NCBI GenBank assembly: GCA_001636495.1
Contig: KV440964.1
Coordinates: 3,054,666-3,118,665, forward strand
Reading direction: 5' to 3'
Length of the DNA: 64,000 bases
Source of the DNA: Sutcliffiella horikoshii
GTDB taxonomy: Bacteria; Bacillota; Bacilli; Bacillales; Bacillaceae_I
How positions within the stretch are numbered: position 1 is the first letter of the stretch; each line of letters starts with the position of its first letter. Below, in pieces: positions 1 through 64,000 of the stretch. Under the pieces are notes generated by a model. That model made no database searches and had not been told where the DNA came from. It saw only the letters and a list, made by a program, of their open reading frames with translations. The position numbers were made by a program, and so were the translations under genes.

Positions 1-822
1 GCCAATTCTTTGCACTTCACCATTTTCATTGATAGCTCCGGTTCCTGCTATTTGATATCCTTTTGCAATATCTTCTTCTAAAAGCTGATTATAGATTTCC
101 AAAGAAAACATCAAGCCTGCAGAAGGTCCACCAATTTGCGCAGTGTTTATCGTGATAGGTGGATCCATCGTTATTTCATAATCGGTCAACAGGCTGATTC
201 CAAGCCCTGCGCGATTCGGATCTTCCGGATGTTGCCCCAGAGTAATGGATGTGGTTTCTTGTTTTTCATTTCTGTCAAATGTAATCTCCAATTCATCACC
301 GATGGACTTTTCTCCCACCAACTCCATCAGATTCTCAGCTGTGTCAGTAGGCTTTCCGTCAATATGCGTGATGCGATCCCCTATCTTCAGTTTACCTTCC
401 GCTGCCAATCCTTCCTTTACGCTGAAGACATAGACACCTTTGGAGACCAGCTCCACTTCTTTACCTGCTTTCTCATAGGCAATCTTAATCGCCGTCTCCT
501 TGGAGCTTTCCATCATATGTAACTGACGATAGGAGTATTCTTCATCAGATTCGTCTTCTGCACGGATTTGATTGATAGGAAAGATATTTTGATATTCACT
601 GAATTTTGCAAGTGCATATGTGAATATATTCGCCTTTCCCATCTTAACGGTTGTCAGCATGAAGCTTCCTTCGTCTTCATACCCACCTTCAACCGAAACA
701 AGCGGCCTTAATGCTTGGGCATCTCCAGGTCGAGTTACATAGTAGGGCAATGTTACAAAATTAAGGACGACTGCAAGCACTATCCCAATTAGTAGGGATC
801 TCATAAAATATCTACTTTTCAT
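1..822 (-). CDS. ylbL: YlbL/DdcP-type membrane-anchored PDZ and Lon-like protease (C-terminus cut by window edge)
   Basis: The first 274 codons are present; the C-terminus lies beyond the left edge. The protein starts MKSRYFMRSLL with one hydrophobic signal-anchor, followed by an extracytoplasmic region and a PDZ-like segment containing GLAAEGKLKIGDRITHIDG. Near residue 231 it carries GGPSAGLMFSLE, the Lon-type catalytic serine motif; the catalytic lysine would lie outside the window. In B. subtilis YlbL (DdcP) is a membrane protease that helps clear the SOS division inhibitor YneA after DNA damage. The start overlaps the 3' end of ylbK by 11 nt, so the two are probably translated together. 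The ATG is followed after six codons by a second ATG; the first has GGAGAAACATCA upstream and is preferred. Confidence 0.9.
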   Translation of the reverse strand, partial: MKSRYFMRSLLIGIVLAVVLNFVTLPYYVTRPGDAQALRPLVSVEGGYEDEGSFMLTTVKMGKANIFTYALAKFSEYQNIFPINQIRAEDESDEEYSYRQLHMMESSKETAIKIAYEKAGKEVELVSKGVYVFSVKEGLAAEGKLKIGDRITHIDGKPTDTAENLMELVGEKSIGDELEITFDRNEKQETTSITLGQHPEDPNRAGLGISLLTDYEITMDPPITINTAQIGGPSAGLMFSLEIYNQLLEEDIAKGYQIAGTGAINENGEVQRIG

Positions 823-1609
823 GTTGATGTTTCTCCTTCCACTCCTCTAGCAACTTTCTGATGTAAGGGATTTGTAGTCTTGTTGCTTCTTCCCCGATCC
901 GGATTATTTCTTCAATATTGGTGAATGCCCTGGAACTGTAGTGTGCCACAGATGGCCTTATCATTATATCGGCTTCCAGCTCACTTCGTTTCACCAGTTC
1001 GTTCTGCATAATATCAATCGTCTGCATGATTACATCAAATATCGAATCCACGGGTTCATTTGTTTTTACTTGAGATACATCAATTGCAATTACAATATCC
1101 GCTCCCATCTCTTTTGCCACACTGACAGGGACACGGTCAACAACCCCACCGTCCACCAGCAGGCGGCCATTCACCTTCTCCGGTACAAAGATACCCGGGA
1201 TGGAGATGCTCGCCCTGACAGCGTCGGAAATGGGACCACTGGTTAAAACTACTTTTTCAGCCCTTTCTAGGTCCGTTGTGACAATGGAAAGGGGGATATC
1301 CAATTCTTCAATGTTTTTATTCTGAGTGAACATGCGGATAAGTTCCTTGACACGGTTTCCACTTACAAAACCCATTTTCGGAACAGTAAAATCCAGATAA
1401 TATTTCCGTTTGAAGGCAGTTGCAATTTTATAGAGGCGGTCCATATCATGACCCATGGCATAAAAACTGCCGACTAGTGCCCCCATGCTGCTTCCTGCAA
1501 TCAAATCAATGGGAATATTCTCTTCCTCCAAAACTTTGAGTGCACCAAGATGAGCGAATCCACGTGCACCACCAGATCCCAATGCAATTCCTATTCTAGG
1601 TTCCTTCAA
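812..1609 (-). CDS. ylbK: Patatin-like phospholipase family protein YlbK
   Basis: The 265-aa protein has the full patatin fold signature: the oxyanion-hole motif GSGGARG near residue 12, the nucleophile motif GSSMG near residue 40, and the catalytic aspartate in LLVDGGVVDRVPV near residue 152. These support a serine/aspartate-dyad lipid acyl hydrolase, probably cytoplasmic because no signal peptide is visible. The natural substrate in Bacillus is not known to me. The start is TTG with GAGGTGATGAC upstream; no in-frame ATG fits. It lies between ylbL and ylbJ as in B. subtilis and overlaps ylbL, so the two probably form one transcript, divergent from ylbJ. Confidence 0.92.
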   Translation of the reverse strand: MKEPRIGIALGSGGARGFAHLGALKVLEEENIPIDLIAGSSMGALVGSFYAMGHDMDRLYKIATAFKRKYYLDFTVPKMGFVSGNRVKELIRMFTQNKNIEELDIPLSIVTTDLERAEKVVLTSGPISDAVRASISIPGIFVPEKVNGRLLVDGGVVDRVPVSVAKEMGADIVIAIDVSQVKTNEPVDSIFDVIMQTIDIMQNELVKRSELEADIMIRPSVAHYSSRAFTNIEEIIRIGEEATRLQIPYIRKLLEEWKEKHQHEK

Positions 1610-1958
1610 GTCATCACCTCAAGCTGTTTACAGCCACCTAAGTGCTTAACAGCAACCAAATTGACAAGTCTTATACCGTTATCCTTTGATAACCTCTTTC
1701 CATTTATCATACGCTTTTCCTTTTTTTTTGGTGAACAAACTGTGAAGACTTGGGTCATTTTAGGTTCTAATTCACTGTCTTCTCCACGTATATTGAAAGG
1801 TAAGGTAGCTGGACAACCTAGTTGCCACTGTATGGGTAATTAATATTATTCTAACAAAAATGCAATCATTCTTGTACAAAAAAGAAATCCGGAGGTCCGA
1901 TAAAGAAAGCGCAATGTTATTTACCGCGTGCACCATTCTAATGAAGGGGGTTAACCAT
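1610..1958. other. Intergenic region between divergent ylbK and ylbJ
   Basis: About 350 bases between two divergent genes, where promoters for both must lie. An open frame runs through the last 99 bases in phase with ylbJ, but its codons have no hydrophobic or family-like character, so it is treated as leader. By analogy with B. subtilis a sigma-E promoter for ylbJ is expected, but I could not place one with confidence. No repeat or hairpin of note was seen. Confidence 0.5.
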
Positions 1959-3194
1959 TTGGATTCTTCAAAATGGAAAACACTGTTTTTTGCTATTATT
2001 ATTTCCCTACTTACACTATCTCTTATTCTTAACCCTCAAGCGTCTTTTCAAGCAAGCGTCAGAGGACTGAATATGTGGTGGGACATTGTATTCCCTTCCC
2101 TTCTCCCATTTCTAATCATCAGTGAACTACTGATTGGTTTCGGGGTAGTGGCATTTATAGGGGTTCTGTTGGAGCCGTTCATGCGCCCTCTTTTCCGGGT
2201 GCCAGGGGTCGGGGGCTTTGTCTGGGCCATGGGAATGGCTTCCGGCTATCCTTCCGGGGCCAAACTGACGGTTAGACTCCGACAGGAAAACCAGATTACC
2301 CAGATAGAGGGAGAGCGGCTTGTGTCGTTTACAAACTCCTCGAACCCGCTGTTTATTTTCGGAGCTATAGCAGTTGGTTTTTTCCATAACCCTAAGGTGG
2401 GAATCATCCTAGCAGCTGCACATTATCTAGGGAATATATGTGTTGGATTGGTCATGAGGTTTTACGGACCTTATTATAAATCAAAAAGTCAGAATGAATT
2501 ATCAAGAAACCTTCAGAAAGTTTCTGTGAGGAAGGCATTCTCAGAGCTTCATAGGACACGATTGAAAAACAATAAACCTTTAGGGAAACTGCTTGGTGAC
2601 GCAGTTCTGTCATCTGTACAAACTCTCCTCATGGTCGGCGGCTTCCTTATCCTATTTTCGGTACTTAACAGTATGCTATCACTAATTTCCGTTACCGCCA
2701 TCCTAGCTGGCATCATCAGTCTGTTCCTGGCGTTTTTTGATATATCAAAAGACCTAAGCTATCCCCTCATCTCAGGCCTTTTTGAAATTACCCTTGGAGG
2801 TAAGCTTACAAGTGAGGTTAAAGGTGTAAGCCTGATGGAACAAATTATTGTGACAAGCTTCTTTCTTGCCTTCAGCGGCTTCTCTGTTCAGGCACAGGTT
2901 GCCAGTATATTGGCAGAGTCCGATATTCGATTTAAACCCTTTTTCTTAGCCCGTATCCTGCACGGGACATTTGCTGCTGTTATTACATTTATTCTATGGC
3001 ACCCCTTGGACCGGAAACTCGAAGGTTTTGAAACCGCTAGTGGAGACATCCCCGTTTATTCCCCATTGGCACCTGAAGGATTTTGGGAAAACCTTTTAAA
3101 CCTGTTTCAATTGTACGGCCCTATTTTCACCATTACCACGCTCTGGATATATCTCCTTCTGCTCTTTAAGAAGACGAGAAAACAAACCCTTTGA
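1959..3194 (+). CDS. ylbJ: Sporulation integral membrane protein YlbJ
   Basis: A polytopic membrane protein of 411 aa with about eight to ten hydrophobic segments. It carries the family blocks WWDIVFPSLLPFLIISELL, GVGGFVWAMGMASGYPSGAK and TNSSNPLFIFGA, typical of YlbJ and nucleoside-transporter-like Gate proteins. In B. subtilis ylbJ is made in the mother cell under sigma-E and is needed for heat-resistant spores; its transported substrate is not established. The start chosen is TTG at 1959, because AAGGGGG lies eight bases upstream and the homologue begins near this point. The longer open frame from 1860 adds 33 unlikely residues. A bidirectional terminator follows directly. Confidence 0.92.
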   Translation: MDSSKWKTLFFAIIISLLTLSLILNPQASFQASVRGLNMWWDIVFPSLLPFLIISELLIGFGVVAFIGVLLEPFMRPLFRVPGVGGFVWAMGMASGYPSGAKLTVRLRQENQITQIEGERLVSFTNSSNPLFIFGAIAVGFFHNPKVGIILAAAHYLGNICVGLVMRFYGPYYKSKSQNELSRNLQKVSVRKAFSELHRTRLKNNKPLGKLLGDAVLSSVQTLLMVGGFLILFSVLNSMLSLISVTAILAGIISLFLAFFDISKDLSYPLISGLFEITLGGKLTSEVKGVSLMEQIIVTSFFLAFSGFSVQAQVASILAESDIRFKPFFLARILHGTFAAVITFILWHPLDRKLEGFETASGDIPVYSPLAPEGFWENLLNLFQLYGPIFTITTLWIYLLLLFKKTRKQTL

Positions 3195-3196
3195 TC

Positions 3197-3237
3197 AAAA
3201 AAAACCAGCACCGATGTAGCAACAGTGCTGGTTTTTT
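3197..3237. terminator. Bidirectional terminator between ylbJ and coaD
   Basis: Stem CCAGCAC/GTGCTGG flanked by runs of A on the left and T on the right, so it can terminate ylbJ on the plus strand and rsmD-coaD on the minus strand. Confidence 0.9.
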
Positions 3238-4297
<1,060 letters not shown>

Positions 4298-4446
4298 TGT
4301 ATCACCATACTTTATTTCTAGAATATCAATCAACAATATCCTATCACATTCGACAAGAAATTCAAACGCATTTCTCCAGCACGCTATAATCTTAACTCAT
4401 AATGAATATCAAGTTTTTCAAGCTATAAGTTTAAACTAATTAATGT

Positions 4447-4476
4447 GTATAGTATTCTTGGATTTTGTTCATACTG
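4447..4476 (+). promoter_or_regulatory. Sigma-G/sigma-F type promoter of the csfG-like RNA
   Basis: GTATA at 4447-4451, an 18-base spacer, then CATACTG at 4470-4476. This matches the recalled sigma-G consensus GHATR-N18-CATWHTA at all positions but the last. Transcription would start near 4483, exactly at the base of the first hairpin of the RNA. Confidence 0.75.
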
Positions 4477-4481
4477 AGTTA

Positions 4482-4642
4482 TAACAACATCCTTTCGTGT
4501 GATGTTGTTGCCAACCGCGGAGAAGACTTACGTTTCCCCATAAGTTCTTCCTCCGGTTTCTCCTCTCCCTTTGCCTTCTTAACCTTGATTATATCAAGGG
4601 ATGGAAGGACCCTGCCCGGACATCCGAGCAGGGTTTTTTTTT
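4482..4642 (+). ncRNA. csfG: CsfG-like forespore small RNA
   Basis: About 160 nt with no good reading frame, in the rsmD-ylbG gap where B. subtilis encodes the sporulation sRNA CsfG, which is conserved in spore formers and transcribed by sigma-F and sigma-G. Three elements are visible. A 5' hairpin has a perfect 9-bp stem AACAACATC/GATGTTGTT (4483-4509). A pyrimidine-rich, probably unpaired centre (about 4530-4580) contains TTCCTCCGG and TCTCCTCTCCC, which resemble anti-Shine-Dalgarno sequence. A second hairpin CCTTGAT/ATCAAGG (4583-4599) is followed by a terminator. A sigma-G-type promoter sits at the right distance. Position, promoter and structure agree; primary sequence identity to B. subtilis csfG was not checked. 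Confidence 0.75.
4609..4642 (+). terminator. Terminator of the csfG-like RNA
   Basis: Stem ACCCTGC/GCAGGGT followed by nine T residues on the plus strand. The minus strand has no T-run here, so it is specific to the sRNA. Confidence 0.9.
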
Positions 4643-4653
4643 GCTATTTTTTA

Positions 4654-4974
4654 TTAACCCAGGTTGTCAAAATCTAACCCACTATCTGGTTCCGCCTCAC
4701 ATAGTTTAATGCACAGCTCGCTCCAATCCACATCGTTCATTACGCCCTTTGCCGAAACATAGCCTTCTATCTCTTCTAGGCTGCTATCTTCCAATTGCTT
4801 TTCCTCTTCCTTTGAAAGTAACCCTTTTGAAACTAGGTAATATAGAATGCCGGTAACAAGAATTCCTTTGATTGGCAATCCCATATTCTTTTCGGAAGCC
4901 TTTTTTGAAAATAAGTGATCATGAACATACAACACAATCAGGCTGGCAATGAGTATCAGAGTGAACCACAGCAT
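4654..4974 (-). CDS. Small membrane protein of unknown function
   Basis: I do not recognise this 106-aa protein. It begins with a clear transmembrane segment (MLWFTLILIASLIVLYV), followed by basic residues, a second hydrophobic stretch (GILVTGILYYLV) and an acidic C-terminal half (SKEEEKQLEDSSLEEIEG). It is probably a bitopic or two-span membrane protein with the acidic tail in the cytoplasm. AGAAGGAGG lies seven bases before the ATG, which makes translation convincing. It is divergent from the gene at 5077, and its 3' end meets the terminator of the csfG-like RNA head-on. B. subtilis has no gene I know of at this spot. Confidence 0.75.
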   Translation of the reverse strand: MLWFTLILIASLIVLYVHDHLFSKKASEKNMGLPIKGILVTGILYYLVSKGLLSKEEEKQLEDSSLEEIEGYVSAKGVMNDVDWSELCIKLCEAEPDSGLDFDNLG

Positions 4975-5076
4975 CGGCTAACCTCCTTCTTCATTTGGAT
5001 TCGCTTCAATTTTCTAAGGTAACATGGTAAAGTATGTGTTGAGTAAAGTACGAGTTGCTTTGAGAGGAGAAGAAAA

Positions 5077-5466
5077 ATGATACAACGCTTTATAGAACTT
5101 GGAGAAGGGTATTCTGATATATATGAACTCATGGAGCTGGCAAGAAGCAATAAAGATCGACTTCAACATCTTATCATGTTACATACTGTTAAAAACGAAC
5201 GGAATGTGTCTTCGTTTGTGGCCGTAATGAAGCCCACAAACCCAGGGGATTTTCAAGCTCTTTACATATGTTTGGAAGGTATTCCAAATCATAAGTTCCA
5301 ACCGAATAAGCGGGCGTCCCTTTTTCAAGAGGTGGCAAAGGAACTGGACAAAGAAATAATCCAATTCGATGTAAAACCAACAGAAACTTTTGCAGAAAAA
5401 GAACTGTATTTTCAATATTTAATTGGGATACTACGCTTAAACCATTATATTCCCGCATTAAGATAA
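5077..5466 (+). CDS. Conserved hypothetical protein (possibly DUF7147 family)
   Basis: A soluble 129-aa protein with no signal peptide or membrane segment. I recall similar small Bacillus proteins under the label DUF7147, but this is from memory and the function is unknown. It has a mixed alpha/beta pattern, with a hydrophobic strand followed by the segment KFQPNKRASLFQEVAKEL and a C-terminal hydrophobic helix. AGAGGAGAAG upstream of the ATG supports the start. It is a single-gene unit, divergent from the small membrane protein at 4974 and closed by a bidirectional terminator shared with ylbG. Confidence 0.8.
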   Translation: MIQRFIELGEGYSDIYELMELARSNKDRLQHLIMLHTVKNERNVSSFVAVMKPTNPGDFQALYICLEGIPNHKFQPNKRASLFQEVAKELDKEIIQFDVKPTETFAEKELYFQYLIGILRLNHYIPALR

Positions 5467-5477
5467 TCATGAAACAT

Positions 5478-5523
5478 AAAAAGCAGTACAAAACCTAATC
5501 TCTTAAGTTTGTACTGCTTTTTC
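5478..5523. terminator. Bidirectional terminator shared with ylbG
   Basis: Perfect 15-bp stem AAAAAGCAGTACAAA/TTTGTACTGCTTTTT with a 15-base loop. The A and T runs allow termination in both directions. Confidence 0.9.
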
Positions 5524-5798
5524 TATAGACCCATTTTATAATCATATTCCTTCGCTTTATCCGGTCTGGAATTTTCGTAATGTGTTTTAATAGAAGGCTT
5601 ATGGGATACCTCCACTTTTTTAACATAAGATTGCCTGTTCAGTTTTTCAACCAGAGCATCCGTATCCTCACTGTTACAATAAAACAGGACATATTTCAAC
5701 TTTTTGGATATATATATAACATTTCCGTAACGTCTTAATAATTTGGCTTGTTTTAGAGAATGAAGCCATACGACAATGCCTTGTCTTTGTGATAGCAT
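5523..5798 (-). CDS. ylbG: YlbG family protein (UPF0298)
   Basis: A 91-aa protein matching YlbG in length and in blocks such as RQGIVVWLHSLKQAK, GNVIYISKKLKYVLFYC and VKKVEVSHKP. The family is small, cytoplasmic and widespread in Bacilli, and its molecular role is not established. The start has AAGGGG nine bases upstream. It lies between ylbF and rsmD as in B. subtilis, although here two extra genes and the csfG-like RNA separate it from rsmD. Confidence 0.9.
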   Translation of the reverse strand: MLSQRQGIVVWLHSLKQAKLLRRYGNVIYISKKLKYVLFYCNSEDTDALVEKLNRQSYVKKVEVSHKPSIKTHYENSRPDKAKEYDYKMGL

Positions 5799-5959
5799 AC
5801 AATTTACCCCTTTAAAAAGAATCTTTCACTTTACATGCTCAATTTCGGATAATAGAGTCCATTAAATATAGTTTAGCACGAATGGAAATATTATGACATA
5901 CTTAAAGCAACCGAAATATGAGAATATTCCTTCACTAAGACAAGGAAAGGGTGTTTTCC

Positions 5960-6295
5960 ATGGAATTGGAGCAAATCTGGGATACGTTTTTGGAAGAACT
6001 TCAAAAGAATGATCTAGTGATACAATGCTTCCGAAAAAAAATTACCGGCATCCCCTTTTTATATGTGCAAATTGATTCCGCGCATATCTCCGGCTGGGAG
6101 GAGAAAGGGCAATCCTTTATACAGGTATGCTCGAAAAAAGCGATGTTCAAAAAAAAGGTGACTGTGGAAACTCACTATTTCCGACGTCAGGAAAATTTAT
6201 TTGTCTATCGCCACCGGTTCTATGTACCTCAAGAGAAAATGTTTTGTTGCGGAAACCTATGTGAAGATTGTATCCGCTTGAAGAAAAAAGCTTAA
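5960..6295 (+). CDS. Hypothetical protein with C-terminal cysteine cluster
   Basis: I do not recognise this 111-aa protein. The N-terminal part is predicted soluble and strand-rich. The C-terminus holds the cluster CCGNLCEDC, with a CxxC pair that suggests zinc binding or a redox-active pair. The open frame begins with GTG at 5951, but the ATG at 5960 has AAAGG nine bases upstream and is more likely. It is transcribed convergently with ylbF, whose terminator overlaps its 3' end region, and divergently from ylbG. Confidence 0.7.
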   Translation: MELEQIWDTFLEELQKNDLVIQCFRKKITGIPFLYVQIDSAHISGWEEKGQSFIQVCSKKAMFKKKVTVETHYFRRQENLFVYRHRFYVPQEKMFCCGNLCEDCIRLKKKA

Positions 6296-6318
6296 AAAAA
6301 GAAACTGCAAAATTGCAG
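6294..6318 (-). terminator. Terminator downstream of ylbF
   Basis: Read on the minus strand: stem CTGCAA/TTGCAG, extended by neighbouring bases and followed by TTTCTTTTTTT. Orientation fits the end of ylbF. Confidence 0.75.
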
Positions 6319-6334
6319 CTCCTTTGATGATAAA

Positions 6335-6787
6335 TTAACTTGCTTTGCAGCCACATCCGCCACCAGTTCCGCAGCCACCGCCACAGCTTGACATGGAATC
6401 AAAAAACGGATTTCCTGTAGGAACCTTTACGTTCTCTGATACCGCTGTTCCAATCATCACACTGATTTCATCCAAGGTTTTTTGGATGGCATCCTCAGCT
6501 TGCTTGAAAGCGTGAATGGTCTCATGGAGATCCACCTTGCGCTTCAGTTCACGTGTTTCGAGGGTTACTTTTCGATAATCGGGATGATACTTCCCGAATC
6601 TCTGTACTTCCTCATATCGTTCTTTTATAGAATCAAAAGCACGTAAAAGCTCCTGTGCTTCTTGGTCATGTTGTAAATTATATAGACAGCGATGATAGTC
6701 TTCAGCAAGTTCGGACTGCCAAATCATCTTCGCCAATTCTTCCGCCTTTTCAACCATTTGAACATGCTCAAAAGTAGCAATCATCAT
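6335..6787 (-). CDS. ylbF: YlbF (RicF), subunit of the YlbF-YmcA-YaaT complex
   Basis: YlbF forms a complex with YmcA and YaaT that carries iron-sulfur clusters, binds RNase Y and is needed for mRNA maturation, competence, biofilm formation and sporulation in B. subtilis. This 150-aa protein has the Com_YlbF helical core (RFGKYHPDYRKV, KRKVDLHETIHAFKQAED) and the conserved GTAVSENVKVPTGNPFFD. Its glycine/cysteine-rich tail CGGGCGTGGGCGC supplies four cysteines for cluster binding. The open frame begins eight codons earlier, but GGAGGTG lies eight bases before the ATG at 6787. A second ATG follows immediately at 6784 and could be used instead. Confidence 0.92.
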   Translation of the reverse strand: MMIATFEHVQMVEKAEELAKMIWQSELAEDYHRCLYNLQHDQEAQELLRAFDSIKERYEEVQRFGKYHPDYRKVTLETRELKRKVDLHETIHAFKQAEDAIQKTLDEISVMIGTAVSENVKVPTGNPFFDSMSSCGGGCGTGGGCGCKAS

Positions 6788-6854
6788 GGAATACACCTCC
6801 AAAACCATCATACCATGTTTTACTAAGGAAGTGTAATGCTCTATTTACGGGATA

Positions 6855-7280
6855 TCAGATTTCTACATGGAAGGTTTCTTCAATTCCATACTCTGACTGG
6901 TCATTATGAAGCAGCTTGATCTTAATTTCATGCTTTCCTTCTGGAACTCCCTTTAATATGAAAGCACCACTTGAAAATGTGTCCCATCGTTTATTATCTA
7001 GATAGACTGCTACCTTTCCCTCTCCATGTTTTTTATTTTTCCTATCACCGCTAAATTGGAAATCAGGAGTGACGATACATTCCATATAAATGTCAGAACC
7101 TTTTATGCTATGATGAACAGCCATGGACAGCCCCTTGTGCTTGGATACAGTTTGATGGGAAAGAACCTCCACCACTTCCGCTTCCGAGCCCACCTCACTC
7201 TCAGGCTTTTGTTGTTCCTCCTTGCATCCACTTAGCATCATCGTGAATAGACAGATAAGTACAATTGCCGTATTTTTCAC
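6855..7280 (-). CDS. Putative lipoprotein of unknown function
   Basis: A 141-aa protein with a type II signal peptide: MKNTAIVLICLFTMMLSGC, with lipobox LSGC and lipidated Cys19. The mature part has a short charged linker, then a strand-rich domain of about 90 residues ending in GVPEGKHEIKIKLLHND, reminiscent of immunoglobulin-like or YtkA-like domains, but no family is assigned. It should be anchored to the outer face of the cytoplasmic membrane. It lies between ylbF and ylbE, where B. subtilis has no gene, and is transcribed in the same direction as both. Confidence 0.8.
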   Translation of the reverse strand: MKNTAIVLICLFTMMLSGCKEEQQKPESEVGSEAEVVEVLSHQTVSKHKGLSMAVHHSIKGSDIYMECIVTPDFQFSGDRKNKKHGEGKVAVYLDNKRWDTFSSGAFILKGVPEGKHEIKIKLLHNDQSEYGIEETFHVEI

Positions 7281-7352
7281 AGCTATTCTCCTTTCTTTTA
7301 CTTGATTAGCTTTAGTTTGGGAAAGGAGGTATCATTCTATTCGAATTGTTAT

Positions 7353-7392
7353 CAAAATAAAACGCCCCCAAAATAGTTGGGAGCGTGTTAAG
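7353..7392 (-). terminator. Terminator after ylbD-ylbE
   Basis: On the minus strand: stem ACGCTCCCAA/TTGGGGGCGT with one mismatch, followed by TTTTATTTT. Confidence 0.8.
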
Positions 7393-7396
7393 ACGA

Positions 7397-7636
7397 TTAA
7401 TCCATGTTTTTCATCGTTTGGAACATATGAACCATCATGGAAGCCATTTGAACGGAGTTTTGAAACTTCTCCACTTTATGAGGGATTGTCTGTTTGTAAT
7501 AATGCATGGAGGATAACTCAAAGTCATTCAGCTTTTCGGGATTCCTTGTCAACGTCCGATACCACACAGGCTGTTCCCTTAAGTAACTTTTTAACGTCTT
7601 CTTTTTTTGAATGTATTCATAGATGTCTTTTCGCAT
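7397..7636 (-). CDS. ylbE: YlbE-like family protein
   Basis: A 79-aa protein with the YlbE features: MRKDIYEYIQ at the N-terminus, YLREQPVWYRTLTRNP, and the conserved end IPHKVEKFQNSVQMASMM. Its function is unknown. An upstream ATG at 7645 would add three residues; the MRKD start is chosen because the B. subtilis homologue begins with MRKD. The gene starts 15 bases after ylbD and is followed by a terminator, so ylbD-ylbE form one transcript, as in B. subtilis. Confidence 0.88.
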   Translation of the reverse strand: MRKDIYEYIQKKKTLKSYLREQPVWYRTLTRNPEKLNDFELSSMHYYKQTIPHKVEKFQNSVQMASMMVHMFQTMKNMD

Positions 7637-7651
7637 GTATCTCATCCATTC

Positions 7652-8053
7652 CTAATCTTTTCGAAACGAAAACGGATTTTTTGGCCCTTGGGAAGAAGAA
7701 CTTCCTTTTGATGTACTGGGGATGAACTGTTGGATCAGTTGTTGAATATTTCCGATAGCTGAATTGACATTTGTTAAATGATATTGCATCTGGTGCATAT
7801 CCATTTTCTTCAATGATTGCAGCAATTGAGGAATAACATCAGATTTTGTCCCCTTATCGGCAGTATCATCCTGGTCCGCACCGTCCCCACGGAAGCTCTT
7901 CCAACTCTCATCTTCTTCCCCAAGCATATACCATTCTTCGAACAAATCCTGCCACGTTTTTTTCTTATTTCTAACTTCCTCGGACAGCTTAGGATGCCTT
8001 TTTACAAAGTCCTTGAACTTTTCGATACTTGGATGCTTTTGTTTAGTTGCCAT
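7652..8053 (-). CDS. ylbD: YlbD, putative spore coat protein
   Basis: A 133-aa hydrophilic protein of the YlbD coat family, with the block HPSIEKFKDFVKRHPKL at the N-terminus, WQDLFEEWYMLGE, and a serine-rich C-terminal tail. In B. subtilis YlbD is listed as a coat-associated protein. The open frame begins seven codons earlier, but AAAGAGGTGAGAGA stands just before the ATG at 8053. It heads the ylbD-ylbE unit. Confidence 0.88.
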   Translation of the reverse strand: MATKQKHPSIEKFKDFVKRHPKLSEEVRNKKKTWQDLFEEWYMLGEEDESWKSFRGDGADQDDTADKGTKSDVIPQLLQSLKKMDMHQMQYHLTNVNSAIGNIQQLIQQFIPSTSKGSSSSQGPKNPFSFRKD

Positions 8054-8117
8054 TCTCTCACCTCTTTTCTGCATATATGCCTAGTTTATTTTATTGTAAA
8101 AAAGAAAAAGCGTTCGC

Positions 8118-8309
8118 CTATTTTTCTTTTCTTCCGTTCTCTCCATTGATAAGATGTAGATAGACTTTTTTAGAAGAAGGCTCTTTTCTCAGAAAAAGTC
8201 GGCAATTGGACTTTTTACTGATTACGTACTCTAAAAAGTGCAAACTTGTTCTTAAGCACAACAGGGAAAAGAGCACGACAGTAAGGAAAATAACGGTTGA
8301 TGAATCCAT
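8118..8309 (-). CDS. Possible small membrane protein
   Basis: A 63-codon frame with an N-terminal hydrophobic segment (STVIFLTVVLFSLLCLRT) and a basic, polar tail. The amino-acid pattern looks protein-like, but no ribosome binding site is visible before the ATG at 8309 or before the TTG at 8324. It is opposite to the thioesterase gene and upstream of ylbD on the same strand. It may be chance. Confidence 0.25.
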   Translation of the reverse strand: MDSSTVIFLTVVLFSLLCLRTSLHFLEYVISKKSNCRLFLRKEPSSKKVYLHLINGENGRKEK

Positions 8310-8363
8310 ACGAAAAAGCGACAAAGTTTACGAAAAGAGCCTAGAAGAAAGAAGGACAAGAAA

Positions 8364-8849
8364 ATGGATATTAGACAGCAATGGGACAACTTTTTAACAG
8401 ATGCAAACGAAGAAGAGCGCGAGGCGGCTTCCTTATTCCTTCGTAGTCTGGAAAGGAAAAGAGATGGGGTCAACGGTACTCATATCGGGGCACTTATGGA
8501 AATAAAGAGTGAGTATCAGGAACCTGATACATTGACCATGGAAATTCCGAATACAGCTCTGCTACAGAACTCCCTGGACATATTGCATGGTGGCTTAACG
8601 GCAACTTTGCTTGATTCTGCAATGGGAACACTTGCATTCAAATTGATACCGGAGGATAAGGCAGCCGTTACAACCGAAATGAAAGTGAATTATGTTGCAA
8701 AAGGTGTTGGTGACCATTTCACTTGTGTGGCTTCCGTCATACATAAAGGCTCCAAACTACTCGTAATGGAAGGGAAAGTCTATCGTAGTGATGGTACCCT
8801 TATCGCACATGCTACCGGAAGCTTTTTTGTCATTCCCAAAAGAAGCTAG
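8364..8849 (+). CDS. PaaI-type hotdog-fold thioesterase
   Basis: A 161-aa single-domain hotdog protein that probably hydrolyses acyl-CoA or aryl-CoA thioesters in the cytoplasm. The family signature HGGLTATLLDSAMG is at residues 75-88, where the HGG motif and the following Asp belong to the active-site helix. TEMKVNYVAKG and a C-terminal GSFFVIPK are also typical. AAGGAC lies six bases before the ATG. The next gene starts 15 bases downstream, so they form a two-gene operon. The true substrate cannot be read from sequence. Confidence 0.88.
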   Translation: MDIRQQWDNFLTDANEEEREAASLFLRSLERKRDGVNGTHIGALMEIKSEYQEPDTLTMEIPNTALLQNSLDILHGGLTATLLDSAMGTLAFKLIPEDKAAVTTEMKVNYVAKGVGDHFTCVASVIHKGSKLLVMEGKVYRSDGTLIAHATGSFFVIPKRS

Positions 8850-8864
8850 AAAGGAAGGGGAATA

Positions 8865-9236
8865 ATGGTTACTGCTATTGTCATTCCTGTTCTGATCTTA
8901 TATTTTTATTGGATAACCAGAAAAGAGGCAGCAAAACAGAAGGAACGCTGGGAAAACCTTCTCGAGATTTCCCTTGAATCGAGGGTGGAGGGGAAAGTGC
9001 TGAATCTTCATACGAAACAGAAACGATTCTACCACCAGTTATTTACGCAGGATACAACCATACGGATACAAAATCGGGAGAAAATTATCACTATCGTCTA
9101 CAAGCAACCATTTACCCCATCGTGTTCTCCCCCTTCACTTATTCCCGGAGAGGTGGTAAGGGTAAATGGCAGGTGGGAGAATGAACTTTTCCGTGCAGGA
9201 GAGATTATTCCGATCAATAGAAAAAGACAGCCATAG
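8865..9236 (+). CDS. Membrane-anchored hypothetical protein
   Basis: A 123-aa protein with one N-terminal transmembrane segment (MVTAIVIPVLILYFYWI) and a hydrophilic domain with the pattern of a small beta-barrel (GKVLNLHTKQKRF, GEVVRVNGRWEN), somewhat like an OB or NfeD-type fold. No family is assigned with confidence. AAGGAAGGGG precedes the ATG. It is co-transcribed with the thioesterase and ends in a bidirectional terminator that overlaps its last codons. Confidence 0.75.
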   Translation: MVTAIVIPVLILYFYWITRKEAAKQKERWENLLEISLESRVEGKVLNLHTKQKRFYHQLFTQDTTIRIQNREKIITIVYKQPFTPSCSPPSLIPGEVVRVNGRWENELFRAGEIIPINRKRQP

Positions 9237-9256
9237 CGGGTATGGCTGTCTTTTTC
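9221..9256. terminator. Bidirectional terminator shared with ylbC
   Basis: Stem AAAAAGACAGCCATA/TATGGCTGTCTTTTT, with A-run and T-run on either side. Confidence 0.92.
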
Positions 9257-9271
9257 TATTAAATATTCCTA

Positions 9272-10333
9272 CTACCAGGATTCTATAAAGTTTTGGGTGT
9301 AATACTTCTCATTCACTCCAACACCCAAGTGTGTAAATCTTGAATTGAGCAACGTATTTCGGTGACCTTCGCTATTCAGCCATCCTTCAACAGCTGCAAC
9401 CCCATCCACATACTTGGCAGCAATGTTCTCACCGGCAAGACGGAACGAGATGTCCCCTTCCATCAGTCTGTCTGTCAGAGTGCCTCTTGTTGGAGATGTA
9501 TGGGAAAAGTAGTTCCCCTCCTTCATGTCTTTACTATGTAAGTAAGCGACTTCCGCAGTTTCTCCGTCCCATTCAACCGTTTCTAGTTCAAAGCGGTTTC
9601 TGATAATATTCGTAAAATCAATAATTTGCTTTGCGTTGCCCTCCTCCACTCTCGCCCACTCCTCTTCTGTCAATTCTTTGCTATCGAGTAAAGGACCTCT
9701 ATACACAAGCTCGTAAGGACGTTGTTTTATCAACGTTTCATCATTCATATAACGGACACTTGATAATTGCTGTTCAAAATCGTCAAAATAAAGTTGTACA
9801 TAAATATCTTCCACTTTAATCAAAGGGCGGGTCTTCCTTTCTTCAGGCTTAATCTGAAACTGATAGGAGCCCTCCTTATGATCCACAGTTACGCTATCAG
9901 AAAAGTTGTACTTTTCATTCAGAGACTCATAGGATTGACCTATTTCAAATAATTCTTGCCTGCTTTCACTCCCAGTACCAAATATGGTCACCACTTTCCC
10001 TTCACTTACACCGAATTGCATATAGTTTGCTAGGTTCTGATTGTATATCCACCATTCATAATCATAGGAAGATAAATCTTTTCGATCAGGTTCGCCAAAG
10101 GAATCTAGCAGTTCCTGAGCATCTTTTCCCATAAAGGAAGCCAAACCGTCTATATCGTCATTTACTTGAATTTCCGATTGTACAAACGCCTTTTCTTCAG
10201 ACTCTCTCTTCTCAGGAGTAATCTGACCGCTTAAAGGTTGTTCTTTAATGAAATGTTCCAATTCATGGGGTTCAACATTTACAAATAGATACAAACAAAA
10301 TGCAATAAATAATAAGAAGAACAAACCTCTCAT
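9272..10333 (-). CDS. ylbC: CAP-domain secreted protein YlbC
   Basis: A 353-aa exported protein with an N-terminal hydrophobic signal or anchor (LFFLLFIAFCLYLFV), an N-terminal domain of the CAP-associated type (about residues 60-200), and a C-terminal SCP/CAP domain. The CAP domain shows HSKDMKEGNYFSH near residue 266 and GHRNTLLNSRFTHLGVGV near the end, with the histidines expected at the CAP cavity. The role in Bacillus is not established; related proteins act at the cell surface or in spores. GGGAGGG lies eight bases before the ATG. It is monocistronic and faces about 0.9 kb of repeat-rich DNA upstream. Confidence 0.9.
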   Translation of the reverse strand: MRGLFFLLFIAFCLYLFVNVEPHELEHFIKEQPLSGQITPEKRESEEKAFVQSEIQVNDDIDGLASFMGKDAQELLDSFGEPDRKDLSSYDYEWWIYNQNLANYMQFGVSEGKVVTIFGTGSESRQELFEIGQSYESLNEKYNFSDSVTVDHKEGSYQFQIKPEERKTRPLIKVEDIYVQLYFDDFEQQLSSVRYMNDETLIKQRPYELVYRGPLLDSKELTEEEWARVEEGNAKQIIDFTNIIRNRFELETVEWDGETAEVAYLHSKDMKEGNYFSHTSPTRGTLTDRLMEGDISFRLAGENIAAKYVDGVAAVEGWLNSEGHRNTLLNSRFTHLGVGVNEKYYTQNFIESW

Positions 10334-10512
10334 CTACTGTTTCCCTCCCTTTTCTATCATTATATATAATAGTGTCGTTTTCATTCCATTTTTAAGTTTT
10401 ACTAGACACTGGTAGAGTTATCCTATATATACCCTTATTGGAAAAAATGAATACTTCTTATCAAGAAATAGGTCCTTTTAAAGCTAATCAATTTTATTGT
10501 TTGGTTAATTAC

Positions 10513-10642
10513 CTCTGTTCCTTTACGCAAATGGCTGCGCTTTCCGCGGGGCGACCCTTGAGCCTCCTCGTTTCACTGTGGGATCTCAAGATTGTCGCTA
10601 CTCCCCCGATGGAGTCTACGCCATTTGCTCCAATCCACAGCT
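10513..10642 (+). repeat. Structured repeat type A, copy A1
   Basis: One of four complete copies of a roughly 130-bp palindromic repeat. Outer stem CTGT/ACAG. Second stem GCAAATGGC (10527-10535) with GCCATTTGC (10620-10628), a perfect 9 bp. Third stem GCGAC..TTGAG with CTCAAG..GTCGC. The conserved core GAGCCTCCTC is followed by a degraded centre. No protein is expected from it. Confidence 0.85.
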
Positions 10643-10716
10643 GAAAAATATATGAAATACTTGGTGAAGACATTTTTGACGTGTTTTTTATGGATGGGAG
10701 ATCTTTTAAAACCAGG

Positions 10717-10900
10717 ATGAAGACCTTTCTATTTCGGATTTCACCTTAGAGAGGTCTTCATAACTCTGATGAAGACCTCTACTCTTCCGTTTTCTTCCCA
10801 GAGAGGTCTTCATAACTCTAATGAAGACCTCTACTCTTCCGTTCTCACGCCAGAGAGGTCTTCATATCCAGGATGATGATATTTTCTACTCGGTCGACTG
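10717..10900. repeat. 52-bp tandem palindromic array (about 3.5 units)
   Basis: The arm ATGAAGACCTCT recurs at 10717 (degenerate), 10769 and 10821, and its complement AGAGGTCTTCAT at 10750, 10802 and 10854; both recur with a period of exactly 52. Within the two best units the arms form a perfect 12-bp inverted repeat with a 7-base loop. The array lies between type A copy A1 and fragment A5. No CRISPR-like unique spacers: the linkers are also similar. Confidence 0.9.
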
Positions 10901-10964
10901 ACTGCCAAGGAAGGCTGCAGCAGCGATACTTCGCACACAGATAATGTGCTTTTTTAAGGAATTT

Positions 10965-10992
10965 ACGACATTTGCTCCAATCCACAGCTAGA
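10965..10992 (+). repeat. Fragment of structured repeat type A (A5)
   Basis: Only the 3' end of a type A unit is present (CATTTGCTCC...CACAGCTAG). It is joined to the same spacer sequence that links A to B in the two intact composites, so this is the remnant of an A-spacer-B unit whose third part is B1. Confidence 0.75.
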
Positions 10993-11050
10993 AACAAGTC
11001 ACCTCTGTTAGATAGTTTTTAGTTATCCTTTTGACAAGTGATATCACCTT

Positions 11051-11174
11051 GTTGATTGGAGTGGAAGGCGCGAAGACTCCTGTGGGAGGAAGGGACAGGG
11101 AAGACCCCGCAGGCATAGCCGAAGAGGCTTCCGGACCGCCCGCGGAAAGCGAAGCGCCTGGAACGGAAATCAAC
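11051..11174 (-). repeat. Structured repeat type B, copy B1
   Basis: About 124 bp. Outer stem GTTGATT (11051-11057) with AATCAAC (11168-11174). Second stem GGCGC/GCGCC. Third stem GGAAG/CTTCC. It shares the conserved core (GCCTC..CGGC, GCGGGGTCT, GGAGTCTTCG) with type A but has different stem sequences. Confidence 0.85.
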
Positions 11175-11187
11175 CGCTTTACGAAAA

Positions 11188-11234
11188 CAAAAAAACTGTA
11201 GCCAGACTCGATTTCCGTCGAGTTTGCCTACAGT
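11188..11234 (-). terminator. Terminator after ylbB
   Basis: Minus strand: long imperfect stem ACTGTAG..ACTCGA/TCGAGT..CTACAGT, followed by TTTTTTTG. A further small hairpin (CTGGAT/ATCCAG) lies just upstream at 11243-11262. Confidence 0.9.
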
Positions 11235-11274
11235 CTGAAACTGGATCCACTTGAATCCAGTCTTTCATTAGATG

Positions 11275-11688
11275 CTATTCTTCTGATATTTCACTAAGCG
11301 CTTCTCCAGCCTGTTCATCAGCGTAATCGCGGATCGCCAAATCTCCAAGTGATACAATCCCGATAAGTGCTCCATTCTCGACTACAGGCAACCTTCTTAT
11401 CTGATGCTCTGCCATCATATGGGCGGCTTCTTCTATAGAAGTTTCCGGCCCTATTGTAATTAAGTGATCACTCATTACATTGGTTACAGGGTTTGAACCA
11501 GGATGCTTTTCTGCAATTCCTCTTACCACTAGGTCTCTATCTGTAATCATTCCTAACAGCTCGCCGTCTTCCACAATTGGAATGGCTCCTACATCCAGGT
11601 CTTTCATTTTTGTCGCTACTTCAAAGACATTATCCAGTGGTGTGCAAAAATCTACATTCGTAGTCATGACTTCACGTACTGTTTGCAT
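11275..11688 (-). CDS. ylbB: CBS-domain protein YlbB
   Basis: A 137-aa cytoplasmic protein made of a CBS pair (Bateman module): the first CBS at about residues 8-60 (VREVMTTNVDFCTPLDNVF ... GMITDRDLVVR), the second at 70-125 (VTNVMSDHLITIGPETSI ... GIVSLGDLA). Such modules bind adenosyl ligands (AMP, ATP, SAM or c-di-AMP), but the ligand and output here are unknown. The open frame starts eight codons earlier; GGAGGTC before the ATG at 11688 decides the start. It stands in the usual ylbB place, but repeat-rich DNA separates it from ylbC. Confidence 0.9.
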   Translation of the reverse strand: MQTVREVMTTNVDFCTPLDNVFEVATKMKDLDVGAIPIVEDGELLGMITDRDLVVRGIAEKHPGSNPVTNVMSDHLITIGPETSIEEAAHMMAEHQIRRLPVVENGALIGIVSLGDLAIRDYADEQAGEALSEISEE

Positions 11689-11841
11689 AATTTGACCTCC
11701 ATTAAATTTCATACATAGCCGTACAGTAAATAGAGGAGGATAAGAGTATCCAATCTCTCACCCTTAGGTTCACCATTTTCTACAAAATCATGACTTTTTC
11801 CAAAAAACTTTCTATGACAAGGATAGTTATTCTATTCTTTA

Positions 11842-11870
11842 TTGAAAGTTATCCGCTTTCGTACTATTAT
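11842..11870 (+). promoter_or_regulatory. Sigma-A promoter of the YugN-family gene
   Basis: TTGAAA at 11842-11847, a 17-base spacer, TATTAT at 11865-11870. It is 55 bases before the start codon, with AAAGGAG in between. Confidence 0.8.
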
Positions 11871-11925
11871 TAACAGGGAGCATACTTATTTCGAGATGTA
11901 GAGATAGAAAAAGGAGTGTACATAC

Positions 11926-12282
11926 ATGAAAATTGAAAATACAGGTTTTGAAAATGAAAGAGTAGAATTATCCCGTTTAACGGACATTTTCGAGGATTTA
12001 GGATTTGACCTTGCTGGTCAGTGGGATTACGAGCGCGTAACATTCGATCGTAAATTTGAAACAAAAGAAGGTGTATTCTACCTTCGTGTTCAAGGATTTG
12101 CAGTAGAAGGCGATATTGGTGGCTCTCATGCAATGATCAACTTGCTTACACCACTTTTAGGAAAGCATTACTACCCACATGGTGTGGAATATGGTGAAGG
12201 TGAAACATTCCCATCGAATGTAGTCTCCACTTCTAAATCATTGTTAAAGCAAGCAAAAGAACGCATGGATGCTTTAAAATAA
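11926..12282 (+). CDS. YugN-like family protein
   Basis: A 118-aa acidic cytoplasmic protein of the YugN-like family (blocks LAGQWDYERVTFDRKF, EGVFYLRVQGFAVEGDIG, LGKHYYPHGVEYGE). No biochemical role is known to me. Its position between ylbB and the cta genes corresponds to ylbA in B. subtilis, but I did not compare the sequences. AAAGGAGTG lies ten bases before the ATG, and there is a good sigma-A promoter, so it is probably expressed well during growth as a single gene. Confidence 0.88.
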   Translation: MKIENTGFENERVELSRLTDIFEDLGFDLAGQWDYERVTFDRKFETKEGVFYLRVQGFAVEGDIGGSHAMINLLTPLLGKHYYPHGVEYGEGETFPSNVVSTSKSLLKQAKERMDALK

Positions 12283-12297
12283 TCGAAACAACGAAAG

Positions 12298-12336
12298 AAG
12301 GTGATTTGCTGGTGTAAACCTGCCGTCACCTTTTTA
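12298..12336 (+). terminator. Terminator after the YugN-family gene
   Basis: Stem AAGGTGA..TGC.GG with CC.GC..TCACCTT, followed by TTTTATTTT on the plus strand. Confidence 0.8.
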
Positions 12337-12343
12337 TTTTGGA

Positions 12344-12685
12344 TTATTTAACCCATAATCCATCCACATACACGTTCACTGCTTTTACTGTGTAACCAGT
12401 AATCACTTCAATTTCTTTTTTTATCAACTGCTGAAGTTCCTGGACCTTCATCGGGATACATTCGTTATATTCCACCTCAATAAAAATATCAATGGTAATG
12501 TTATTTTGAATATCAAATTGAATAACCGCATTATTCAGTTGATCCTTGCTGAGTATGGAATAGAATTTTCCCAACAGTCTTGGAGGAAGTGTTTTTATCC
12601 CACCGATATCAGAAACACAGATAGATATGACCGTCTGGAGCAACATATTACTCATCTCCGCCTGACTTTTCTTAAGCTCCAACAT
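12344..12685 (-). CDS. Asp23/Gls24-like protein
   Basis: A 113-aa protein whose C-terminal two-thirds resembles the alkaline-shock Asp23/Gls24 fold: a strand NNITIDIFIEVEYN, the helix KVQELQQLIKKEIEVITGY, and the terminal strand VKAVNVYVDGL. Related proteins are cytoplasmic, sometimes membrane-associated, and linked to envelope stress. Assignment is by pattern only. AAGGAGG lies eight bases before the ATG. It is transcribed convergently with the YugN-family gene. Confidence 0.75.
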   Translation of the reverse strand: MLELKKSQAEMSNMLLQTVISICVSDIGGIKTLPPRLLGKFYSILSKDQLNNAVIQFDIQNNITIDIFIEVEYNECIPMKVQELQQLIKKEIEVITGYTVKAVNVYVDGLWVK

Positions 12686-12900
12686 ACGATTTTCCTCCTT
12701 TGCATTTTAGGGGTTTTGTTATTTTATGTGTTCACACAAAATATGGTGCATGTATGATTTATGGTTCCCTATTCCCTTTCTTTTTCAATAAAAATCATAT
12801 TTATTACCGAGACACATATTTATTTTCTTACATACTGTTATTTCAATAAAATCCATACTATAATTAATATAGGAGTATGGTATTAGAAAGGAGACATCCA

Positions 12901-13959
12901 TTGTCAACGCTGTTTAGTATTCGAACACTTTTTATTTTAATTATTATTGCGACGATAGCCGTAATTGCTTTTTTCATATTGCCTGTTTCCATTCCCATTA
13001 TCATCGCATTGATTACAGCTTTATTTCTTGAACCTCTTGTGAGGCTGATTCAAGAACGAGCCAAACTGAAAAGGAACCTTTCTGTTTTCATCGTATTTTT
13101 GATGTTTGTCACCAGCATTGGAATTATGGGCTACTTTCTGACAACTAAAGTAATAACTGAAGCAATTAACTTGGTAGAAAATGCACCATCCTACATAAAT
13201 GAAGTGAATCGGGTGTGGCAGGATTTTCAGTCCGATATGAATAATGCCTCGGAGGATCTTCCACCTGAGTTTGTCAGTGAAATAAGCCTGCAAGTAGACA
13301 AATTGCTTTATGATTTGAGAATTTATTTAACAGACCTTTTCAATATCCAGAATGTGAAGAGTATTTTCACCAATATACCTAATTATCTGGTCAGCTTCAT
13401 TGTCTACCTGATTGCATTGTTCCTTTTTCTTCTTGATATGCCTCGTTTGAAGGCTGGTCTCTATTCACACCTAAAAGAAGAAACGGCTGATAAGGTCAAT
13501 TTTATGAGTTCAAGATTATCTTATGTGATTTTCGGATTTTTTAAAGCACAGTTTTTAGTGAGCATCATCATATTTTTCATTACACTGATTGGGTTATTAT
13601 TTATTGCCCCTGAGGTAGCATTGATCATGGCCTTCATCATCTGGGTCATCGATTTCATTCCGATTATCGGTTCCATCGTTATTTTGGGACCTTGGGCATT
13701 GTTCCATCTTATTACAGGTGATATCGGTCTCGGTACACAGTTGGCTGTCCTCGCTGTTGTGCTATTGATCATCAGAAGGACGGTCGAACCGAAAGTGATG
13801 GGTAGCCATATCGGCCTATCCCCGTTAGCGACCCTGATTGCCATGTATTTAGGCTTAAAGTTGATTGGTATCTTGGGATTCATCGTTGGTCCTCTCTTGC
13901 TGATAGCATTCAACTCAGCCCGTGAAGCAGGCATTATAAAAATGAATTTTAAGATATAA
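12901..13959 (+). CDS. AI-2E/PerM-family integral membrane protein
   Basis: A 352-aa polytopic membrane protein with about eight hydrophobic segments and the family arrangement: two or three N-terminal spans, a long soluble segment (about 85-150), then a C-terminal bundle with the conserved FIIWVIDFIPIIGSIVILGP and the motif EPKVMGSHIGLSPL. Members include B. subtilis YtvI and AI-2E exporters; substrate is unknown. The TTG at 12901 is chosen because AAAGGAG lies just before it; the ATG at 12877 has no binding site. A TATAAT box (12859-12864) lies upstream with a poor -35. It ends in a strong terminator, then a repeat composite begins. Confidence 0.85.
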   Translation: MSTLFSIRTLFILIIIATIAVIAFFILPVSIPIIIALITALFLEPLVRLIQERAKLKRNLSVFIVFLMFVTSIGIMGYFLTTKVITEAINLVENAPSYINEVNRVWQDFQSDMNNASEDLPPEFVSEISLQVDKLLYDLRIYLTDLFNIQNVKSIFTNIPNYLVSFIVYLIALFLFLLDMPRLKAGLYSHLKEETADKVNFMSSRLSYVIFGFFKAQFLVSIIIFFITLIGLLFIAPEVALIMAFIIWVIDFIPIIGSIVILGPWALFHLITGDIGLGTQLAVLAVVLLIIRRTVEPKVMGSHIGLSPLATLIAMYLGLKLIGILGFIVGPLLLIAFNSAREAGIIKMNFKI

Positions 13960-13963
13960 TGAC

Positions 13964-14002
13964 AAAAAAGGTGTTTGGACCAAAGTCCAAACACCTTTTT
14001 TA
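13964..14002. terminator. Terminator after the PerM-family gene
   Basis: Stem AAAAAAGGTGTTTGGAC/GTCCAAACACCTTTTTT with a 4-base loop; symmetrical and strong. Confidence 0.95.
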
Positions 14003-14027
14003 AAAGATAAGAAAGTATAATATTCTG

Positions 14028-14150
14028 TTGAATTCCGTTCCAGGCGCTTCGCTTTCCAGTGGGCGGTCCGGAAGCCTCCTCGGCAAGCCTGCGGGGTCTC
14101 CCTTGTCCCTTCCTCCCACAGGAGTCTTCGCGCCTTCCACTCCAATCAAC
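14028..14150 (+). repeat. Structured repeat type B, copy B2
   Basis: Outer stem GTTGA.TT/AATCAAC, second stem GGCGC/GCGCC, conserved core GCCTCCTCGGC and GCCTGCGGGGTCTC. The third stem has one mismatch here compared with B1 and B3. Confidence 0.85.
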
Positions 14151-14214
14151 ATGGTGGTTTCATTCACCTAAAGGATAAATAACTAAAACTATCTTAATGA
14201 GGTGAATGGTTTCT

Positions 14215-14346
14215 AGCTGTGGATTGGAGCAAATAGCGTAGACTCCAACGGGGGAGTAGCGACAATCTTGAGACCCCGCAGGCGAACGCCGAGGAGGCTC
14301 AAGGTCGCCCCGTGGAAAGCGCAGCTATTTGCGGAAAGGAACAGCG
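14215..14346 (-). repeat. Structured repeat type A, copy A2
   Basis: Reverse-oriented type A. Outer stem GCTGT (14216-14220) with ACAGC (14341-14345). The second stem GCAAATAGC/GCTATTTGC carries a compensatory change relative to A1 (C-G to T-A at the seventh pair). The third stem GCGAC..TTGAG is intact. Confidence 0.85.
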
Positions 14347-14399
14347 GCATAGACCCCAACAAACAATGAAGTGCTTTTTATAAAAGGATCTTGTTTTTC

Positions 14400-14867
14400 T
14401 TATAACCCGAGGATGGCTTTGAAAACGGAAGTTGTTTCCCCACCCTGATAGATAACGTATAACAGCAAATAAACGGCAACTCCTGTGATGGCTGTCGTAA
14501 ACCATACAATACTTGTGATTGGACCAAGCTTTCTGTGTCTATCTAGCCTATTCTTATAACCTGTCCATAATGTAATGATTCCCATAACAGCCCCTACAGT
14601 CGCAAGAGTTATGTGGAATAATAGAAAAATGGTATAGTACAATTTAATATCATCAGGTCCACCAAAGCTTGTATTGCCGACAAAAATGGTTCTTGAAGCG
14701 TAAATGATAAAAAAGATAATAGCAAAGATTGCTGCTAAAAACATTACTTTTTTATGTGCTTCAATCTTTCGTTTTATTATTAGATACCAGCCTATAGCAA
14801 CGAAAATTGCGCTCAATACGATAAAAAACGTACTGATTGTTGGCATTATCGGAATTGAGTAATCCAT
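14400..14867 (-). CDS. ctaM: DUF420 protein, cytochrome oxidase assembly factor CtaM (YozB-like)
   Basis: A 155-aa membrane protein with four to five spans and the DUF420 pattern, including histidines in RKIEAHKKVMFLAA, LLFHITLA and DRHRKLG, which are conserved in the family. DUF420 proteins (CtaM in Staphylococcus aureus, YozB in B. subtilis) are needed to assemble heme-copper oxidases, with evidence for a role in the CuA site of caa3. It follows ctaG by 40 bases and probably shares its promoter. In B. subtilis yozB is not next to ctaG, so this linkage supports the oxidase role. The ctaM-ctaG pair is flanked by inverted repeat composites. Confidence 0.85.
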   Translation of the reverse strand: MDYSIPIMPTISTFFIVLSAIFVAIGWYLIIKRKIEAHKKVMFLAAIFAIIFFIIYASRTIFVGNTSFGGPDDIKLYYTIFLLFHITLATVGAVMGIITLWTGYKNRLDRHRKLGPITSIVWFTTAITGVAVYLLLYVIYQGGETTSVFKAILGL

Positions 14868-14907
14868 TTCTTTCTCCCCTCGTTCTAACTTCTTGCTATC
14901 TTTTCAA

Positions 14908-15816
14908 TCACTCTGCTACTTTTGGGTGCATTGCCTTGTTAAGATCGATTTCATCTTTTTCACGCTCGCGTCTTGCCCAGCCAAAGAAAACATATGCAAG
15001 AATGCTTCCATACATAATTTCCTGTATTATTTTCATGATGACTCCGCCAAGCTGCTGATCTTCCACCAGTGGCAATGCATTAAAATATTCTGGACCTCCA
15101 AGATCAAGGCCTGCCAAAGTTCCTGCCGGTACACATAATTCGAGTGCTGCAAGCCAAGCAGTCATCTCTGAATAAGTTGCATATAAAGGCTGGTCTGCGA
15201 AAATGATCAGGGCACACGCAGGTGTTAGCAGCATGCCATCGGCCATAATATAGCCGATTTTTTTTATTCCAGATAACCGTTGCTCCTCTGGAAGCGGGTT
15301 AACTAGTGGCCACCACATGATGAAAGCTCCTACAAACATAACGGATGTGTATGCTGTATGATAAACCATGTCCACCTTTATCGTATCAAATACAACGGGA
15401 ATATGATAAAGAGAGAAAAGCACATTGAACACCAATAATGCAATCAGTGGTTTAGAGATGAATCTGAATACCGGCTTAACAACCGGAAGATTGATGACTT
15501 TTCTTAATACCCATGCAGGCATTCCCATCAATAAGATAGGCGGTATGACCAGGTATAGTATGGCCATTTGCGTCATATGAGCACTAAGCATCAAGTGGCT
15601 TAGCAGATCCACCGGTGATCCTTTTACCAAGTAGAACAAAATCATACTGCTTAGAAAAAACGCACGTTGCTTATTGGATATCTCTTCAGAATCCTTAAAG
15701 CGGTTGCGACCTTTTCCGGTAATATAAAAATAAAGAATGGTTATAAGTATCGTTGTTACCAATAGATATGGACTCCATAACGCTTGAAATCCAAACATAT
15801 CCAAGTTGCCAATCAT
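14908..15816 (-). CDS. ctaG: Cytochrome c oxidase assembly factor CtaG
   Basis: A 302-aa protein of the caa3-type CtaG family, with about seven transmembrane segments. Family features include SHLMLSAHMTQMAILYLVIPP (metal-binding histidines in SHLMLSAHM), PVVFDTIKVD, and GYIMADGMLLTPACALIIF. It acts in the membrane in building the CuB centre of caa3 oxidase. It is unrelated to Cox11-type CtaG of proteobacteria. GAGGTGAC precedes the ATG, and a sigma-A type promoter lies 55-85 bases upstream. The gene is separated from ctaF by a repeat composite, so it has its own transcript. Confidence 0.95.
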   Translation of the reverse strand: MIGNLDMFGFQALWSPYLLVTTILITILYFYITGKGRNRFKDSEEISNKQRAFFLSSMILFYLVKGSPVDLLSHLMLSAHMTQMAILYLVIPPILLMGMPAWVLRKVINLPVVKPVFRFISKPLIALLVFNVLFSLYHIPVVFDTIKVDMVYHTAYTSVMFVGAFIMWWPLVNPLPEEQRLSGIKKIGYIMADGMLLTPACALIIFADQPLYATYSEMTAWLAALELCVPAGTLAGLDLGGPEYFNALPLVEDQQLGGVIMKIIQEIMYGSILAYVFFGWARREREKDEIDLNKAMHPKVAE

Positions 15817-15871
15817 TATGCTGTCACCTCAATTTTTTGAAAGCTTATACACTTTCCCTTTACATACAAAC

Positions 15872-15901
15872 ATTATACTATATAAGGATAAGCCCATTCA
15901 A
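15872..15901 (-). promoter_or_regulatory. Promoter of ctaG-ctaM
   Basis: Read on the minus strand: TTGAAT (15901-15896), an 18-base spacer, TATAAT (15877-15872). The -10 box is 56 bases before the ctaG start. Confidence 0.75.
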
Positions 15902-16045
15902 TGTAGTGGGAAAAAGGAAGGTTACCTAAACAGTAAGTGTCATGATTTAGACAAGGTTCCTTTTTTTGTGTTTAGTTAGATTACCCAACCAAAACCGCCC
16001 GGTCTTTATAAAGCTGGATAAATACTTACTTTGTCAGGTCTATAG

Positions 16046-16178
16046 CCGCTGTTCCTTTCCACAAATGGCTTCGCTTTCCACGGGGCGACCTTGAGCCTCC
16101 TCGGCGATGCCTGCGGGGTCTCAAGATTGTCGCTACTCCCCCGTAGGAGTCTTCGCCATTTGCTCCAATCCACAGCTA
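16046..16178 (+). repeat. Structured repeat type A, copy A3
   Basis: Outer stem GCTGT (16048-16052) with ACAGC (16172-16176). Second stem CAAATGGC/GCCATTTG. Third stem GCGAC..TTGAG/CTCAAG..GTCGC. Inner hairpin GGC-GAT-GCC followed by TGCGGGG. This is close to the consensus of type A. Confidence 0.87.
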
Positions 16179-16237
16179 GAAATCAGTTACCATATTTAGT
16201 AAGTTTTAGTAACCCTTTAGGTGAATGGTATTACCTT

Positions 16238-16359
16238 GTTGATTGTAGGGGAAGGCGCGAAGACTCCTGCGGGAGGAAGGGACAGGAAAGACCCCGCAAC
16301 GAAGTGAGGAGGCTTTCGGACCGCCCGCGGAAAGCGAAGCGCCTGGAACGGAAATCAAC
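16238..16359 (-). repeat. Structured repeat type B, copy B3
   Basis: Outer stem GTTGATT (from 16238) with AATCAAC (16353-16359). Second stem GGCGC/GCGCC. Third stem GAAAG/CTTTC, compared with GGAAG/CTTCC in B1: both arms changed together. Confidence 0.87.
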
Positions 16360-16394
16360 AGAATATAATACTTTCTAATCTTTTAAACAAAGCA

Positions 16395-16424
16395 AAAAGG
16401 CAGCCGTTTGAGGCTGCCTTTTCC
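16395..16424 (-). terminator. Terminator of the cta operon after ctaF
   Basis: Minus strand: AAGGCAGCC/GGCTGCCTT with a 6-base loop, followed by TTTGC. It closes the ctaCDEF transcript. Confidence 0.9.
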
Positions 16425-16432
16425 ATTTGATA

Positions 16433-16765
16433 TTACCACCAAATGATAGTCGTGAATGCTAAGATTGTAATCAATCCAACTGCTAAACCAGAGTATAAGA
16501 ACAATGCTGGTGTTTCATGACCTTTATGGTTCATGTGCATGAAATAGTATAGTTGGAAGATACATTGTACCACTGCCATCAGAATGATGAACGGTACGAT
16601 AAAGTACTTGGACATTTCTGCACCGACCGCAAAGAATGCAAGTAGGGTAAGAAAGATCATCAAGGTGAAGGAAACCACCTGATATTTCATTTCTTCCTTG
16701 TTCTTCTTACGACGGAATTCTAAATCCACTTTTGGGTTACCTGTATTTGATTGAGTATTTGCCAT
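16433..16765 (-). CDS. ctaF: Cytochrome c oxidase subunit IV (CtaF/CoxD)
   Basis: A 110-aa subunit IVB-type protein of caa3 oxidase with a hydrophilic basic N-terminus (residues 1-27) and three transmembrane helices. The middle one contains QCIFQLYYFMHMNHKGHE, typical of CoxD/CyoD-like proteins. The small subunit stabilises the core complex. It starts six bases after the ctaE stop with GGTGTGATGAC upstream, and a terminator follows. Confidence 0.95.
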   Translation of the reverse strand: MANTQSNTGNPKVDLEFRRKKNKEEMKYQVVSFTLMIFLTLLAFFAVGAEMSKYFIVPFIILMAVVQCIFQLYYFMHMNHKGHETPALFLYSGLAVGLITILAFTTIIWW

Positions 16766-16771
16766 CAGTCA

Positions 16772-17401
16772 TCACACCAATCCCATTAAATATACTACAG
16801 TAAAGATGAATAACCATACAACGTCGATAAAGTGCCAGTATAGTGATGCTACATAGAACTTAGGAGCATTGTACAGATCCAATCCACGTCTCATGTTACG
16901 GATCAATAGAGTACCGATCCATAATAGTCCAAAGAATACGTGGGCACCGTGAGTACCAACTAATACATAGAATGCAGAACCAAATGCACTACTAGTAATC
17001 GTATGGCCTAAATGGATATAATGAACGAACTCATAAATCTCTAAGATCAAGAAAGACAATCCTAGAAGCCATGTGATTCCCATCCATAACTGCATTTTTT
17101 TGAAGTTAAAGTTTTTCATGTGGTACATTGCGTACACACTTGTTAGAGAACTAACCAAAAGAATCATGGTAGCTGCAAATACAAGCGGCAATTCGAAAAG
17201 TTCCTTCGGACCAGGTCCACTGATCTGATCAAGGGTGTTTTTTCCACTGAGAGCTAAATAAGTAGCAAACAATGAAGCAAATAGCACAGTCTCTCCGCCA
17301 AGGAACAGCCAGAAACCTAAAAACTTGTTTTTGCCTTCAAGGGTCGCCTTTTCAGGCGAAGCTGGGAAAGTTTCTGCTGTGAATTTTTCTTCTGTATGCA
17401 T
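16772..17401 (-). CDS. ctaE: Cytochrome c oxidase subunit III (CtaE)
   Basis: A 209-aa five-span subunit III of the caa3 oxidase. Characteristic blocks are KFLGFWLFLGGETVLFASLF at the first helix, GTHGAHVFFGLLWI, and the C-terminal YWHFIDVVWLFIFTVVYL. It supports the core subunit around the D-pathway entrance. Its ATG overlaps the TAA of ctaD by one base (TAATG), which gives translational coupling. Confidence 0.96.
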   Translation of the reverse strand: MHTEEKFTAETFPASPEKATLEGKNKFLGFWLFLGGETVLFASLFATYLALSGKNTLDQISGPGPKELFELPLVFAATMILLVSSLTSVYAMYHMKNFNFKKMQLWMGITWLLGLSFLILEIYEFVHYIHLGHTITSSAFGSAFYVLVGTHGAHVFFGLLWIGTLLIRNMRRGLDLYNAPKFYVASLYWHFIDVVWLFIFTVVYLMGLV

Positions 17402-19272
17402 TATAGCTTCGCCCCCTTGTCATCATCTTCACCAAGAAGATCTTCTTTATGAATATGATATCCATGATCATCAAGAATAGAACGGAAGAACATGGCACCA
17501 AATGTTACTAATAATCCAATTATCATGACTGGGATACCCCAAACATAATCGTTTTTGAATAGCACACCAAATGCTGCGATGAACAATCCGAATGAAATGA
17601 TAAATGGAAGAATGGATCCGTTCGGCATATGAATATCTCCGATCGGTTCTGCAGGCGTCATGCCTTTTTTGCCTTCCATTTTCTCTACCCATAAAGGATC
17701 AAGACCACGAACAAGTGGTGTTTGCGTAAAGTTGTGCTCTGGTGGCGGTGAAGGAATGGACCATTCAAGCGTACGGCCATAGCCCCAAGCATCTCCAGCA
17801 ACTGTTTGCTTGCTTAAAGAAGTCTTAACGATATTTACGAATAATACAACTGTTGCAAGTGCCATGAAGATAGCTCCTACAGAACTGATCAAGTTGGCAA
17901 GATCCCATCCTAAACCTTCACCGAACGTGAATACACGACGTGGCATACCCATAAGTCCAAGGAAATGCTGGATGAAGAATGTTAAATGGAAACCGAAGAA
18001 GAACAACCAAAACGTGATCTTTCCTAGCTTCTCATCTAAAATCTTACCAAAAATCTTCGGCCACCAGTAGTGAAGTCCAGCAAATAGACCGAACACTACC
18101 CCACCAACGATTACATAGTGGAAATGGGCTACTACAAAGTAGGAATCATGGTACTGATAGTCAGCAGCTGCTGAAGCTAACATAACCCCTGTAACCCCAC
18201 CAAGTACGAAAGTAGGAATGAATGCTACTGACCATAGCATGGCTGTATTGATTTGTAACTGTCCGCCCCACATTGTGAACATCCAGTTGAAGATTTTAAT
18301 ACCTGTTGGTACGGCAATTGCCATTGTAGCTACCGCAAAGATAGCGTTCGCAATGGGTCCAAGACCAGTTGTGAACATGTGGTGAGCCCATACCATGAAC
18401 CCTAAGAAACCGATCAATACTGTTGCGAATACCATGGAAGAGTATCCGAACAAACGTTTCTTGGAGAATGTAGAGAATACATCAGAGAAAATACCGAATG
18501 CAGGTAAAATCAATATGTACACCTCAGGATGTCCGAAGATCCAGAAAAGATGTTCCCAGATTACTGTGTTACCACCCAGGTTTGGATCAAAGAATGCTGT
18601 ACCGAATAAACGGTCAAACATCAATAGTGCCAACCCAACAGTCAATGGAGGGAAAGCGAATAAAATTAGTGCAGATGCTACAAACGTGGACCAAGTGAAT
18701 AACGGCATACGCATATATGTCATACCAGGTGCACGCATGTTAATAATTGTTACAAGGAAGTTGATACCACCAATTAAAGTACCAATACCCGAAATCTGGA
18801 GACCCAGAGCATAAAAGTCTATACCATGACCCTCAGATGCCAAAGACAGAGAGGCATAGGAAGTCCAACCAGCATCAGGTGCTCCACCTAAGAACCAACT
18901 AAGATTTAGGAATACTCCTCCAAAGAAGAATAACCAGAAACCCAAGGCGTTGATAAATGGAAACGCAACGTCACGCGCTCCGATTTGTAAAGGAACAGCT
19001 GCGTTCATAAACGCAAACAATAATGGCATCGCTGCCAGGAAAATCATGGTTGTTCCGTGCATAGTAAGTATTTCATTATAAAGGCCTGCAGCTAAAAAAT
19101 CGTTATTAGGTACAGCCAACTGGATACGAATGAACATCGCTTCCAGGCCGCCAACGATAAAGAAGAATCCGCCGGCAATAAGGTAAAGGATGGCGATTTT
19201 CTTATGGTCAACCGTTGTCAGGTAGTCCCATACCGTCGCGCCAAAGCCTTTTTTCTGTGCTAACGTACTCAC
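17401..19272 (-). CDS. ctaD: Cytochrome c oxidase subunit I (CtaD), caa3 type
   Basis: The catalytic subunit, with heme a, heme a3 and CuB. All ligands are visible: His72 (ILTMHGTTM) and His385 for heme a, His383 for heme a3 (VAHFHYV), and His248, His297 and His298 for CuB. Tyr252 of HPEVY forms the His-Tyr cross-link and, with the glutamate of that motif, marks an A-type oxidase. About 14 spans are predicted, as expected for the 623-aa Bacillus form with a subunit III-like C-terminal extension. The start is GTG with GGAGG upstream. It lies in the ctaCDEF operon. Confidence 0.97.
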   Translation of the reverse strand: MSTLAQKKGFGATVWDYLTTVDHKKIAILYLIAGGFFFIVGGLEAMFIRIQLAVPNNDFLAAGLYNEILTMHGTTMIFLAAMPLLFAFMNAAVPLQIGARDVAFPFINALGFWLFFFGGVFLNLSWFLGGAPDAGWTSYASLSLASEGHGIDFYALGLQISGIGTLIGGINFLVTIINMRAPGMTYMRMPLFTWSTFVASALILFAFPPLTVGLALLMFDRLFGTAFFDPNLGGNTVIWEHLFWIFGHPEVYILILPAFGIFSDVFSTFSKKRLFGYSSMVFATVLIGFLGFMVWAHHMFTTGLGPIANAIFAVATMAIAVPTGIKIFNWMFTMWGGQLQINTAMLWSVAFIPTFVLGGVTGVMLASAAADYQYHDSYFVVAHFHYVIVGGVVFGLFAGLHYWWPKIFGKILDEKLGKITFWLFFFGFHLTFFIQHFLGLMGMPRRVFTFGEGLGWDLANLISSVGAIFMALATVVLFVNIVKTSLSKQTVAGDAWGYGRTLEWSIPSPPPEHNFTQTPLVRGLDPLWVEKMEGKKGMTPAEPIGDIHMPNGSILPFIISFGLFIAAFGVLFKNDYVWGIPVMIIGLLVTFGAMFFRSILDDHGYHIHKEDLLGEDDDKGAKL

Positions 19273-19297
19273 AATGTAACCTCCCTTTCTTAAAAAT

Positions 19298-20362
19298 CTA
19301 TTCTTCGTCTACTTTTAATGACATTAAGTATTCAACAAGAGCGTCGACTTCTTCCTGATTCAAGTCCCCGTATTTCCCTGTCATCAGGTTTCCAGGCTTG
19401 ATTTCTTCAGGATCTTTAATCCATCTTTCCAATTCTTCAGGAGTATGATCTAAGATACCAGCAATTTTAGTTCTATCTCCGAAGTTTGTTAAGTTAGGAC
19501 CTACGTTTGCATCGGCTTGAGGATCTGCTCCGATTGCATGACACGCAATACAGCTTTGAGCGAAGATTTCTTCCCCAGCTTGTGCAAGTTCCGTATCATC
19601 AGCAGCATGCTCTTTTCCTTGCATGTCTTCGATCCACTGATCAAACTCATCACGAGACATTGTTTTTACTTTGAAGTCCATCAATGCATGGGAAGGTCCG
19701 CATAACTCGGCACATTTTCCGTGGAATAGATTTTCTGCCTGGCCAACACGCTCTGAATCAAAGTTTAACCAGAAACGGTTTGTGTTGTCCGTGTTTGTAT
19801 CCATTTTCCCTCCAGCAGAAGGAATCCAGAAGGAATGTTTTACTTGACTTGCTTCCAAGTTGAAGTAGATATTCTCATCCGTTGGAACATATAAATCTTG
19901 ACTTGTCACTACGCCATACTCCGGGTATTCAAACTCCCACCAGTATAAATGTGCAGTAACGTTTACTACAAGTGCATCAGAATCTTCCTCGTCCATTTTG
20001 CTTACATCAGCAAGGTGGAAAGTGTAAGATACAGTTGGAACTGCTAAGATTAATAGTAATAAAATCGGAATAACAGTCCAGGTGATTTCAAGTTTGTGGC
20101 TTCCTTCCACTTGCTTTGGAATAATTTCTTCATCGCCCTTACGTTGACGGAATTTTACTACAACGTAAACGAAGATAATAGAAACCACAACTACTACAAG
20201 AGTCATAATTGCTGTGCTTAACAAAATCAGTGATTTCTGCATATCTGCCACTTCACCTACCGGCTGAAGTGCAGATAAGAATGGTTTACCACAGCCAGAT
20301 AAGAATAGCGCCATTACACTGAAAAGTGATACTATACGCCAATTAGGTAGCCATTTCTTCAT
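19298..20362 (-). CDS. ctaC: Cytochrome c oxidase subunit II with fused cytochrome c (CtaC)
   Basis: A lipoprotein subunit II (lipobox LSGC, Cys24) with two transmembrane helices, a CuA cupredoxin domain and a C-terminal cytochrome c. CuA ligands are His176, Cys217, Glu219, Cys221, His225 and Met228 (HGKCAELCGPSHALM). The heme c motif CIACH is at 271-275, with Met327 in NLMTGK as probable axial ligand. The fusion defines a caa3 oxidase that takes electrons from cytochrome c. It is first in the ctaCDEF unit, 268 bases downstream of ctaB. Confidence 0.97.
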   Translation of the reverse strand: MKKWLPNWRIVSLFSVMALFLSGCGKPFLSALQPVGEVADMQKSLILLSTAIMTLVVVVVSIIFVYVVVKFRQRKGDEEIIPKQVEGSHKLEITWTVIPILLLLILAVPTVSYTFHLADVSKMDEEDSDALVVNVTAHLYWWEFEYPEYGVVTSQDLYVPTDENIYFNLEASQVKHSFWIPSAGGKMDTNTDNTNRFWLNFDSERVGQAENLFHGKCAELCGPSHALMDFKVKTMSRDEFDQWIEDMQGKEHAADDTELAQAGEEIFAQSCIACHAIGADPQADANVGPNLTNFGDRTKIAGILDHTPEELERWIKDPEEIKPGNLMTGKYGDLNQEEVDALVEYLMSLKVDEE

Positions 20363-20532
20363 AGCCTAATCAAACCCCTCTTTCATATTTAGTGAGTGAA
20401 GTAGAATGTATTGATAAATTCCTTCAAAGCTTTTGAGAAAGAATCTAATCACGAAGTTAGTTGCCGATACGATTTTCCACCGTTCCGGCGAACACTTACA
20501 CCTCAAAAGGACAAATTTCGCACTCATTGTTT

Positions 20533-20558
20533 ACTATACCACAGCTTGCGCGTTTTCA
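20533..20558 (-). promoter_or_regulatory. Possible ctaC promoter with cre-like half-site
   Basis: Minus strand: TGAAAACG (20558-20551), then TATAGT (20538-20533) as a -10 candidate, with no good -35. TGAAAACGCG matches the left half of the CcpA box TGWAANCGNTNWCA but the right half is poor. A promoter lacking a -35 would fit an activated gene. Weak evidence. Confidence 0.35.
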
Positions 20559-20588
20559 CCCTTTAATTTTGAGGGAATAGCGTGAAAA

Positions 20589-20626
20589 CAGACAGCTACC
20601 CATTGTAAGCAATAGCTGTCAGCTTT
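20589..20626 (-). terminator. Hairpin after ctaB
   Basis: Minus strand: stem GACAGCTA/TAGCTGTC, followed by TGTTTT. The T-run is weak, so read-through into ctaC is possible. Confidence 0.5.
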
Positions 20627-20629
20627 TGA

Positions 20630-21571
20630 TTAAAAGATTGTCACAATAATCATGGATACAAATAGAATGGTCAGATAGTTTAAAGAGTAGACAAACATAA
20701 GAGTAGCCCACTTCATCCCATCTTTCATCCTGAACCCCGCAATGCTTAAAGCAAGCCAGCCTAAATTCAATAAAGTTGCCAATACGATTAATCCCGCTCC
20801 AAGATCGAATAACCAGAACGGAAGTGGCAACAGACAGGCTACCCATACTAGCATTTGCCTTCTTGTAATTTCAAACCCATGTACAACAGGTAGCATCGGA
20901 ATACCTGCATTACGATATTCTTCACACCTTCTGATGGCGATGGCAAGAAAATGTGGTATCTGCCATACAAACATGATGAGAAATAATATCCATGCAATCA
21001 AGGAAAGGCCCGGATCAACAGCTGCCCATCCTATAAGAGGTGGAACCGCTCCTGATATACTTCCGATCACCGTGTTAAGCGTGTTTTTCCTTTTTGACCA
21101 CATTGTATATAAAACCACATAGGTGAAAGCCCCAATAAGTCCGATTACTGCAGCAGTAATCGTTGTAAATGCCAATATGATAGTTCCGACAGCCGTCAGG
21201 AACAATCCTAGGTAAAGAGCACCTTTTGGATCCATTCTACCGGTTACAGTTGGTCGATTTTTGGTTCTCGACATAAGATGATCGATATCCCGGTCTATAT
21301 AGTTATTTAAACTACAGGAACCAGCTACAACAAGAGAAGAACCTATCATTGTTAAGAATACGATATCCAAATTTGCGATAAAACCATCTGTCTGGGTAAA
21401 ATATATAGCTAACCAGAGGCCGGTAAACGTAGTGATGAAATTGGAATTTACAATCCCAATTTTTATTAGCGCTAAGAAGTCTTTCCATTTAGAAGGAGCA
21501 ACTTCCATACCTTGAGGACGTTCATCTGATAATGAAGCAGGCGCTTGGTCCAAAGTCCTCAAATCTGCCAT
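20630..21571 (-). CDS. ctaB: Protoheme IX farnesyltransferase (heme O synthase, CtaB)
   Basis: It transfers a farnesyl group to heme B to make heme O, the precursor of heme A. It is a 313-aa UbiA-type prenyltransferase with about nine spans. The aspartate-rich site is [19 protein letters not shown] near residue 88, and a second conserved loop contains [16 protein letters not shown] near 196. AAAGGAGG precedes the ATG. It is divergent from ctaA, which carries out the next step, and upstream of ctaC in the same direction. Confidence 0.97.
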
Positions 21572-22060
21572 TTATATTCCTCCTTTGAACCTTGATGCAA
21601 AACCCCTATTAAAAGCGACGAAATGAATGCGTTTTCACCACCGCAGTTTAAAGCAGTTCTTTGCATGTATTAAGCAACAGGTGCTTTCATTACATTCTCT
21701 CTGTATATTAAATCATATTTGCTAAATACTTTGTGAATTATATTTGAAGAAAATATGACTAATTTGTGTCACCTAGAAAGAATACCACCCGAGCTTTATA
21801 AAACGGTATATAATAGGATTTGTTGAAGCTGTTCACATCAGTGAATAAGCTTTCCACACACTTCCCTTATATATTTCTAGCAAAGTCCAGACCATTATTC
21901 AACCTTTTTCACGATAATATTTTCCTAGCTCAGAACTGCATGGGAATGTTGTCAATTAACGTAAGATTGTGTAGTATTGGGAGGACGTTTACTATTTTAC
22001 CATTTATGCTTCTTTTTTAATATAAGGGAGATACAAATTCTTTCTGAGAAGGTGAATCGA
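21572..22060. other. Divergent ctaB-ctaA regulatory region
   Basis: About 490 bases between the two heme A genes. It contains two ResD-like boxes (listed separately) and a TATAAT at 21809-21814 with no good -35. The open frame reading into ctaA from 21977 lacks a binding site and is treated as leader. No repeats were seen. Confidence 0.5.
21730..21771 (+). promoter_or_regulatory. Two ResD-like sites
   Basis: TTTGTGAAT at 21730-21738 is an exact match to the recalled ResD box. TTTGTGTCA at 21763-21771 matches in the first six bases. They are 33 bases apart, about three helical turns. In B. subtilis ctaA is activated by ResD, which makes the location meaningful. Confidence 0.5.
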
Positions 22061-22999
22061 ATGTACAAATTATTAAAATGGTTCGCCGTTTGCACGTCTA
22101 TTGTCATGCTGTTTGTTTTGATCGGGGGAGCACTTGTTACAAAAACTGGTTCTGGTATGGGGTGTGGAAGATCTTGGCCTTTATGTCACGGAGAGCTTAT
22201 TCCAAGTAACATTGACTTTGCTCTTATTGTAGAGTTGAGTCATCGTATTGTCTCTGGAGTTGCTGCTCTTATGGTGTTGACTCTTGCTATTTGGGCTTGG
22301 AGAGCCATCGGACATAAAAGGGAAACGAAATTCTTGGCTCTTTTATCATTTCTGGTTTTAATCTTACAGGCACTTATTGGAGCTGCAGCTGTAATGTGGG
22401 GACAATCCTCTGCAGTGCTTGCACTTCATTTTGGAATATCTCTGGTTTCTTTTGCTTCCGTATTCCTTCTTACCCTTCTGATTTTTGAAGTGGACAAGAA
22501 GTTCGACGCTGAAACAATGATTGTAGACCGCCGAATGTCCTTCCATATTATCGGCATCATCGTGTATTGTTATATGGTCGTGTATAGTGGTGCTCTAGTA
22601 AGGCATGTCGGTGCAAGTTTAGCTTGCCCAAGTTGGCCGAGCTGTACACGGAACGGACTGGGAATTCCAACCCAAATGCATGAATGGATTCAAATGGGAC
22701 ACCGAGCTGCTGCAGGTCTGATTGTTGTTTGGATTGTGTATGTAACAATTCTTGCTATAAAGAAATACAAGCACCAGCCAGTGATTCATATCGGCTGGGT
22801 GATCAGTTCCGTACTTGTTCTTTTACAGGCAACAACAGGTGCACTAATTGTCGTAACCAACTTGAATATCTTTGTCGCATTGCTTCATGCACTTATCATC
22901 TCCTGTTTATTCGGAGTACTAAGTTACTTCCTGATGCTTGTGACACGCAATAAAAGCAATCGAATTAAATTGGGGAATGACACAACTAAATCTATGTAA
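22061..22999 (+). CDS. ctaA: Heme A synthase CtaA
   Basis: This enzyme oxidises the C8 methyl of heme O to formyl, giving heme A. The 312-aa protein has eight spans in two related halves. Conserved histidines are in ELSHRIVSG and ALHFGISL of the first half, and [11 protein letters not shown] and ALLHALIIS of the second. The extracellular cysteine pairs are [10 protein letters not shown] and LACPSWPSC. The open frame starts 28 codons earlier, but GAAGGTG lies upstream of the ATG at 22061 and the length then matches B. subtilis CtaA. It is divergent from ctaB and ends in a bidirectional terminator. Confidence 0.96.
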
Positions 23000-23039
23000 A
23001 AAATGAGTGGGCACATATCGTGGCCCACTCATTTTTTTA
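22999..23039. terminator. Bidirectional terminator between ctaA and photolyase gene
   Basis: Stem AAAAATGAGTGGGC/GCCCACTCATTTTT with a short loop. Confidence 0.92.
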
Positions 23040-23043
23040 TGCT

Positions 23044-24471
23044 TTATTTTAGTTCCTTGAACATTTGAATGGCCCTTTTCCTCTGTAGACTATGATCTAC
23101 GATAGGTTCGGGGTAATCCCTCCCAATTTTGCAATCTGCCTTCTCTTGATCTGCTATATTCATTTTCCATGGCTCATGAATATATGTTTCCGGGACGCTC
23201 CTCAATTCAGGTACATATTTTTTTATATACTCTCCCCCATGATCAAACCGAGTTGATTGAGTAATAGGATTAAAAACCCGAAAATAAGGAACTGCATCCG
23301 TGCCTACCGAAGCTGCCCATTGCCAGCCCCCAATATTGGATGATTCATCATAATCGTGCAACATCTCCTCAAAATACAATTCTCCAAGTCTCCAATCCAT
23401 CAGGAGGTCTTTTGTCAGAAAAGATGCGGTAATCATCCTGATCCGATTATGCATCCAGCCTTCCTGAATCAACTGCCTCATTCCTGCGTCCACTATCGGA
23501 AAGCCCGTCTTTCCCTCTTTCCATTTTTGGAGTAGGAATTCATCGTTATTCCAATCAAGTTGCTGATATTTAGCATCAATTTCTTTCGTTTTGCTTTCTG
23601 GAAAATGATGATGGATCATATTATAAAAGTCACGCCAGGCCAACTCTTTTATGAAAGTATCCATTCCTGTGCTATAAGATTTCTGCTGTTTTTCCTGGAT
23701 ATAATACAAAACAGTTCTGGCAGATAACGTGCCTGTCCTTAAATGAACGGATAATCTTGATGTTCCGTCTACTGCCGGCAGATCCCTAAACCGGTCGTAA
23801 TGATCTACCTTTTCCTCTAGGAAGCTTTGGAGCAGTTCTAACGCATTATCTTCCTGAGGTAGAATAACGGATGCGGGCATACTATTGGTGATTCTGGATA
23901 AAGTTTTCATACCTTTGTTGTACAATTCTTCATTTTTGATCAAGTTATATTGGGTCGTCTCACGACTAACTATCCTTGGCTCCTTTTTGGGGAGGGCTAG
24001 CCATTTTTTAAAATAAGGAGTAAATACTTTATATATGCTGTTGTCTAGCTTCTTCACTTCATTCGCATGATGGATGTTATAGTCTTCATACGAACAGACA
24101 CGTATATTTCTTCGACTTAGATACCTCTCTACTTCTTTATCCCTTTTCTGTCCTTCTCCCACTTCGTCCTTATTGAAATATAAAGAAGTCATCTCGGGGA
24201 AATGATCTAATAGTTGAGAAAAGGCGTCCTTCCATGTCCCCTCAAATACATGGACTAAGATTCCTTTCGCTTCACAATTCTTAATGAATTGGTTTAAGGC
24301 ATCAAAAAAGAATCGATGATTGGGTGTATCATTTCCAGTGAATTTCGGATCTAGATGGTACATAAACAATAAAGGTTCTTTTCTATATTGTGCTTCGTTT
24401 ATCGCGTGGTATAAAGCTGTGTTGTCCTGTAGGCGGAAATCCCTTCGAAACCACATTACAGATAAAGTCAT
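23044..24471 (-). CDS. phr: Deoxyribodipyrimidine photolyase
   Basis: A 475-aa class I photolyase/cryptochrome-family flavoprotein that would use light to split cyclobutane pyrimidine dimers. The N-terminal antenna-binding domain begins MTLSVMWFRRDFRLQDNTAL. The C-terminal FAD-binding domain holds WMHNRIRMITASFLTKDLL and GGWQWAASVGTDAVPYFR, near the FAD and the DNA lesion; the tryptophans fit the usual electron-transfer chain. The open frame extends 32 codons upstream, but GAGGTGAGG before the ATG at 24471 sets the start. It is not in this place in B. subtilis, so it is an accessory gene here. Confidence 0.93.
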   Translation of the reverse strand: MTLSVMWFRRDFRLQDNTALYHAINEAQYRKEPLLFMYHLDPKFTGNDTPNHRFFFDALNQFIKNCEAKGILVHVFEGTWKDAFSQLLDHFPEMTSLYFNKDEVGEGQKRDKEVERYLSRRNIRVCSYEDYNIHHANEVKKLDNSIYKVFTPYFKKWLALPKKEPRIVSRETTQYNLIKNEELYNKGMKTLSRITNSMPASVILPQEDNALELLQSFLEEKVDHYDRFRDLPAVDGTSRLSVHLRTGTLSARTVLYYIQEKQQKSYSTGMDTFIKELAWRDFYNMIHHHFPESKTKEIDAKYQQLDWNNDEFLLQKWKEGKTGFPIVDAGMRQLIQEGWMHNRIRMITASFLTKDLLMDWRLGELYFEEMLHDYDESSNIGGWQWAASVGTDAVPYFRVFNPITQSTRFDHGGEYIKKYVPELRSVPETYIHEPWKMNIADQEKADCKIGRDYPEPIVDHSLQRKRAIQMFKELK

Positions 24472-24541
24472 ATATTCCTCACCTCGTCCAATATTATAGA
24501 GGTGATCATGGATAAAAAGAAAGTTTGAATGGGTTACAACG

Positions 24542-24577
24542 AACAAAACCCGGGAGTGAATGATCACTCTCGGGTTT
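24542..24577 (-). terminator. Terminator after pycA
   Basis: Minus strand: AACCCGAGAGTGA/TCACTCCCGGGTT with a small loop, then TTGTTC. Confidence 0.9.
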
Positions 24578-24598
24578 CATTTGAAAACTAGATAACGC

Positions 24599-27500
24599 TT
24601 ATACTTTGTCTACTTCAATCAATAGATCTCCTGTTGCAATGCCCTCGCCGGCAACTGCGTGAATTTCTTTGACTGTTCCACTGAATGGCGCTTGCACCGT
24701 TGTTTCCATTTTCATGGCTTCGGTGATCATCAGGTGATCTCCTTTAGAGACTTTCTCTCCTTTTTCCACCAATACCTTGATTACGGTTCCAGGCATGGTT
24801 GCACCAATATGTGTAGGGTTGGTTGCATCCATCTTCGGTTTCGACACAACATCCGACTTCACACTTTCGTCTTTGATGTTGACTTCTCGAGGTTGTCCAT
24901 TTAATTCGAAATAGATGACGCGGGTGCCATCCTTTTGAGGTTGCCCGATGGATACAAGCTTCACCATCAAGGTTTTCCCGTGTTCAATTTCAACTTGTAT
25001 TTCCTCGCCCAGTCTCATTCCAAAAAAGAATGTCGGGGTGTCGAGCACAGATACATTTCCATATTGTTCATATTTTTTCTGGTAGTCTAGGAAGACCTTC
25101 GGATAAAGCGCATAAGCAATCATTTCATGACTTGTCACTTGACGGTTAAGTGTTTCGAAAAGCTTCTTGCGGATCTCTTCAAAATCTACATCGTCCAAGA
25201 GCTCCCCAGGTCTAACAGTAATTGGTGACTTTCCTTTCAGAATGACTCTTTGAAGGTCTTCAGGGAAGCCTCCGTGCGGCTGACCTAAATACCCTTCAAA
25301 CAACTCGATGACAGAGTCTGGGAAGTCAATGGATTCACCTTTTTCTAATACATCTTGTTCAGAGAGATTGTTTTGAACCATGAACAACGCCATGTCCCCT
25401 ACCACTTTGGAGGATGGAGTCACTTTGACAATGTCACCGAACATATCGTTCACTCGGCGGTACATTTCTTTAACTTCTTCCCAACGGGCCCCAAGACCTA
25501 CAGCCTTTGCCTGTTGTTGAAGGTTACTATATTGACCACCAGGCATTTCGTGCATATAAACCTCGGAATGAGGGCTGTTCATGCCGCTCTCAAAGTCACT
25601 GTAGAATTTTCTCACATCTTCCCAGTAATGAGAAAGCTGTTCTAGAGCTTTAACGGAAACGTCCGGTTTGCGATCTGTTTCCTCGAGTGCATAGTACAAG
25701 GAATTGGCACTTGGTTGGGAGGTCAGACCTGCCATGGAGCTGATGGCAACATCCACAATATCCACACCCGCCTCAATCGCCTTGGCATACATGTAAATGC
25801 CGTTCCCGCTTGTATCATGCGTATGAAGATGAATCGGAATATCGACCGTTTCTTTTAAAGTGGAAATCAAGCGATATGCCGATTGCGGTTTCAATAGCCC
25901 CGCCATATCTTTAATGGCAAGAATATGCGCTCCGCCTCGTTCCAACTCTTTCGCCATATCACAATAATATTGCAGATCATATTTCGTTCTGCTTGGATCA
26001 TTAATATCTCCTGTATAGCAGATGGCCGCTTCTGCCAATTTTCCTGAATCACGTACTGCATCAATGGCAAGTGTCATGCCCTTCACCCAGTTAAGGCTAT
26101 CAAAGATACGGAAGACATCAATTCCGGCATAAGCTGATTTTTCAACAAACTCCTTGATCAGGTTATCTGGGTAGTTTTTATAGCCAACTGCATTGGACGC
26201 TCGAAGCAGCATCTGGAAAAGAACATTCGGTGCCTTTTCACGTATTGTCAGTAGGCGATCCCACGGATTTTCACTCAAGAAACGGTATGCTACATCAAAT
26301 GTGGCCCCTCCCCACATTTCCATAGAGAAAAGATTAGGAAGTAATTTTGCTGTAGGTTCCGCGATTTGTTTCATATCGTTCGTACGAAGACGAGTTGCCA
26401 GCAATGATTGGTGAGCATCCCTGAACGTAGTATCCGTCAGTAACACTTCTTTCTGATCATTCACCCATTTAACCAATCCATCCGCTCCACGCTCATTCAG
26501 GATTTGCTTAGTACCACTTGGCACCTCGTCAATCCCTTCAACATCAGGCATTCTCGGATTCGTGAAAATAGGTTTTTTCCTTTTTTCAACACCTGGGAAT
26601 CCATTGACTGTCACGGTTCCAATGTAAGAAAGCATCTTCGTTCCACGGTCTTTCCGTTTTGGGAAAACGAAAAGTTCAGGTGTGGTATCAATGAAGGACG
26701 TATCATATTCCCCATTCATAAACTTCGGATGTTTTACTACATTTTCCAAGAACGGTATATTCGTCTTAATCCCACGAATACGGAATTCTTTCAGGTTACG
26801 CTCCATTTTGGAAGCTGCCTGTTCAAATGTTAAAGCCCAAGTAGAAAGCTTCACAAGTAATGAATCATAATAAGGAGTGATTACCGCACCTTGATACCCA
26901 TTCCCTGCATCCAAGCGGACCCCAAATCCACCTCCGGAACGATAAGCCATGATTTTCCCAGTATCAGGCATAAAGCCATTCAGCGGGTCTTCCGTTGTGA
27001 CACGTGACTGGATGGCAAATCCATGTACACGAATGTCTTCCTGCTTTGGAATTCCAAGCATATTGCTATGTAAAGCATGTCCTTCTGCGATCATGATTTG
27101 GGATTGTACGATATCCACCCCGGTAACCATTTCCGTGATGGTATGCTCTACCTGGACTCGAGGGTTTACTTCTATGAAATAAAACTCTTCGCCGGCCACT
27201 AAGAACTCAACGGTTCCTGCGTTAATATAATCCACATTCTTCATCAATTCCACTGCAGCATCACAAATTCGTTCACGTAGGTCATCGGAAAGGGATACGC
27301 TTGGAGCGATTTCCACCACTTTTTGATGACGTCTTTGAATGGAGCAATCACGTTCAAACAAGTGAATGATTTCCCCGTGCTGATCACCAAGAATTTGAAC
27401 TTCGATATGTTTCGGCTTTTCAATCAACTTCTCTACATAAACATCATCGTTTCCGAAAGCGGCCTTCGCTTCCGATTTTGCCCTGTCAAATGAATCGCGT

Positions 27501-28042
27501 AGCTCGGACTTGCTGCGTACAATCCGCATTCCACGCCCACCGCCTCCAAGAGCGGCCTTTATCATTAATGGATAGCCATAGGTCGCTGCGAAATCCATTA
27601 CCTCATCTAGTGAATGTACAGGTCCATCCGTACCCGGTATAACCGGAATATTAGCTAGCTGAGCCTGGGTTCTTGCCTTCACCTTGTCTCCAAACATATC
27701 AAGGTGCTTGGAGGTTGGCCCGATAAAGATAATTCCTTCATCTTCACACTTTTTCGCAAAATGAATATTTTCCGAAAGAAATCCATATCCAGGATGAATG
27801 GCATCTACATTGTTCGCCTTTGCAATTTCAATAATGCCATCAATATCAAGATAGGCATCAATCGGTTTTTTTCCTTCTCCTACAAGATACGCTTCATCCG
27901 CTTTGTATCGATGAAACGATCCAATATCTTCATTTGAGTAAATAGCAACTGTGCGAATATTTAGTTCTGTACATGCTCGAAAAACACGGATTGCTATCTC
28001 GCCGCGGTTTGCAACGAGGACTTTGTTAATTTTTCTTGTCAT
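24599..28042 (-). CDS. pycA: Pyruvate carboxylase
   Basis: A biotin enzyme that carboxylates pyruvate to oxaloacetate with ATP and bicarbonate, refilling the TCA cycle and feeding gluconeogenesis. The 1147-aa chain has the full single-chain order: biotin carboxylase with ATP-grasp (about 1-450, GGGGRGMRIV near 166), carboxyltransferase (about 530-800, TTFRDAHQSLLATR and the metal-site HLHTHDTSG), the PC central region, and a biotinyl domain with EAMKMET, whose lysine near 1111 carries biotin. GGGGGAGAC precedes the ATG. In B. subtilis ftsW sits just upstream of pycA; here it is absent. Confidence 0.98.
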   Translation of the reverse strand: MTRKINKVLVANRGEIAIRVFRACTELNIRTVAIYSNEDIGSFHRYKADEAYLVGEGKKPIDAYLDIDGIIEIAKANNVDAIHPGYGFLSENIHFAKKCEDEGIIFIGPTSKHLDMFGDKVKARTQAQLANIPVIPGTDGPVHSLDEVMDFAATYGYPLMIKAALGGGGRGMRIVRSKSELRDSFDRAKSEAKAAFGNDDVYVEKLIEKPKHIEVQILGDQHGEIIHLFERDCSIQRRHQKVVEIAPSVSLSDDLRERICDAAVELMKNVDYINAGTVEFLVAGEEFYFIEVNPRVQVEHTITEMVTGVDIVQSQIMIAEGHALHSNMLGIPKQEDIRVHGFAIQSRVTTEDPLNGFMPDTGKIMAYRSGGGFGVRLDAGNGYQGAVITPYYDSLLVKLSTWALTFEQAASKMERNLKEFRIRGIKTNIPFLENVVKHPKFMNGEYDTSFIDTTPELFVFPKRKDRGTKMLSYIGTVTVNGFPGVEKRKKPIFTNPRMPDVEGIDEVPSGTKQILNERGADGLVKWVNDQKEVLLTDTTFRDAHQSLLATRLRTNDMKQIAEPTAKLLPNLFSMEMWGGATFDVAYRFLSENPWDRLLTIREKAPNVLFQMLLRASNAVGYKNYPDNLIKEFVEKSAYAGIDVFRIFDSLNWVKGMTLAIDAVRDSGKLAEAAICYTGDINDPSRTKYDLQYYCDMAKELERGGAHILAIKDMAGLLKPQSAYRLISTLKETVDIPIHLHTHDTSGNGIYMYAKAIEAGVDIVDVAISSMAGLTSQPSANSLYYALEETDRKPDVSVKALEQLSHYWEDVRKFYSDFESGMNSPHSEVYMHEMPGGQYSNLQQQAKAVGLGARWEEVKEMYRRVNDMFGDIVKVTPSSKVVGDMALFMVQNNLSEQDVLEKGESIDFPDSVIELFEGYLGQPHGGFPEDLQRVILKGKSPITVRPGELLDDVDFEEIRKKLFETLNRQVTSHEMIAYALYPKVFLDYQKKYEQYGNVSVLDTPTFFFGMRLGEEIQVEIEHGKTLMVKLVSIGQPQKDGTRVIYFELNGQPREVNIKDESVKSDVVSKPKMDATNPTHIGATMPGTVIKVLVEKGEKVSKGDHLMITEAMKMETTVQAPFSGTVKEIHAVAGEGIATGDLLIEVDKV

Positions 28043-28226
28043 ATTGTCTCCCCCTAGTAGCTACTTCTCATCTTGGAAAAGTTTAGAATATTTTATCAAT
28101 TATACATGCAATTATACATTATGTTTCGATAATTTTCCTCTTTTTTTGTCTTCTCGAAGAATTATGTAGAAAAATGCGTTTCTATCTTGATGTAACGTAT
28201 AGAATGTTTAACCAAAATCGTTTAAT

Positions 28227-28270
28227 AAAAACGCTCAACCAGCTTTTTAAGCATGGTTGAGCGTTTTATC
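28227..28270. terminator. Terminator between ylaN and pycA
   Basis: Stem AAAACGCTCAACCA/TGGTTGAGCGTTTT with a 12-base loop that can pair further (GCTT/AAGC). It can work in both directions. Confidence 0.88.
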
Positions 28271-28271
28271 A

Positions 28272-28553
28272 TTAATTTTTTTCCCAGGCTTCATAAAGTG
28301 CGGAAAGTTCCTTTTCCAGTTTGGAAAGAATGTCTTTCCCCTCTTTTTCAGTAATTAAGCCCAGGCGAACTGCGAAGTCCATTTCACGAGATAAGCCAAA
28401 CATCTGAGTATCCAACACTTCCTCATACAATGGACATTGCGGCATGGTTAGATTGTCCATTTGGACTTGAATCAGTTTTAATATTTTATCTGAATCAGCT
28501 TTTAAAAGCGTAATAGCTTTATCACGATGATCGACCACGATATCTGATGCCAA
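28272..28553 (-). CDS. ylaN: YlaN family protein (UPF0358)
   Basis: A 93-aa all-helical cytoplasmic protein. Family blocks include [40 protein letters not shown] and [14 protein letters not shown]. YlaN is needed under iron limitation in B. subtilis, and recent work links it to the regulator Fur; this is recalled, not shown here. The start is TTG with CGGAGGG upstream. It is closely spaced after glsA on the same strand but has a gap of about 100 bases, so co-transcription is uncertain. Confidence 0.92.
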
Positions 28554-28657
28554 TATCGATCCCTCCGTTTACGTACAATTACCTATCTTATCTTTAAATT
28601 TTATCGTTATTTTTAAAAAATTGCAAGGTTGATACGTTTATTTACTATGATTGTATA

Positions 28658-29632
28658 TTAAAACATACTCAAATCATATTTTTCCTGTAGTAATTCTAAC
28701 AATTTCAAGCCTGTATGGCTGTTTCCCACTTCGTTCAGGGCAGGTCCAAATATTCCGATACCCATTCTACCGGGTACAGATCCCATAATGCCACCTGACA
28801 CTCCACTCTTTGCAGGAATTCCTATTTTTATGGCAAACTCTCCAGAAGCGTTGTACATACCACATGTCACCATGAAAGTTTTACAAATTCTTGCCACCTC
28901 TTTCGGAATAATTTGCTCATTTGTCAATGGGTTCATGCCATCCATTGCAAATACCGCACCCATTCTTGCCAATTGAAGGCAATTCATCCTGATCGCACAC
29001 TGTTTGGTGTAAACCTCCATAATCTCCTCCACGTTTCCATGAATCACTCCATCCCCCTTCATATAAAAGCATAGAGACCTGTTTAAGAAAGAGGTAGTAA
29101 ATTCGGAGATTGCCACCTCTTCACAATAATCGATTTCCGGATCACCGGTGAGCTTTCTTACAAAATCCATAATATATTCCACTTTGTCTTCCGCATTACT
29201 TCCTTTGATCATGGAGGTAACGGCCAGCGCTCCCGCATTGATCATTGGATTTAAAGGTTTGGCCTTAGAAGAGGTTTCAAGCTTTATAATAGAATTGAAC
29301 GGATCTCCAGTTGGCTCCATCCCAACCCTGTGAAAAACATGATCTGGGCCATGGTCCATCAAAGCTATCGCTAAAGTGACTATCTTTGATATGCTTTGTA
29401 AAGTAAACTTTCTCTTAATATCTCCAGCAGAATAACAGTCACCATCCGGATAAGCTATAGCACAAGACAAATAATTAGGATTTTCCTTCTGAAGAGCAGG
29501 TATGTAATTTGCCACTTTCCCTTCAAACGAGACCTTTCTGGCTTCCTCGACCAACTTCTCTAATGTTTCCTCGTTTCTGCATGCCAATGCTCCCACATCC
29601 TTATATCTAAGCAATAATTCAATCATATCCAT
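28658..29632 (-). CDS. glsA: Glutaminase
   Basis: It hydrolyses glutamine to glutamate and ammonia. The 324-aa protein has the serine-dependent beta-lactamase-like fold of the glutaminase family, with the SxxK nucleophile motif SISK at residues 80-83. Other family blocks are NPMINAGALAV, ARMGAVFAMDGMNPL and PAKSGVSGGIMGSVPGRMG. It corresponds to the ylaM place in B. subtilis. The binding site before the first ATG is weak; an in-frame ATG two codons later is the alternative. It is divergent from ylaL. Confidence 0.95.
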   Translation of the reverse strand: MDMIELLLRYKDVGALACRNEETLEKLVEEARKVSFEGKVANYIPALQKENPNYLSCAIAYPDGDCYSAGDIKRKFTLQSISKIVTLAIALMDHGPDHVFHRVGMEPTGDPFNSIIKLETSSKAKPLNPMINAGALAVTSMIKGSNAEDKVEYIMDFVRKLTGDPEIDYCEEVAISEFTTSFLNRSLCFYMKGDGVIHGNVEEIMEVYTKQCAIRMNCLQLARMGAVFAMDGMNPLTNEQIIPKEVARICKTFMVTCGMYNASGEFAIKIGIPAKSGVSGGIMGSVPGRMGIGIFGPALNEVGNSHTGLKLLELLQEKYDLSMF

Positions 29633-29721
29633 GATAATCTACCAATAGATTCCCCGAGAACATGACAAAAAAACATACAAGTTATATAATGTTGTAAAGG
29701 ATTACATTCAAGGGGGACAAC

Positions 29722-30222
29722 ATGGAGAATATCATCAGAATTGAAGGTAAAGTCAATTTTTCCATAACACTTGATCCAGGTGTGTGGATATTTGACGATA
29801 GAAGGATTGACTTGGATATATATTTTGAAGAAGAAACGCATGAAAAAAAGGACGAGCTTGAGGAATATACAAAAGCGGTGTCCAAACATTGGGAACGTGA
29901 AATTAGAGAAGGCGCCATCTACCCGCCTACATTGAAATCGGAGCGCAAATTCGAGAAGGAAAAGCTTTTGAATGGAACGTTTGGGATTAAATTCGGTCCT
30001 TTCCTTCATAACGCCGAACCTCAATCAGAGTCTTCAAAAGTTGTCTTTATCGGTGAAGACAAGGAATTGGAAGTCGACATCCCAACAGCTCAAGAAATGA
30101 TATTGGCCTTTTCCAAGAAGGGAAAGCCTTTAAAAGATAACGGTCCAGTTCATGTGTATTTTGAGGATGGATCCAATAGGGATACCCCATTGACACACGT
30201 ACATAGAATTATTGTCAGATAA
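29722..30222 (+). CDS. ylaL: YlaL-like protein
   Basis: A 166-aa cytoplasmic protein that matches YlaL in position (between glsA and ylaK) and in general pattern: an N-terminal strand region (RIEGKVNFSITLDPGVWIFDDR), an acidic helical segment, and C-terminal strands ending PLTHVHRIIVR. Some databases label homologues as peptidyl-prolyl isomerase, but I see no support for that in the sequence. AAGGGGGAC precedes the ATG. It is a single gene closed by a terminator. Confidence 0.82.
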   Translation: MENIIRIEGKVNFSITLDPGVWIFDDRRIDLDIYFEEETHEKKDELEEYTKAVSKHWEREIREGAIYPPTLKSERKFEKEKLLNGTFGIKFGPFLHNAEPQSESSKVVFIGEDKELEVDIPTAQEMILAFSKKGKPLKDNGPVHVYFEDGSNRDTPLTHVHRIIVR

Positions 30223-30248
30223 ATATCAGGAAAAAGGAAAGACTTCCC

Positions 30249-30284
30249 AATAGTGCCGCAACTTTAACTGCGGCACTATTTTTT
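30249..30284 (+). terminator. Terminator after ylaL
   Basis: Perfect stem AATAGTGCCGCA/TGCGGCACTATT with an 8-base loop, followed by TTTT. Confidence 0.9.
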
Positions 30285-30345
30285 ATGGTCTCTTTTACTC
30301 AAAGAATGCTGCAAAGAAGATCAAAATTCACGAAGACATCCTTTT

Positions 30346-31674
30346 TTATAAAAGATCTGCTGCAAGCTTAGCGAGCATAGAACGTTCGCCTTTTACAAAT
30401 TTCACATGGCCAGCAAGTTTCTGGTCTTTAAAGCGTTCCACAACATAGGTCAAGCCATTGTTGTATTCATCAAGGTAAGGATGGTCGATTTGTTCTGGAT
30501 CTCCCATCAAAACAATTTTACTGCGTTCACCAACCCTTGTCAGAATTGTCTTCACCTCATGCTTAGTCAGGTTTTGTGCTTCATCTATAATGATGAATTG
30601 TTCTGGTATGCTTCTTCCGCGTATATAGGTCAGTGCCTCTACCTCAATGGATCCCATCCCAGCCAAAATAGCATCCAATTCCCCCGGTTTTTTCGTATTG
30701 AATAGATATTCCAGGTTATCATATATTGGTTGCATCCAAGGTCGTAATTTCTCTTCCTTTTCACCTGGAAGAAACCCGATATCTTTTCCAACCGGCACGA
30801 TTGGCCGCGCAACTAGCAGTTTTTTATAACGGTTCAGATCTTCTGTTTGCATAAGCCCAGCAGCCAGTGCAAGAAGTGTTTTCCCCGTTCCTGCTTTGCC
30901 GGTCAAAGTGACCAATGGAATATCGGTACGCAGGAGCATCTCGAAAGCCATTGTTTGTTGTACGTTCCGAGGACGGATACCCCAAATATGATCCTGATCA
31001 AACACAAGTTTTTTTACTTTTTTACCGGTTGTATCAATGATGCCAATTGCCGAAGCGGAACCTCCGAGGGCATCCTTCATAATTATAAACTGATTAGCAT
31101 AAAAAGGGTGTTTAGCCAATTCCGTAACAGCTATTTCGCCCTTGAGATAAAAGGCATTAAGTATATCCGCCTGCACATAAATCTCCACAAAACCCTTGTA
31201 AATATGATCCACTTCAACGACACGGTCATTCAAAAAATCCTCCGATATCAGGCCAATTGCATCTGCCTTGACACGGACCAGTGCGTCCTTGCTCACCAAA
31301 ATGACTGTACGCCCATCTTCTTTTGTCTGTTCTTCCAGGGAAAGATTCTTGGCCACGGCAAGAATCCTGTTATCATTTGTCTTTTCTACGAAAATTTCCT
31401 GCAGCTGATGAAAGCTCCGATGATTTAGTTCAATGCGGAGTGCCCCTCCATTGTGCAACGGTATCTTTTCATGAAGCTTGCCTGTTGCACGAAGCGAATC
31501 AATAATTTTTGAAACCTGCCTTGCATTTCTTCCTATTTCATCCATATATCTTTTTTTCGAATCCACTTCTTCCAGTACCACTGCAGGAATAACTACCTCA
31601 TTATCTGCAAATGAATAGATCGCATATGGATCCTGTAACAGAACATTTGTATCTAAAACATAAATTTTACCCAA
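30346..31674 (-). CDS. ylaK: PhoH-family protein YlaK (PIN domain plus PhoH ATPase)
   Basis: A 442-aa two-domain protein. The N-terminal PIN nuclease-like domain (about 1-140) has the acidic residues in YVLDTNVLLQDP, VLEEVDS and SKDALVRVKA. The C-terminal PhoH P-loop domain has Walker A TGKAGTGKT at 258-266 and Walker B FIIIDEAQ at 360-367. PIN-PhoH proteins are thought to be RNA-directed ATPases or nucleases. The open frame extends 56 codons further, but TTG at 31674 with GTAGGAGG upstream gives the family start MGKIYVLDTNV and the same length as the B. subtilis protein. Confidence 0.93.
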   Translation of the reverse strand: MGKIYVLDTNVLLQDPYAIYSFADNEVVIPAVVLEEVDSKKRYMDEIGRNARQVSKIIDSLRATGKLHEKIPLHNGGALRIELNHRSFHQLQEIFVEKTNDNRILAVAKNLSLEEQTKEDGRTVILVSKDALVRVKADAIGLISEDFLNDRVVEVDHIYKGFVEIYVQADILNAFYLKGEIAVTELAKHPFYANQFIIMKDALGGSASAIGIIDTTGKKVKKLVFDQDHIWGIRPRNVQQTMAFEMLLRTDIPLVTLTGKAGTGKTLLALAAGLMQTEDLNRYKKLLVARPIVPVGKDIGFLPGEKEEKLRPWMQPIYDNLEYLFNTKKPGELDAILAGMGSIEVEALTYIRGRSIPEQFIIIDEAQNLTKHEVKTILTRVGERSKIVLMGDPEQIDHPYLDEYNNGLTYVVERFKDQKLAGHVKFVKGERSMLAKLAADLL

Positions 31675-31902
31675 CCTGCCGCCTCCTACTCTCAGCCCTT
31701 CTTTTGTCTTTCTGGAGTGAATCAAGGCATCCTCCCTTTCATTATATGGCCCCAATACAATTAGTGTGTTACTACTTGACCATAAAAGAGGGACGGACCG
31801 TTGATAAAATATATGTCGGAATGAATAAAGATAGAAGAACAAATAAACAATAAAATCAAGACAGATGAAAATGGGAACATCCTAGAGAAGGAGTGAAATA
31901 AA

Positions 31903-32532
31903 ATGAAAAGATATTTATTAGTGTCTGCCATCGTATCATTGGCTCTTACCGGTTGTATGAACAATCAACCGCGAAATATCTCAAGAGAAAAGGAAAATTC
32001 ACAGATCATCCATGTAAAGGATTCTGCAGACGTACAGGTGGATCGAAAAACAGGACAGGAAGTTTCTGCCCATCTTGTGGAATTGGCTACGAGGGTACCA
32101 AATGTCAATGATGCAACTGCTGTAGTGTTAGGTCCTTATGCGGTAGTAGGAATCGATGTTAACTCCGATTTGAATCGGGAAAGGGTAAGTACCATTAAAT
32201 ACTCAGTTGCAGAAAGTTTAAAAAATGATCCATATGGCGCAACTGCTGTGATACTTGCGGACGCGGACTCTTTTGTCCGTTTGAAGGAAATGGGTAGAGA
32301 TATTCAAAATGGCAGACCGATCACAGGAATTATGGAAGAGCTTGCAGAGATCGTGGGCAGGGTTATGCCGGAAATCCCAATCGACCTGAAAGAGCCGACT
32401 GCACCGAATCCGACGGAACAGAACAATCCTCAACTTCCGGAAGATCAGCAAAAGCAGCTTGAACAGAAGCAGCAAAATCAATCCAATCATTATAAAGATG
32501 AAGAGCGAAATAAAAAAGTGAAGCAGGATTAA
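31903..32532 (+). CDS. ylaJ: Spore lipoprotein YlaJ (YhcN/YlaJ family)
   Basis: A 209-aa lipoprotein with lipobox LTGC (Cys18), then a YhcN/YlaJ domain (about 45-150: VELATRVPNVNDATAVVLGP, DVNSDLNRERVSTIKYSVAE, DPYGATAVILADAD) and a Gln/Asn-rich hydrophilic tail. In B. subtilis YlaJ is made in the forespore and found in the inner spore membrane; it contributes to germination with some germinants. GAAGGAGTG precedes the ATG. I could not find a convincing sigma-G promoter in the 60 bases upstream. A nested-stem terminator follows. Confidence 0.9.
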   Translation: MKRYLLVSAIVSLALTGCMNNQPRNISREKENSQIIHVKDSADVQVDRKTGQEVSAHLVELATRVPNVNDATAVVLGPYAVVGIDVNSDLNRERVSTIKYSVAESLKNDPYGATAVILADADSFVRLKEMGRDIQNGRPITGIMEELAEIVGRVMPEIPIDLKEPTAPNPTEQNNPQLPEDQQKQLEQKQQNQSNHYKDEERNKKVKQD

Positions 32533-32541
32533 GTAATGGAA

Positions 32542-32591
32542 TAAAAAAAGCTGTCCAAAGGGGCACTCCCCTTCTGGACAGCTTTTTTATT
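32542..32591. terminator. Bidirectional terminator between ylaJ and the PNPOx-like gene
   Basis: Stem AAAAAAAGCTGTCCA/TGGACAGCTTTTTT enclosing a second hairpin AAGGGG/CCCCTT. Confidence 0.92.
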
Positions 32592-33045
32592 CATATTTCC
32601 GTATCGCGGTCATCACCTGATGATCCAACTTCTTTGCCGCTTCTATGTCGTAGGTTTTTTCAAACTTTGGCTCCACACTAATTTTAGCTCCATAAAACAT
32701 GACATCCCGCACTTCTTTTACCTCTAGTTGCAAAAGGGCCAATTTCAAAGGGACCTCTTCGATTTTCTCCACCTTTACAGTTGCTTCAGTGTGAATGGAA
32801 TAAACCGAATCATTCGCCATCAGGTTTACCACTAATTCGCTATTATTAACCACATTCTTCACAATCCGAGACGCGGCATTAACAGCAAGTAAAATGCTTT
32901 TCTCATCAGGAGCATATAGCCAGGAAATGGCACTAACATTCGGGCCACCGGTTTCATGATCGACGGTACTAATTGTGACAAGTGTTTCTTTTTGCAGAGC
33001 GGCCATAAGCGGTTCCACAAGAACATATTCTACAAGGTTGGGCAT
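32587..33045 (-). CDS. Pyridoxamine 5'-phosphate oxidase-like flavin-binding protein
   Basis: A 152-aa split-barrel protein of the PNPOx-like superfamily. Typical strands are TLVTISTVDHETGGPNVSAI, SILLAVNAASRIVKNV and ELVVNLMANDSVYSIH, with the Arg/Lys pattern often used to bind FMN or F420. The true substrate is unknown, and vitamin B6 oxidase activity is not implied. The open frame starts 31 codons earlier; the ATG at 33045 has GTGGGGGGATGG upstream. It is divergent from ylaI. Confidence 0.85.
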   Translation of the reverse strand: MPNLVEYVLVEPLMAALQKETLVTISTVDHETGGPNVSAISWLYAPDEKSILLAVNAASRIVKNVVNNSELVVNLMANDSVYSIHTEATVKVEKIEEVPLKLALLQLEVKEVRDVMFYGAKISVEPKFEKTYDIEAAKKLDHQVMTAIRKYE

Positions 33046-33202
33046 TGTCCATCCCCCCACAACTTTTTTATTTATCATATCACTATCTAGAATAAGAATA
33101 AACGGTCCATACAATTCCGATTCTAGACTGTTTACCATTTAATTCTTATATTTTCCCCTTTATGCTATACTATTGTCAAAGATAAATTAAATGAGGTGGA
33201 CC

Positions 33203-33403
33203 ATGAGAGTCAAGTGTGTAATTTGCGATAAAATCGAAAGTATAGATGACGAAACTTTAGTTGCGAAAAGACTTCGCAATCGACCAATCCATACATATAT
33301 GTGCGATGAATGTAGTGAAAGAATAGAAAAAAGAACCAATGAAAGAAAAGCTACAGGCAATTTCAAGTTGTATGAGCAAAAACAGAACCAGGATGAGTGG
33401 TAG
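33203..33403 (+). CDS. ylaI: Zinc-ribbon-like protein YlaI
   Basis: A 66-aa protein with two CxxC pairs, CVIC near the N-terminus and CDEC at residues 34-37, spaced as in a small zinc finger. It ends in a basic helix and Gln/Asn-rich tail. It belongs to the YlaI (DUF2197) family of unknown role. The upstream ATG at 33191 lies inside the ribosome binding site (GAGGTGG) of the ATG at 33203, so the latter is used. The next gene starts four bases after its stop. Confidence 0.9.
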   Translation: MRVKCVICDKIESIDDETLVAKRLRNRPIHTYMCDECSERIEKRTNERKATGNFKLYEQKQNQDEW

Positions 33404-33406
33404 ACC

Positions 33407-33841
33407 TTGATACTAAGAGGTTCTATTACCGGGTTATTAAGCGGAATAATAATGGGGCTGTTCATCAAGGTACTTGAAGCTCTGTCAGGAAAAAAGATAT
33501 ACGTACTTTTGTTGAATGTCGATTTTATTCCTGGCTTCAAAGAATCAAGTTTTTCGGAACTGACGGAGTTCTGCTTTCACCTGATTGTTGCCATTCAAAT
33601 CGGAATCCTGTTCGCTTATTTAGTGGAACGCTTCCAAATTGTAGAGAAGAAAAAACAGTACTTCTTTGCCATAATCTTGACCTTTCCTACCGTACTACTC
33701 TACTTCCCATTAACGATTCTGGCCATAAAAGAAACACCTGACCCCTCTGATCCAATGGCAATTTCCCTTTGGTCGATTGGTCACTTGGCTTTTGCAATTT
33801 TGCTTCCTATTTTTTATAAAACGAAAAAACAAAAAGGATAA
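33407..33841 (+). CDS. Four-span hypothetical membrane protein
   Basis: A 144-aa membrane protein with four hydrophobic segments: GLLSGIIMGLFIKVLEAL, IVAIQIGILFAYLV, FAIILTFPTVLLYFPLTIL and IGHLAFAILLPIFY, ending in a basic tail. The start is TTG, four bases after the ylaI stop, with GAGTGG upstream; this spacing implies co-translation with ylaI. I do not recognise a family, and B. subtilis has no counterpart at this place that I know of. The closing terminator overlaps its last codons. Confidence 0.75.
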   Translation: MILRGSITGLLSGIIMGLFIKVLEALSGKKIYVLLLNVDFIPGFKESSFSELTEFCFHLIVAIQIGILFAYLVERFQIVEKKKQYFFAIILTFPTVLLYFPLTILAIKETPDPSDPMAISLWSIGHLAFAILLPIFYKTKKQKG

Positions 33842-33886
33842 CTCCCTCGCAAGTGATGTTCACTTGGGAAGGAGTTATCCTTTTTC
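33831..33886. terminator. Bidirectional terminator
   Basis: Stem AAAAAGGATAACTCC/GGAGTTATCCTTTTT enclosing a second stem CAAGTG/CACTTG. It serves ylaI plus the membrane protein on one side and the 94-aa gene on the other. Confidence 0.93.
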
Positions 33887-34170
33887 TATTCATAATTATG
33901 ATACTTGTCAGGTTCATTTTGAATTTGTTCTAGCATCACGTCAATCAGTTCGATTGGAAACCTTACCTTATGGCGCTCCCCATCTTTATCATATTCCACA
34001 TAATACATCGGATCCTCTTTTGAGACAACGATGTTTGTCAGTTTATGATCCTCCAAAAGAATTCCTTCAAAAAGTTCCCTTGTGTCTTGGGCGGACTTAT
34101 CATCCGGCCTTGCTTCCGCCACCACTTTTATAGTGAGCCAATTATATAATGTATCTTGCAAGGACCTCAT
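33886..34170 (-). CDS. Conserved hypothetical protein, 94 aa
   Basis: A small acidic soluble protein with an N-terminal helix (LQDTLYNWLTIKVVAEARPDD), a strand region ending MYYVEYDKDGERHKVRFP, and a helix IELIDVMLEQIQNEPDKY. The pattern is that of a compact alpha/beta domain; no family is recognised. It lies 15 bases after ylaH, so both are in one transcript. AAAGGGGGAC precedes the ATG. Confidence 0.78.
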   Translation of the reverse strand: MRSLQDTLYNWLTIKVVAEARPDDKSAQDTRELFEGILLEDHKLTNIVVSKEDPMYYVEYDKDGERHKVRFPIELIDVMLEQIQNEPDKYHNYE

Positions 34171-34185
34171 ACTGAACGTCCCCCT

Positions 34186-34500
34186 TTAAGATTCTGTACT
34201 TTCAGCTTGCTTAGAACGGTGAAGTCGAATCTTATAGATTATTAATATTAAAGCCGCAACCACCAATCCTTCGGCTACAGGAAGGAAGATTCCCAGAAAA
34301 GTCAGGACTGTACTACCAAATGCCAGAAAAAGATAGATGACCACAGATTTCAAGATTGGCAGCTTCAAGGCAAAGCCAAGCTTGTACACTAATATGGACA
34401 GACCTAAAATAGTAAAATACAACATCCACATGCCTAAATCAGGGTTTTCATCGACACGGTATAGACTAGCAAAGAAGGATAGTCTTTGTGTAACATCCAT
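34186..34500 (-). CDS. ylaH: YlaH-like membrane protein
   Basis: A 104-aa protein with three hydrophobic segments, beginning with a polar stretch containing [18 protein letters not shown] and ending in a basic, serine-rich tail. It matches YlaH of B. subtilis in length and in its place directly downstream of typA. The function is not established. GGGGAGTAGG precedes the ATG. Confidence 0.87.
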
Positions 34501-34537
34501 TGCCTACTCCCCATTTCTAACTTTTTTAGAAAAAAAG

Positions 34538-34570
34538 GATAGCAAAGGTTGCTTAAGCGTAAGCAACCCT
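34538..34570 (-). terminator. Hairpin after typA
   Basis: Minus strand: GGTTGCTTA/TAAGCAACC with a 4-base loop; the T-rich tract (CCTTTTTTT) starts about nine bases after the stem, so termination may be partial. Confidence 0.55.
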
Positions 34571-34591
34571 GCCTTCCTCATGAATTAATTC

Positions 34592-36427
34592 TTAAGCTTC
34601 AGCAAATTTTTTCTTTTTCGCTGCTCTTTCGCGTTCGTTTTTATCAAGAATCTTTTTACGTAAACGGATGGATTGTGGAGTAATCTCACAGTACTCATCA
34701 TCGTTCAAGTATTCTAAAGACTCCTCTAATGTCATAAGACGAGGTTTTTTCATACTTACCGTTTGATCTTTCGTTGCAGAACGAACGTTAGTCGCTTGCT
34801 TCATCTTACAAACGTTTACGACAAGGTCATTTTCACGGTTATGCTCTCCAACGATCATTCCTTCGTAAACCTCAGTACCTGGCTCTACAAAGATAACTCC
34901 GCGGTCCTCAATACCCATGATACCATACGTTGACGCTTTACCTGATTCCATGGAAACAAGTACACCTTGGCGACGTCCACCAACTTGGCCTGCCGCCATT
35001 GGCTGATAGCTGTCAAATGTATGGTTGATGATTCCGTATCCGCGAGTAAGGGATAAGAATTCAGTCGTGTAACCGATCAATCCACGGGAAGGTACCATAA
35101 AGATCAGACGAACTTGACCATTACCATTGTTGATCATGTCTACCATTTCACCTTTACGGGCACCGATGGACTCCATGATGGAACCAGTGTAATCTTCCGG
35201 CACATCGATTTGCACACGCTCAACTGGCTCGGATTTGACACCATCGATATTTCTGATGATTACTTCAGGTTTTGACACTTGAAGCTCGAAACCTTCACGG
35301 CGCATGTTCTCAATAAGAATGGATAAATGAAGCTCTCCACGTCCTGAAACAACCCATGCATCCGGAGAATCAGTTGGGTCTACACGTAAGCTTACATCAG
35401 TCTCCAACTGTGCATTCAAACGTTCTTCAATTTTACGGGAAGTAACAAATTTACCTTCTTTACCTGCAAACGGACTGTTGTTTACCAAGAAAGTCATTTG
35501 AAGTGTAGGCTCATCGATACGTAGAACAGGAAGTGCATCCTGATGATCTACAGGACAAACCGTTTCCCCTACGTTGATGTCTTCCATTCCGGAAACAGCC
35601 ACAAGGTCCCCAGCTTTTGCTTCTTCAATCTCCACACGTTTAAGACCGATGAAACCGAACAGCTTGCTTACACGGAATTGTTTCACGGAACCATCAAGCT
35701 TCATTAGTGCAACTTGCTGACCGACTTTCATGGTTCCACGGAAGATACGTCCTACCCCGATACGTCCCACATAGTCATTGTAGTCAAGAAGCGCTACTTG
35801 GAATTGAAGCGGTTCAGCACTGTTATCAACAGGAGCTGGAATATGTTCTACAATGGACTCGTAGATAGCTTCCATGTTTTCGTCTTGCTTTTCTGGATTA
35901 GTACTTGCAGTTCCATTGATTGCAGATGCATATACAACAGGGAATTCCAATTGCTCTTCATTAGCACCTAATTCAATGAATAGATCAATTACTTCGTCCA
36001 CTACTTCAGTTGGACGAGCAAAGTCACGGTCAATTTTGTTCACAACTACGATTGGTGTCAGGTTCTGCTCTAACGCTTTTTTCAATACAAAGCGTGTCTG
36101 AGGCATACAGCCTTCATAAGCATCTACTACTAAAAGTACTCCATCAACCATCTTCATAATACGTTCCACTTCTCCACCAAAGTCGGCATGTCCTGGTGTG
36201 TCCATGATGTTAATGCGCGTATCTTTATAGTTAATTGCCGTATTTTTAGCTAAAATGGTAATCCCACGTTCTCTTTCTAAATCATTAGAGTCCATGGCAC
36301 GTTCTGCTACCTGCTCGTTCGTTCTAAACGTCCCAGCTTGATGTAGCAATTTGTCTACTAACGTTGTTTTACCATGGTCTACGTGAGCGATAATTGCGAT
36401 GTTTCTGATATCATTGCGGATGTTCAC
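34592..36427 (-). CDS. typA: Ribosome-associated GTPase TypA/BipA
   Basis: A translational GTPase of 611 aa that binds ribosomes and aids 50S assembly at low temperature and under stress. The G domain shows G1 [10 protein letters not shown] (14-23), switch motif RGITI, G3 [14 protein letters not shown] and G4 NKIDR. Domain II, EF-G-like domains III and V ([35 protein letters not shown]) and the BipA-specific C-terminal domain follow. The start is GTG with GGGAGATG upstream. An extended -10 sequence (TGGTATAAT, minus strand, about 36475-36467) lies 40 bases upstream. Confidence 0.97.
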
Positions 36428-36555
36428 TATTTCATCTCCCTAATTATACAACTTAATAACTTTAGTATTATACCACAAACATGGTAGAAAAGAGAAAGGG
36501 ACTTATGTAAAATATAAGTTATATGTTCTTAGCGTTATCAAAAGGAGATGATTTT

Positions 36556-36741
36556 ATGAAGGATATTAAATGGATTTTTATTGTTTATGCTGTTTTGGCA
36601 GCGGTTTCTTTAGGCTTGGTCGGAATTGCTATTGGAGAGCGGAACACTCTAGGCATGGTATTAGGGTTTATTTTATTTGGTGTAGTCATGGGGCTTGGAT
36701 TCAAAACAAAAAGAAAAATGCGCGAAAACGGACAGTTATAA
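36556..36741 (+). CDS. ylaF: YlaF family small membrane protein
   Basis: A 61-aa protein with two transmembrane segments (WIFIVYAVLAAVSLGLVGIA and LGMVLGFILFGVVMGLGF) separated by a short charged loop, and a basic tail KTKRKMREN. It matches B. subtilis YlaF (DUF5325) in length and in being divergent from typA. The open frame begins 11 codons earlier, but GGAGATG fits the ATG at 36556. Function unknown. Confidence 0.9.
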   Translation: MKDIKWIFIVYAVLAAVSLGLVGIAIGERNTLGMVLGFILFGVVMGLGFKTKRKMRENGQL

Positions 36742-36815
36742 TTAAGACAAAATGTTTTTGCAATAATTTACCTTTTGTTATCATCCCATTTAAGACTAAT
36801 ATTGGTTATACAATG

Positions 36816-36856
36816 TCAAAACCCACGGCACTCTAGCCCGTGGGTTTTCTTTCATT
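36816..36856. terminator. Bidirectional terminator between ylaF and yktC
   Basis: Stem AAAACCCACGG/CCGTGGGTTTT with a loop of 13 bases, followed by CTTTC. Confidence 0.85.
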
Positions 36857-37649
36857 TTTTCAATTTATACAGATAATCTTTACTGATCACTTCATGCAAA
36901 CCAGGCTTACTGACAAACACACTGTTTTGCCCTAGTAAATCCAAAGGTTCGCCATGAAGTGTCGTAACTTTACCTCCAAGCTCGTTTACAAGTATTAGTC
37001 CCGCTGCAAAATCCCAAGGGGAAAGTCTCAGAGTAATATATGCATCTATGCGCCCCGTTGCCACATAAGCCATCTCAAGTGCTGCTGAACCATACGATCT
37101 AGTTCCTCTTACTTTCTTCACTAATGGGGCCAAAATGGTAGGGTCTATTCGTTTGTTCTCCGTGATCCACGTAGCATTCAGTGCAATGACAGCACGCTCA
37201 ACCGTTACTTCTTCCAAGTCAGGCAGTTTTGTATCATTAAGATATGCACCCTCTCCCGCTTGTGCGTGATAGAGTTCGTCATGTACCACATCATAAATCA
37301 AACCGACCTTACCGACGCCGTCTTCGTAAACGGCAACGGAAATAACGAAGTTGCGCTGTTGATGAACAAAGTTCATAGTGCCATCAATCGGGTCGATAAT
37401 CCATACTGTGCCATCTAATTTATCCAACTTATCGCCGAATCCTTCTTCTCCCAGGATCTGATGTTCTGGATAAGTCTCCCTGATTCGTTCTATGAAAAAC
37501 TGCTCTGTTTCTTGATCAATATTAGTTACAAGATCGTCAGCGGAACTTTTCGTATCTATCATCAGCTCTTTGCTGAACGAAGCACGGATCCTTTCACCAG
37601 CTTCTCTTGTCCATTTTTTTGCGTTCTCATCTATTTCCCGCCACTTCAT
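36852..37649 (-). CDS. yktC: Inositol monophosphatase family protein (YktC/SuhB-like)
   Basis: A 265-aa Mg-dependent, Li-sensitive-type phosphatase fold. It has both signatures: EEGFG with the downstream WIIDPIDGTMNFVHQ (metal-binding acidic residues, near 85-99) and SPWDFAAGLILVNELGG near 208. Substrates may be inositol-1-phosphate, 3'-phosphoadenosine phosphates or NADP/fructose bisphosphates; the sequence does not decide. CAGGAGAC precedes the ATG. In B. subtilis it is yktC, next to ykzI and yktB, as here. Confidence 0.93.
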   Translation of the reverse strand: MKWREIDENAKKWTREAGERIRASFSKELMIDTKSSADDLVTNIDQETEQFFIERIRETYPEHQILGEEGFGDKLDKLDGTVWIIDPIDGTMNFVHQQRNFVISVAVYEDGVGKVGLIYDVVHDELYHAQAGEGAYLNDTKLPDLEEVTVERAVIALNATWITENKRIDPTILAPLVKKVRGTRSYGSAALEMAYVATGRIDAYITLRLSPWDFAAGLILVNELGGKVTTLHGEPLDLLGQNSVFVSKPGLHEVISKDYLYKLKK

Positions 37650-37765
37650 GTAGTCTCCTGCCCTTCTTCACCCATTTTTTAAAGCTTCGTTAAAAATGAG
37701 TAATCGAATTATGTATGTTTTAGCTTACTGAAACGGTGGGGTAAAATCAAGTAATCCGAAACATA

Positions 37766-37795
37766 GAAAAACGAACCTCATACAGGTTCGTCTAA
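37766..37795 (-). terminator. Terminator after ykzI
   Basis: Minus strand: ACGAACCT/AGGTTCGT with a 5-base loop, then TTTTC. Confidence 0.85.
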
Positions 37796-37808
37796 GTAGC
37801 ATATGCCA

Positions 37809-37997
37809 CTAAACCTCTAGACTTAACATTTCTTTTCGCAGTTCCTCTAATTTAGATTTTGACTTTTTCATTTTTTCTTGGTCACTTTCTTGTATTGCTT
37901 CAAAGAGAACTGCCAGTTCATAATCAATCTCCATTCGCAAAACCGCACGTTGATTTTCTTCTTTCTTCTTTTTCCACGGTGTCGCCACTTGCTTCAT
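37809..37997 (-). CDS. ykzI: YkzI, small helical protein
   Basis: A 62-aa highly charged protein beginning MKQVATPWKKKKEENQ and continuing as a single long helix with a coiled-coil pattern (QESDQEKMKKSKSKLEELRK). The upstream TTG at 38015 lies within the ribosome binding site (GGGAGGG) of the ATG at 37997. It is in the ykzI place next to yktC and yktB. No function is known. Confidence 0.87.
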   Translation of the reverse strand: MKQVATPWKKKKEENQRAVLRMEIDYELAVLFEAIQESDQEKMKKSKSKLEELRKEMLSLEV

Positions 37998-38140
37998 CTC
38001 GATTCCCTCCCTCAAATTCAGTTTCTCGCTACCAAAAGGATCAATATTAAATGGTTGCTATATCATATGAAGGGAACGAAAGTTGGTAACTAAAATGTGC
38101 AGTTACCCAAAAAGAATCTCTCTACCAACAAACTAAATTT

Positions 38141-38169
38141 TTGGCACGGAAAAATGGCTATGATAAAAT
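38141..38169 (+). promoter_or_regulatory. Sigma-A promoter of yktB
   Basis: TTGGCA at 38141-38146, a 17-base spacer, TAAAAT at 38164-38169. It is about 70 bases before the yktB start. Confidence 0.75.
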
Positions 38170-38238
38170 GAGGAAGATAAAGAGACCTCTAAATAAACAC
38201 TACATTAAAATCAAACATTCCAGAAACGGAGCGATTCC

Positions 38239-38886
38239 ATGGGTACTAAGCAGTTGCAGTTTACAGGTTTTAACGAAAAAGACTTTCAAGTTTTCACGAT
38301 AGATGGGTTAGAAGAAAGAATGGAAGCCTTAAAAAGCCAAATACAACCGAAATTCGAACAGCTCGGCCAGCATTTCGCCCCCTCATTGACTGCCATGACA
38401 GGAGAGGAAATGCACTACCATGTTGCCAAGCACGCAAGAAGAACTAAAAACCCACCCAAGGACTCTTGGGTGGCGTTTGGGAGCAGCGCGAGAGGCTATA
38501 AAATGCTGCCCCATTTCCAAATCGGGTTATGGGAAACACATGTATTTGTGTGGTTTGCAGTAATTTACGAAGCACCAATGAAGGAAGCTTTCGGTGAAAC
38601 ACTGCTACAGGATATTAAAGTGGTCCGCAAGCAGATTCCATCCGATTACGTCTGGTCCAAAGACCATACCAAACCTGAAGTGATCCGCCAAAGCGAAATG
38701 ACAGAGGAAGCCCATAAAGAACTATTTGAGCGCCTCATCAATGTGAAAAAGGCGGAGATTTTATGTGGCATTCAAATTCCAAAAGAGGAAGCGATTAAGC
38801 TTTCCGGTGATGAAACCATCTCTAGAATCGAAGAGGCTTTCCAGACTGTACGGGGGCTATATAACCTTGCCAAGCAGGCTGTTTAG
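38239..38886 (+). CDS. yktB: YktB (DUF1054/UPF0637)
   Basis: A 215-aa cytoplasmic protein of the YktB family, recognisable by FTGFNEKDFQVFTIDGLEER, AFGSSARGYKMLPHFQIGLW and SKDHTKPEV. Structures in the family show a compact alpha/beta fold, but no activity is established to my knowledge. It is monocistronic with a good promoter, and convergent with yktA. Confidence 0.92.
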   Translation: MGTKQLQFTGFNEKDFQVFTIDGLEERMEALKSQIQPKFEQLGQHFAPSLTAMTGEEMHYHVAKHARRTKNPPKDSWVAFGSSARGYKMLPHFQIGLWETHVFVWFAVIYEAPMKEAFGETLLQDIKVVRKQIPSDYVWSKDHTKPEVIRQSEMTEEAHKELFERLINVKKAEILCGIQIPKEEAIKLSGDETISRIEEAFQTVRGLYNLAKQAV

Positions 38887-38900
38887 GAATATTGATACAA

Positions 38901-38931
38901 GAAGAACCGGACTTATGGTGTCCGGTTCTTG
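38901..38931. terminator. Probable terminator between yktB and yktA
   Basis: Stem AAGAACCGGAC/GTCCGGTTCTT with a 6-base loop. There is no clean T-run on either side, so strength is uncertain. Confidence 0.5.
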
Positions 38932-38941
38932 AGTAAGTTTC

Positions 38942-39217
38942 TTACTTTGACATCCTAACCTGTTCCCCAGGCTGCAAGTCTTTTGCTTTTTTGATGGTTC
39001 GATAGACAGAGAATCCGCTTAACTCTTCATACTCGTTGGCCAGATTCCGTTCATCCGCCTTACCAGGGACTATTTCTTTGAAGCGTCGATACAAGGCTAA
39101 AAGCTGGTCCCGTTCCATGCCTTTCGTGTAGGTGAGCTCCACAGCTTCATACAACGCAATGACATCAACTATTTCATCTGTGGACCATTCATATGATATC
39201 GGATAAGAGAAGTCCAT
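38942..39217 (-). CDS. yktA: YktA (UPF0223)
   Basis: A 91-aa helical protein matching the UPF0223 family: SYPISYEWSTDEIVDVIALY, LYRRFKEIVPGKADERNL and SGFSVYRTIKKAK. The family structure is a small four-helix domain with unknown role. AGAGGTG precedes the ATG. It is convergent with yktB. Confidence 0.92.
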   Translation of the reverse strand: MDFSYPISYEWSTDEIVDVIALYEAVELTYTKGMERDQLLALYRRFKEIVPGKADERNLANEYEELSGFSVYRTIKKAKDLQPGEQVRMSK

Positions 39218-39273
39218 TTGTTCACCTCTTTAATTATGTAGAATGGAAAAGTAAAGTATATCACTACCTCCCT

Positions 39274-40233
39274 CTAGTTTGTCCACTTACTTCTTATTTT
39301 TTCCCCATCCCTTATCATTCTTGAGAAGAGTTCACCGACCGTGGGAACATCGTCTATCAATCCCATTATCTGCCCCGCCCATGCATACCCTAAATCTGTT
39401 TTCCCATCGTGGATAAATCGTTTATTGGCAGCCCCTGCTATATAATCCTTTAATTCCTCGTACCCCTTTTCTTCCTGTTCCAATTTCAATATCTGATCGG
39501 TCCATGGGTTTTGAATGGCCCTTGCAGGTGACCCCAAGCTTTTTTTAATGACGACTGTATCATTCTCCGTTCCATTAACAAGTAAATCTTTATATATAGG
39601 ATGTGCATGAAGACATTCCTTTGTTGCAATAAATCTCGTTCCCATTTCTATCCCTTCCGCTCCCAGGGCTAAAGCGGCCATTAATCCACGGCCATCCCCT
39701 ATGCCACCTGAAGCAATTACAGGTATGCCCAAGGCATCCACTACTTTTGGTACAAGAACCATGGTACCTAGGTCATTCTTGCCAAGATGTCCCCCTCCCT
39801 CTTGCCCGACGACCATCACTGCATCTGCACCGAGCTCTTCCGCCTTTTCAGCCTGCCTTCTTGCTGCTACCAGAACCAACTTCTTGCAGCTAGCGCCTTC
39901 CAGCCGCTTAAAAATAGGAGCAGGGTTCCCTCCTGTCATGGAGATAACTGGAACTTTCTCTTCCAAAGCAACATCTAACATATGTTCAAACGGTCTTCCG
40001 TGTTGACCAATGGCATAATTCACACCGAAGGGTTTATCTGTCATCGTCCTGACTTTCCCAATCTCTTCTCTCAACCGTTCCGGAGTATCCAGACTCATTG
40101 CGGTAATCTGTCCCAAACCTCCAGCATTCGAGACAGCCGCTGCAAGATCAGCATAAGCAAGATATGCCAATCCACCTTGAATAATAGGGTACTTAATATT
40201 TAAAAGTTCTGTCACTCTGGTATTCCAAAACAT
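39274..40233 (-). CDS. Nitronate monooxygenase / FabK-like flavoprotein
   Basis: A 319-aa FMN-dependent TIM-barrel enzyme of the 2-nitropropane dioxygenase/NMO superfamily. Family features are KYPIIQGGLAYLA at the N-terminus, the phosphate-binding glycines in VIASGGIGDGRGL near 185, GQEGGGHLG near 145, and ALGAEGIEMGTRFIATKEC. It could be a nitronate monooxygenase or an enoyl-ACP reductase of FabK type; the EGGGH motif fits both. The open frame starts with TTG two codons earlier; GGGGAAGG places the ATG at 40233 better. Confidence 0.87.
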   Translation of the reverse strand: MFWNTRVTELLNIKYPIIQGGLAYLAYADLAAAVSNAGGLGQITAMSLDTPERLREEIGKVRTMTDKPFGVNYAIGQHGRPFEHMLDVALEEKVPVISMTGGNPAPIFKRLEGASCKKLVLVAARRQAEKAEELGADAVMVVGQEGGGHLGKNDLGTMVLVPKVVDALGIPVIASGGIGDGRGLMAALALGAEGIEMGTRFIATKECLHAHPIYKDLLVNGTENDTVVIKKSLGSPARAIQNPWTDQILKLEQEEKGYEELKDYIAGAANKRFIHDGKTDLGYAWAGQIMGLIDDVPTVGELFSRMIRDGEKIRSKWTN

Positions 40234-40444
40234 CTTCAACCTTCCCCTTTCTTTGCCTCTTTAAATGTTTCTTTCTTCATTGACAAATTCCTGTTTTTTT
40301 CAACAAATAATTCAAAAGAAAAATCTATGCAATCATGAAGATAAATGCTATAATTTCACTTGTTTTATGTGAATGTTTGTTCTGCGTTACTAGATGCGTT
40401 AAGATAAACGAAATTAAGATAAATTAAAGAGGTGCATAAGTAAG

Positions 40445-41926
40445 TTGACATATTCTCAAATTGATACACCATTATTTACTGGTCTTTTAAATCACGCTAA
40501 AAAAAATCCTGTTCAATTCCATATTCCAGGGCATAAAAAGGGAGCCGGAATCGATCCGGAATTCCGTGAATTCATCGGCGACAACGCTCTTTCCATTGAC
40601 TTGATTAATATCGGTCCACTTGATGATCTTCACCAACCAAAAGGAATGATTAAAGACGCCCAGGACCTTGCAGCTAAAGCTTTCGGTGCCGATCATACCT
40701 TCTTCTCCGTTCAGGGTACCAGCGGGGCTATCATGACAATGGTGATGGCCGTTTGTGGTCCTGGTGAGAAAATCATCGTGCCAAGGAATGTGCACAAATC
40801 CGTCATGTCGGCTATCGTTTTTTCAGGTGCCGTGCCTATCTTTATTCACCCAGAGGTGGATAAAGAACTGGGAATCTCACATGGCATAACTACAGAATCT
40901 GTGGAGAAAGCTTTGAAACAGCACCCTGACGCGAAGGGTGTACTTGTGATTAACCCCACTTATTTCGGGATATCAGCCGATTTGAGTCAGATTGTAGAAA
41001 TAGCTCATTCCTTCAATGTACCTGTACTTGTCGATGAAGCACATGGCGTGCATATCCATTTCCACGAGGAACTCCCTTTGTCTGCCATGCAGGCTGGTGC
41101 TGATATGGCTGCAACAAGTGTGCATAAACTGGGGGGCTCCATGACCCAGAGCTCCATCTTGAACGTACGCGAAGGTCTTGTGAATGTGAACCGAATTCAA
41201 GGTATTCTGAGTATGTTGACAACCACATCCACATCCTACCTTCTTCTTGCCTCATTGGATGTGGCACGTAAGCGTCTTGCTACGGAAGGACATCTGCTGA
41301 TCGAAAAAACGATAGAATTGGCCAACAAAACAAGAAATGCAATAAATGAAATAGACTATCTTCTTTGTATAGGTCCTGAAATTCTAGGAAGAAAAGCCAC
41401 CTTCGATTACGATCCGACTAAATTGATCATTTCAGTTAAGAAGCTCAATCTGACCGGATATGATGTGGAGAAATGGCTTCGCCTAAAATATAATATTGAA
41501 GTGGAATTATCTGACCTTTATAATATCCTCTGCATCATTACTCCTGGTGACTCAGAGGTGGAGACAGGAATATTATTGAAAGCATTAAAGGAGCTTTCAG
41601 AGGAGTTCAAACACCAAGCCGGAGATTCGGAAAAAGAAGTGAAAGTTCTACTTCCTGATATTCCAGTCCTTGCAATTGCACCGCGTGATGCATTTTATTC
41701 AGAGACGGAGATCGTGCCATTTGAAGAATCTGCAGGACGTATTATTGCTGAATTCATCATGGTTTATCCTCCTGGCATCCCTATCTTCACTCCAGGTGAG
41801 ATTATCACAGAAGATAACCTAGCCTATATAACCAAAACATTGGAAGTCGGGCTTCCCGTCCAAGGGCCGGAAGATTATGAGTTGAAAACGTTAAGAGTTA
41901 TCAAAGAACACAAGGCAATTCAATAA
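40445..41926 (+). CDS. speA: Orn/Lys/Arg decarboxylase (SpeA-type arginine decarboxylase)
   Basis: A 493-aa PLP enzyme of fold type I. The cofactor lysine is Lys228 in SVHKLGG, with DEAHGVH (198-204) binding the pyridine ring and phosphate and GTSGAI near 91. The short length and N-terminus (PVQFHIPGHKKG) match the Bacillus SpeA group, which makes agmatine from arginine for polyamine synthesis. The start is TTG with GAGGTG about ten bases upstream. It is convergent with the SR1 RNA; B. subtilis also has sr1 between pdhD and speA. Confidence 0.93.
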   Translation: MTYSQIDTPLFTGLLNHAKKNPVQFHIPGHKKGAGIDPEFREFIGDNALSIDLINIGPLDDLHQPKGMIKDAQDLAAKAFGADHTFFSVQGTSGAIMTMVMAVCGPGEKIIVPRNVHKSVMSAIVFSGAVPIFIHPEVDKELGISHGITTESVEKALKQHPDAKGVLVINPTYFGISADLSQIVEIAHSFNVPVLVDEAHGVHIHFHEELPLSAMQAGADMAATSVHKLGGSMTQSSILNVREGLVNVNRIQGILSMLTTTSTSYLLLASLDVARKRLATEGHLLIEKTIELANKTRNAINEIDYLLCIGPEILGRKATFDYDPTKLIISVKKLNLTGYDVEKWLRLKYNIEVELSDLYNILCIITPGDSEVETGILLKALKELSEEFKHQAGDSEKEVKVLLPDIPVLAIAPRDAFYSETEIVPFEESAGRIIAEFIMVYPPGIPIFTPGEIITEDNLAYITKTLEVGLPVQGPEDYELKTLRVIKEHKAIQ

Positions 41927-41930
41927 ATAG

Positions 41931-41972
41931 GAAAAAGAGCAGGTTCCTTTTTACAGGTACCTGCTCTTTTTA
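41931..41972. terminator. Bidirectional terminator of speA and SR1
   Basis: Stem AAAAAGAGCAGGT/ACCTGCTCTTTTT with a loop of about 13 bases. On the minus strand it is the 3' end of the SR1 transcript. Confidence 0.88.
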
Positions 41973-41988
41973 CATTCAATCTATAATT

Positions 41989-42114
41989 CTAGGCTAAATC
42001 TTCGCTTTTTTCAGAGCACTGACAATCTGCACATTTTGCATAGTAAGTCGTAACTTTTTCATCCTCAAAGTGATCTACCGCGCTGTTACATGTTTGACAA
42101 ATGATTGTACCCAT
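41989..42114 (-). CDS. sr1P: GapA-binding peptide SR1P
   Basis: A 41-aa peptide starting MGTIICQTCNSAVDHFEDEK, which matches the remembered SR1P pattern: CxxC near the N-terminus, HFEDEKVT, and a second cysteine group CADCQC. SR1P binds glyceraldehyde-3-phosphate dehydrogenase GapA and aids its interaction with RNase J1 in B. subtilis. The open frame extends 58 codons upstream, but those lie across the promoter and operators. AAAGAGG lies nine bases before the ATG at 42114. Confidence 0.93.
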   Translation of the reverse strand: MGTIICQTCNSAVDHFEDEKVTTYYAKCADCQCSEKSEDLA

Positions 42115-42166
42115 ACCCTTCAACCTCTTTCCCAAAAGAAATTTTTTTGCAAAGCCGCCTTTAAAT

Positions 42167-42180
42167 TGAAAGCGCTTTAT
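42167..42180 (+). promoter_or_regulatory. cre site (CcpA operator) in SR1
   Basis: TGAAAGCGCTTTAT matches TGWAANCGNTNWCA at 12 of 14 positions. It lies about 6-19 bases downstream of the SR1 start point, where bound CcpA would block early elongation. Confidence 0.8.
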
Positions 42181-42192
42181 GTTGTTAAATAC

Positions 42193-42221
42193 ATCATAAA
42201 CCCTCAAATGTGTTATGTCAA
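42193..42221 (-). promoter_or_regulatory. Sigma-A promoter of SR1
   Basis: Minus strand: TTGACA (42221-42216), a 17-base spacer, TATGAT (42198-42193). Consensus -35, near-consensus -10. Confidence 0.9.
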
Positions 42222-42241
42222 TAAATAAATTGTATAACACA
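42209..42241. promoter_or_regulatory. CcpN-like operator pair at the SR1 promoter
   Basis: TGTGTTATACA (minus strand, 42241-42231) matches the recalled CcpN motif TRTGHYATAYW at every position. A second, inverted copy TGTGTTATGTC (plus strand, 42209-42219) matches at 9 of 11 and overlaps the -35 box. CcpN represses sr1, gapB and pckA during glycolysis in B. subtilis. Confidence 0.8.
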
Positions 42242-42277
42242 TTTAAATTTATAGATTTTAATATGATTACTAGATAG

Positions 42278-42314
42278 ATAAAGGCCACCGTCCGGATAAC
42301 TGGTACGATGGCCT
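42278..42314 (-). terminator. Terminator after the DUF3055 gene
   Basis: Minus strand: imperfect stem GGCCATCG/CGGTGGCC, extended by GTACC/GGAC, then TTTATC. Confidence 0.65.
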
Positions 42315-42335
42315 CTGAGAATTCTAAATTATTTT

Positions 42336-42635
42336 TTACTCATACTGTTCTTGAAAAGGACTTGTCGGGATGGCTTCTGTAAAGAATTCTGCAAGATCTT
42401 CTGCTTGTTCTTGTGAATCAATTCGGAATACATGCTGAAGGTGGTTTAAGTCAGTAATGTCTTTAGGGTCGAGGAGAGTGGAACGGCCAGTTTGCATACA
42501 GATGACGAGAGGCTTACCAAAAAACATATTCGTGTACACAATACCAAAATCATATCTAACATCTTTTGTCGTAAAGCCAACAAATCGAACAGGGACATTC
42601 TCATTGTTATCGTAAAGCTTGTCAAATAAGTTCAT
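42336..42635 (-). CDS. DUF3055-family protein
   Basis: A 99-aa cytoplasmic protein that I associate with DUF3055 (SAV0927-like): MNLFDKLYDNNENVPVRFVG, FGIVYTNMFFGKPLVICMQT and an acidic C-terminal helix. No function is known. The open frame starts 23 codons earlier, but AAGGAGG before the ATG at 42635 is decisive. It is divergent from the DUF1885 gene and lies upstream of SR1 on the same strand, separated by a terminator. Confidence 0.85.
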   Translation of the reverse strand: MNLFDKLYDNNENVPVRFVGFTTKDVRYDFGIVYTNMFFGKPLVICMQTGRSTLLDPKDITDLNHLQHVFRIDSQEQAEDLAEFFTEAIPTSPFQEQYE

Positions 42636-42721
42636 AAGGTACCTCCTTTTTATTTTTTGGTTATTCAGAATATTATTATAACTTAGAAATGAGCTGATTT
42701 GCAAGAATTTTCACTTAGTGA

Positions 42722-42751
42722 TTGTCAGTTGATTTATCCTAATGCTAGAAT
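42722..42751 (+). promoter_or_regulatory. Sigma-A promoter of the DUF1885 gene
   Basis: TTGTCA at 42722-42727, an 18-base spacer, TAGAAT at 42746-42751; about 40 bases before the start codon. Confidence 0.7.
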
Positions 42752-42790
42752 AGTATTAGATGAATTTGTCATATTTAGGAGTGGAATCTT

Positions 42791-43216
42791 ATGGCCAGTA
42801 GCGCTTACATTAACCTAGTCTCCAAATCAAAAGAGAAAACGCTTACCGTAGAAGATGTAAAGGAATTATTAAACTACTATAAAGAAATAACCTCTAAAAC
42901 AGGAAAACAGTTGGGGTGGGAATATAGCGAAGCAGCATTTCCTTATGAAATTAAAGAAAAGCCTGAGGGAAAAGGACAGTGGTTCTATCTAAAGGGAATA
43001 GAAGATCGGTATAAGATGATTCTAATCGGGGTAGGTACCCAACCGGAGCTCTTAGAAGGGACAGAGTCTCTTTCATACATACAAGTCACTCTTCATGACC
43101 AGAGCACTCATGGCGACAAAGGAAAAGCGAATGAGATCTGTAAATTCCTTGCCAAGAAACTTGAAGCAGAATTAAAGCTTTTTACAGGCAGTATTATGTA
43201 TTATTATAAGCGCTAA
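42791..43216 (+). CDS. DUF1885-family protein
   Basis: A 141-aa soluble protein recalled as DUF1885: SSAYINLVSKSKEKTLTVED at the N-terminus, an alpha/beta middle (YKMILIGVGTQPE) and a C-terminal helix plus strand ending GSIMYYYKR. The fold may resemble peptidyl-prolyl isomerase domains, but no activity is assigned. TTAGGAGTGG precedes the ATG and a sigma-A promoter is present. It is a single gene, convergent with the deacetylase lipoprotein. Confidence 0.82.
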   Translation: MASSAYINLVSKSKEKTLTVEDVKELLNYYKEITSKTGKQLGWEYSEAAFPYEIKEKPEGKGQWFYLKGIEDRYKMILIGVGTQPELLEGTESLSYIQVTLHDQSTHGDKGKANEICKFLAKKLEAELKLFTGSIMYYYKR

Positions 43217-43223
43217 CTAAAAC

Positions 43224-43260
43224 AAAAAGCCCCTATCTAAAGATAGTGGGCTTTACTTTT
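43224..43260. terminator. Bidirectional terminator
   Basis: Stem AAAGCCC..ATCT/AGAT..GGGCTTT, flanked by A-rich and T-rich tracts (ACTTTT on the right). Confidence 0.85.
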
Positions 43261-44197
43261 ACTCTGTCTCAGATTCTTGCTCATCTGCACCAATAAGATC
43301 CGGGTCCAATATGTCAAAGTTTTTTTCCTGCAGTCCTTTAACAATATCGGCTAATGCGTCTTTCGTCCACTCTCTATCATGCATAAGAAGATTGCTACCA
43401 CTGCTTAGATATTCCGTATTTACCATAATATCTGCAAGTGATTCAGCATCCATATAATCTGTCTCCCAATCATATCCATACGTCCAATTCATGAGAATCA
43501 TGCCTTCTTGTTTGACAAGTTCTTTGGCATAATCCGTATTGGTGCCAAATGGAGCTCGAAAGAATCGTGGTCGTTCCCCTGTGATTTCCTCTACGCGGTC
43601 ACTTAGCGAGACGATTTCTTCATACTGTTCCTCTTCTGTTAACTGTCTTAAGGATTTATGAGTCATCGTATGATTTCCAATTGGAAATCCCATATCGTAA
43701 ATTTCCTTAAGGGTGTTCCGTTCTTTTTCGGTTTCAAGAAAGTGGCCATTAACAAAAAATATGGCTTTTACGTTTAATTCTTTAAGAATAGTAGCCATTT
43801 CCAATGCATATCTATCTGGAGCATCATCAATTGTCAATAATACAACATCAGGGTCTGCATCACTGATCGGTTCTAATGTCCAATTACTCTCGTTAACTAT
43901 GTACTGGGGAGATTGAGACTCACTATCCACACTATTTTTTTCTTCCTCATCAATAGTGTCCGTACTTTCTTCACTTTCCCCTATATCAGTAGGTTTATCT
44001 TCTACAGGTTCCTCTTCTTCTGCTGGTCCTTCTTCTGCTGAAGCAGGCACCTCTTCTTCTACCGCATTTTCGGTATATTGATTCTCTTCTGTTTGACTAT
44101 CTACTGCATCGGATCCTTGCTCTTCAGTTACTTGTCCATTATCCCCGCAAGCTACAAGGAGGAGCAATAACAACGCAGATAGTACCCATTTTTTCAT
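43259..44197 (-). CDS. Polysaccharide deacetylase lipoprotein
   Basis: A 312-aa exported enzyme. The signal peptide MKKWVLSALLLLLLVACG ends in the lipobox VACG. It is followed by a strongly acidic linker (about 25-100, rich in Glu, Asp and Ser) and a NodB-type deacetylase domain. The metal site is visible: the Asp pair in LLTIDDAP and the HxxxH in GNHTMTHKSL; RFFRAPFG gives the third motif. It probably deacetylates peptidoglycan or another wall polymer at the membrane surface. The open frame starts nine codons earlier; GGAGGAAAG fits the ATG at 44197. Confidence 0.92.
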   Translation of the reverse strand: MKKWVLSALLLLLLVACGDNGQVTEEQGSDAVDSQTEENQYTENAVEEEVPASAEEGPAEEEEPVEDKPTDIGESEESTDTIDEEEKNSVDSESQSPQYIVNESNWTLEPISDADPDVVLLTIDDAPDRYALEMATILKELNVKAIFFVNGHFLETEKERNTLKEIYDMGFPIGNHTMTHKSLRQLTEEEQYEEIVSLSDRVEEITGERPRFFRAPFGTNTDYAKELVKQEGMILMNWTYGYDWETDYMDAESLADIMVNTEYLSSGSNLLMHDREWTKDALADIVKGLQEKNFDILDPDLIGADEQESETE

Positions 44198-44327
44198 AGT
44201 CTTTCCTCCATATGTAAGGTTCATCTTTAATCATACTAGCAATCAGTATATGAAGGCAATGTTTTTCCATTATTTTAAGTTTAGCCGAAGTGGCAATTCT
44301 TCCATAATAGGATTTTCTTCCCTACAG

Positions 44328-44573
44328 CTAACTGAAGACCAAATAGTAAAATAGACTCTGGAAACTAAAATAAAAAATAAAACTAATGGCCGTAGTCAAT
44401 GCAGCTTGCTTTTTTTTATGAATAATCGACATGGCAAGTGTATAGCAAAGATAGATAAAAATACCCAAGAGAATTACTTTTGCCTGCATCTTGTCCCTGG
44501 CAGAAAACCATTCAATCAGACTATATGTCCCCCAAAAGATATTTTGTATCAAAAACACCACATAATTTTTCAT
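44328..44573 (-). CDS. Small hypothetical membrane protein
   Basis: An 81-aa protein with an N-terminal amphipathic or membrane segment, a basic loop (SARDKMQAK), and two further spans (VILLGIFIYLCYTLAM and TTAISFIFYFSFQSLFYYLV). No family is recognised. AAGGGG lies ten bases before the ATG. It is transcribed toward the deacetylase but is separated from it by about 130 bases. Confidence 0.65.
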   Translation of the reverse strand: MKNYVVFLIQNIFWGTYSLIEWFSARDKMQAKVILLGIFIYLCYTLAMSIIHKKKQAALTTAISFIFYFSFQSLFYYLVFS

Positions 44574-44811
44574 AAAAGCAGCCCCTTACTGCATATTTCT
44601 ATTTATGTATCCGTTTTATCGCAAAAGAAAACCTCTGTAATAAATATGCCAGGAAGGAGCATTCTATTTTTCAATTTTGTAACAATTCGATGACAAGCAC
44701 AGCTAACATAATTTTTAGTGGTAGAATAGCACCAAATAGTAAAACAGATTATCTATAAATGCCTCCAAGTCCGTGTGATATATATGTTGTAAACAGAAAG
44801 TGAGGATTGCC

Positions 44812-45203
44812 ATGATTAGAGGCTCTGTCATTTTTTTCACTTTGTCTTTTTTCATTTTATCTTCTTGTCAAGAGAACCAAACGATTACTCACATTCAATT
44901 TCCTGATGATGTCCATACACTGGTGTTTTTTTCTGATGAATCCAACTTACAGGATGAACATACATATTATGATGCTATCATTGATTTACGAAATACATTT
45001 CCAGATGAAGTTGCTAACTTGAAAGTAGTTCATTCTGAAAATGAAAAAATTTTATATAAACAGTTTAACGTCAAATCGACCCTTCCTTGATTGTCGTACA
45101 TCATAACGAAGTCGTGACACAGGTGGAAGGCTCCAAGCAAAAAGAGGATATTGTCGTTTCCATTGAACAAGCTTTGAACGATGCAGGTGATTCCACTTAT
45201 TAA
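44812..45203 (+). pseudogene. Thioredoxin-like lipoprotein gene with a frameshift
   Basis: The frame starts at ATG 44812 (GAGG six bases upstream) with a lipoprotein signal MIRGSVIFFTLSFFILSSC. It continues as an alpha/beta domain lacking CxxC, and hits TGA at 45088. Shifting the frame at about 45081 restores the C-terminal half of a thioredoxin fold: cis-proline motif TPSLIVVHHNEVVTQVEG, then a helix (EDIVVSIEQALND) and stop at 45201-45203. One missing C in TCGACCCTT explains it. It is either a true disrupted gene or a sequencing error in a short C run. Confidence 0.8.
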
Positions 45204-45269
45204 TATGTGGGTGCCTGCATTTTTCTTTATTTTACGAAGGATCTGGCAAACCGCCCGGTGCTATATCCA

Positions 45270-45400
45270 CGCTGCTCCTTTCCGCAAATGACTTCGCTTT
45301 CCACGGGGCGACCTTGAGCCTCCTCGGCATTGCCTGCGGGGTCTCAAGATTGTCGCTACCCCCTCGTAGGAGTCTTCGCCATTTGCTCCAATCCGCAGCT
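45270..45400 (+). repeat. Structured repeat type A, copy A4
   Basis: Outer stem GCTGC (45271-45275) with GCAGC (45395-45399); other A copies have GCTGT/ACAGC, so both partners changed together. Second stem GCAAATGAC/GCCATTTGC has one mismatch. Third stem intact. It has no B partner. It shares AAACCGCCCGGT upstream with copy A3. Confidence 0.87.
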
Positions 45401-45493
45401 AGAATTCTTTTAGAAAGTTAAGTTAACTGTTATCTCAATCCCTTTACGTAGATAGATTTTAATCTGCAATGGAAATCATTTTATACTTTTCAA

Positions 45494-45527
45494 CAAAAAA
45501 ACCTCCGAAGTATTCGGAGGTTTTTTA
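45494..45527. terminator. Terminator of the pdh operon
   Basis: Stem AAAAAAACCTCCGAA/TTCGGAGGTTTTTT with a 3-base loop; it can act on both strands. Confidence 0.95.
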
Positions 45528-45536
45528 GTCAATCAT

Positions 45537-46949
45537 TTATTTTACGATATGAATTGGGCTACCCATTGCTACTTCTGCAGCTTCCATTGTGATTTCTCCC
45601 AATGTTGGATGCGCGTGAATTGTCATAGCGATATCTTCCGCTGTCATACCAGCTTCGATAGCAAGACCAAGTTCAGCAATCATGTCAGAAGCGCTAGAAC
45701 CGGCAATTTGAGCACCGATGATCAATCCGTCTTCTTTACGAGTTACAAGCTTCAAGAATCCGTCTGTTGCGTTTAAAGCCAATGCGCGGCCGTTCGCAGC
45801 AAATGGGAACTTAGCAGCTGTCACTTCAATTCCTTCTTCTTTTGCTTGAGCTTCCGTGTATCCTACAGAAGCAAGTTCTGGCTCAGAGAATACTACTGCA
45901 GGAATACCTAAGTAGTCAATCTCAGAAGGTTCACCAGCAATCGCTTCTGCAGCAATCTTACCTTCGTAAGAAGCTTTATGTGCAAGTGGAGGTCCCTCTA
46001 CGATATCACCAATAGCATAGATGTTAGAAACGCTAGTGCGGCACTGCTTGTCAATTTTGACAACGCCACGATCTGTCATTTCCACACCAACTTGCTCAAG
46101 GCCAAGCTCATCTGTGTTCGGACGGCGGCCTACAGTAACTAATACATAATCAGCGTCGATTGTTTGCTCTTCGCCTTTTACTTCAATCGTTACTTTCACG
46201 CCATCTTCTGTTTCTTCTACACCTTTAGCCATTGCTTTTGTGAAGATTTCTACGTTACCTTTTTTCTTTAGGTTACGTTTTACAAGTGAGCTCATTTGCT
46301 TTTCAAAACCAGCCAAGATCTCATCTGCAGCTTCCACAATAACAACTTCTGTTCCAAAGTTTGCATAAGCTGTACCTAGCTCAGTACCGATGTAACCTCC
46401 ACCGATAACAACTAGTTTCTTTGGAATATCTTTAAGTGCCAAAGCGCCTGTAGAATCAAGAACACGTTTGGAATACTTGAAAGTCGGGATTTCGATTGGG
46501 CGAGAACCTGTTGCAATGATACAGTTGTTGAACTTGTATGTTTGCGCAGAGTTATCATCCATGATACGAACTGTGTTACCGTCTACGAAGTATGCTTCTC
46601 CTGAAACGATGTCTACTTTATTCCCCTTAAGCAGACCTTCTACTCCGCCAGTCAACTTCTTAACTACTCCAGCTTTCCATTCTTGAACCTTAGAGAAATC
46701 AACTGTTACGTTCTCAGCAGTGATTCCCATATCCTCAGAATGTTTTGCTGTTTCAAAGCGGTGACCTGCAGAAATTAACGCTTTGGAAGGAATACAGCCA
46801 ACATTTAAACATACTCCACCAAGAGTGTTCTTTTCTACGATTGTTACCTTTTGTCCCAGTTGAGCCGCGCGGATTGCAGCAACATATCCGCCAGGGCCCG
46901 AACCGATGACAAGCGTATCTACATCAATTGCGAAATCTCCTACTACCAT
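45537..46949 (-). CDS. pdhD: Dihydrolipoamide dehydrogenase (PdhD, E3)
   Basis: The FAD enzyme that reoxidises lipoamide of the pyruvate and other 2-oxoacid dehydrogenase complexes with NAD. The 470-aa chain has the FAD-binding [17 protein letters not shown], the redox disulfide [15 protein letters not shown] (Cys near 47 and 52), the NAD-binding [14 protein letters not shown] near 183, and the C-terminal active-site [14 protein letters not shown] precedes the ATG and the gene starts three bases after the pdhC stop. It is last in the operon and is followed by a strong terminator. Confidence 0.98.
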
Positions 46950-46952
46950 TTA

Positions 46953-48329
46953 TTAACCCTCCATTAACAATAATTGTGGATCGTTCAATAGACGCTTGAT
47001 ATGGTTAAGCGCATTTTGAGCAGTAGCGCCATCAATCATACGATGGTCAAAGCTTAGTGATAAGGCAAGAACTGGAGCCACTACAATTTCTCCGTCTTTC
47101 ACTACAGGTTTTTCTGCGATACGGCCGATACCTAGAATCGCAACCTCTGGATGGTTAATAACCGGTGTGAACCATTGTCCACCAGCAGAACCGATGTTTG
47201 TAATAGTGCAAGATGCACCTTTCATCTCATCAGACGCCAATTTACCGTCACGCGCTTTTCCAGCAAGTTCGTTGATCTCGTTGGAAATGGAGAAGATAGA
47301 CTTTCTGTCCGCATCTTTCACAACAGGAACTAATAAGCCCTTCTCTGTATCAGCAGCGATTCCGATGTTGTAATAGTGCTTGTGAACAATCTCATCTGTT
47401 GCATCATCTAGAGATGTATTAAGTACAGGGTACTCACGTAAAGCAGATGTAAGTGCTTTAACTACGTATGGTAAGAATGTTAACTTAATACCTTTGTCTG
47501 CTGCAACTGATTTGAATTTCTTACGGTGAGCAACAAGTTCTGTCACATCGATTTCGTCCATCAATGTTACGTGAGGCGCAGTGTGCTTGGAGTTAACCAT
47601 CGCTTTTGCAATCGCACGACGCATACCACTCATTTTCTCACGAGTCTCAGGGTATTGACCAGCAGGAATTGCTTGTTTTTCTTGTTTCGCTTCCGCTTTT
47701 GTTTCTTCTTTAGCTGCAGGAGCCGCTTCAGTAGTAGTTTCTTCTGCTTTAGCGCCGCCACCGCTTAAGAATGCATCGATGTCACTCTTAAGTACGCGTC
47801 CGTTGTCGCCGGAACCAGCTACTTGACGGATTTCAACGCCTTTTTCGCGAGCATATTTACGAACGGATGGCATCGCGATGATGCGTTTGTTTGGATCTAC
47901 TTCCACTTGCTCTTGAGCGCCTGCGCCTGTTTCAGCTTTTGGCTCTTCTTTTGGAGCTTCTTCTTTTTTCACATCTTGACCAGCTTCAGCAGTTGCTTGA
48001 ACTTGTCCTTCAGTTTTTTCATCAGATTTCGTTTCAGCCTTTTCATCATCGCTGCCGTGGTCGTCACCTTTGAACTTAAGGTCTTCATAACCTGGAGCGT
48101 CAAGTGTGATGATTGTTTGTCCAACAGTACAAACAGTACCTTCTTCCACTTTCAATTCCGTTACTTTCCCTTTTACAGGAGATGGAATTTCTACGACTGC
48201 TTTATCGTTTTGTACTTCACAAAGTACATCATCTTCTTCGATTTCGTCACCTGGTTTTACGAACCATTTTACGATTTCACCTTCATGGATACCTTCACCG
48301 ATATCTGGCAGTTTAAATTGGAATGACAC
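46953..48329 (-). CDS. pdhC: Pyruvate dehydrogenase E2, dihydrolipoamide acetyltransferase (PdhC)
   Basis: The core of the pyruvate dehydrogenase complex. The 458-aa chain has one lipoyl domain (lysine in [10 protein letters not shown], near 43), a long Ala/Glu/Lys/Thr linker (85-130), the peripheral-subunit-binding domain ([13 protein letters not shown]), a second linker, and the catalytic domain with [12 protein letters not shown] near the C-terminus. The open frame begins with TTG three codons earlier, but AGGAGG is directly against that TTG. The GTG at 48329 has the right spacing and gives the family start. A structured repeat lies between it and pdhB. Confidence 0.96.
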
Positions 48330-48377
48330 AGTTTTCAACCTCCTATGATAGATAGCTTTATAAGGGTTTTGTTAACT

Positions 48378-48506
48378 TCTGTAGATTTTCGTTCCAGGTG
48401 TTCGCTTTCCGCGGGACGGTGTTTGAGCCTCCTCACTTCGTTGCGGGGTCTCAACCAACCGTTATCCCCCCGCTGGAGTCTCACACCTTACACTCCAATC
48501 TACAGA
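48378..48506 (+). repeat. Structured repeat type B-like, copy B4, inside the pdh operon
   Basis: A divergent copy with a perfect 10-bp outer stem TCTGTAGATT (48378-48387) and AATCTACAGA (48497-48506). Second stem AGGTGT/ACACCT; third stem ACGG..TTGAG/CTCAA..CCGT. The stems differ from A and B but keep pairing, and the core (CGCTTTCCGCGGG, GAGCCTCCTC, GCGGGGTCTCAA, GGAGTCT) is kept. It lies between pdhB and pdhC, so it would be part of the mRNA. Confidence 0.87.
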
Positions 48507-48626
48507 GATATTACTAAAAACGAGATACCCTTCTTCTGCATACTTTGTATAAAATGGAGAGCCCACTCTTGGCTAGGCGAAGAATGGACTTCCGTATGGT
48601 CGTTCTAATTGAGAACTTTATATATA

Positions 48627-49604
48627 TTAGAAGTTAAGAACTTTTTTAGCTGTTTCCAATACATCTTTGTGATTTGGCAACCATACGCTCTCAGCTTGAG
48701 AGAATGGGAATACCGTATCAGGAGCAGCTACACGCAATACTGGAGCTTCTAGGCTAAGAATCGCACGGTCGTTGATTTCCGCTACGATGCTTGCACCGAT
48801 TCCAGCTTGTTTTTGTGCTTCTTGAACCACAATCGCACGGCCTGTCTTTTCAACAGATGCAATGATTGTTTCGATGTCTAATGGGCTGATTGTACGTATG
48901 TCGATCACTTCAGCAGAAACGCCGTCCTTTTCAAGCTGATCAGCAGCTTTTAAGCACTCATGAACCATTGCTCCATAAGTGATCATTGTGATGTCGGAAC
49001 CTTCACGTTTAACGTCTGCTTTACCGATTTCGATTGTGTACTCTTCTTCAGGAACCTCTTGACGGAAAGAACGATATAACTTCATGTGCTCTAAGAAGAC
49101 AACTGGGTCGTTATCACGGATTGCAGAAATTAACAGACCTTTTGCATCATATGGAGTTGCAGGAATAACTACTTTAAGACCTGGTTGTTGTGCCATAAGT
49201 CCTTCTAAGCTGTCTGCATGAAGTTCCGGTGTGTGAACTCCTCCACCGAATGGAGAGCGGATAGTAACTGGTGCAGTCCAGCGTCCACCTGTACGGTAAC
49301 GCATACGAGCAAGTTGTCCACTTATGGAGTCCATTACTTCATAAACGAAACCGAAGAATTGGATTTCCATAACAGGACGGAAGCCAGTTACGCCGAAGCC
49401 GACAGCAAGACCACCAATTCCTGATTCTGCAAGAGGCGTGTCAAATACGCGGTCTTCTCCAAATTCAGCTTGAAGGCCTTCAGTGGCACGGAAAACCCCA
49501 CCGTTTTGACCAACGTCTTCACCGAAAAGTAAGACGTTTTCGTCATTTTTCAATTCTGTGCGTAACGCATCAGTGATTGCTTGAATCATAGTCATTTGCG
49601 CCAT
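48627..49604 (-). CDS. pdhB: Pyruvate dehydrogenase E1 beta subunit (PdhB)
   Basis: A 325-aa transketolase-like subunit. Family blocks are [35 protein letters not shown] (with the glutamate that helps activate thiamine diphosphate), [19 protein letters not shown] and the C-terminal domain [15 protein letters not shown]. With PdhA it decarboxylates pyruvate and acetylates lipoyl groups on E2. It starts three bases after the pdhA stop. The gap to pdhC is nearly 300 bases, wide for this operon. Confidence 0.98.
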
Positions 49605-49607
49605 GGC

Positions 49608-50723
<1,116 letters not shown>

Positions 50724-51237
50724 CTACGTCACCTCTTCCTTTCTATTAAGAGAACTATTTAATACATCATTACATACAAAAATAGGTTACCCAAAAACAT
50801 GTTTTAAAAGACATTTTTCTGTTTGTGATGCAAAAACCTATCTTTCCTCTTTTACCGCTTGTACAATCTGTCATAACAAGCGAAATAATTTATCCTGTAT
50901 TAATGTTTCCAAGGAAAATATTAATACAACTTTTCACCAAGGTCAAGTTTACAATACACGGATTAATTCCGTCAATCTCTTTGCTTAGATTAACTTTTCT
51001 CACTCCAAGAAATGTAAGATCCTTTCGGAGACACGGCATCTGTACTAATACAATTACAACAACTGTATCACAAAAGCTCCCCTTCCAAAGCTTCTAATTA
51101 TCTCATAATAATAAATAGACACTATATATTCCTTTCCCACTATTGCTTTAACTTAACCTTTTCAAAGGAAAGACTATTCTGACATATAAAAAAGCTTACT
51201 TGTTATAAGACAATTTCCTACAAAATTCGAAAGTGAT
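50724..51237. other. AT-rich region upstream of pdhA
   Basis: About 510 bases between the ykyA terminator and pdhA. Open frames on the plus strand are antisense or non-protein-like. No convincing promoter, repeat or RNA was recognised, although a regulatory leader of the pdh operon must lie here. Confidence 0.4.
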
Positions 51238-51287
51238 TAAAAAAAAGTAACCCACAGGAGCTTTCTCGCTCCCATGGGTTACTCATG
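51238..51287 (-). terminator. Terminator after ykyA
   Basis: Minus strand: AGTAACCCA..GGAGC/GCTCC..TGGGTTACT followed by TTTTTTTT. Confidence 0.95.
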
Positions 51288-51296
51288 TTATGAATT

Positions 51297-51962
51297 TTAG
51301 TTATTATAGGTTACATCCAGACCAGCTTTTTTATAGAATTCTAGCTTGGCTTCATTATATTGCTCGGTATATTCATTGAATGAATCATTTGCTTCATTAA
51401 TTTTATCGTATTTTTCGTTTAAATTATTAATTTGCATTTGCAGTTCTTCCAATGTAAGGTCTTCTGTTTGAAATAACTCATACATGTCCTTTTCAATCAC
51501 CATCGATTCCTTGTAGTGATTCCATAGAGTCATATAAGCTTCATAACGTTGTTCCATAAGTTGGTACAAGGATTGCGCATCTTTTTTTAGTTCCTCGTCC
51601 TCCAATGATTCAATGGAAGCCTTCACTTCTTCAAATTGTTCACGTGCAGCCTCAATGCTCTTTTTTTCTTCTTCCAATGCGGCTTCTTTTTGCTCTACCA
51701 ACCCTAGTCCTTCTTGTGAAAGTTTGACAATCTGATCAAACTCTTTCATTCCCAGACTTAAAATCTCTTCATAAATGGCAGACTCTTCTTTTTCCAGTTT
51801 TAATAAAGGTTCTTGTTGTTCTTCAAAGCTCGCTTCAAGCTCCACTACCTTTTCCAGTGTCTGAAAGATCTCCTGTTCTGGAGATTCGCCATTCGTACAT
51901 CCAGTTAAAAGTAGAGAAAAAGCTAAAGCACCAGAACAAATACTTTTTTTCCACAAACGCAA
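51297..51962 (-). CDS. ykyA: YkyA-like lipoprotein with coiled coil
   Basis: A 221-aa lipoprotein: signal MRLWKKSICSGALAFSLLLT and lipobox LTGC, then about 200 residues of nearly continuous helix rich in Glu, Lys, Leu and Gln with heptad patterns (EEEKKSIEAAREQFEEVKAS). It matches the putative cell-wall-binding lipoprotein YkyA of B. subtilis in type and position. The open frame extends 38 codons upstream; TTG at 51962 with AGGGGG upstream is the best start. It is divergent from the deformylase gene. Confidence 0.88.
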   Translation of the reverse strand: MRLWKKSICSGALAFSLLLTGCTNGESPEQEIFQTLEKVVELEASFEEQQEPLLKLEKEESAIYEEILSLGMKEFDQIVKLSQEGLGLVEQKEAALEEEKKSIEAAREQFEEVKASIESLEDEELKKDAQSLYQLMEQRYEAYMTLWNHYKESMVIEKDMYELFQTEDLTLEELQMQINNLNEKYDKINEANDSFNEYTEQYNEAKLEFYKKAGLDVTYNN

Positions 51963-52146
51963 TTTAAATCCCCCTAACATGTCTTCTCTATAACTATAAA
52001 TATTATTGCTAATTTTTACAATATTAATTTGTTGAATAGTTTTATGTAGACTCAAGCTTTTGTTAAAATGTATCATGATTCATAATAGCTACCATATATA
52101 CTAGTGTATGGCGTATATTATATGTATAAAGGATAGGAGTGAAGTC

Positions 52147-52701
52147 ATGCTTACAACCAAAGATATCATAAAGGAAGGACATCCTACATTAAGAACTGTA
52201 GCAAGTGATGTTGCACTTCCACCTTCACAGGAAGATGCGACGATACTTGCAAAAATGATGGAGTATCTTCAAAATAGTCAAAACCCCGAAATTTCCATGC
52301 AACACAACTTACGTCCAGGGGTGGGATTGGCAGCTCCCCAAATAAATGTTGCAAAAAAAATGATTGCTGTCCATATTACAGATGAAACCGGAAAATTACA
52401 TAGCTATGCACTCTTCAACCCAAGAATCGTTAGCCACTCCGTAGAAAAAAGTTATCTCACTTCCGGAGAAGGGTGCCTGTCAGTGGAAAGAGACGTACCA
52501 GGTCTTGTACCCAGATATGCTAGAGTAACAGTTAAAGCTACCAATTTACAGGGAGAAGAGTTGAAGCTTCGATTGAAAGGCTTGGTTTCTATCGTTTTCC
52601 AGCATGAAATAGATCATTTACATGGAGTCATGTTCTATGATCATATCAACCAGCAGAACCCTTTCCAGCCGCCTGAAGGCGCTTTGCCAATTGAACGCTA
52701 A
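52147..52701 (+). CDS. defB: Peptide deformylase
   Basis: A metalloenzyme that removes the N-formyl group from nascent proteins. The 184-aa protein carries all three family motifs: GVGLAAPQ near 58, EGCLSV near 109, and HEIDH near 155, which supply the metal ligands (Cys, His, His) and the catalytic Glu. It is type 2, as the Bacillus YkrB enzyme, with the same length. The open frame starts 13 codons earlier; AGGAGTGAAG fits the ATG at 52147. Confidence 0.96.
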   Translation: MLTTKDIIKEGHPTLRTVASDVALPPSQEDATILAKMMEYLQNSQNPEISMQHNLRPGVGLAAPQINVAKKMIAVHITDETGKLHSYALFNPRIVSHSVEKSYLTSGEGCLSVERDVPGLVPRYARVTVKATNLQGEELKLRLKGLVSIVFQHEIDHLHGVMFYDHINQQNPFQPPEGALPIER

Positions 52702-52710
52702 GCAAACATA

Positions 52711-52744
52711 GGAAAAGCCTGATCGATAATCGATCAGGCTTTTG
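52711..52744. terminator. Bidirectional terminator between def and ykrA
   Basis: Perfect stem AAAAGCCTGATCGAT/ATCGATCAGGCTTTT; it includes the ykrA stop codon. Confidence 0.92.
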
Positions 52745-53537
52745 ATTTAATCGGGTTGTTCAGGAGCCCCACAAGTTCCAGACCATGCATAATTCCATCT
52801 TCCGCTACATCCTTCGTAACATGGTTTGCCACCTTCAGTAATTCTGGATGGGCATTTCCCATCGCAACACCTGTACCAACATAATCAATCATTTCCACAT
52901 CATTCAAGCCATCTCCAAAAGCAAACACATTTTCCTTTTTAAAAGGCAGTCTCTCGAGCATCCTTTGGATACCTATTGCTTTTGAGCCTCCTCTAGGCAG
53001 AATATCTGTAGAATACTGGTGCCAACGGATAAAGTGAAAGTCATTATAAGCATCCACATAACTTTGTTGCTTTTCGTCTTCAATGAACAATAACGCCTGA
53101 TAGATTTCTGTTTCATCAAGTAATGAAGGGCCGAATTCCGGATGCGTAAACTTCAGACTACCCATACTTTCATGAATGAAAGGATGGTCCTCTACATTCG
53201 CCTTCATAGTCTCATGATTTAAATAAACAAGAGGATGCCCTAATTTCTCCGAATTTCTTCGAAGCTCATGCATTTTTTCGACATTCAACGGGTTTTTGTA
53301 GACGACTTCCCCTTCAAAAACAACATACTGACCGTTAAAACTAACAAATGAATGAATATCCAACTCATTTCGTAAATCCTCGAACATGAATGGAGCCCTT
53401 CCTGTAGCAATCGCCACATACACTCCTCTTTCTTTTAACTCTTTTACCGCCTGCTTAGTTGATTCAGGTAATTTTTTATCATGATCGAGAAGCGTACCAT
53501 CTATATCAAAAAATACTATCTTGTCGTTTTTTTCCAT
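52734..53537 (-). CDS. ykrA: HAD-superfamily Cof-type phosphatase YkrA
   Basis: A 267-aa cytoplasmic HAD hydrolase of the Cof (IIB cap) subfamily. Motif I is FFDIDGTLLD (nucleophile Asp), motif II IATGRAP, motif III lysine in GSKAIGIQRML, and motif IV FAFGDGLNDVEMI. Such enzymes act on sugar phosphates, FMN or other phosphoesters; the substrate is not known. The open frame begins with GTG three codons earlier inside the AAGGTGG binding site; the ATG at 53537 is used. It follows the EamA transporter by 19 bases and is co-transcribed with it. Confidence 0.93.
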   Translation of the reverse strand: MEKNDKIVFFDIDGTLLDHDKKLPESTKQAVKELKERGVYVAIATGRAPFMFEDLRNELDIHSFVSFNGQYVVFEGEVVYKNPLNVEKMHELRRNSEKLGHPLVYLNHETMKANVEDHPFIHESMGSLKFTHPEFGPSLLDETEIYQALLFIEDEKQQSYVDAYNDFHFIRWHQYSTDILPRGGSKAIGIQRMLERLPFKKENVFAFGDGLNDVEMIDYVGTGVAMGNAHPELLKVANHVTKDVAEDGIMHGLELVGLLNNPIKSKA

Positions 53538-53556
53538 CTTTACCACCTTACTCTCT

Positions 53557-54462
53557 TTAGACTGCGACGTTTTTGACTACTTTGTGTTTTTTTACTTTCG
53601 TTTTGTACGAAGATAAATATACACCACTGAAGATAAGAATTAAACCGATAAGCATATGTGGTGTTATTTTCTCGCCTAATAGGAGACTTCCCCATATCAT
53701 TGCCGTAATTGGCACTATATAAGTAACCAAGGAAGCAAATTCCGCACTCCCTTCTTTGACCATGTAGTAATATAGAAGGTAAGCAAAACCTGATCCGAAT
53801 ACACCTAATCCAATGAGGGAAAAGATAGTATTCATGCCTCCTACCGCTATAAATCCAGAAGGTTGAAAAATTGCCATCATCACCCCTGAGATCATACCGG
53901 CCATAGCGAGAGTGCTAAAGGAAATCAAAGCTATCGGGATGTTCTGTAAGTACCTTTTACTGAGATGTGCGCCAAAACCATAACAGATCGTCGCCCCTAG
54001 CATCGTACCTACACCCAGTAGATTATCCTGAAACAGTTGGAACACGTTCAACTCCAACAGAACCATGATTCCAAAGAAACCAACTGCAACACCTGCCCAT
54101 TGCTTTTTATCCATTTTGCTAGCAAAGATGGTAAAACCGATTAAAATGGTCCATATCGGTGTTGTTGCGTTGACGACAGACGCCAGGCTGCTACTGATTG
54201 TTGTTTCACTGACAGCAATAAGCGCCCAAGGAAGTGCATTATTAAGTAATGCAATGAAAAGGATTGGCATCAGCGGGAGCTTTCTTACCGTATGAATTTT
54301 ATTTTGAATAATTAGTAATACCAGCAAAGTACCGGCCCCAAAGACACACCGCCAGAAAACGACGCCCCAAACCCCCAGGTCCACCACAAGCAATTTTATA
54401 AATAAAAAGGACATTCCCCATATCAAACTTAATGTCAATAAGGCCAAATAAAGACGCTTCAT
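53557..54462 (-). CDS. EamA/DMT-family transporter
   Basis: A 301-aa integral membrane protein with ten spans in two EamA repeats (first from LTLSLIWGMSFLFIKLL, second from NLLGVGTMLGATICYGFG). The drug/metabolite transporter superfamily exports metabolites or amino acids; the substrate here is unknown. The start codon ATG at 54462 has AAGGTGGTAAAG upstream, nearly the same leader as that of ykrA downstream. A cre-like sequence lies about 60-75 bases upstream. Confidence 0.9.
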   Translation of the reverse strand: MKRLYLALLTLSLIWGMSFLFIKLLVVDLGVWGVVFWRCVFGAGTLLVLLIIQNKIHTVRKLPLMPILFIALLNNALPWALIAVSETTISSSLASVVNATTPIWTILIGFTIFASKMDKKQWAGVAVGFFGIMVLLELNVFQLFQDNLLGVGTMLGATICYGFGAHLSKRYLQNIPIALISFSTLAMAGMISGVMMAIFQPSGFIAVGGMNTIFSLIGLGVFGSGFAYLLYYYMVKEGSAEFASLVTYIVPITAMIWGSLLLGEKITPHMLIGLILIFSGVYLSSYKTKVKKHKVVKNVAV

Positions 54463-54522
54463 CCACTTTACCACCTTGTATTATTAGGGTATCGAAATAA
54501 AAGTTTATTCTAACCTACAGGA

Positions 54523-54536
54523 AGAAAGCGTTTTCT
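54523..54536 (-). promoter_or_regulatory. cre-like sequence upstream of the EamA-ykrA unit
   Basis: AGAAAGCGTTTTCT is a near palindrome that matches TGWAANCGNTNWCA at all but the end positions. No clear promoter could be placed next to it. The remaining 315-base gap holds no other recognisable feature. Confidence 0.4.
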
Positions 54537-54777
54537 GTCAATGAAAAGTTCACATACCTCGACCTCATATTAACTCCAACAATCGCCTTATTCCCAATTA
54601 AGCATTTATATGTTAATCTGATTGTAACCATACTTGATTCTACGTACATTGTTCAGAAGTGAAAGCCATTCCTTATGTACTGAAATTTCGTATATTTACC
54701 AGCAACAATTTTATCTGTTTGAAGCATATTAACTAGTAACAAACAGATCGTACCTTGAGTACAAGGAGTGAATGCTC

Positions 54778-54849
54778 ATGTTAAGAAGATTGAGAAAGAA
54801 AATACTGCGTAGAATGAACAATATTCTCAAACGAAAAACGATTGCTTAG
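54778..54849 (+). CDS. Small cationic peptide, 23 aa
   Basis: A very short gene with strong signals. AAGGAGTG lies seven bases before the ATG, and a hairpin with a T-rich tail follows 13 bases after the stop. The peptide MLRRLRKKILRRMNNILKRK is about half Arg and Lys, with Leu, Ile and Met spaced so that one helix face is hydrophobic. It could bind nucleic acid or membranes. It has no homologue that I recognise. It stands alone between the EamA gene and rpoY. Confidence 0.6.
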   Translation: MLRRLRKKILRRMNNILKRKTIA

Positions 54850-54859
54850 TCTATTCCGT

Positions 54860-54896
54860 TGATGAGTCCTTCTACTTTGAAGGGCTCTTACATATT
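54860..54896 (+). terminator. Probable terminator after the small peptide gene
   Basis: Stem GAG.CCTTC/GAAGG.CTC with a 6-base loop, followed by TTACATATTTT. Confidence 0.6.
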
Positions 54897-55301
54897 TTAT
54901 CGACGATTAAATTTTACAAAGAAATCATTGGTAACTATAATAGGTATAAGCTTTTGTGCATTCTTTACATAAACATTTTCACTTTTAAATCTTTTTCCAA
55001 TTGGAGAAGATAGAAAAAGCTACTTTCAGAAAAACATGAAATTTTCATTAGTATCGTATATAATATAGGTTAATAATGGCTTTTTAGCCAATGACCGGCT
55101 ATATAGATATTTCTAGGAAGCATTATTCATTTACGCGTTGTCTTTTTGTAAGGAGAAAAGTAATGTAGCTTGACACAAGATAGTGGGTCGACGGACACTT
55201 CCTCGCTTTTCCCTTGCATAAAATAACTATATATACCATTCTCCACTGCTATCGCAAGAGCGTTGGATGATGGACAGTATTATTTATAAGGAGAGATAAG
55301 A
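54897..55301 (+). other. Leader region of rpoY-rnjA
   Basis: About 400 bases with no protein gene. A TATAAT (55059-55064) with a weak -35 may be the promoter. At 55150-55168 there is a full Shine-Dalgarno AAGGAG, seven bases, then ATG directly followed by TAG, a start-stop unit. The rest shows no clear riboswitch or hairpin. Confidence 0.5.
55150..55168 (+). promoter_or_regulatory. Start-stop minimal reading frame in the rpoY-rnjA leader
   Basis: AAGGAG at 55150-55155, ideal 7-base spacing, ATG at 55163-55165 and TAG at 55166-55168. A ribosome could initiate and stay there, which may shield the 5' end of the mRNA. Inference only. Confidence 0.45.
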
Positions 55302-55511
55302 ATGTTATTTAAAGTGTATTACCAGGAAGACGTTGCTGAAGCACCAGTAAGAGAAAAAACGGAGTCTCTTTTTGTAGAAGCTTCTGCAGTCTTTGAGGTC
55401 CGCAGAAAACTGAAGGACAAGCCTTATAACATAGAATTCATCCAGCCTGTATCTGGGGACTTCTATGAGTATGAAAAACAATCTGAAAACTTTAAAGTAT
55501 TGGAGATCTGA
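55302..55511 (+). CDS. rpoY: RNA polymerase epsilon subunit (RpoY)
   Basis: A 69-aa small subunit of Firmicutes RNA polymerase (YkzG). It begins [20 protein letters not shown] and ends [16 protein letters not shown], which match the family, as does the length. The protein resembles phage inhibitor Gp2 in fold and binds the core enzyme. AAGGAGAG precedes the ATG. It is six bases upstream of rnjA, the usual and conserved arrangement. Confidence 0.95.
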
Positions 55512-55517
55512 TAGACA

Positions 55518-57185
55518 ATGAAATTTGTAAAAAACAATCAAGCAGCAGTATTCGCTTTAGGCGGGCTGGGTGAGATCGGGAAAAACACCTATGCAGTCCA
55601 GTTCCAAGATGAAATCATCCTGATCGATGCTGGAATCAAGTTTCCTGAAGACGAACTACTGGGAATCGACTATGTTATTCCTGACTATACGTATCTTGTG
55701 AAAAACCAAGAAAAAATCAAAGGTCTTTTCGTTACTCACGGCCACGAAGACCATATCGGCGGTATCCCTTACTTGCTTCGCGAAGTGGACATTCCCGTCT
55801 ACGGCGGAAAGCTTGCTCTTGGCCTAATAAAAAACAAGCTAGAAGAGCATGGTCTGCTGCGTAAAGCAAAATTAATCGAAATCCAAGAAGATGATATTAT
55901 CAAGTTCCGTAAAACTTCGGTAACATTCTTCCGCACCACTCACAGTATCCCTGATTCTTACGGTGTTGTTGTAAAAACACCTCAAGGGAACATTGTACAC
56001 ACAGGTGACTTCAAGTTTGACTTTACTCCAGTTGGAGAGCCTGCAAACTTGACAAAAATGGCTGAAATCGGAAAAGAAGGTGTACTTTGCCTATTATCCG
56101 ACAGCACAAATAGTGAAATCCCTGACTTCACAATGTCAGAGCGCCGTGTTGGAGAAAGCATCCAGGACATCTTCCGCAAAGTGGATGGTCGCGTAATTTT
56201 CGCTACCTTCGCATCCAACATCCACCGTCTGCAACAAGTGGTAGAAGCTGCTGTTGCACATGGAAGAAAAGTGGCAGTGTTTGGACGGAGCATGGAAGCT
56301 GCTATTAATATCGGCCAAGATCTTGGCTATATCCAAGCACCTAAAGACACTTTTATTGAAACAAACCAGATTAACCGGATGCCGGCAAACAAAGTCACTA
56401 TCCTTTGTACCGGTAGCCAAGGAGAACCAATGGCTGCATTATCAAGAATCGCCAACGGTACTCACCGTCAAATTCAAATCATTCCTGGAGACACGGTTGT
56501 ATTCTCTTCTTCCCCTATCCCAGGAAACACATTGAGTGTAAACCGTACAATCAACATGCTTTTCCGTGCAGGAGCTGATGTTATTCACGGTTCATTAAGC
56601 GACATCCATACTTCTGGTCATGGTGGTCAGCAAGAGCAAAAGCTAATGCTTCGTTTGATTAAACCTAAATACTTCATGCCAATTCACGGAGAATACCGCA
56701 TGCAGATTACACACAAGCAACTTGCGATTGATTGTGGAGTACCTGATGAGAATTGCTTTATCATGGACAACGGTGAAGTCCTTGCACTGAGCGAAGATGA
56801 AGCATCCGTAGCAGGAAAAATCCCTTCTGGTAATGTCTATATTGATGGAAATGGAATTGGAGACATCGGAAATATCGTTTTGCGTGACCGCCGTATCCTT
56901 TCCGAAGAAGGCCTTGTAGTTGTGGTTGTAAGCATCAACATGAAGGATTTCCGCATTGCTTCCGGTCCGGACATCATCTCACGTGGATTCGTATACATGA
57001 GAGAATCCGGTGACCTGATCAATGATGCACAGTCCTTGATTTCCAAGCATCTTAATAAGATCATGGAACGCCGTACAACACAATGGTCTGAAATCAAGAA
57101 TGAAATTACTGATACTCTAGCACCATTCTTATATGAGAAAACAAAGCGCCGTCCGATGATTCTTCCTATTATCATGGAAGTTTGA
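55518..57185 (+). CDS. rnjA: Ribonuclease J1
   Basis: A 555-aa metallo-beta-lactamase/beta-CASP nuclease with 5'-to-3' exonuclease and endonuclease activity, central to mRNA decay in Bacillus. The zinc site motif HGHEDHIGG is at 74-82, with further ligands in HTGDFKFD (near 158) and the C-terminal HTSGHGG region near 364. The C-terminal dimerisation domain is complete. It partners with RNase J2, RNase Y and enolase. The end overlaps no other gene, and a strong terminator follows. Confidence 0.97.
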
Positions 57186-57198
57186 TAACGGATTGAAG

Positions 57199-57234
57199 AA
57201 CTCCCCCAACTTTTTGTTGGGGGAGTTTTTTTAT
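57199..57234 (+). terminator. Terminator after rnjA
   Basis: Perfect stem AACTCCCCCAAC/GTTGGGGGAGTT with a 5-base loop and seven T residues. Confidence 0.95.
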
Positions 57235-57311
57235 GTAACTATGCGGAACAAATTGATAGCAAACTTGAAGTTATAAAGGGAATATACGTTAGTTTGTGGA
57301 TGTTCGGAGGG

Positions 57312-57416
57312 TGATTGTAACTTTTCAAGGGATGATTGTAACTATTTGAGAGTTTATTGCAACTTTTTCAGGCGTTATTGTGACTTTTTCACCTGTCATT
57401 GTGACATTTCGGATTC
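57312..57416. repeat. 21-bp tandem array, five units
   Basis: Units start at 57312, 57333, 57354, 57375 and 57396, each of 21 bases and of the form TNATTGTAACTTTTTC plus a variable tail; for example TTATTGTGACTTTTTCACCTG. A poor sixth unit may precede at 57291. Frames through it contain stops, so it is not coding. It lies in the convergent gap between rnjA and ktrC. Confidence 0.88.
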
Positions 57417-57517
57417 CGGAAGACTGATTTGGCATTCTACTTCCTCCGCTTCAACAACGAGATAGAAAGAAAACCAGCGAAGGTCTCCCCTCACTGGTCT
57501 GGTCCTGTCCTGCTGAA

Positions 57518-58183
57518 TTATTCTTCCACTACATTCTTTTCAAATCGTGTAATATCCGTATCTGCTCCAATTACAATCAGGATATCCCCCTGCCTGATAG
57601 CATCAGTGGCTTGAGGGGAAACAATGATGTCCCTTCCACGCTTTATGGCAACAATATTGATTCCATACTTTGCACGAATGTCCAGATCAATCAACGTGTT
57701 CCCATCAAGTCGTCTGCTAGCAACGATCTCAACAATACTATGTTCATCAGAAAGCTCCAGGTAATCCAGAACGTTATTCGAAACGATATTATGGGCAATA
57801 CGCCTTCCCATGTCACGCTCAGGATGGACCACTTGATCTGCACCAATTCGGCTCAATACCTTTTCATGATAATCATTGGTTGCCTTGACCGTAATATGTT
57901 TAACTCCTAGTTCTTTCAATATCAAGGTGGTTAAGATACTCGCCTGAATATTATCTCCGATAGCAACAATCACATGATCAAAATTACGGATACCGATACT
58001 CTTCAGAACGGCCTCATCTGTTGTATCCCCCACCACTGCATGCGATGCGATATTGGCGAACTGATTCACTTTTTCTTCATCGTTATCAATCGCGAGGACC
58101 TCTACTCCCTCATCACTTAATGCTTTTACCATGCTTCCCCCAAAACGTCCCAATCCGATAACGGCAAACTCTTTTTTCTTCAA
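57518..58183 (-). CDS. ktrC: KtrC-type potassium channel regulatory subunit (RCK)
   Basis: A 221-aa peripheral protein that gates a KtrB/KtrD-type potassium channel. The RCK-N Rossmann domain begins FAVIGLGRFGGSMVKALSDE (GxGxxG) with the nucleotide acidic residue in VLAIDNDEEK; the RCK-C domain (about 135-221) includes DLDIRAKYGINIVAIKR and binds c-di-AMP in the family. Position next to rnjA matches YkqB (KtrC). The open frame has an ATG five codons earlier; GGGGG fits the TTG at 58183 and gives the family start. Confidence 0.93.
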   Translation of the reverse strand: MKKKEFAVIGLGRFGGSMVKALSDEGVEVLAIDNDEEKVNQFANIASHAVVGDTTDEAVLKSIGIRNFDHVIVAIGDNIQASILTTLILKELGVKHITVKATNDYHEKVLSRIGADQVVHPERDMGRRIAHNIVSNNVLDYLELSDEHSIVEIVASRRLDGNTLIDLDIRAKYGINIVAIKRGRDIIVSPQATDAIRQGDILIVIGADTDITRFEKNVVEE

Positions 58184-58300
58184 AGTTGTTTCCCCCATTT
58201 ACTTGATATGTATAGTTAATATTGTACCATAATCAACAATTATCTTGATTTTAAAATGATTTTGCACTTGAATATTTTCAGAAAATTATTGATTACATTC

Positions 58301-58329
58301 TTAAAAAGGTGTAAAATTACACATATAAT
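58301..58329 (+). promoter_or_regulatory. Promoter with palindromic operator of the XRE regulator
   Basis: TTAAAA (58301-58306), a 17-base spacer, TATAAT (58324-58329). The spacer contains the inverted repeat GTGTAA-AA-TTACAC (58309-58322), a plausible site for autorepression. Confidence 0.6.
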
Positions 58330-58353
58330 ATAAAAAGGAGCATTTGGCACCCT

Positions 58354-58821
58354 ATGATGAATCAAGACGAAGTTATCACTCTAATATCAAATAAACTCAA
58401 ACTAATCCGAACGGAATATAACTACACACAAGACAGAATGGCGGAAGTTTTGGGGATCTCTAAGAAAACTTTAGTACAAATCGAAAAAGGCCGCACTACA
58501 GCCGGCTGGACAGTCTGTGCTGCAACATGTGCCTTATTCCGTGAAAGCCACGTATTATCCTCTGTGCTTGGTGCTGACCCATTAGAAGTTATCGAAACAA
58601 TTGCTCACGAGAAAATAGATGCACCAAAAGATAAGACAATGGGCGGAAAAGTCTGGTGGAAAGAGGTACAAGTGCAAGGGGCATTCCGCCTTCAGCAAAA
58701 TGTCATCAGCCAGCATTATCGAATTCTGGATGCAAATGATTATCGGTGGTATAGCTCTTTTGAAAAAGAGGACGCGGTACACAGGTTGCACGAGCTATCA
58801 GCACAAAAGAAAGGAGATTGA
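58354..58821 (+). CDS. XRE-type helix-turn-helix regulator
   Basis: A 155-aa DNA-binding protein. The HTH domain (about 10-65) has the XRE pattern LKLIRTEYNYTQDRMAEVLG followed by ISKKTLVQIEKGRT. The C-terminal half (about 85-155) is not a known ligand domain to me but contains WWKEVQVQGAFRLQQN and DYRWYSSF. The binding site AGGAG is unusually far (about 13 bases) from the first ATG; a second ATG follows at once. It is followed after four bases by a gene for a 29-aa membrane peptide, and a palindromic operator overlaps its promoter. Confidence 0.85.
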   Translation: MMNQDEVITLISNKLKLIRTEYNYTQDRMAEVLGISKKTLVQIEKGRTTAGWTVCAATCALFRESHVLSSVLGADPLEVIETIAHEKIDAPKDKTMGGKVWWKEVQVQGAFRLQQNVISQHYRILDANDYRWYSSFEKEDAVHRLHELSAQKKGD

Positions 58822-58825
58822 GTTA

Positions 58826-58915
58826 ATGGATGTCAATATTGTCCTTTTGATTGCTGTTCTCTGCCCTATTTTTCTGGCTGCTTGTTATATTACTGAGAAG
58901 ATTGAGTATCGCTGA
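58826..58915 (+). CDS. 29-aa single-span membrane peptide
   Basis: AAAGGAG lies eight bases before the ATG, and the gene starts four bases after the stop of the XRE regulator. The peptide is one hydrophobic helix (NIVLLIAVLCPIFLAACYI) with a short polar tail TEKIEYR. It resembles small membrane subunits such as KdpF or regulatory microproteins, but no homologue is recognised. Its tight coupling suggests that it works with, or is controlled by, the regulator. Confidence 0.7.
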   Translation: MDVNIVLLIAVLCPIFLAACYITEKIEYR

Positions 58916-59021
58916 TCAAATATCTATAGTGACGACTCTGGTTATTGCAAAAATCTCATTATAAAGCCACTTTTATTACATATACTTCCATAAACAAAGG
59001 AGCTCTTGTGGAAATATATGG

Positions 59022-59168
59022 ATTGTCGATCATTTGAAGTGATTTATTGAATAATTGGAGAGGTTTATTGCATACTTTGCCCACTTTATTGTATACTTTC
59101 CTCCGTTAATTGACTAATTCCCATTTTGAGCATTCTGACGACCACTATTAAGCAATTTCGCACATTAT
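59022..59168. repeat. 21-bp tandem array, six to seven units
   Basis: Units begin at 59022, 59043, 59064, 59085, 59106, 59127 and 59148, each 21 bases. The best are TTTATTGCATACTTTGCCCAC and TTTATTGTATACTTTCCTCCG in shape (given as separate units); the core TTATTGNATACTTT resembles the core of the array at 57312. It lies in the convergent gap between the XRE operon and the ABC exporter genes. Confidence 0.82.
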
Positions 59169-59175
59169 TCAATAC

Positions 59176-59214
59176 ACAAAAAGACATCGGCCAACAAACC
59201 GATGTCTTCTTTTA
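59176..59214 (-). terminator. Terminator of the ABC exporter operon
   Basis: Minus strand: AAGACATCGG/CCGATGTCTT with an 8-base loop, followed by TTTG. Confidence 0.88.
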
Positions 59215-59217
59215 TTC

Positions 59218-61065
59218 TTAGCTTACATCCTGCATCGTAAACTGCGCTTTAACTAAGTGGTAATAGATACCGCCGTGTTCCATCAGCTTATCATGATTGC
59301 CTTGCTCCATGATATTTCCATGATCAAGGACAATGATGTTATCTGCTTCCCGGATAGTGGATAAACGGTGAGCGATAATGATAGCTGTACGACCTCTCAA
59401 CAACTGTTTAAGAGCCGTCTGGATCTTCACTTCGGTTTCTGTATCAATACTGGCAGTCGCTTCATCTAAAATAATAATGCTAGGGTCTGCAAGCAAGGCA
59501 CGTGCAAAGGAAATTAATTGTCTTTCTCCGACAGAAAGGACATTACCCCTCTCCTCTACCTCTGTTTCATATCCATTTTTCAAACGCTCGATGAACTCGT
59601 TTGCGCCAACAGCCTCGGCAGCTGCCCTTACCTCTTCATCTGTCGCAGTTGGACGTCCGAAACGTATATTATCATTGATGGTTCCAGAAAAAATGAAAGT
59701 ATCCTGCAAAACCACACTGATTTGAGAACGCAAGCTTTGAAGAGAGATGTCACGGATGTTATGTCCGTCAATCTTCACTTCTCCTCCTGTTGCATCATAG
59801 AAACGTGAAATCAAGTTGGCGATGGTCGTCTTACCAGATCCCGTATGACCAACCAAGGCCACCGTCTGACCTGCTTCCATTTTCAGAGAGATACGGTTTA
59901 GTGCTGTTCGGTTACTGTCATAAGAGAACTCCACATTCTTGAACTCGATTTCCCCGCGAATGGTATCCAATTGAATGGCATCATCTTTCTCATCCACAAT
60001 TGGCTTCTCATCCAAAAATTCAAAAATACGTTCAGATGAAGCCATCCCGACAAGCAACATATTATAGAGCTGTCCTAGCCTTGATATCGGCTCCCAGAAC
60101 ATTCCTAAGTAAAATGCGAAGGAAATGAACACTCCGACAGTTAACGTGCTAGTGCCGCCTGTCAAACTTTGCTGTATGAGGTAAGCGCCGTACCAGATAA
60201 GGATGGCGGTACCAACTGCGTTTGTCATTTCAACAAAAGGACGGAAGATAGCATTTTGTCTAGTTGCATTTTTCCAGGATTCAAAGTTTTCCGTATTGAT
60301 GCGGTCAAAGAATCCCATGTTCTCTCTTTCTTGTGTAAAAGATTGTGTGACACGAACACCTTGAATGCTTTCATTTAAGTGAGAGTTCAGCATCGATTGC
60401 TTTATACGAACATCCTGCCATGCCCTTCTGATTTTCCTGCGTAAACTTGTGGAAATGAAGAACATGATAGGCAAGATAATTAATATTGCAGTTGCCAATT
60501 CCGGACTTAACGTAAATAAGATAACCACAATACCAATTAGTAAGATAAAGTCCATAAGCAGATTGATAACACCGTTTGTGAACAATTCTTGCAAGGAGTT
60601 AATATCATTCATGATTCGTACAAGGATGGACCCGGCGGAACGTTGATCGAAAAACCGGTGTGATAGCCCTTGAACATGTGTAAATAAATGCTTTCTTAAA
60701 TCATAAATGACATTCTGTCCAAGCATGTTCATCCAGCGTATCCTTAAAGCGTTCGCCACGTAGGATACAACATATAATACCGAAACAATGACTGCTAATT
60801 GTACAAGCATATCCATATCTTTTTGCTTAATGGCAACATCATATAAGTACTTACCAATGATGATTGGAATAGCTAACCTTACTGCTGTTGCAATTAACAT
60901 CGTAATAATAGCTAACGGCAGTAATGTTTTGGAATAGGGTTTCATATAAGAGAACAGCCGCCACATCTGTTGCCAGTTGAAAGGCTTTTCAATTGCATTA
61001 TCTGTAGAATAATAGAATCTTTTTTTCACATTATCGTTCAATTCAATTTTTTGTTTCTTACGCAT
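59218..61065 (-). CDS. yknV: ABC exporter half-transporter with catalytic site residues (YknV-like)
   Basis: A 615-aa half-transporter: an N-terminal cytoplasmic extension, six transmembrane helices (about 45-320) and an ATP-binding domain (about 370-600). Walker A is GHTGSGKTT, Walker B IIILDEATASID with the catalytic glutamate, H-loop IIAHRLST. The signature is LSVGERQ instead of LSGGQ. It starts 16 bases after the yknU-like gene, and the two halves complement each other as a heterodimer. GCAGGTG precedes the ATG. The substrate cannot be inferred; the yknUV naming rests on length, order and neighbourhood. Confidence 0.87.
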   Translation of the reverse strand: MRKKQKIELNDNVKKRFYYSTDNAIEKPFNWQQMWRLFSYMKPYSKTLLPLAIITMLIATAVRLAIPIIIGKYLYDVAIKQKDMDMLVQLAVIVSVLYVVSYVANALRIRWMNMLGQNVIYDLRKHLFTHVQGLSHRFFDQRSAGSILVRIMNDINSLQELFTNGVINLLMDFILLIGIVVILFTLSPELATAILIILPIMFFISTSLRRKIRRAWQDVRIKQSMLNSHLNESIQGVRVTQSFTQERENMGFFDRINTENFESWKNATRQNAIFRPFVEMTNAVGTAILIWYGAYLIQQSLTGGTSTLTVGVFISFAFYLGMFWEPISRLGQLYNMLLVGMASSERIFEFLDEKPIVDEKDDAIQLDTIRGEIEFKNVEFSYDSNRTALNRISLKMEAGQTVALVGHTGSGKTTIANLISRFYDATGGEVKIDGHNIRDISLQSLRSQISVVLQDTFIFSGTINDNIRFGRPTATDEEVRAAAEAVGANEFIERLKNGYETEVEERGNVLSVGERQLISFARALLADPSIIILDEATASIDTETEVKIQTALKQLLRGRTAIIIAHRLSTIREADNIIVLDHGNIMEQGNHDKLMEHGGIYYHLVKAQFTMQDVS

Positions 61066-61081
61066 TCTGTTTCACCTGCCT

Positions 61082-62836
61082 TCAGTTAGTCTGAGCTTCC
61101 AAAACCGTTTTTTGGTCCTTGTATTGGATATCATAGATTCTACGATATGCCCCATTCTTTTGGACAAGCTCGTCATGGGTACCGCGCTCCACCACTTTCC
61201 CTTCCTCTAACACGAGAATTTCATCCGCGTGTTTAAGTGAGGAAATACGGTGTGCAATGATAAAGGTTGTTCTGCCAGCTAAAGCCGCCTTTAATTCTCT
61301 TTGTATATTAAACTCTGTCTGCATATCTACCGCACTTGTCGCATCATCCAACACTAAGATGCTTGGATCAAGAATTAACGCACGCGCAATGGCGATACGT
61401 TGTTTCTGTCCGCCTGAAAGACCCATTCCCCGTTCCCCGAGCATCGTATCATACCCATTAGGAAGTTCCATGATAAATTCGTGGGCCTGCGCCATTTTTG
61501 CAGCCCGAACGATTTCTTCCATAGAAGCATTCGGTCGGCCATATGCGATATTCGATTTAATAGAAGAGGAGAATAAGAAGGATTCCTGTAGTACAAAACC
61601 AATTTGGTTTCGAAGAGAATACAGGGAGTATTTATTGACTTCTTCTCCATCAATTAAAATACAGCCGGACTGCGGCTCATAAAACCTTGTGATAAGTTGT
61701 GTGATACTTGTTTTTCCAGAGCCTGTCGCTCCGATCAATCCTATTTGTTTACCAGGAGGTGCGTCAAAAGATACATTTTCAAGCGCTGTTTTATCCTCGT
61801 TCGGATAACGAAATGTTACATCCTCAAATGTGACATGCCCGTTTAACTTCGGTACATCCTTTGCATCCGAAGCGTCTTGAATATCTTCTTCCGCTTCTAA
61901 AATCTCCAATAATCGTTCCCCGGAAGCTTTCGCTTGAGAGAACTGATTGATGACAAACCCCAAGTTTGCGATCGGCCAAACAATATACCAGACCAAGCTG
62001 AAAAATGCTACAAGTGCACCCTCTGTTATTTGTCCTTCAATTACTAAATAACCTCCAAAAGCAAGAAGTCCTACCACACAGGCATTCCCAATGAACTCCA
62101 TTAACGGAAAGAACTTAGCCCAAACATTTGAAGTGGAAATATATTTATCCTTGTAGTCCACATTAGAATCATTGAATTTATTGATTTGGTAACCTTCACG
62201 AGATAAAGATTTTACCGTGTTGATTCCGCTGATATTCTCTTGTACATTCGTATTCAATTTACCGAAAGACTTACGAATTCCACGGAATGCAGGGTGAACC
62301 CTTTTATCAAAGCGATATGTGACAAATGCCAGAAATGGCATAGCCAACAATGTGACAAAGGTTAATGCCACTGAATAATAGAACATTAAACCTAAACTGA
62401 TGGTAACGAGTAGAACAAACCTAATCAGTTCGGCAAATCCGAATGATAGGAAAAATCGAAACCCTTCAACATCTGCCGTCAACCTTGACATCAAATCCCC
62501 TGTTTTCGCATTGTCATAATAGCGAAACGGAAGAAATTGAAGTTTTTCATACAATTCGTTTCGAAGGCGATAAACAGAACGAATTCCGAAGAGGTCACCC
62601 AAGAATTGATTGAAATAAGTGAATAACCCCTTTAGTGCCATGATTCCAATGAAGCCAAGTGCAATATATGGTACATATTGGAATTGTTGTTTTTCAATTA
62701 CTTCATCAATCGTCACCTGCAAAATGACTGGATAGATGACAGTAATCATTGTTACCAATAGCAAAAAGATCAATGATATATAGAAATTTCTGCGATATGG
62801 CCAGTAAAACTCTTTCAGCTTCTTAAAAGTCTCCAC
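61082..62836 (-). CDS. yknU: ABC exporter half-transporter with degenerate site (YknU-like)
   Basis: A 584-aa half-transporter with six spans (about 18-310) and an ATP-binding domain. Walker A is GATGSGKTS and the signature a canonical LSGGQKQR, but Walker B reads LVLDDATSAVD, with Asp in place of the catalytic Glu. Together with the non-canonical signature of its partner this gives one active and one degenerate ATP site, as in heterodimeric exporters such as BmrCD. The open frame starts with ATG nine codons earlier; AAAGGAGGG before the GTG at 62836 gives the better start and the same length class as B. subtilis YknU. Confidence 0.88.
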   Translation of the reverse strand: METFKKLKEFYWPYRRNFYISLIFLLLVTMITVIYPVILQVTIDEVIEKQQFQYVPYIALGFIGIMALKGLFTYFNQFLGDLFGIRSVYRLRNELYEKLQFLPFRYYDNAKTGDLMSRLTADVEGFRFFLSFGFAELIRFVLLVTISLGLMFYYSVALTFVTLLAMPFLAFVTYRFDKRVHPAFRGIRKSFGKLNTNVQENISGINTVKSLSREGYQINKFNDSNVDYKDKYISTSNVWAKFFPLMEFIGNACVVGLLAFGGYLVIEGQITEGALVAFFSLVWYIVWPIANLGFVINQFSQAKASGERLLEILEAEEDIQDASDAKDVPKLNGHVTFEDVTFRYPNEDKTALENVSFDAPPGKQIGLIGATGSGKTSITQLITRFYEPQSGCILIDGEEVNKYSLYSLRNQIGFVLQESFLFSSSIKSNIAYGRPNASMEEIVRAAKMAQAHEFIMELPNGYDTMLGERGMGLSGGQKQRIAIARALILDPSILVLDDATSAVDMQTEFNIQRELKAALAGRTTFIIAHRISSLKHADEILVLEEGKVVERGTHDELVQKNGAYRRIYDIQYKDQKTVLEAQTN

Positions 62837-63083
62837 ATGTATTCCCTCCTTTTGTTTACTCATGCTGGAAAATATAAGATAGTATCTAATATATCGAGTT
62901 TCGAAATATTTATCCAGTCTTTTTTGGAAAAATTTAAATTATTTATAATATTATTTTATTTGGTCTTGCTGGTCATTGTAAGTGACACGAAGACGGAAGT
63001 TTACTACATCTTTAGACGGAGAAAACGAACAACCTTAGAGGATATGATAGAAGAGATACGGATAGACCTACTTGTTTTACCTC

Positions 63084-63119
63084 AAAAAAGAGGATTACCC
63101 AAGAAAGGCAATCCTCTGA
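63084..63119 (-). terminator. Terminator after ykuV
   Basis: Minus strand: AGAGGATT.CC/GG.AATCCTCT with a 7-base loop, followed by TTTTTTGAGG. Confidence 0.85.
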
Positions 63120-63133
63120 ACTAATCTTAAACC

Positions 63134-63583
63134 TTATTTCTCCATTTCACCCAAAACTCGATTTACACGCTTCTCAAGCATCTTCATTCCACTTCCGCCA
63201 GCCTGGAAGTGACGAAGATTACCCTCTGCGTCAAAAACATAATAGGCAGGTACATATTGATTTTCAAATGCATCTGTCAGTTTATGTTCACTATCCACAA
63301 AGATAGGCTGCGAGATATCATGCTCACTCGCCGTCTTTTTGATGGAATCAAGATTCAAGTCGTCTTCTGAGCGTGGCATGTGAACAGCAATCACATTCAA
63401 CTTGTCTTTGTAATTATCACGGAACTCATTCACTTGCGGCATCGCTTCTTTACATAGGTGGCAACTGACTGACCAGAAATGAATGAGCGTCGGCTTCTCG
63501 CCAATCAAGTCCTCTTTACTTACCTGTCCGTTTAACCATTCTGTCGCGCCTGTCAATTCAGGCATGGGGGAGCGTAATTTCAT
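63134..63583 (-). CDS. ykuV: Thioredoxin-like thiol-disulfide oxidoreductase (YkuV-like)
   Basis: A 149-aa cytoplasmic TlpA/ResA-type thioredoxin without a signal peptide. The redox motif is CHLC (Cys41, Cys44) in HFWSVSCHLCKEAMP, and the cis-proline lies in YVPAYYVFD. It matches YkuV in length and by being next to the peroxiredoxin gene, for which it may act as a reductant. GGAGG precedes the ATG. It is downstream of ykuU, with a hairpin between them. Confidence 0.88.
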   Translation of the reverse strand: MKLRSPMPELTGATEWLNGQVSKEDLIGEKPTLIHFWSVSCHLCKEAMPQVNEFRDNYKDKLNVIAVHMPRSEDDLNLDSIKKTASEHDISQPIFVDSEHKLTDAFENQYVPAYYVFDAEGNLRHFQAGGSGMKMLEKRVNRVLGEMEK

Positions 63584-63625
63584 CCATTAAAACCTCCTAC
63601 AATTTATGTATGTAGTGCAAAGAAA

Positions 63626-63657
63626 AGGCCTAACGAAAACGTTAGACCTTATTCTTG
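63626..63657 (-). terminator. Terminator after ykuU
   Basis: Minus strand: AGG.CTAACG/CGTTAG.CCT with a 4-base loop, then TTTCTTT. Confidence 0.85.
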
Positions 63658-63668
63658 GTTGCATCAAA

Positions 63669-64000
63669 TTATAATGTAGCTTGTCCAGGCTTCCAGTTAG
63701 CTGGGCAAAGTCCACCAGTTTGCAATGCTTGAAGCACACGAAGTGTTTCTTCTACATCACGGCCGATGTTGTTGTGGAATACTGTTTGGTATTGTAGTTC
63801 GCCTTCTGGGCTGATGATGTATAAGCCACGTAGCGCGATACCTTCGTCTTCGATAAGTACGCCGTAGTCGCGAGAAACAACGTGGTTAGTGTCAGCAGCT
63901 AAAGGATATCTTAACTCGCCAAGACCATTGTCTTTGCGGTCTGTATTAATCCATGCTAAGTGAGTGTGGATAGTATCAGTAGATACTCCAATGATTTCTG
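63669..64000 (-). CDS. ykuU: 2-Cys peroxiredoxin YkuU (N-terminus cut by window edge)
   Basis: The last 110 codons are present. The sequence IIGVSTDTIHTHLAWI and LAADTNHVVSRDYGVLIEDEG is typical of AhpC/Prx1-type peroxiredoxins, and GGLCPANWKPG holds the resolving cysteine near the C-terminus. The peroxidatic cysteine lies outside the window. It reduces hydrogen peroxide and organic peroxides with thiol donors. The next gene is the thioredoxin-like ykuV, as in B. subtilis. Confidence 0.93.
   Translation of the reverse strand, partial: EIIGVSTDTIHTHLAWINTDRKDNGLGELRYPLAADTNHVVSRDYGVLIEDEGIALRGLYIISPEGELQYQTVFHNNIGRDVEETLRVLQALQTGGLCPANWKPGQATL

Follow-up and report, generated by a model that had tools for sequence, protein, structure and literature searches.

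Short intergenic repeats that fold are known from several bacterial groups, and those closest to the repeats studied here are BOX in Streptococcus pneumoniae, ERIC (or IRU) in enterobacteria, and two repeat groups of bacilli. The accessible part of the ERIC description (Delihas 2007, PMC2229807) gives a 127-bp, intergenic, MITE-like element, as is the case here, with 7-bp terminal repeats and 5'-TA-3' termini and an orientation that is said to influence its effect. The repeats bcr1-bcr3 of the Bacillus cereus group are likewise MITE-like, intergenic and partly transcribed, as far as the available text of their reports goes (PMC3446304, PMC3733652); bcr1 is specific to that group, as its paper is titled, and is set apart from our repeats by description, plasmid matches to the latter coming only from Priestia, Peribacillus, and Bacillus badius. 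Bhal-1 of Bacillus halodurans, a stem-loop family with 36 copies (Cozzuto 2008, PMC2267715), is listed in the portion of that paper at hand with 74 nt against ~125 nt for the core described below, and in this description-only comparison it may correspond to a part of that core.

Copies and composites in the window

The window, by which we mean the whole 64,000-nucleotide stretch of Sutcliffiella DNA that was analyzed, holds eight complete hairpins of ~125 nt and one fragment, which fall into two related types, A and B. Complete cores were placed by cmsearch with the models R1 (A) and R2 (B), and the fragment by nhmmer. The original prediction had counted nine copies or fragments, and all are present (eight complete and one 3' fragment), although they are not all independent, since six of them pair up into three composites, each of an A and a B in convergent orientation (10957-11177, 14018-14350, and 16042-16368), with spacers of 47-52 nt. 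A1 (10516..10642, plus strand; R1, 132.9 bits, also found by nhmmer) begins a long composite as its 5' half; inside this composite lies module X, a tandem array of 2.9 copies of a 52-nt unit at 10716..10866 on the plus strand, delimited by TRF and by alignment with two other loci (L037 and L045). The module is closed by A5, a 3' fragment of an A core (10957..10995, plus; nhmmer, 24.5 bits), and B1 (11050..11175, minus; R2, 128.4 bits) is convergent with A1/A5. Composite 14018-14350 joins B2 (14026..14151, plus; R2, 131.5 bits) to A2 (14215..14343, minus; R1, 146.7 bits), and composite 16042-16368 joins A3 (16050..16177, plus; R1, 146.1 bits) to B3 (16237..16360, minus; R2, 140.3 bits). Two cores stand singly: A4 (45273..45400, plus; R1, 141.6 bits) and B4 (48380..48504, plus; R2, 114.6 bits, R1, 99.7 bits), a member of a divergent B subfamily.

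The unit of module X is itself an inverted repeat (AGGTCTTCAT..ATGAAGACCT). The module is an optional insert that can separate A from B, and a relative of it occurs in each of the two aligned copies from the genome sample. Its longest stop-free stretches span 57, 77, and 78 codons in the three copies and are alike between two of them, the window copy not being one of these. Composite 16042-16368 is located between a COX4_pro gene and ctaG, where the outer end of B3 comes after the terminator T-tract of the gene before it. The motif TGCGGGGTCT occurs seven times in the window (at most one mismatch) against 1.67 expected, a number reached in 0 of 100 shuffles.

Abundance, spread and genomic placement

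From 67 complete copies in 1,120 kb, a count that supersedes a first estimate of 20 in 320 kb, we extrapolate ~254 complete copies in the host, a density that is possibly slightly high because some of the "arbitrary" stretches (e.g. at 1700000) were chosen with pattern hits already known. The covariance-model search beyond the window that had been proposed with the original prediction gave family members in 150 of 199 genomes taken from the order, and in 2 of 199 genomes of a phylum-wide draw, one of which is the host. Six of 72,556 plasmid records match, all from Priestia, Peribacillus, or Bacillus badius. None of 50,697 phage records does, and a phage origin was rejected on these grounds.

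The first reading of the sequence could name no described family, and our searches agree. Rfam returned nothing at the gathering threshold over the whole window; at E values up to 1 across 10400-16500 the best match over a core was tsr24, with 19.6 bits against a cut-off of 50, and across 11 loci there was no family match, the single hit being an unrelated L31 leader. The family was not found in the literature searched, whose coverage leaves out most subscription papers, and a literature search by core sequence letters gave nothing relevant as judged from titles and abstract openings.

Insertions are depleted between divergent genes, where 6 of 107 classed insertions lie compared with 168 of 758 element-free regions (Fisher p=1.5e-5). 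In tandem regions, single copies run antisense in 45 cases and sense in 12 (p=1.3e-5). The minus strand, which is the strand transcribed under this bias, folds more stably in most copies (the plus strand does so in 15 of 47 A and 16 of 52 B copies) and is somewhat favored by the consensus energies too; folding energy therefore favors the minus strand, but not decisively, and was set aside as a means of choosing between strands.

Covariation of the stems

That the stems covary was borne out well beyond the nine window copies. Both sides have changed in 18 of 40 pairs of the A stems (46 distinct rows) and in 17 of 38 pairs of the B stems (52 rows), and the two-sided cells number 115 for A against a shuffle mean of 33.7 and 100 for B against 22.4, values that none of 500 shuffles reached. 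Covariation thus holds in the genome sample by these shuffle counts, and it holds in the order-wide alignment as well; its loss in a larger alignment, which was to count against the original prediction, was not observed.

One-sided changes are rare and strand-symmetric, with 35 G·T and 47 A·C among 3,735 cells (p=0.22), a count that excludes one fixed U·G pair, with which G·T would make up ~3.5% of cells. This pair is found in 45 of 46 A rows, 52 of 52 B rows, and 61 of 62 rows order-wide. As a control, the stems of 29 tRNAs contain G·U in 50 of 631 cells (bracketed pairs only, so that their zero A·C is uninformative), and G·T in the element is thus ~8x rarer. In the order-wide alignment the outer three helices carry no one-sided change in any cell, and G·T and A·C number 35 and 20 (p=0.058) in an alignment fitted to the plus-strand structure. 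Inside the fold, some blocks of sequence hardly vary among copies of the host sample, and they recur across the order and within different terminal repeats.

Because A·C and G·T are equally common among one-sided changes, and because G·T is rarer than G·U in tRNA, these data favor constraint or correction at the DNA level, acting on an inverted repeat. The proposal of selection on a folded RNA is thus unsupported by this test, although the orientation bias of single copies leaves room for an RNA role. The fixed U·G pair and the order-wide surplus of G·T over A·C also point toward RNA.

Ends, target duplications and empty sites

The elements are short and without coding capacity. Taking as evidence of duplication an exact 8-bp direct repeat beside ends matching in at least 6 of 12 positions, we found such repeats beside GGCTCTGTTAAA-type ends in 7 of 49 single A elements, compared with a mean of 0.92 and a maximum of 4 in 200 flank swaps. 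In all seven, the distance to the core model is 17-18 nt on the upstream side and 38-40 nt on the downstream side. Some single A elements, at the least, are therefore MITEs with terminal inverted repeats and 8-bp duplications, features whose discovery was to count against the original prediction. The signal is absent from single B elements (2 of 42 against a control of 0.79), and none of the composites examined has convincing target duplications.

Element-free sites in relatives also bear on mobility. Locus L088 carries an A copy, with TCATTCAA on both sides by eye, that is absent from L084, L085, and L086 (flank identity 90-92%). For composites 14018-14350 and 16042-16368, collinear sites that lack the element are present in relatives, that of the latter in L082. 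The mobility first suggested is thus supported, by duplications and empty sites for single A elements and by empty sites for composites, while single B elements and composites show no convincing duplication signal.

The ends vary. Those of type i enclose an element of ~183-185 bp, and type iii was not found as a matched pair elsewhere among the loci examined. In genome G106 the core sits within GGCTGTTTTCG-like ends, with exact duplications at two loci (L227 and L229), and at L176 within TGTCTCTC ends that match in 10 of 12 positions and have an 8-bp duplication; GGCTGTTTTCG-like ends also bound core-less elements in the host. The core is thus an exchangeable module that sits in different terminal repeats across genomes.

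Three transposase families, ISL3, IS1595, and IS6-type (PF13610), were searched for in the host; none was found, and they were dropped as candidates encoded there. A GGCTCT-like tip is common to ISL3 elements within the order, as are 8-bp repeats. When sampled ISL3 ends were compared with element ends, the best agreement was 9/16 for type i and 11/16 for type ii, 10 of 30 loci having an end pair; the similarity is limited to the tip in the sampled ISL3 elements, whose ends thus do not support an ISL3-derived MITE.

Discussion

Of the first interpretation, a dispersed, mobile, covarying hairpin family without a name has stood, and selection on folded RNA was not supported by the count of one-sided changes. 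We suggest that the repeats are probably a modular, non-autonomous, foldback (MITE-like) family of DNA elements of the Bacillales. The unit would be an imperfect palindrome of ~125 nt, the core, between terminal inverted repeats, which a transposase acting in trans, perhaps ISL3-like, would cut and paste with formation of 8-bp target duplications. Types A and B occur singly or joined head to head into an A->spacer<-B composite of ~330 nt, at times with the tandem module, and B elements and composites may have moved by the same route as single A. Insertions are kept in intergenic DNA, often beside transcription terminators and seldom between divergent genes. The arms would stay matched at the DNA level as the two serve as inverted copies of a single recognized site (a hairpin, a cruciform, or a paired protein site), or else through template switching that corrects palindromes, and transcript folding would not be the reason, or not the main one. 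A more specific version, which we hold only tentatively, is that the core is a DNA module with an inheritance of its own, which MITEs of unrelated ends have captured repeatedly across the Bacillales. It would persist as a double-stranded palindrome since the extruded hairpin (cruciform) itself is recognized by a protein of the host or of transposition, for example to aim insertion at replication forks or terminators.

The core could instead be a functional structured RNA (a 3'-UTR element, a processing site, or a regulatory RNA), borne by MITEs and maintained because the transcript must fold, and strong order-wide covariation, the antisense bias, the somewhat more stable fold of the strand transcribed under it, and the nearly invariant blocks would all suit such a role; about half of the B. 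cereus bcr repeats are transcribed, often in UTRs, according to the accessible text of one report (PMC3446304). We consider this unlikely given the strand-symmetric one-sided changes, the scarcity of G·T, and the lack of an Rfam match at threshold, and given that the B core in composites is opposite in orientation to single B. Less likely again are inert remnants whose arms are matched solely by template switching during replication, with no selection on the core. Arm-to-arm correction is expected to leave what is seen here, two-sided Watson-Crick changes that have few intermediates and do not differ between the strands. But correction accounts for matching arms and not for conserved sequence, and here core blocks vary hardly at all in the host sample, reappear order-wide and within different terminal repeats, and include one asymmetric pair that is fixed.

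REP/REPIN-type palindromes, moved as single-stranded hairpins by a RAYT (Y1 transposase), also come as intergenic hairpins in convergent pairs with hundreds of copies, and the host has one Y1_Tnp match. The 3.3 kb around this sole gene contain no A or B copy, with GGGTCAGACCC-type palindromes upstream instead, and RAYT linkage was rejected accordingly. Some single A elements have terminal repeats and 8-bp duplications and enzymes of the IS200/IS605 type are not known to make such duplications. We regard this origin as very improbable.

The family is abundant, conserved, and non-coding, is present in the majority of the genomes sampled from its order, and matches no Rfam family; it may account for some short hypothetical ORFs. 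It suggests that strong covariation alone is no proof of a functional RNA, and a count of wobble on each strand may tell palindromes matched at the DNA level from transcripts that fold, which would be useful to RNA-discovery screens. With one conserved core in different terminal repeats, the idea that MITEs carry modules which aid their spread also becomes testable.

Compared with ERIC as given in the accessible text (PMC2229807), the present family differs in its 8-bp duplications, longer exchangeable ends, and composites. BOX, in the available part of its description (Croucher 2011, PMC3049150), is likewise modular, its size varying by an optional internal repeat (boxB, to be compared with module X), and shares strong folding, terminal repeats, target duplications, and insertions that are mostly not recent. 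It is described there in streptococci whereas the present family is order-wide, and the likeness to boxA-boxB(n)-boxC is one of architecture. Unlike BOX as presented in that text, the core here is a 125-nt palindrome of two types, each of which also stands alone.

Architecture and distribution of the family

Profile searches confirmed the nine repeat places of the original prediction: eight copies are complete, and one (A5) is a 3' fragment. Covariance models from a wider set, R1 (A-type) and R2 (B-type), each gave eight matches in the window, the identical eight copies; the training sets included window copies. Each model also recovers members of the other type (E-values 2.4e-16 to 6.7e-28), which makes A and B branches of a single family. 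A 95-aa ORF at window positions 16091-16378 (+) overlaps the A3/B3 composite, and such frames may yield small hypothetical proteins. The CtaG protein encoded nearby has its nearest relative, at 98% identity, in Sutcliffiella horikoshii, which places the host in Sutcliffiella. Also present in the window are a ylbH leader at 4515-4643 (-; 105.3 bits) and an SR1 sRNA match at 41933-42190 (-) scoring 45.9 bits, just above the Rfam threshold of 45 bits.

A total of 1.68 Mb of the host genome yielded 167 matches, of which 146 are complete cores (A, 77; B, 69). The matches fall into 133 groups: A stands alone in 50 and B in 44, another 22 are composites, i.e., convergent A→spacer←B pairs, and the remainder are fragments or nested. 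Composite spacers in our first sample are mostly 47-53 nt, with others of 75, 82 or 340. Largely arbitrary host stretches totalling 1,120 kb contain 67 complete cores, or about 254 per chromosome when scaled up. An internal module containing a tandem ~52-nt unit, each unit itself an inverted repeat, is common to A1-X-A5-B1 in the window and to two further copies. Convergent pairs also occur in the family- and order-wide locus sets (e.g., L178, L208, L211 and L217), and loci of Halobacillus and Oceanobacillus contain weakly matching ones (25-36 bits).

When the host and its relatives were searched with R2, the family proved widespread, with matches in 18/18 genomes of the GTDB family and in 150/199 genomes (76/97 genera) sampled from the order, at most 17 matches being scored per genome in the latter. 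Across the phylum 2/199 genomes matched, namely the host and another member of its class, and two other genomes of the order in that listing gave no match; searches over more than 40 genomes used stricter filters, by which weak matches are lost. Plasmid copies were found in 6 of 72,556 records (Priestia megaterium, Peribacillus and Bacillus badius), and none in the phage records searched.

Covariation at the DNA or RNA level

The predicted covariation of the stems is borne out. Changes on both sides affect 18/40 pairs (115 cells) in A and 17/38 pairs (100 cells) in B, compared with 33.7 ± 4.6 and 22.4 ± 3.6 cells in shuffles, and neither count was reached by any of 500 shuffles; sliding the partners by 1-3 columns reduced the cells to 2-19 (A) and 9-36 (B). 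An order-wide alignment of 62 distinct rows, fitted to the B structure, gave 26/38 pairs and 197 cells (shuffles, 42.8 ± 4.8). The number of further pair types was not significant within the host (reached by 45/500 shuffles for A and 79/500 for B) and was significant order-wide (0/500).

If the core were kept by selection on a folded transcript of one strand, one-sided G·U would be expected to be common on that strand and A·C rare. Some support for such selection comes from the minus strand, which is somewhat more stable (consensus energies, minus vs plus, -82.05 vs -78.50 and -79.74 vs -74.97 kcal/mol; plus more stable in only 15/47 A and 16/52 B) and, in tandem regions, is transcribed more often than the plus strand. 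However, G·T is not commoner than A·C in the host alignments (35 vs 47 cells, p = 0.22, beside 3,511 Watson-Crick and 142 other cells), a count that omits pairs in which G·T is the most frequent form, namely one fixed U·G per alignment (45/46 and 52/52 rows), with which G·T would reach about 3.5% of cells. For comparison, G·U makes up 7.9% of cells (50, beside 581 Watson-Crick) in the 29 distinct tRNAs of the loci, their absent A·C being no control because only bracketed pairs were counted. Order-wide, one-sided cells number 35 G·T vs 20 A·C (p = 0.058); a single two-pair helix accounts for 24 of these G·T, and the outer three helices have zero one-sided changes in any cell. We consider transcript selection unlikely. 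Of the folded RNA or DNA form originally predicted, the few, symmetric one-sided changes favor DNA and speak mainly against RNA; we read the covariation as constraint or correction mainly at the DNA level, with an RNA role possible. As a whole, the repeats are probably a modular foldback family of DNA elements resembling miniature inverted-repeat transposable elements (MITEs).

Mobility and exchange of ends

Exact 8-bp direct repeats with ends (GGCTCTGTTAAA) matching in at least 6/12 positions, all at the same offsets, accompany 7/49 single A copies, whereas 200 flank-swap trials gave 0.92 on average and never more than 4. Single B copies gave 2/42 (control 0.79), and composites no convincing duplication case. 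A MITE with terminal repeats and target duplications, the alternative named at the outset, is thus upheld for some single A copies but not for single B copies or composites. Two pairs of GGCTCTGTTAAA-type ends lie 183 bp apart at 731403 and 1706606 in the genome-wide pattern list for the host.

Related loci differ by insertion. An A copy in L088, flanked on both sides by TCATTCAA in our reading, is missing from L084, L085 and L086, and a B copy common to L084 and L085 is absent from L086, L087 and L088. Collinear sites that lack the window composite at 14018-14350 exist in L082, L084, L085, L086, L087 and L088 (alignments for three). The composite at 16042-16368 is missing from L082 and L083, yet in L084 to L088 the same terminator is followed by whole or partial related composites, implying that copies were lost or that one site was used repeatedly.

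Among 51 loci from other genomes (L176-L182 and L194-L237), four combine an exact 8-bp repeat with ends that match in at least 6/12 positions, a result without shuffle control: L216 (host type, GCCTCTGTTAAA, 9/12, 185 bp), L227 and L229 of genome G106 (GGCTGTTTTCG-like, 7/12, 232-235 bp) and L176 (TGTCTCTC type, 10/12, 237 bp), a locus that we place in genome G009, of the same genus. Decayed GGCTGTTTTCG-like ends were seen by eye in 11 of 13 other G106 copies, L225 and L230 being without. One core therefore occurs within three kinds of element ends, of which the third is represented by one locus. G106-type ends also bound core-less elements in the host, of which 2/7 printed have exact duplications in our reading (TCAGTCAA at 3150604 and ATATAGAA at 2900676). 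One end of GGCTCTTTTCGTAAACTTTG type lies at window positions 8318-8341 (-), and elsewhere the host has core-less elements, about 184 bp long, with GGCTCTTTTCGTAAACTTTG-type ends.

Genomic place and orientation

Taking the longest ORFs as stand-ins for genes, we classed 107 insertions, leaving out 10 without context, one inside an ORF and groups of other architecture. Only 6/107 lie between divergent genes, compared with 168/758 element-free regions (p = 1.5e-5), and within tandem regions 45 single copies lie antisense to the genes vs 12 sense (p = 1.3e-5), both p-values being optimistic because copies are related. The A strand of composites is antisense in 16 vs 5, and B therefore sense.

A terminator-like structure just upstream, reading towards the core, precedes 14/23 composite B and 8/24 single A copies in the first sample, and more rarely composite A (2/23) and single B (6/29), compared with 3% of random windows (mostly coding); composite A has one on the other strand in 8/23. 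A terminator-like CAGACTGTAGGCAAACTCGA..TCGAG hairpin lies upstream of B1 (window 11207-11237, -), and similar sequence precedes a B core at host 2744830 and the four copies of another genome, G118 (L233-L236); it is perhaps another shuffled module.

Candidate mobilisers and related elements

The host was searched for ISL3, IS1595, IS240 (IS6) and Y1_Tnp transposases. The first three had no match; a single RAYT-like Y1 gene (locus L031, 1318-2064; C1:823775) has GGGTCAGACCC/GGGTCTGACCC palindromes upstream and no A/B repeats in its 3.3-kb locus. ISL3 genes are present in 43/101 genomes sampled from the order, and in 10/30 ISL3 loci a pair of ends with 8-bp repeats was recovered, 9 of these 10 with GGCTCT-like tips (two of the repeats being homopolymers). 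From tip and duplication length, our guess is an ISL3-like mobiliser. The ends of these 10 ISL3 loci match the first and second kinds of element ends (types i and ii) at no more than 9/16 and 11/16, respectively.

The insertion sequences of B. halodurans have been surveyed. Our literature search, in which subscription literature is poorly covered, found no description of this A/B hairpin family, and the word Bacillus is absent from the main text of a 2024 review of prokaryotic MITEs (PMC10969869). Bhal-1 of B. halodurans may be a partial relative (PMC2267715). The tandem internal module is similar in design to boxB of pneumococcal BOX (PMC3049150).
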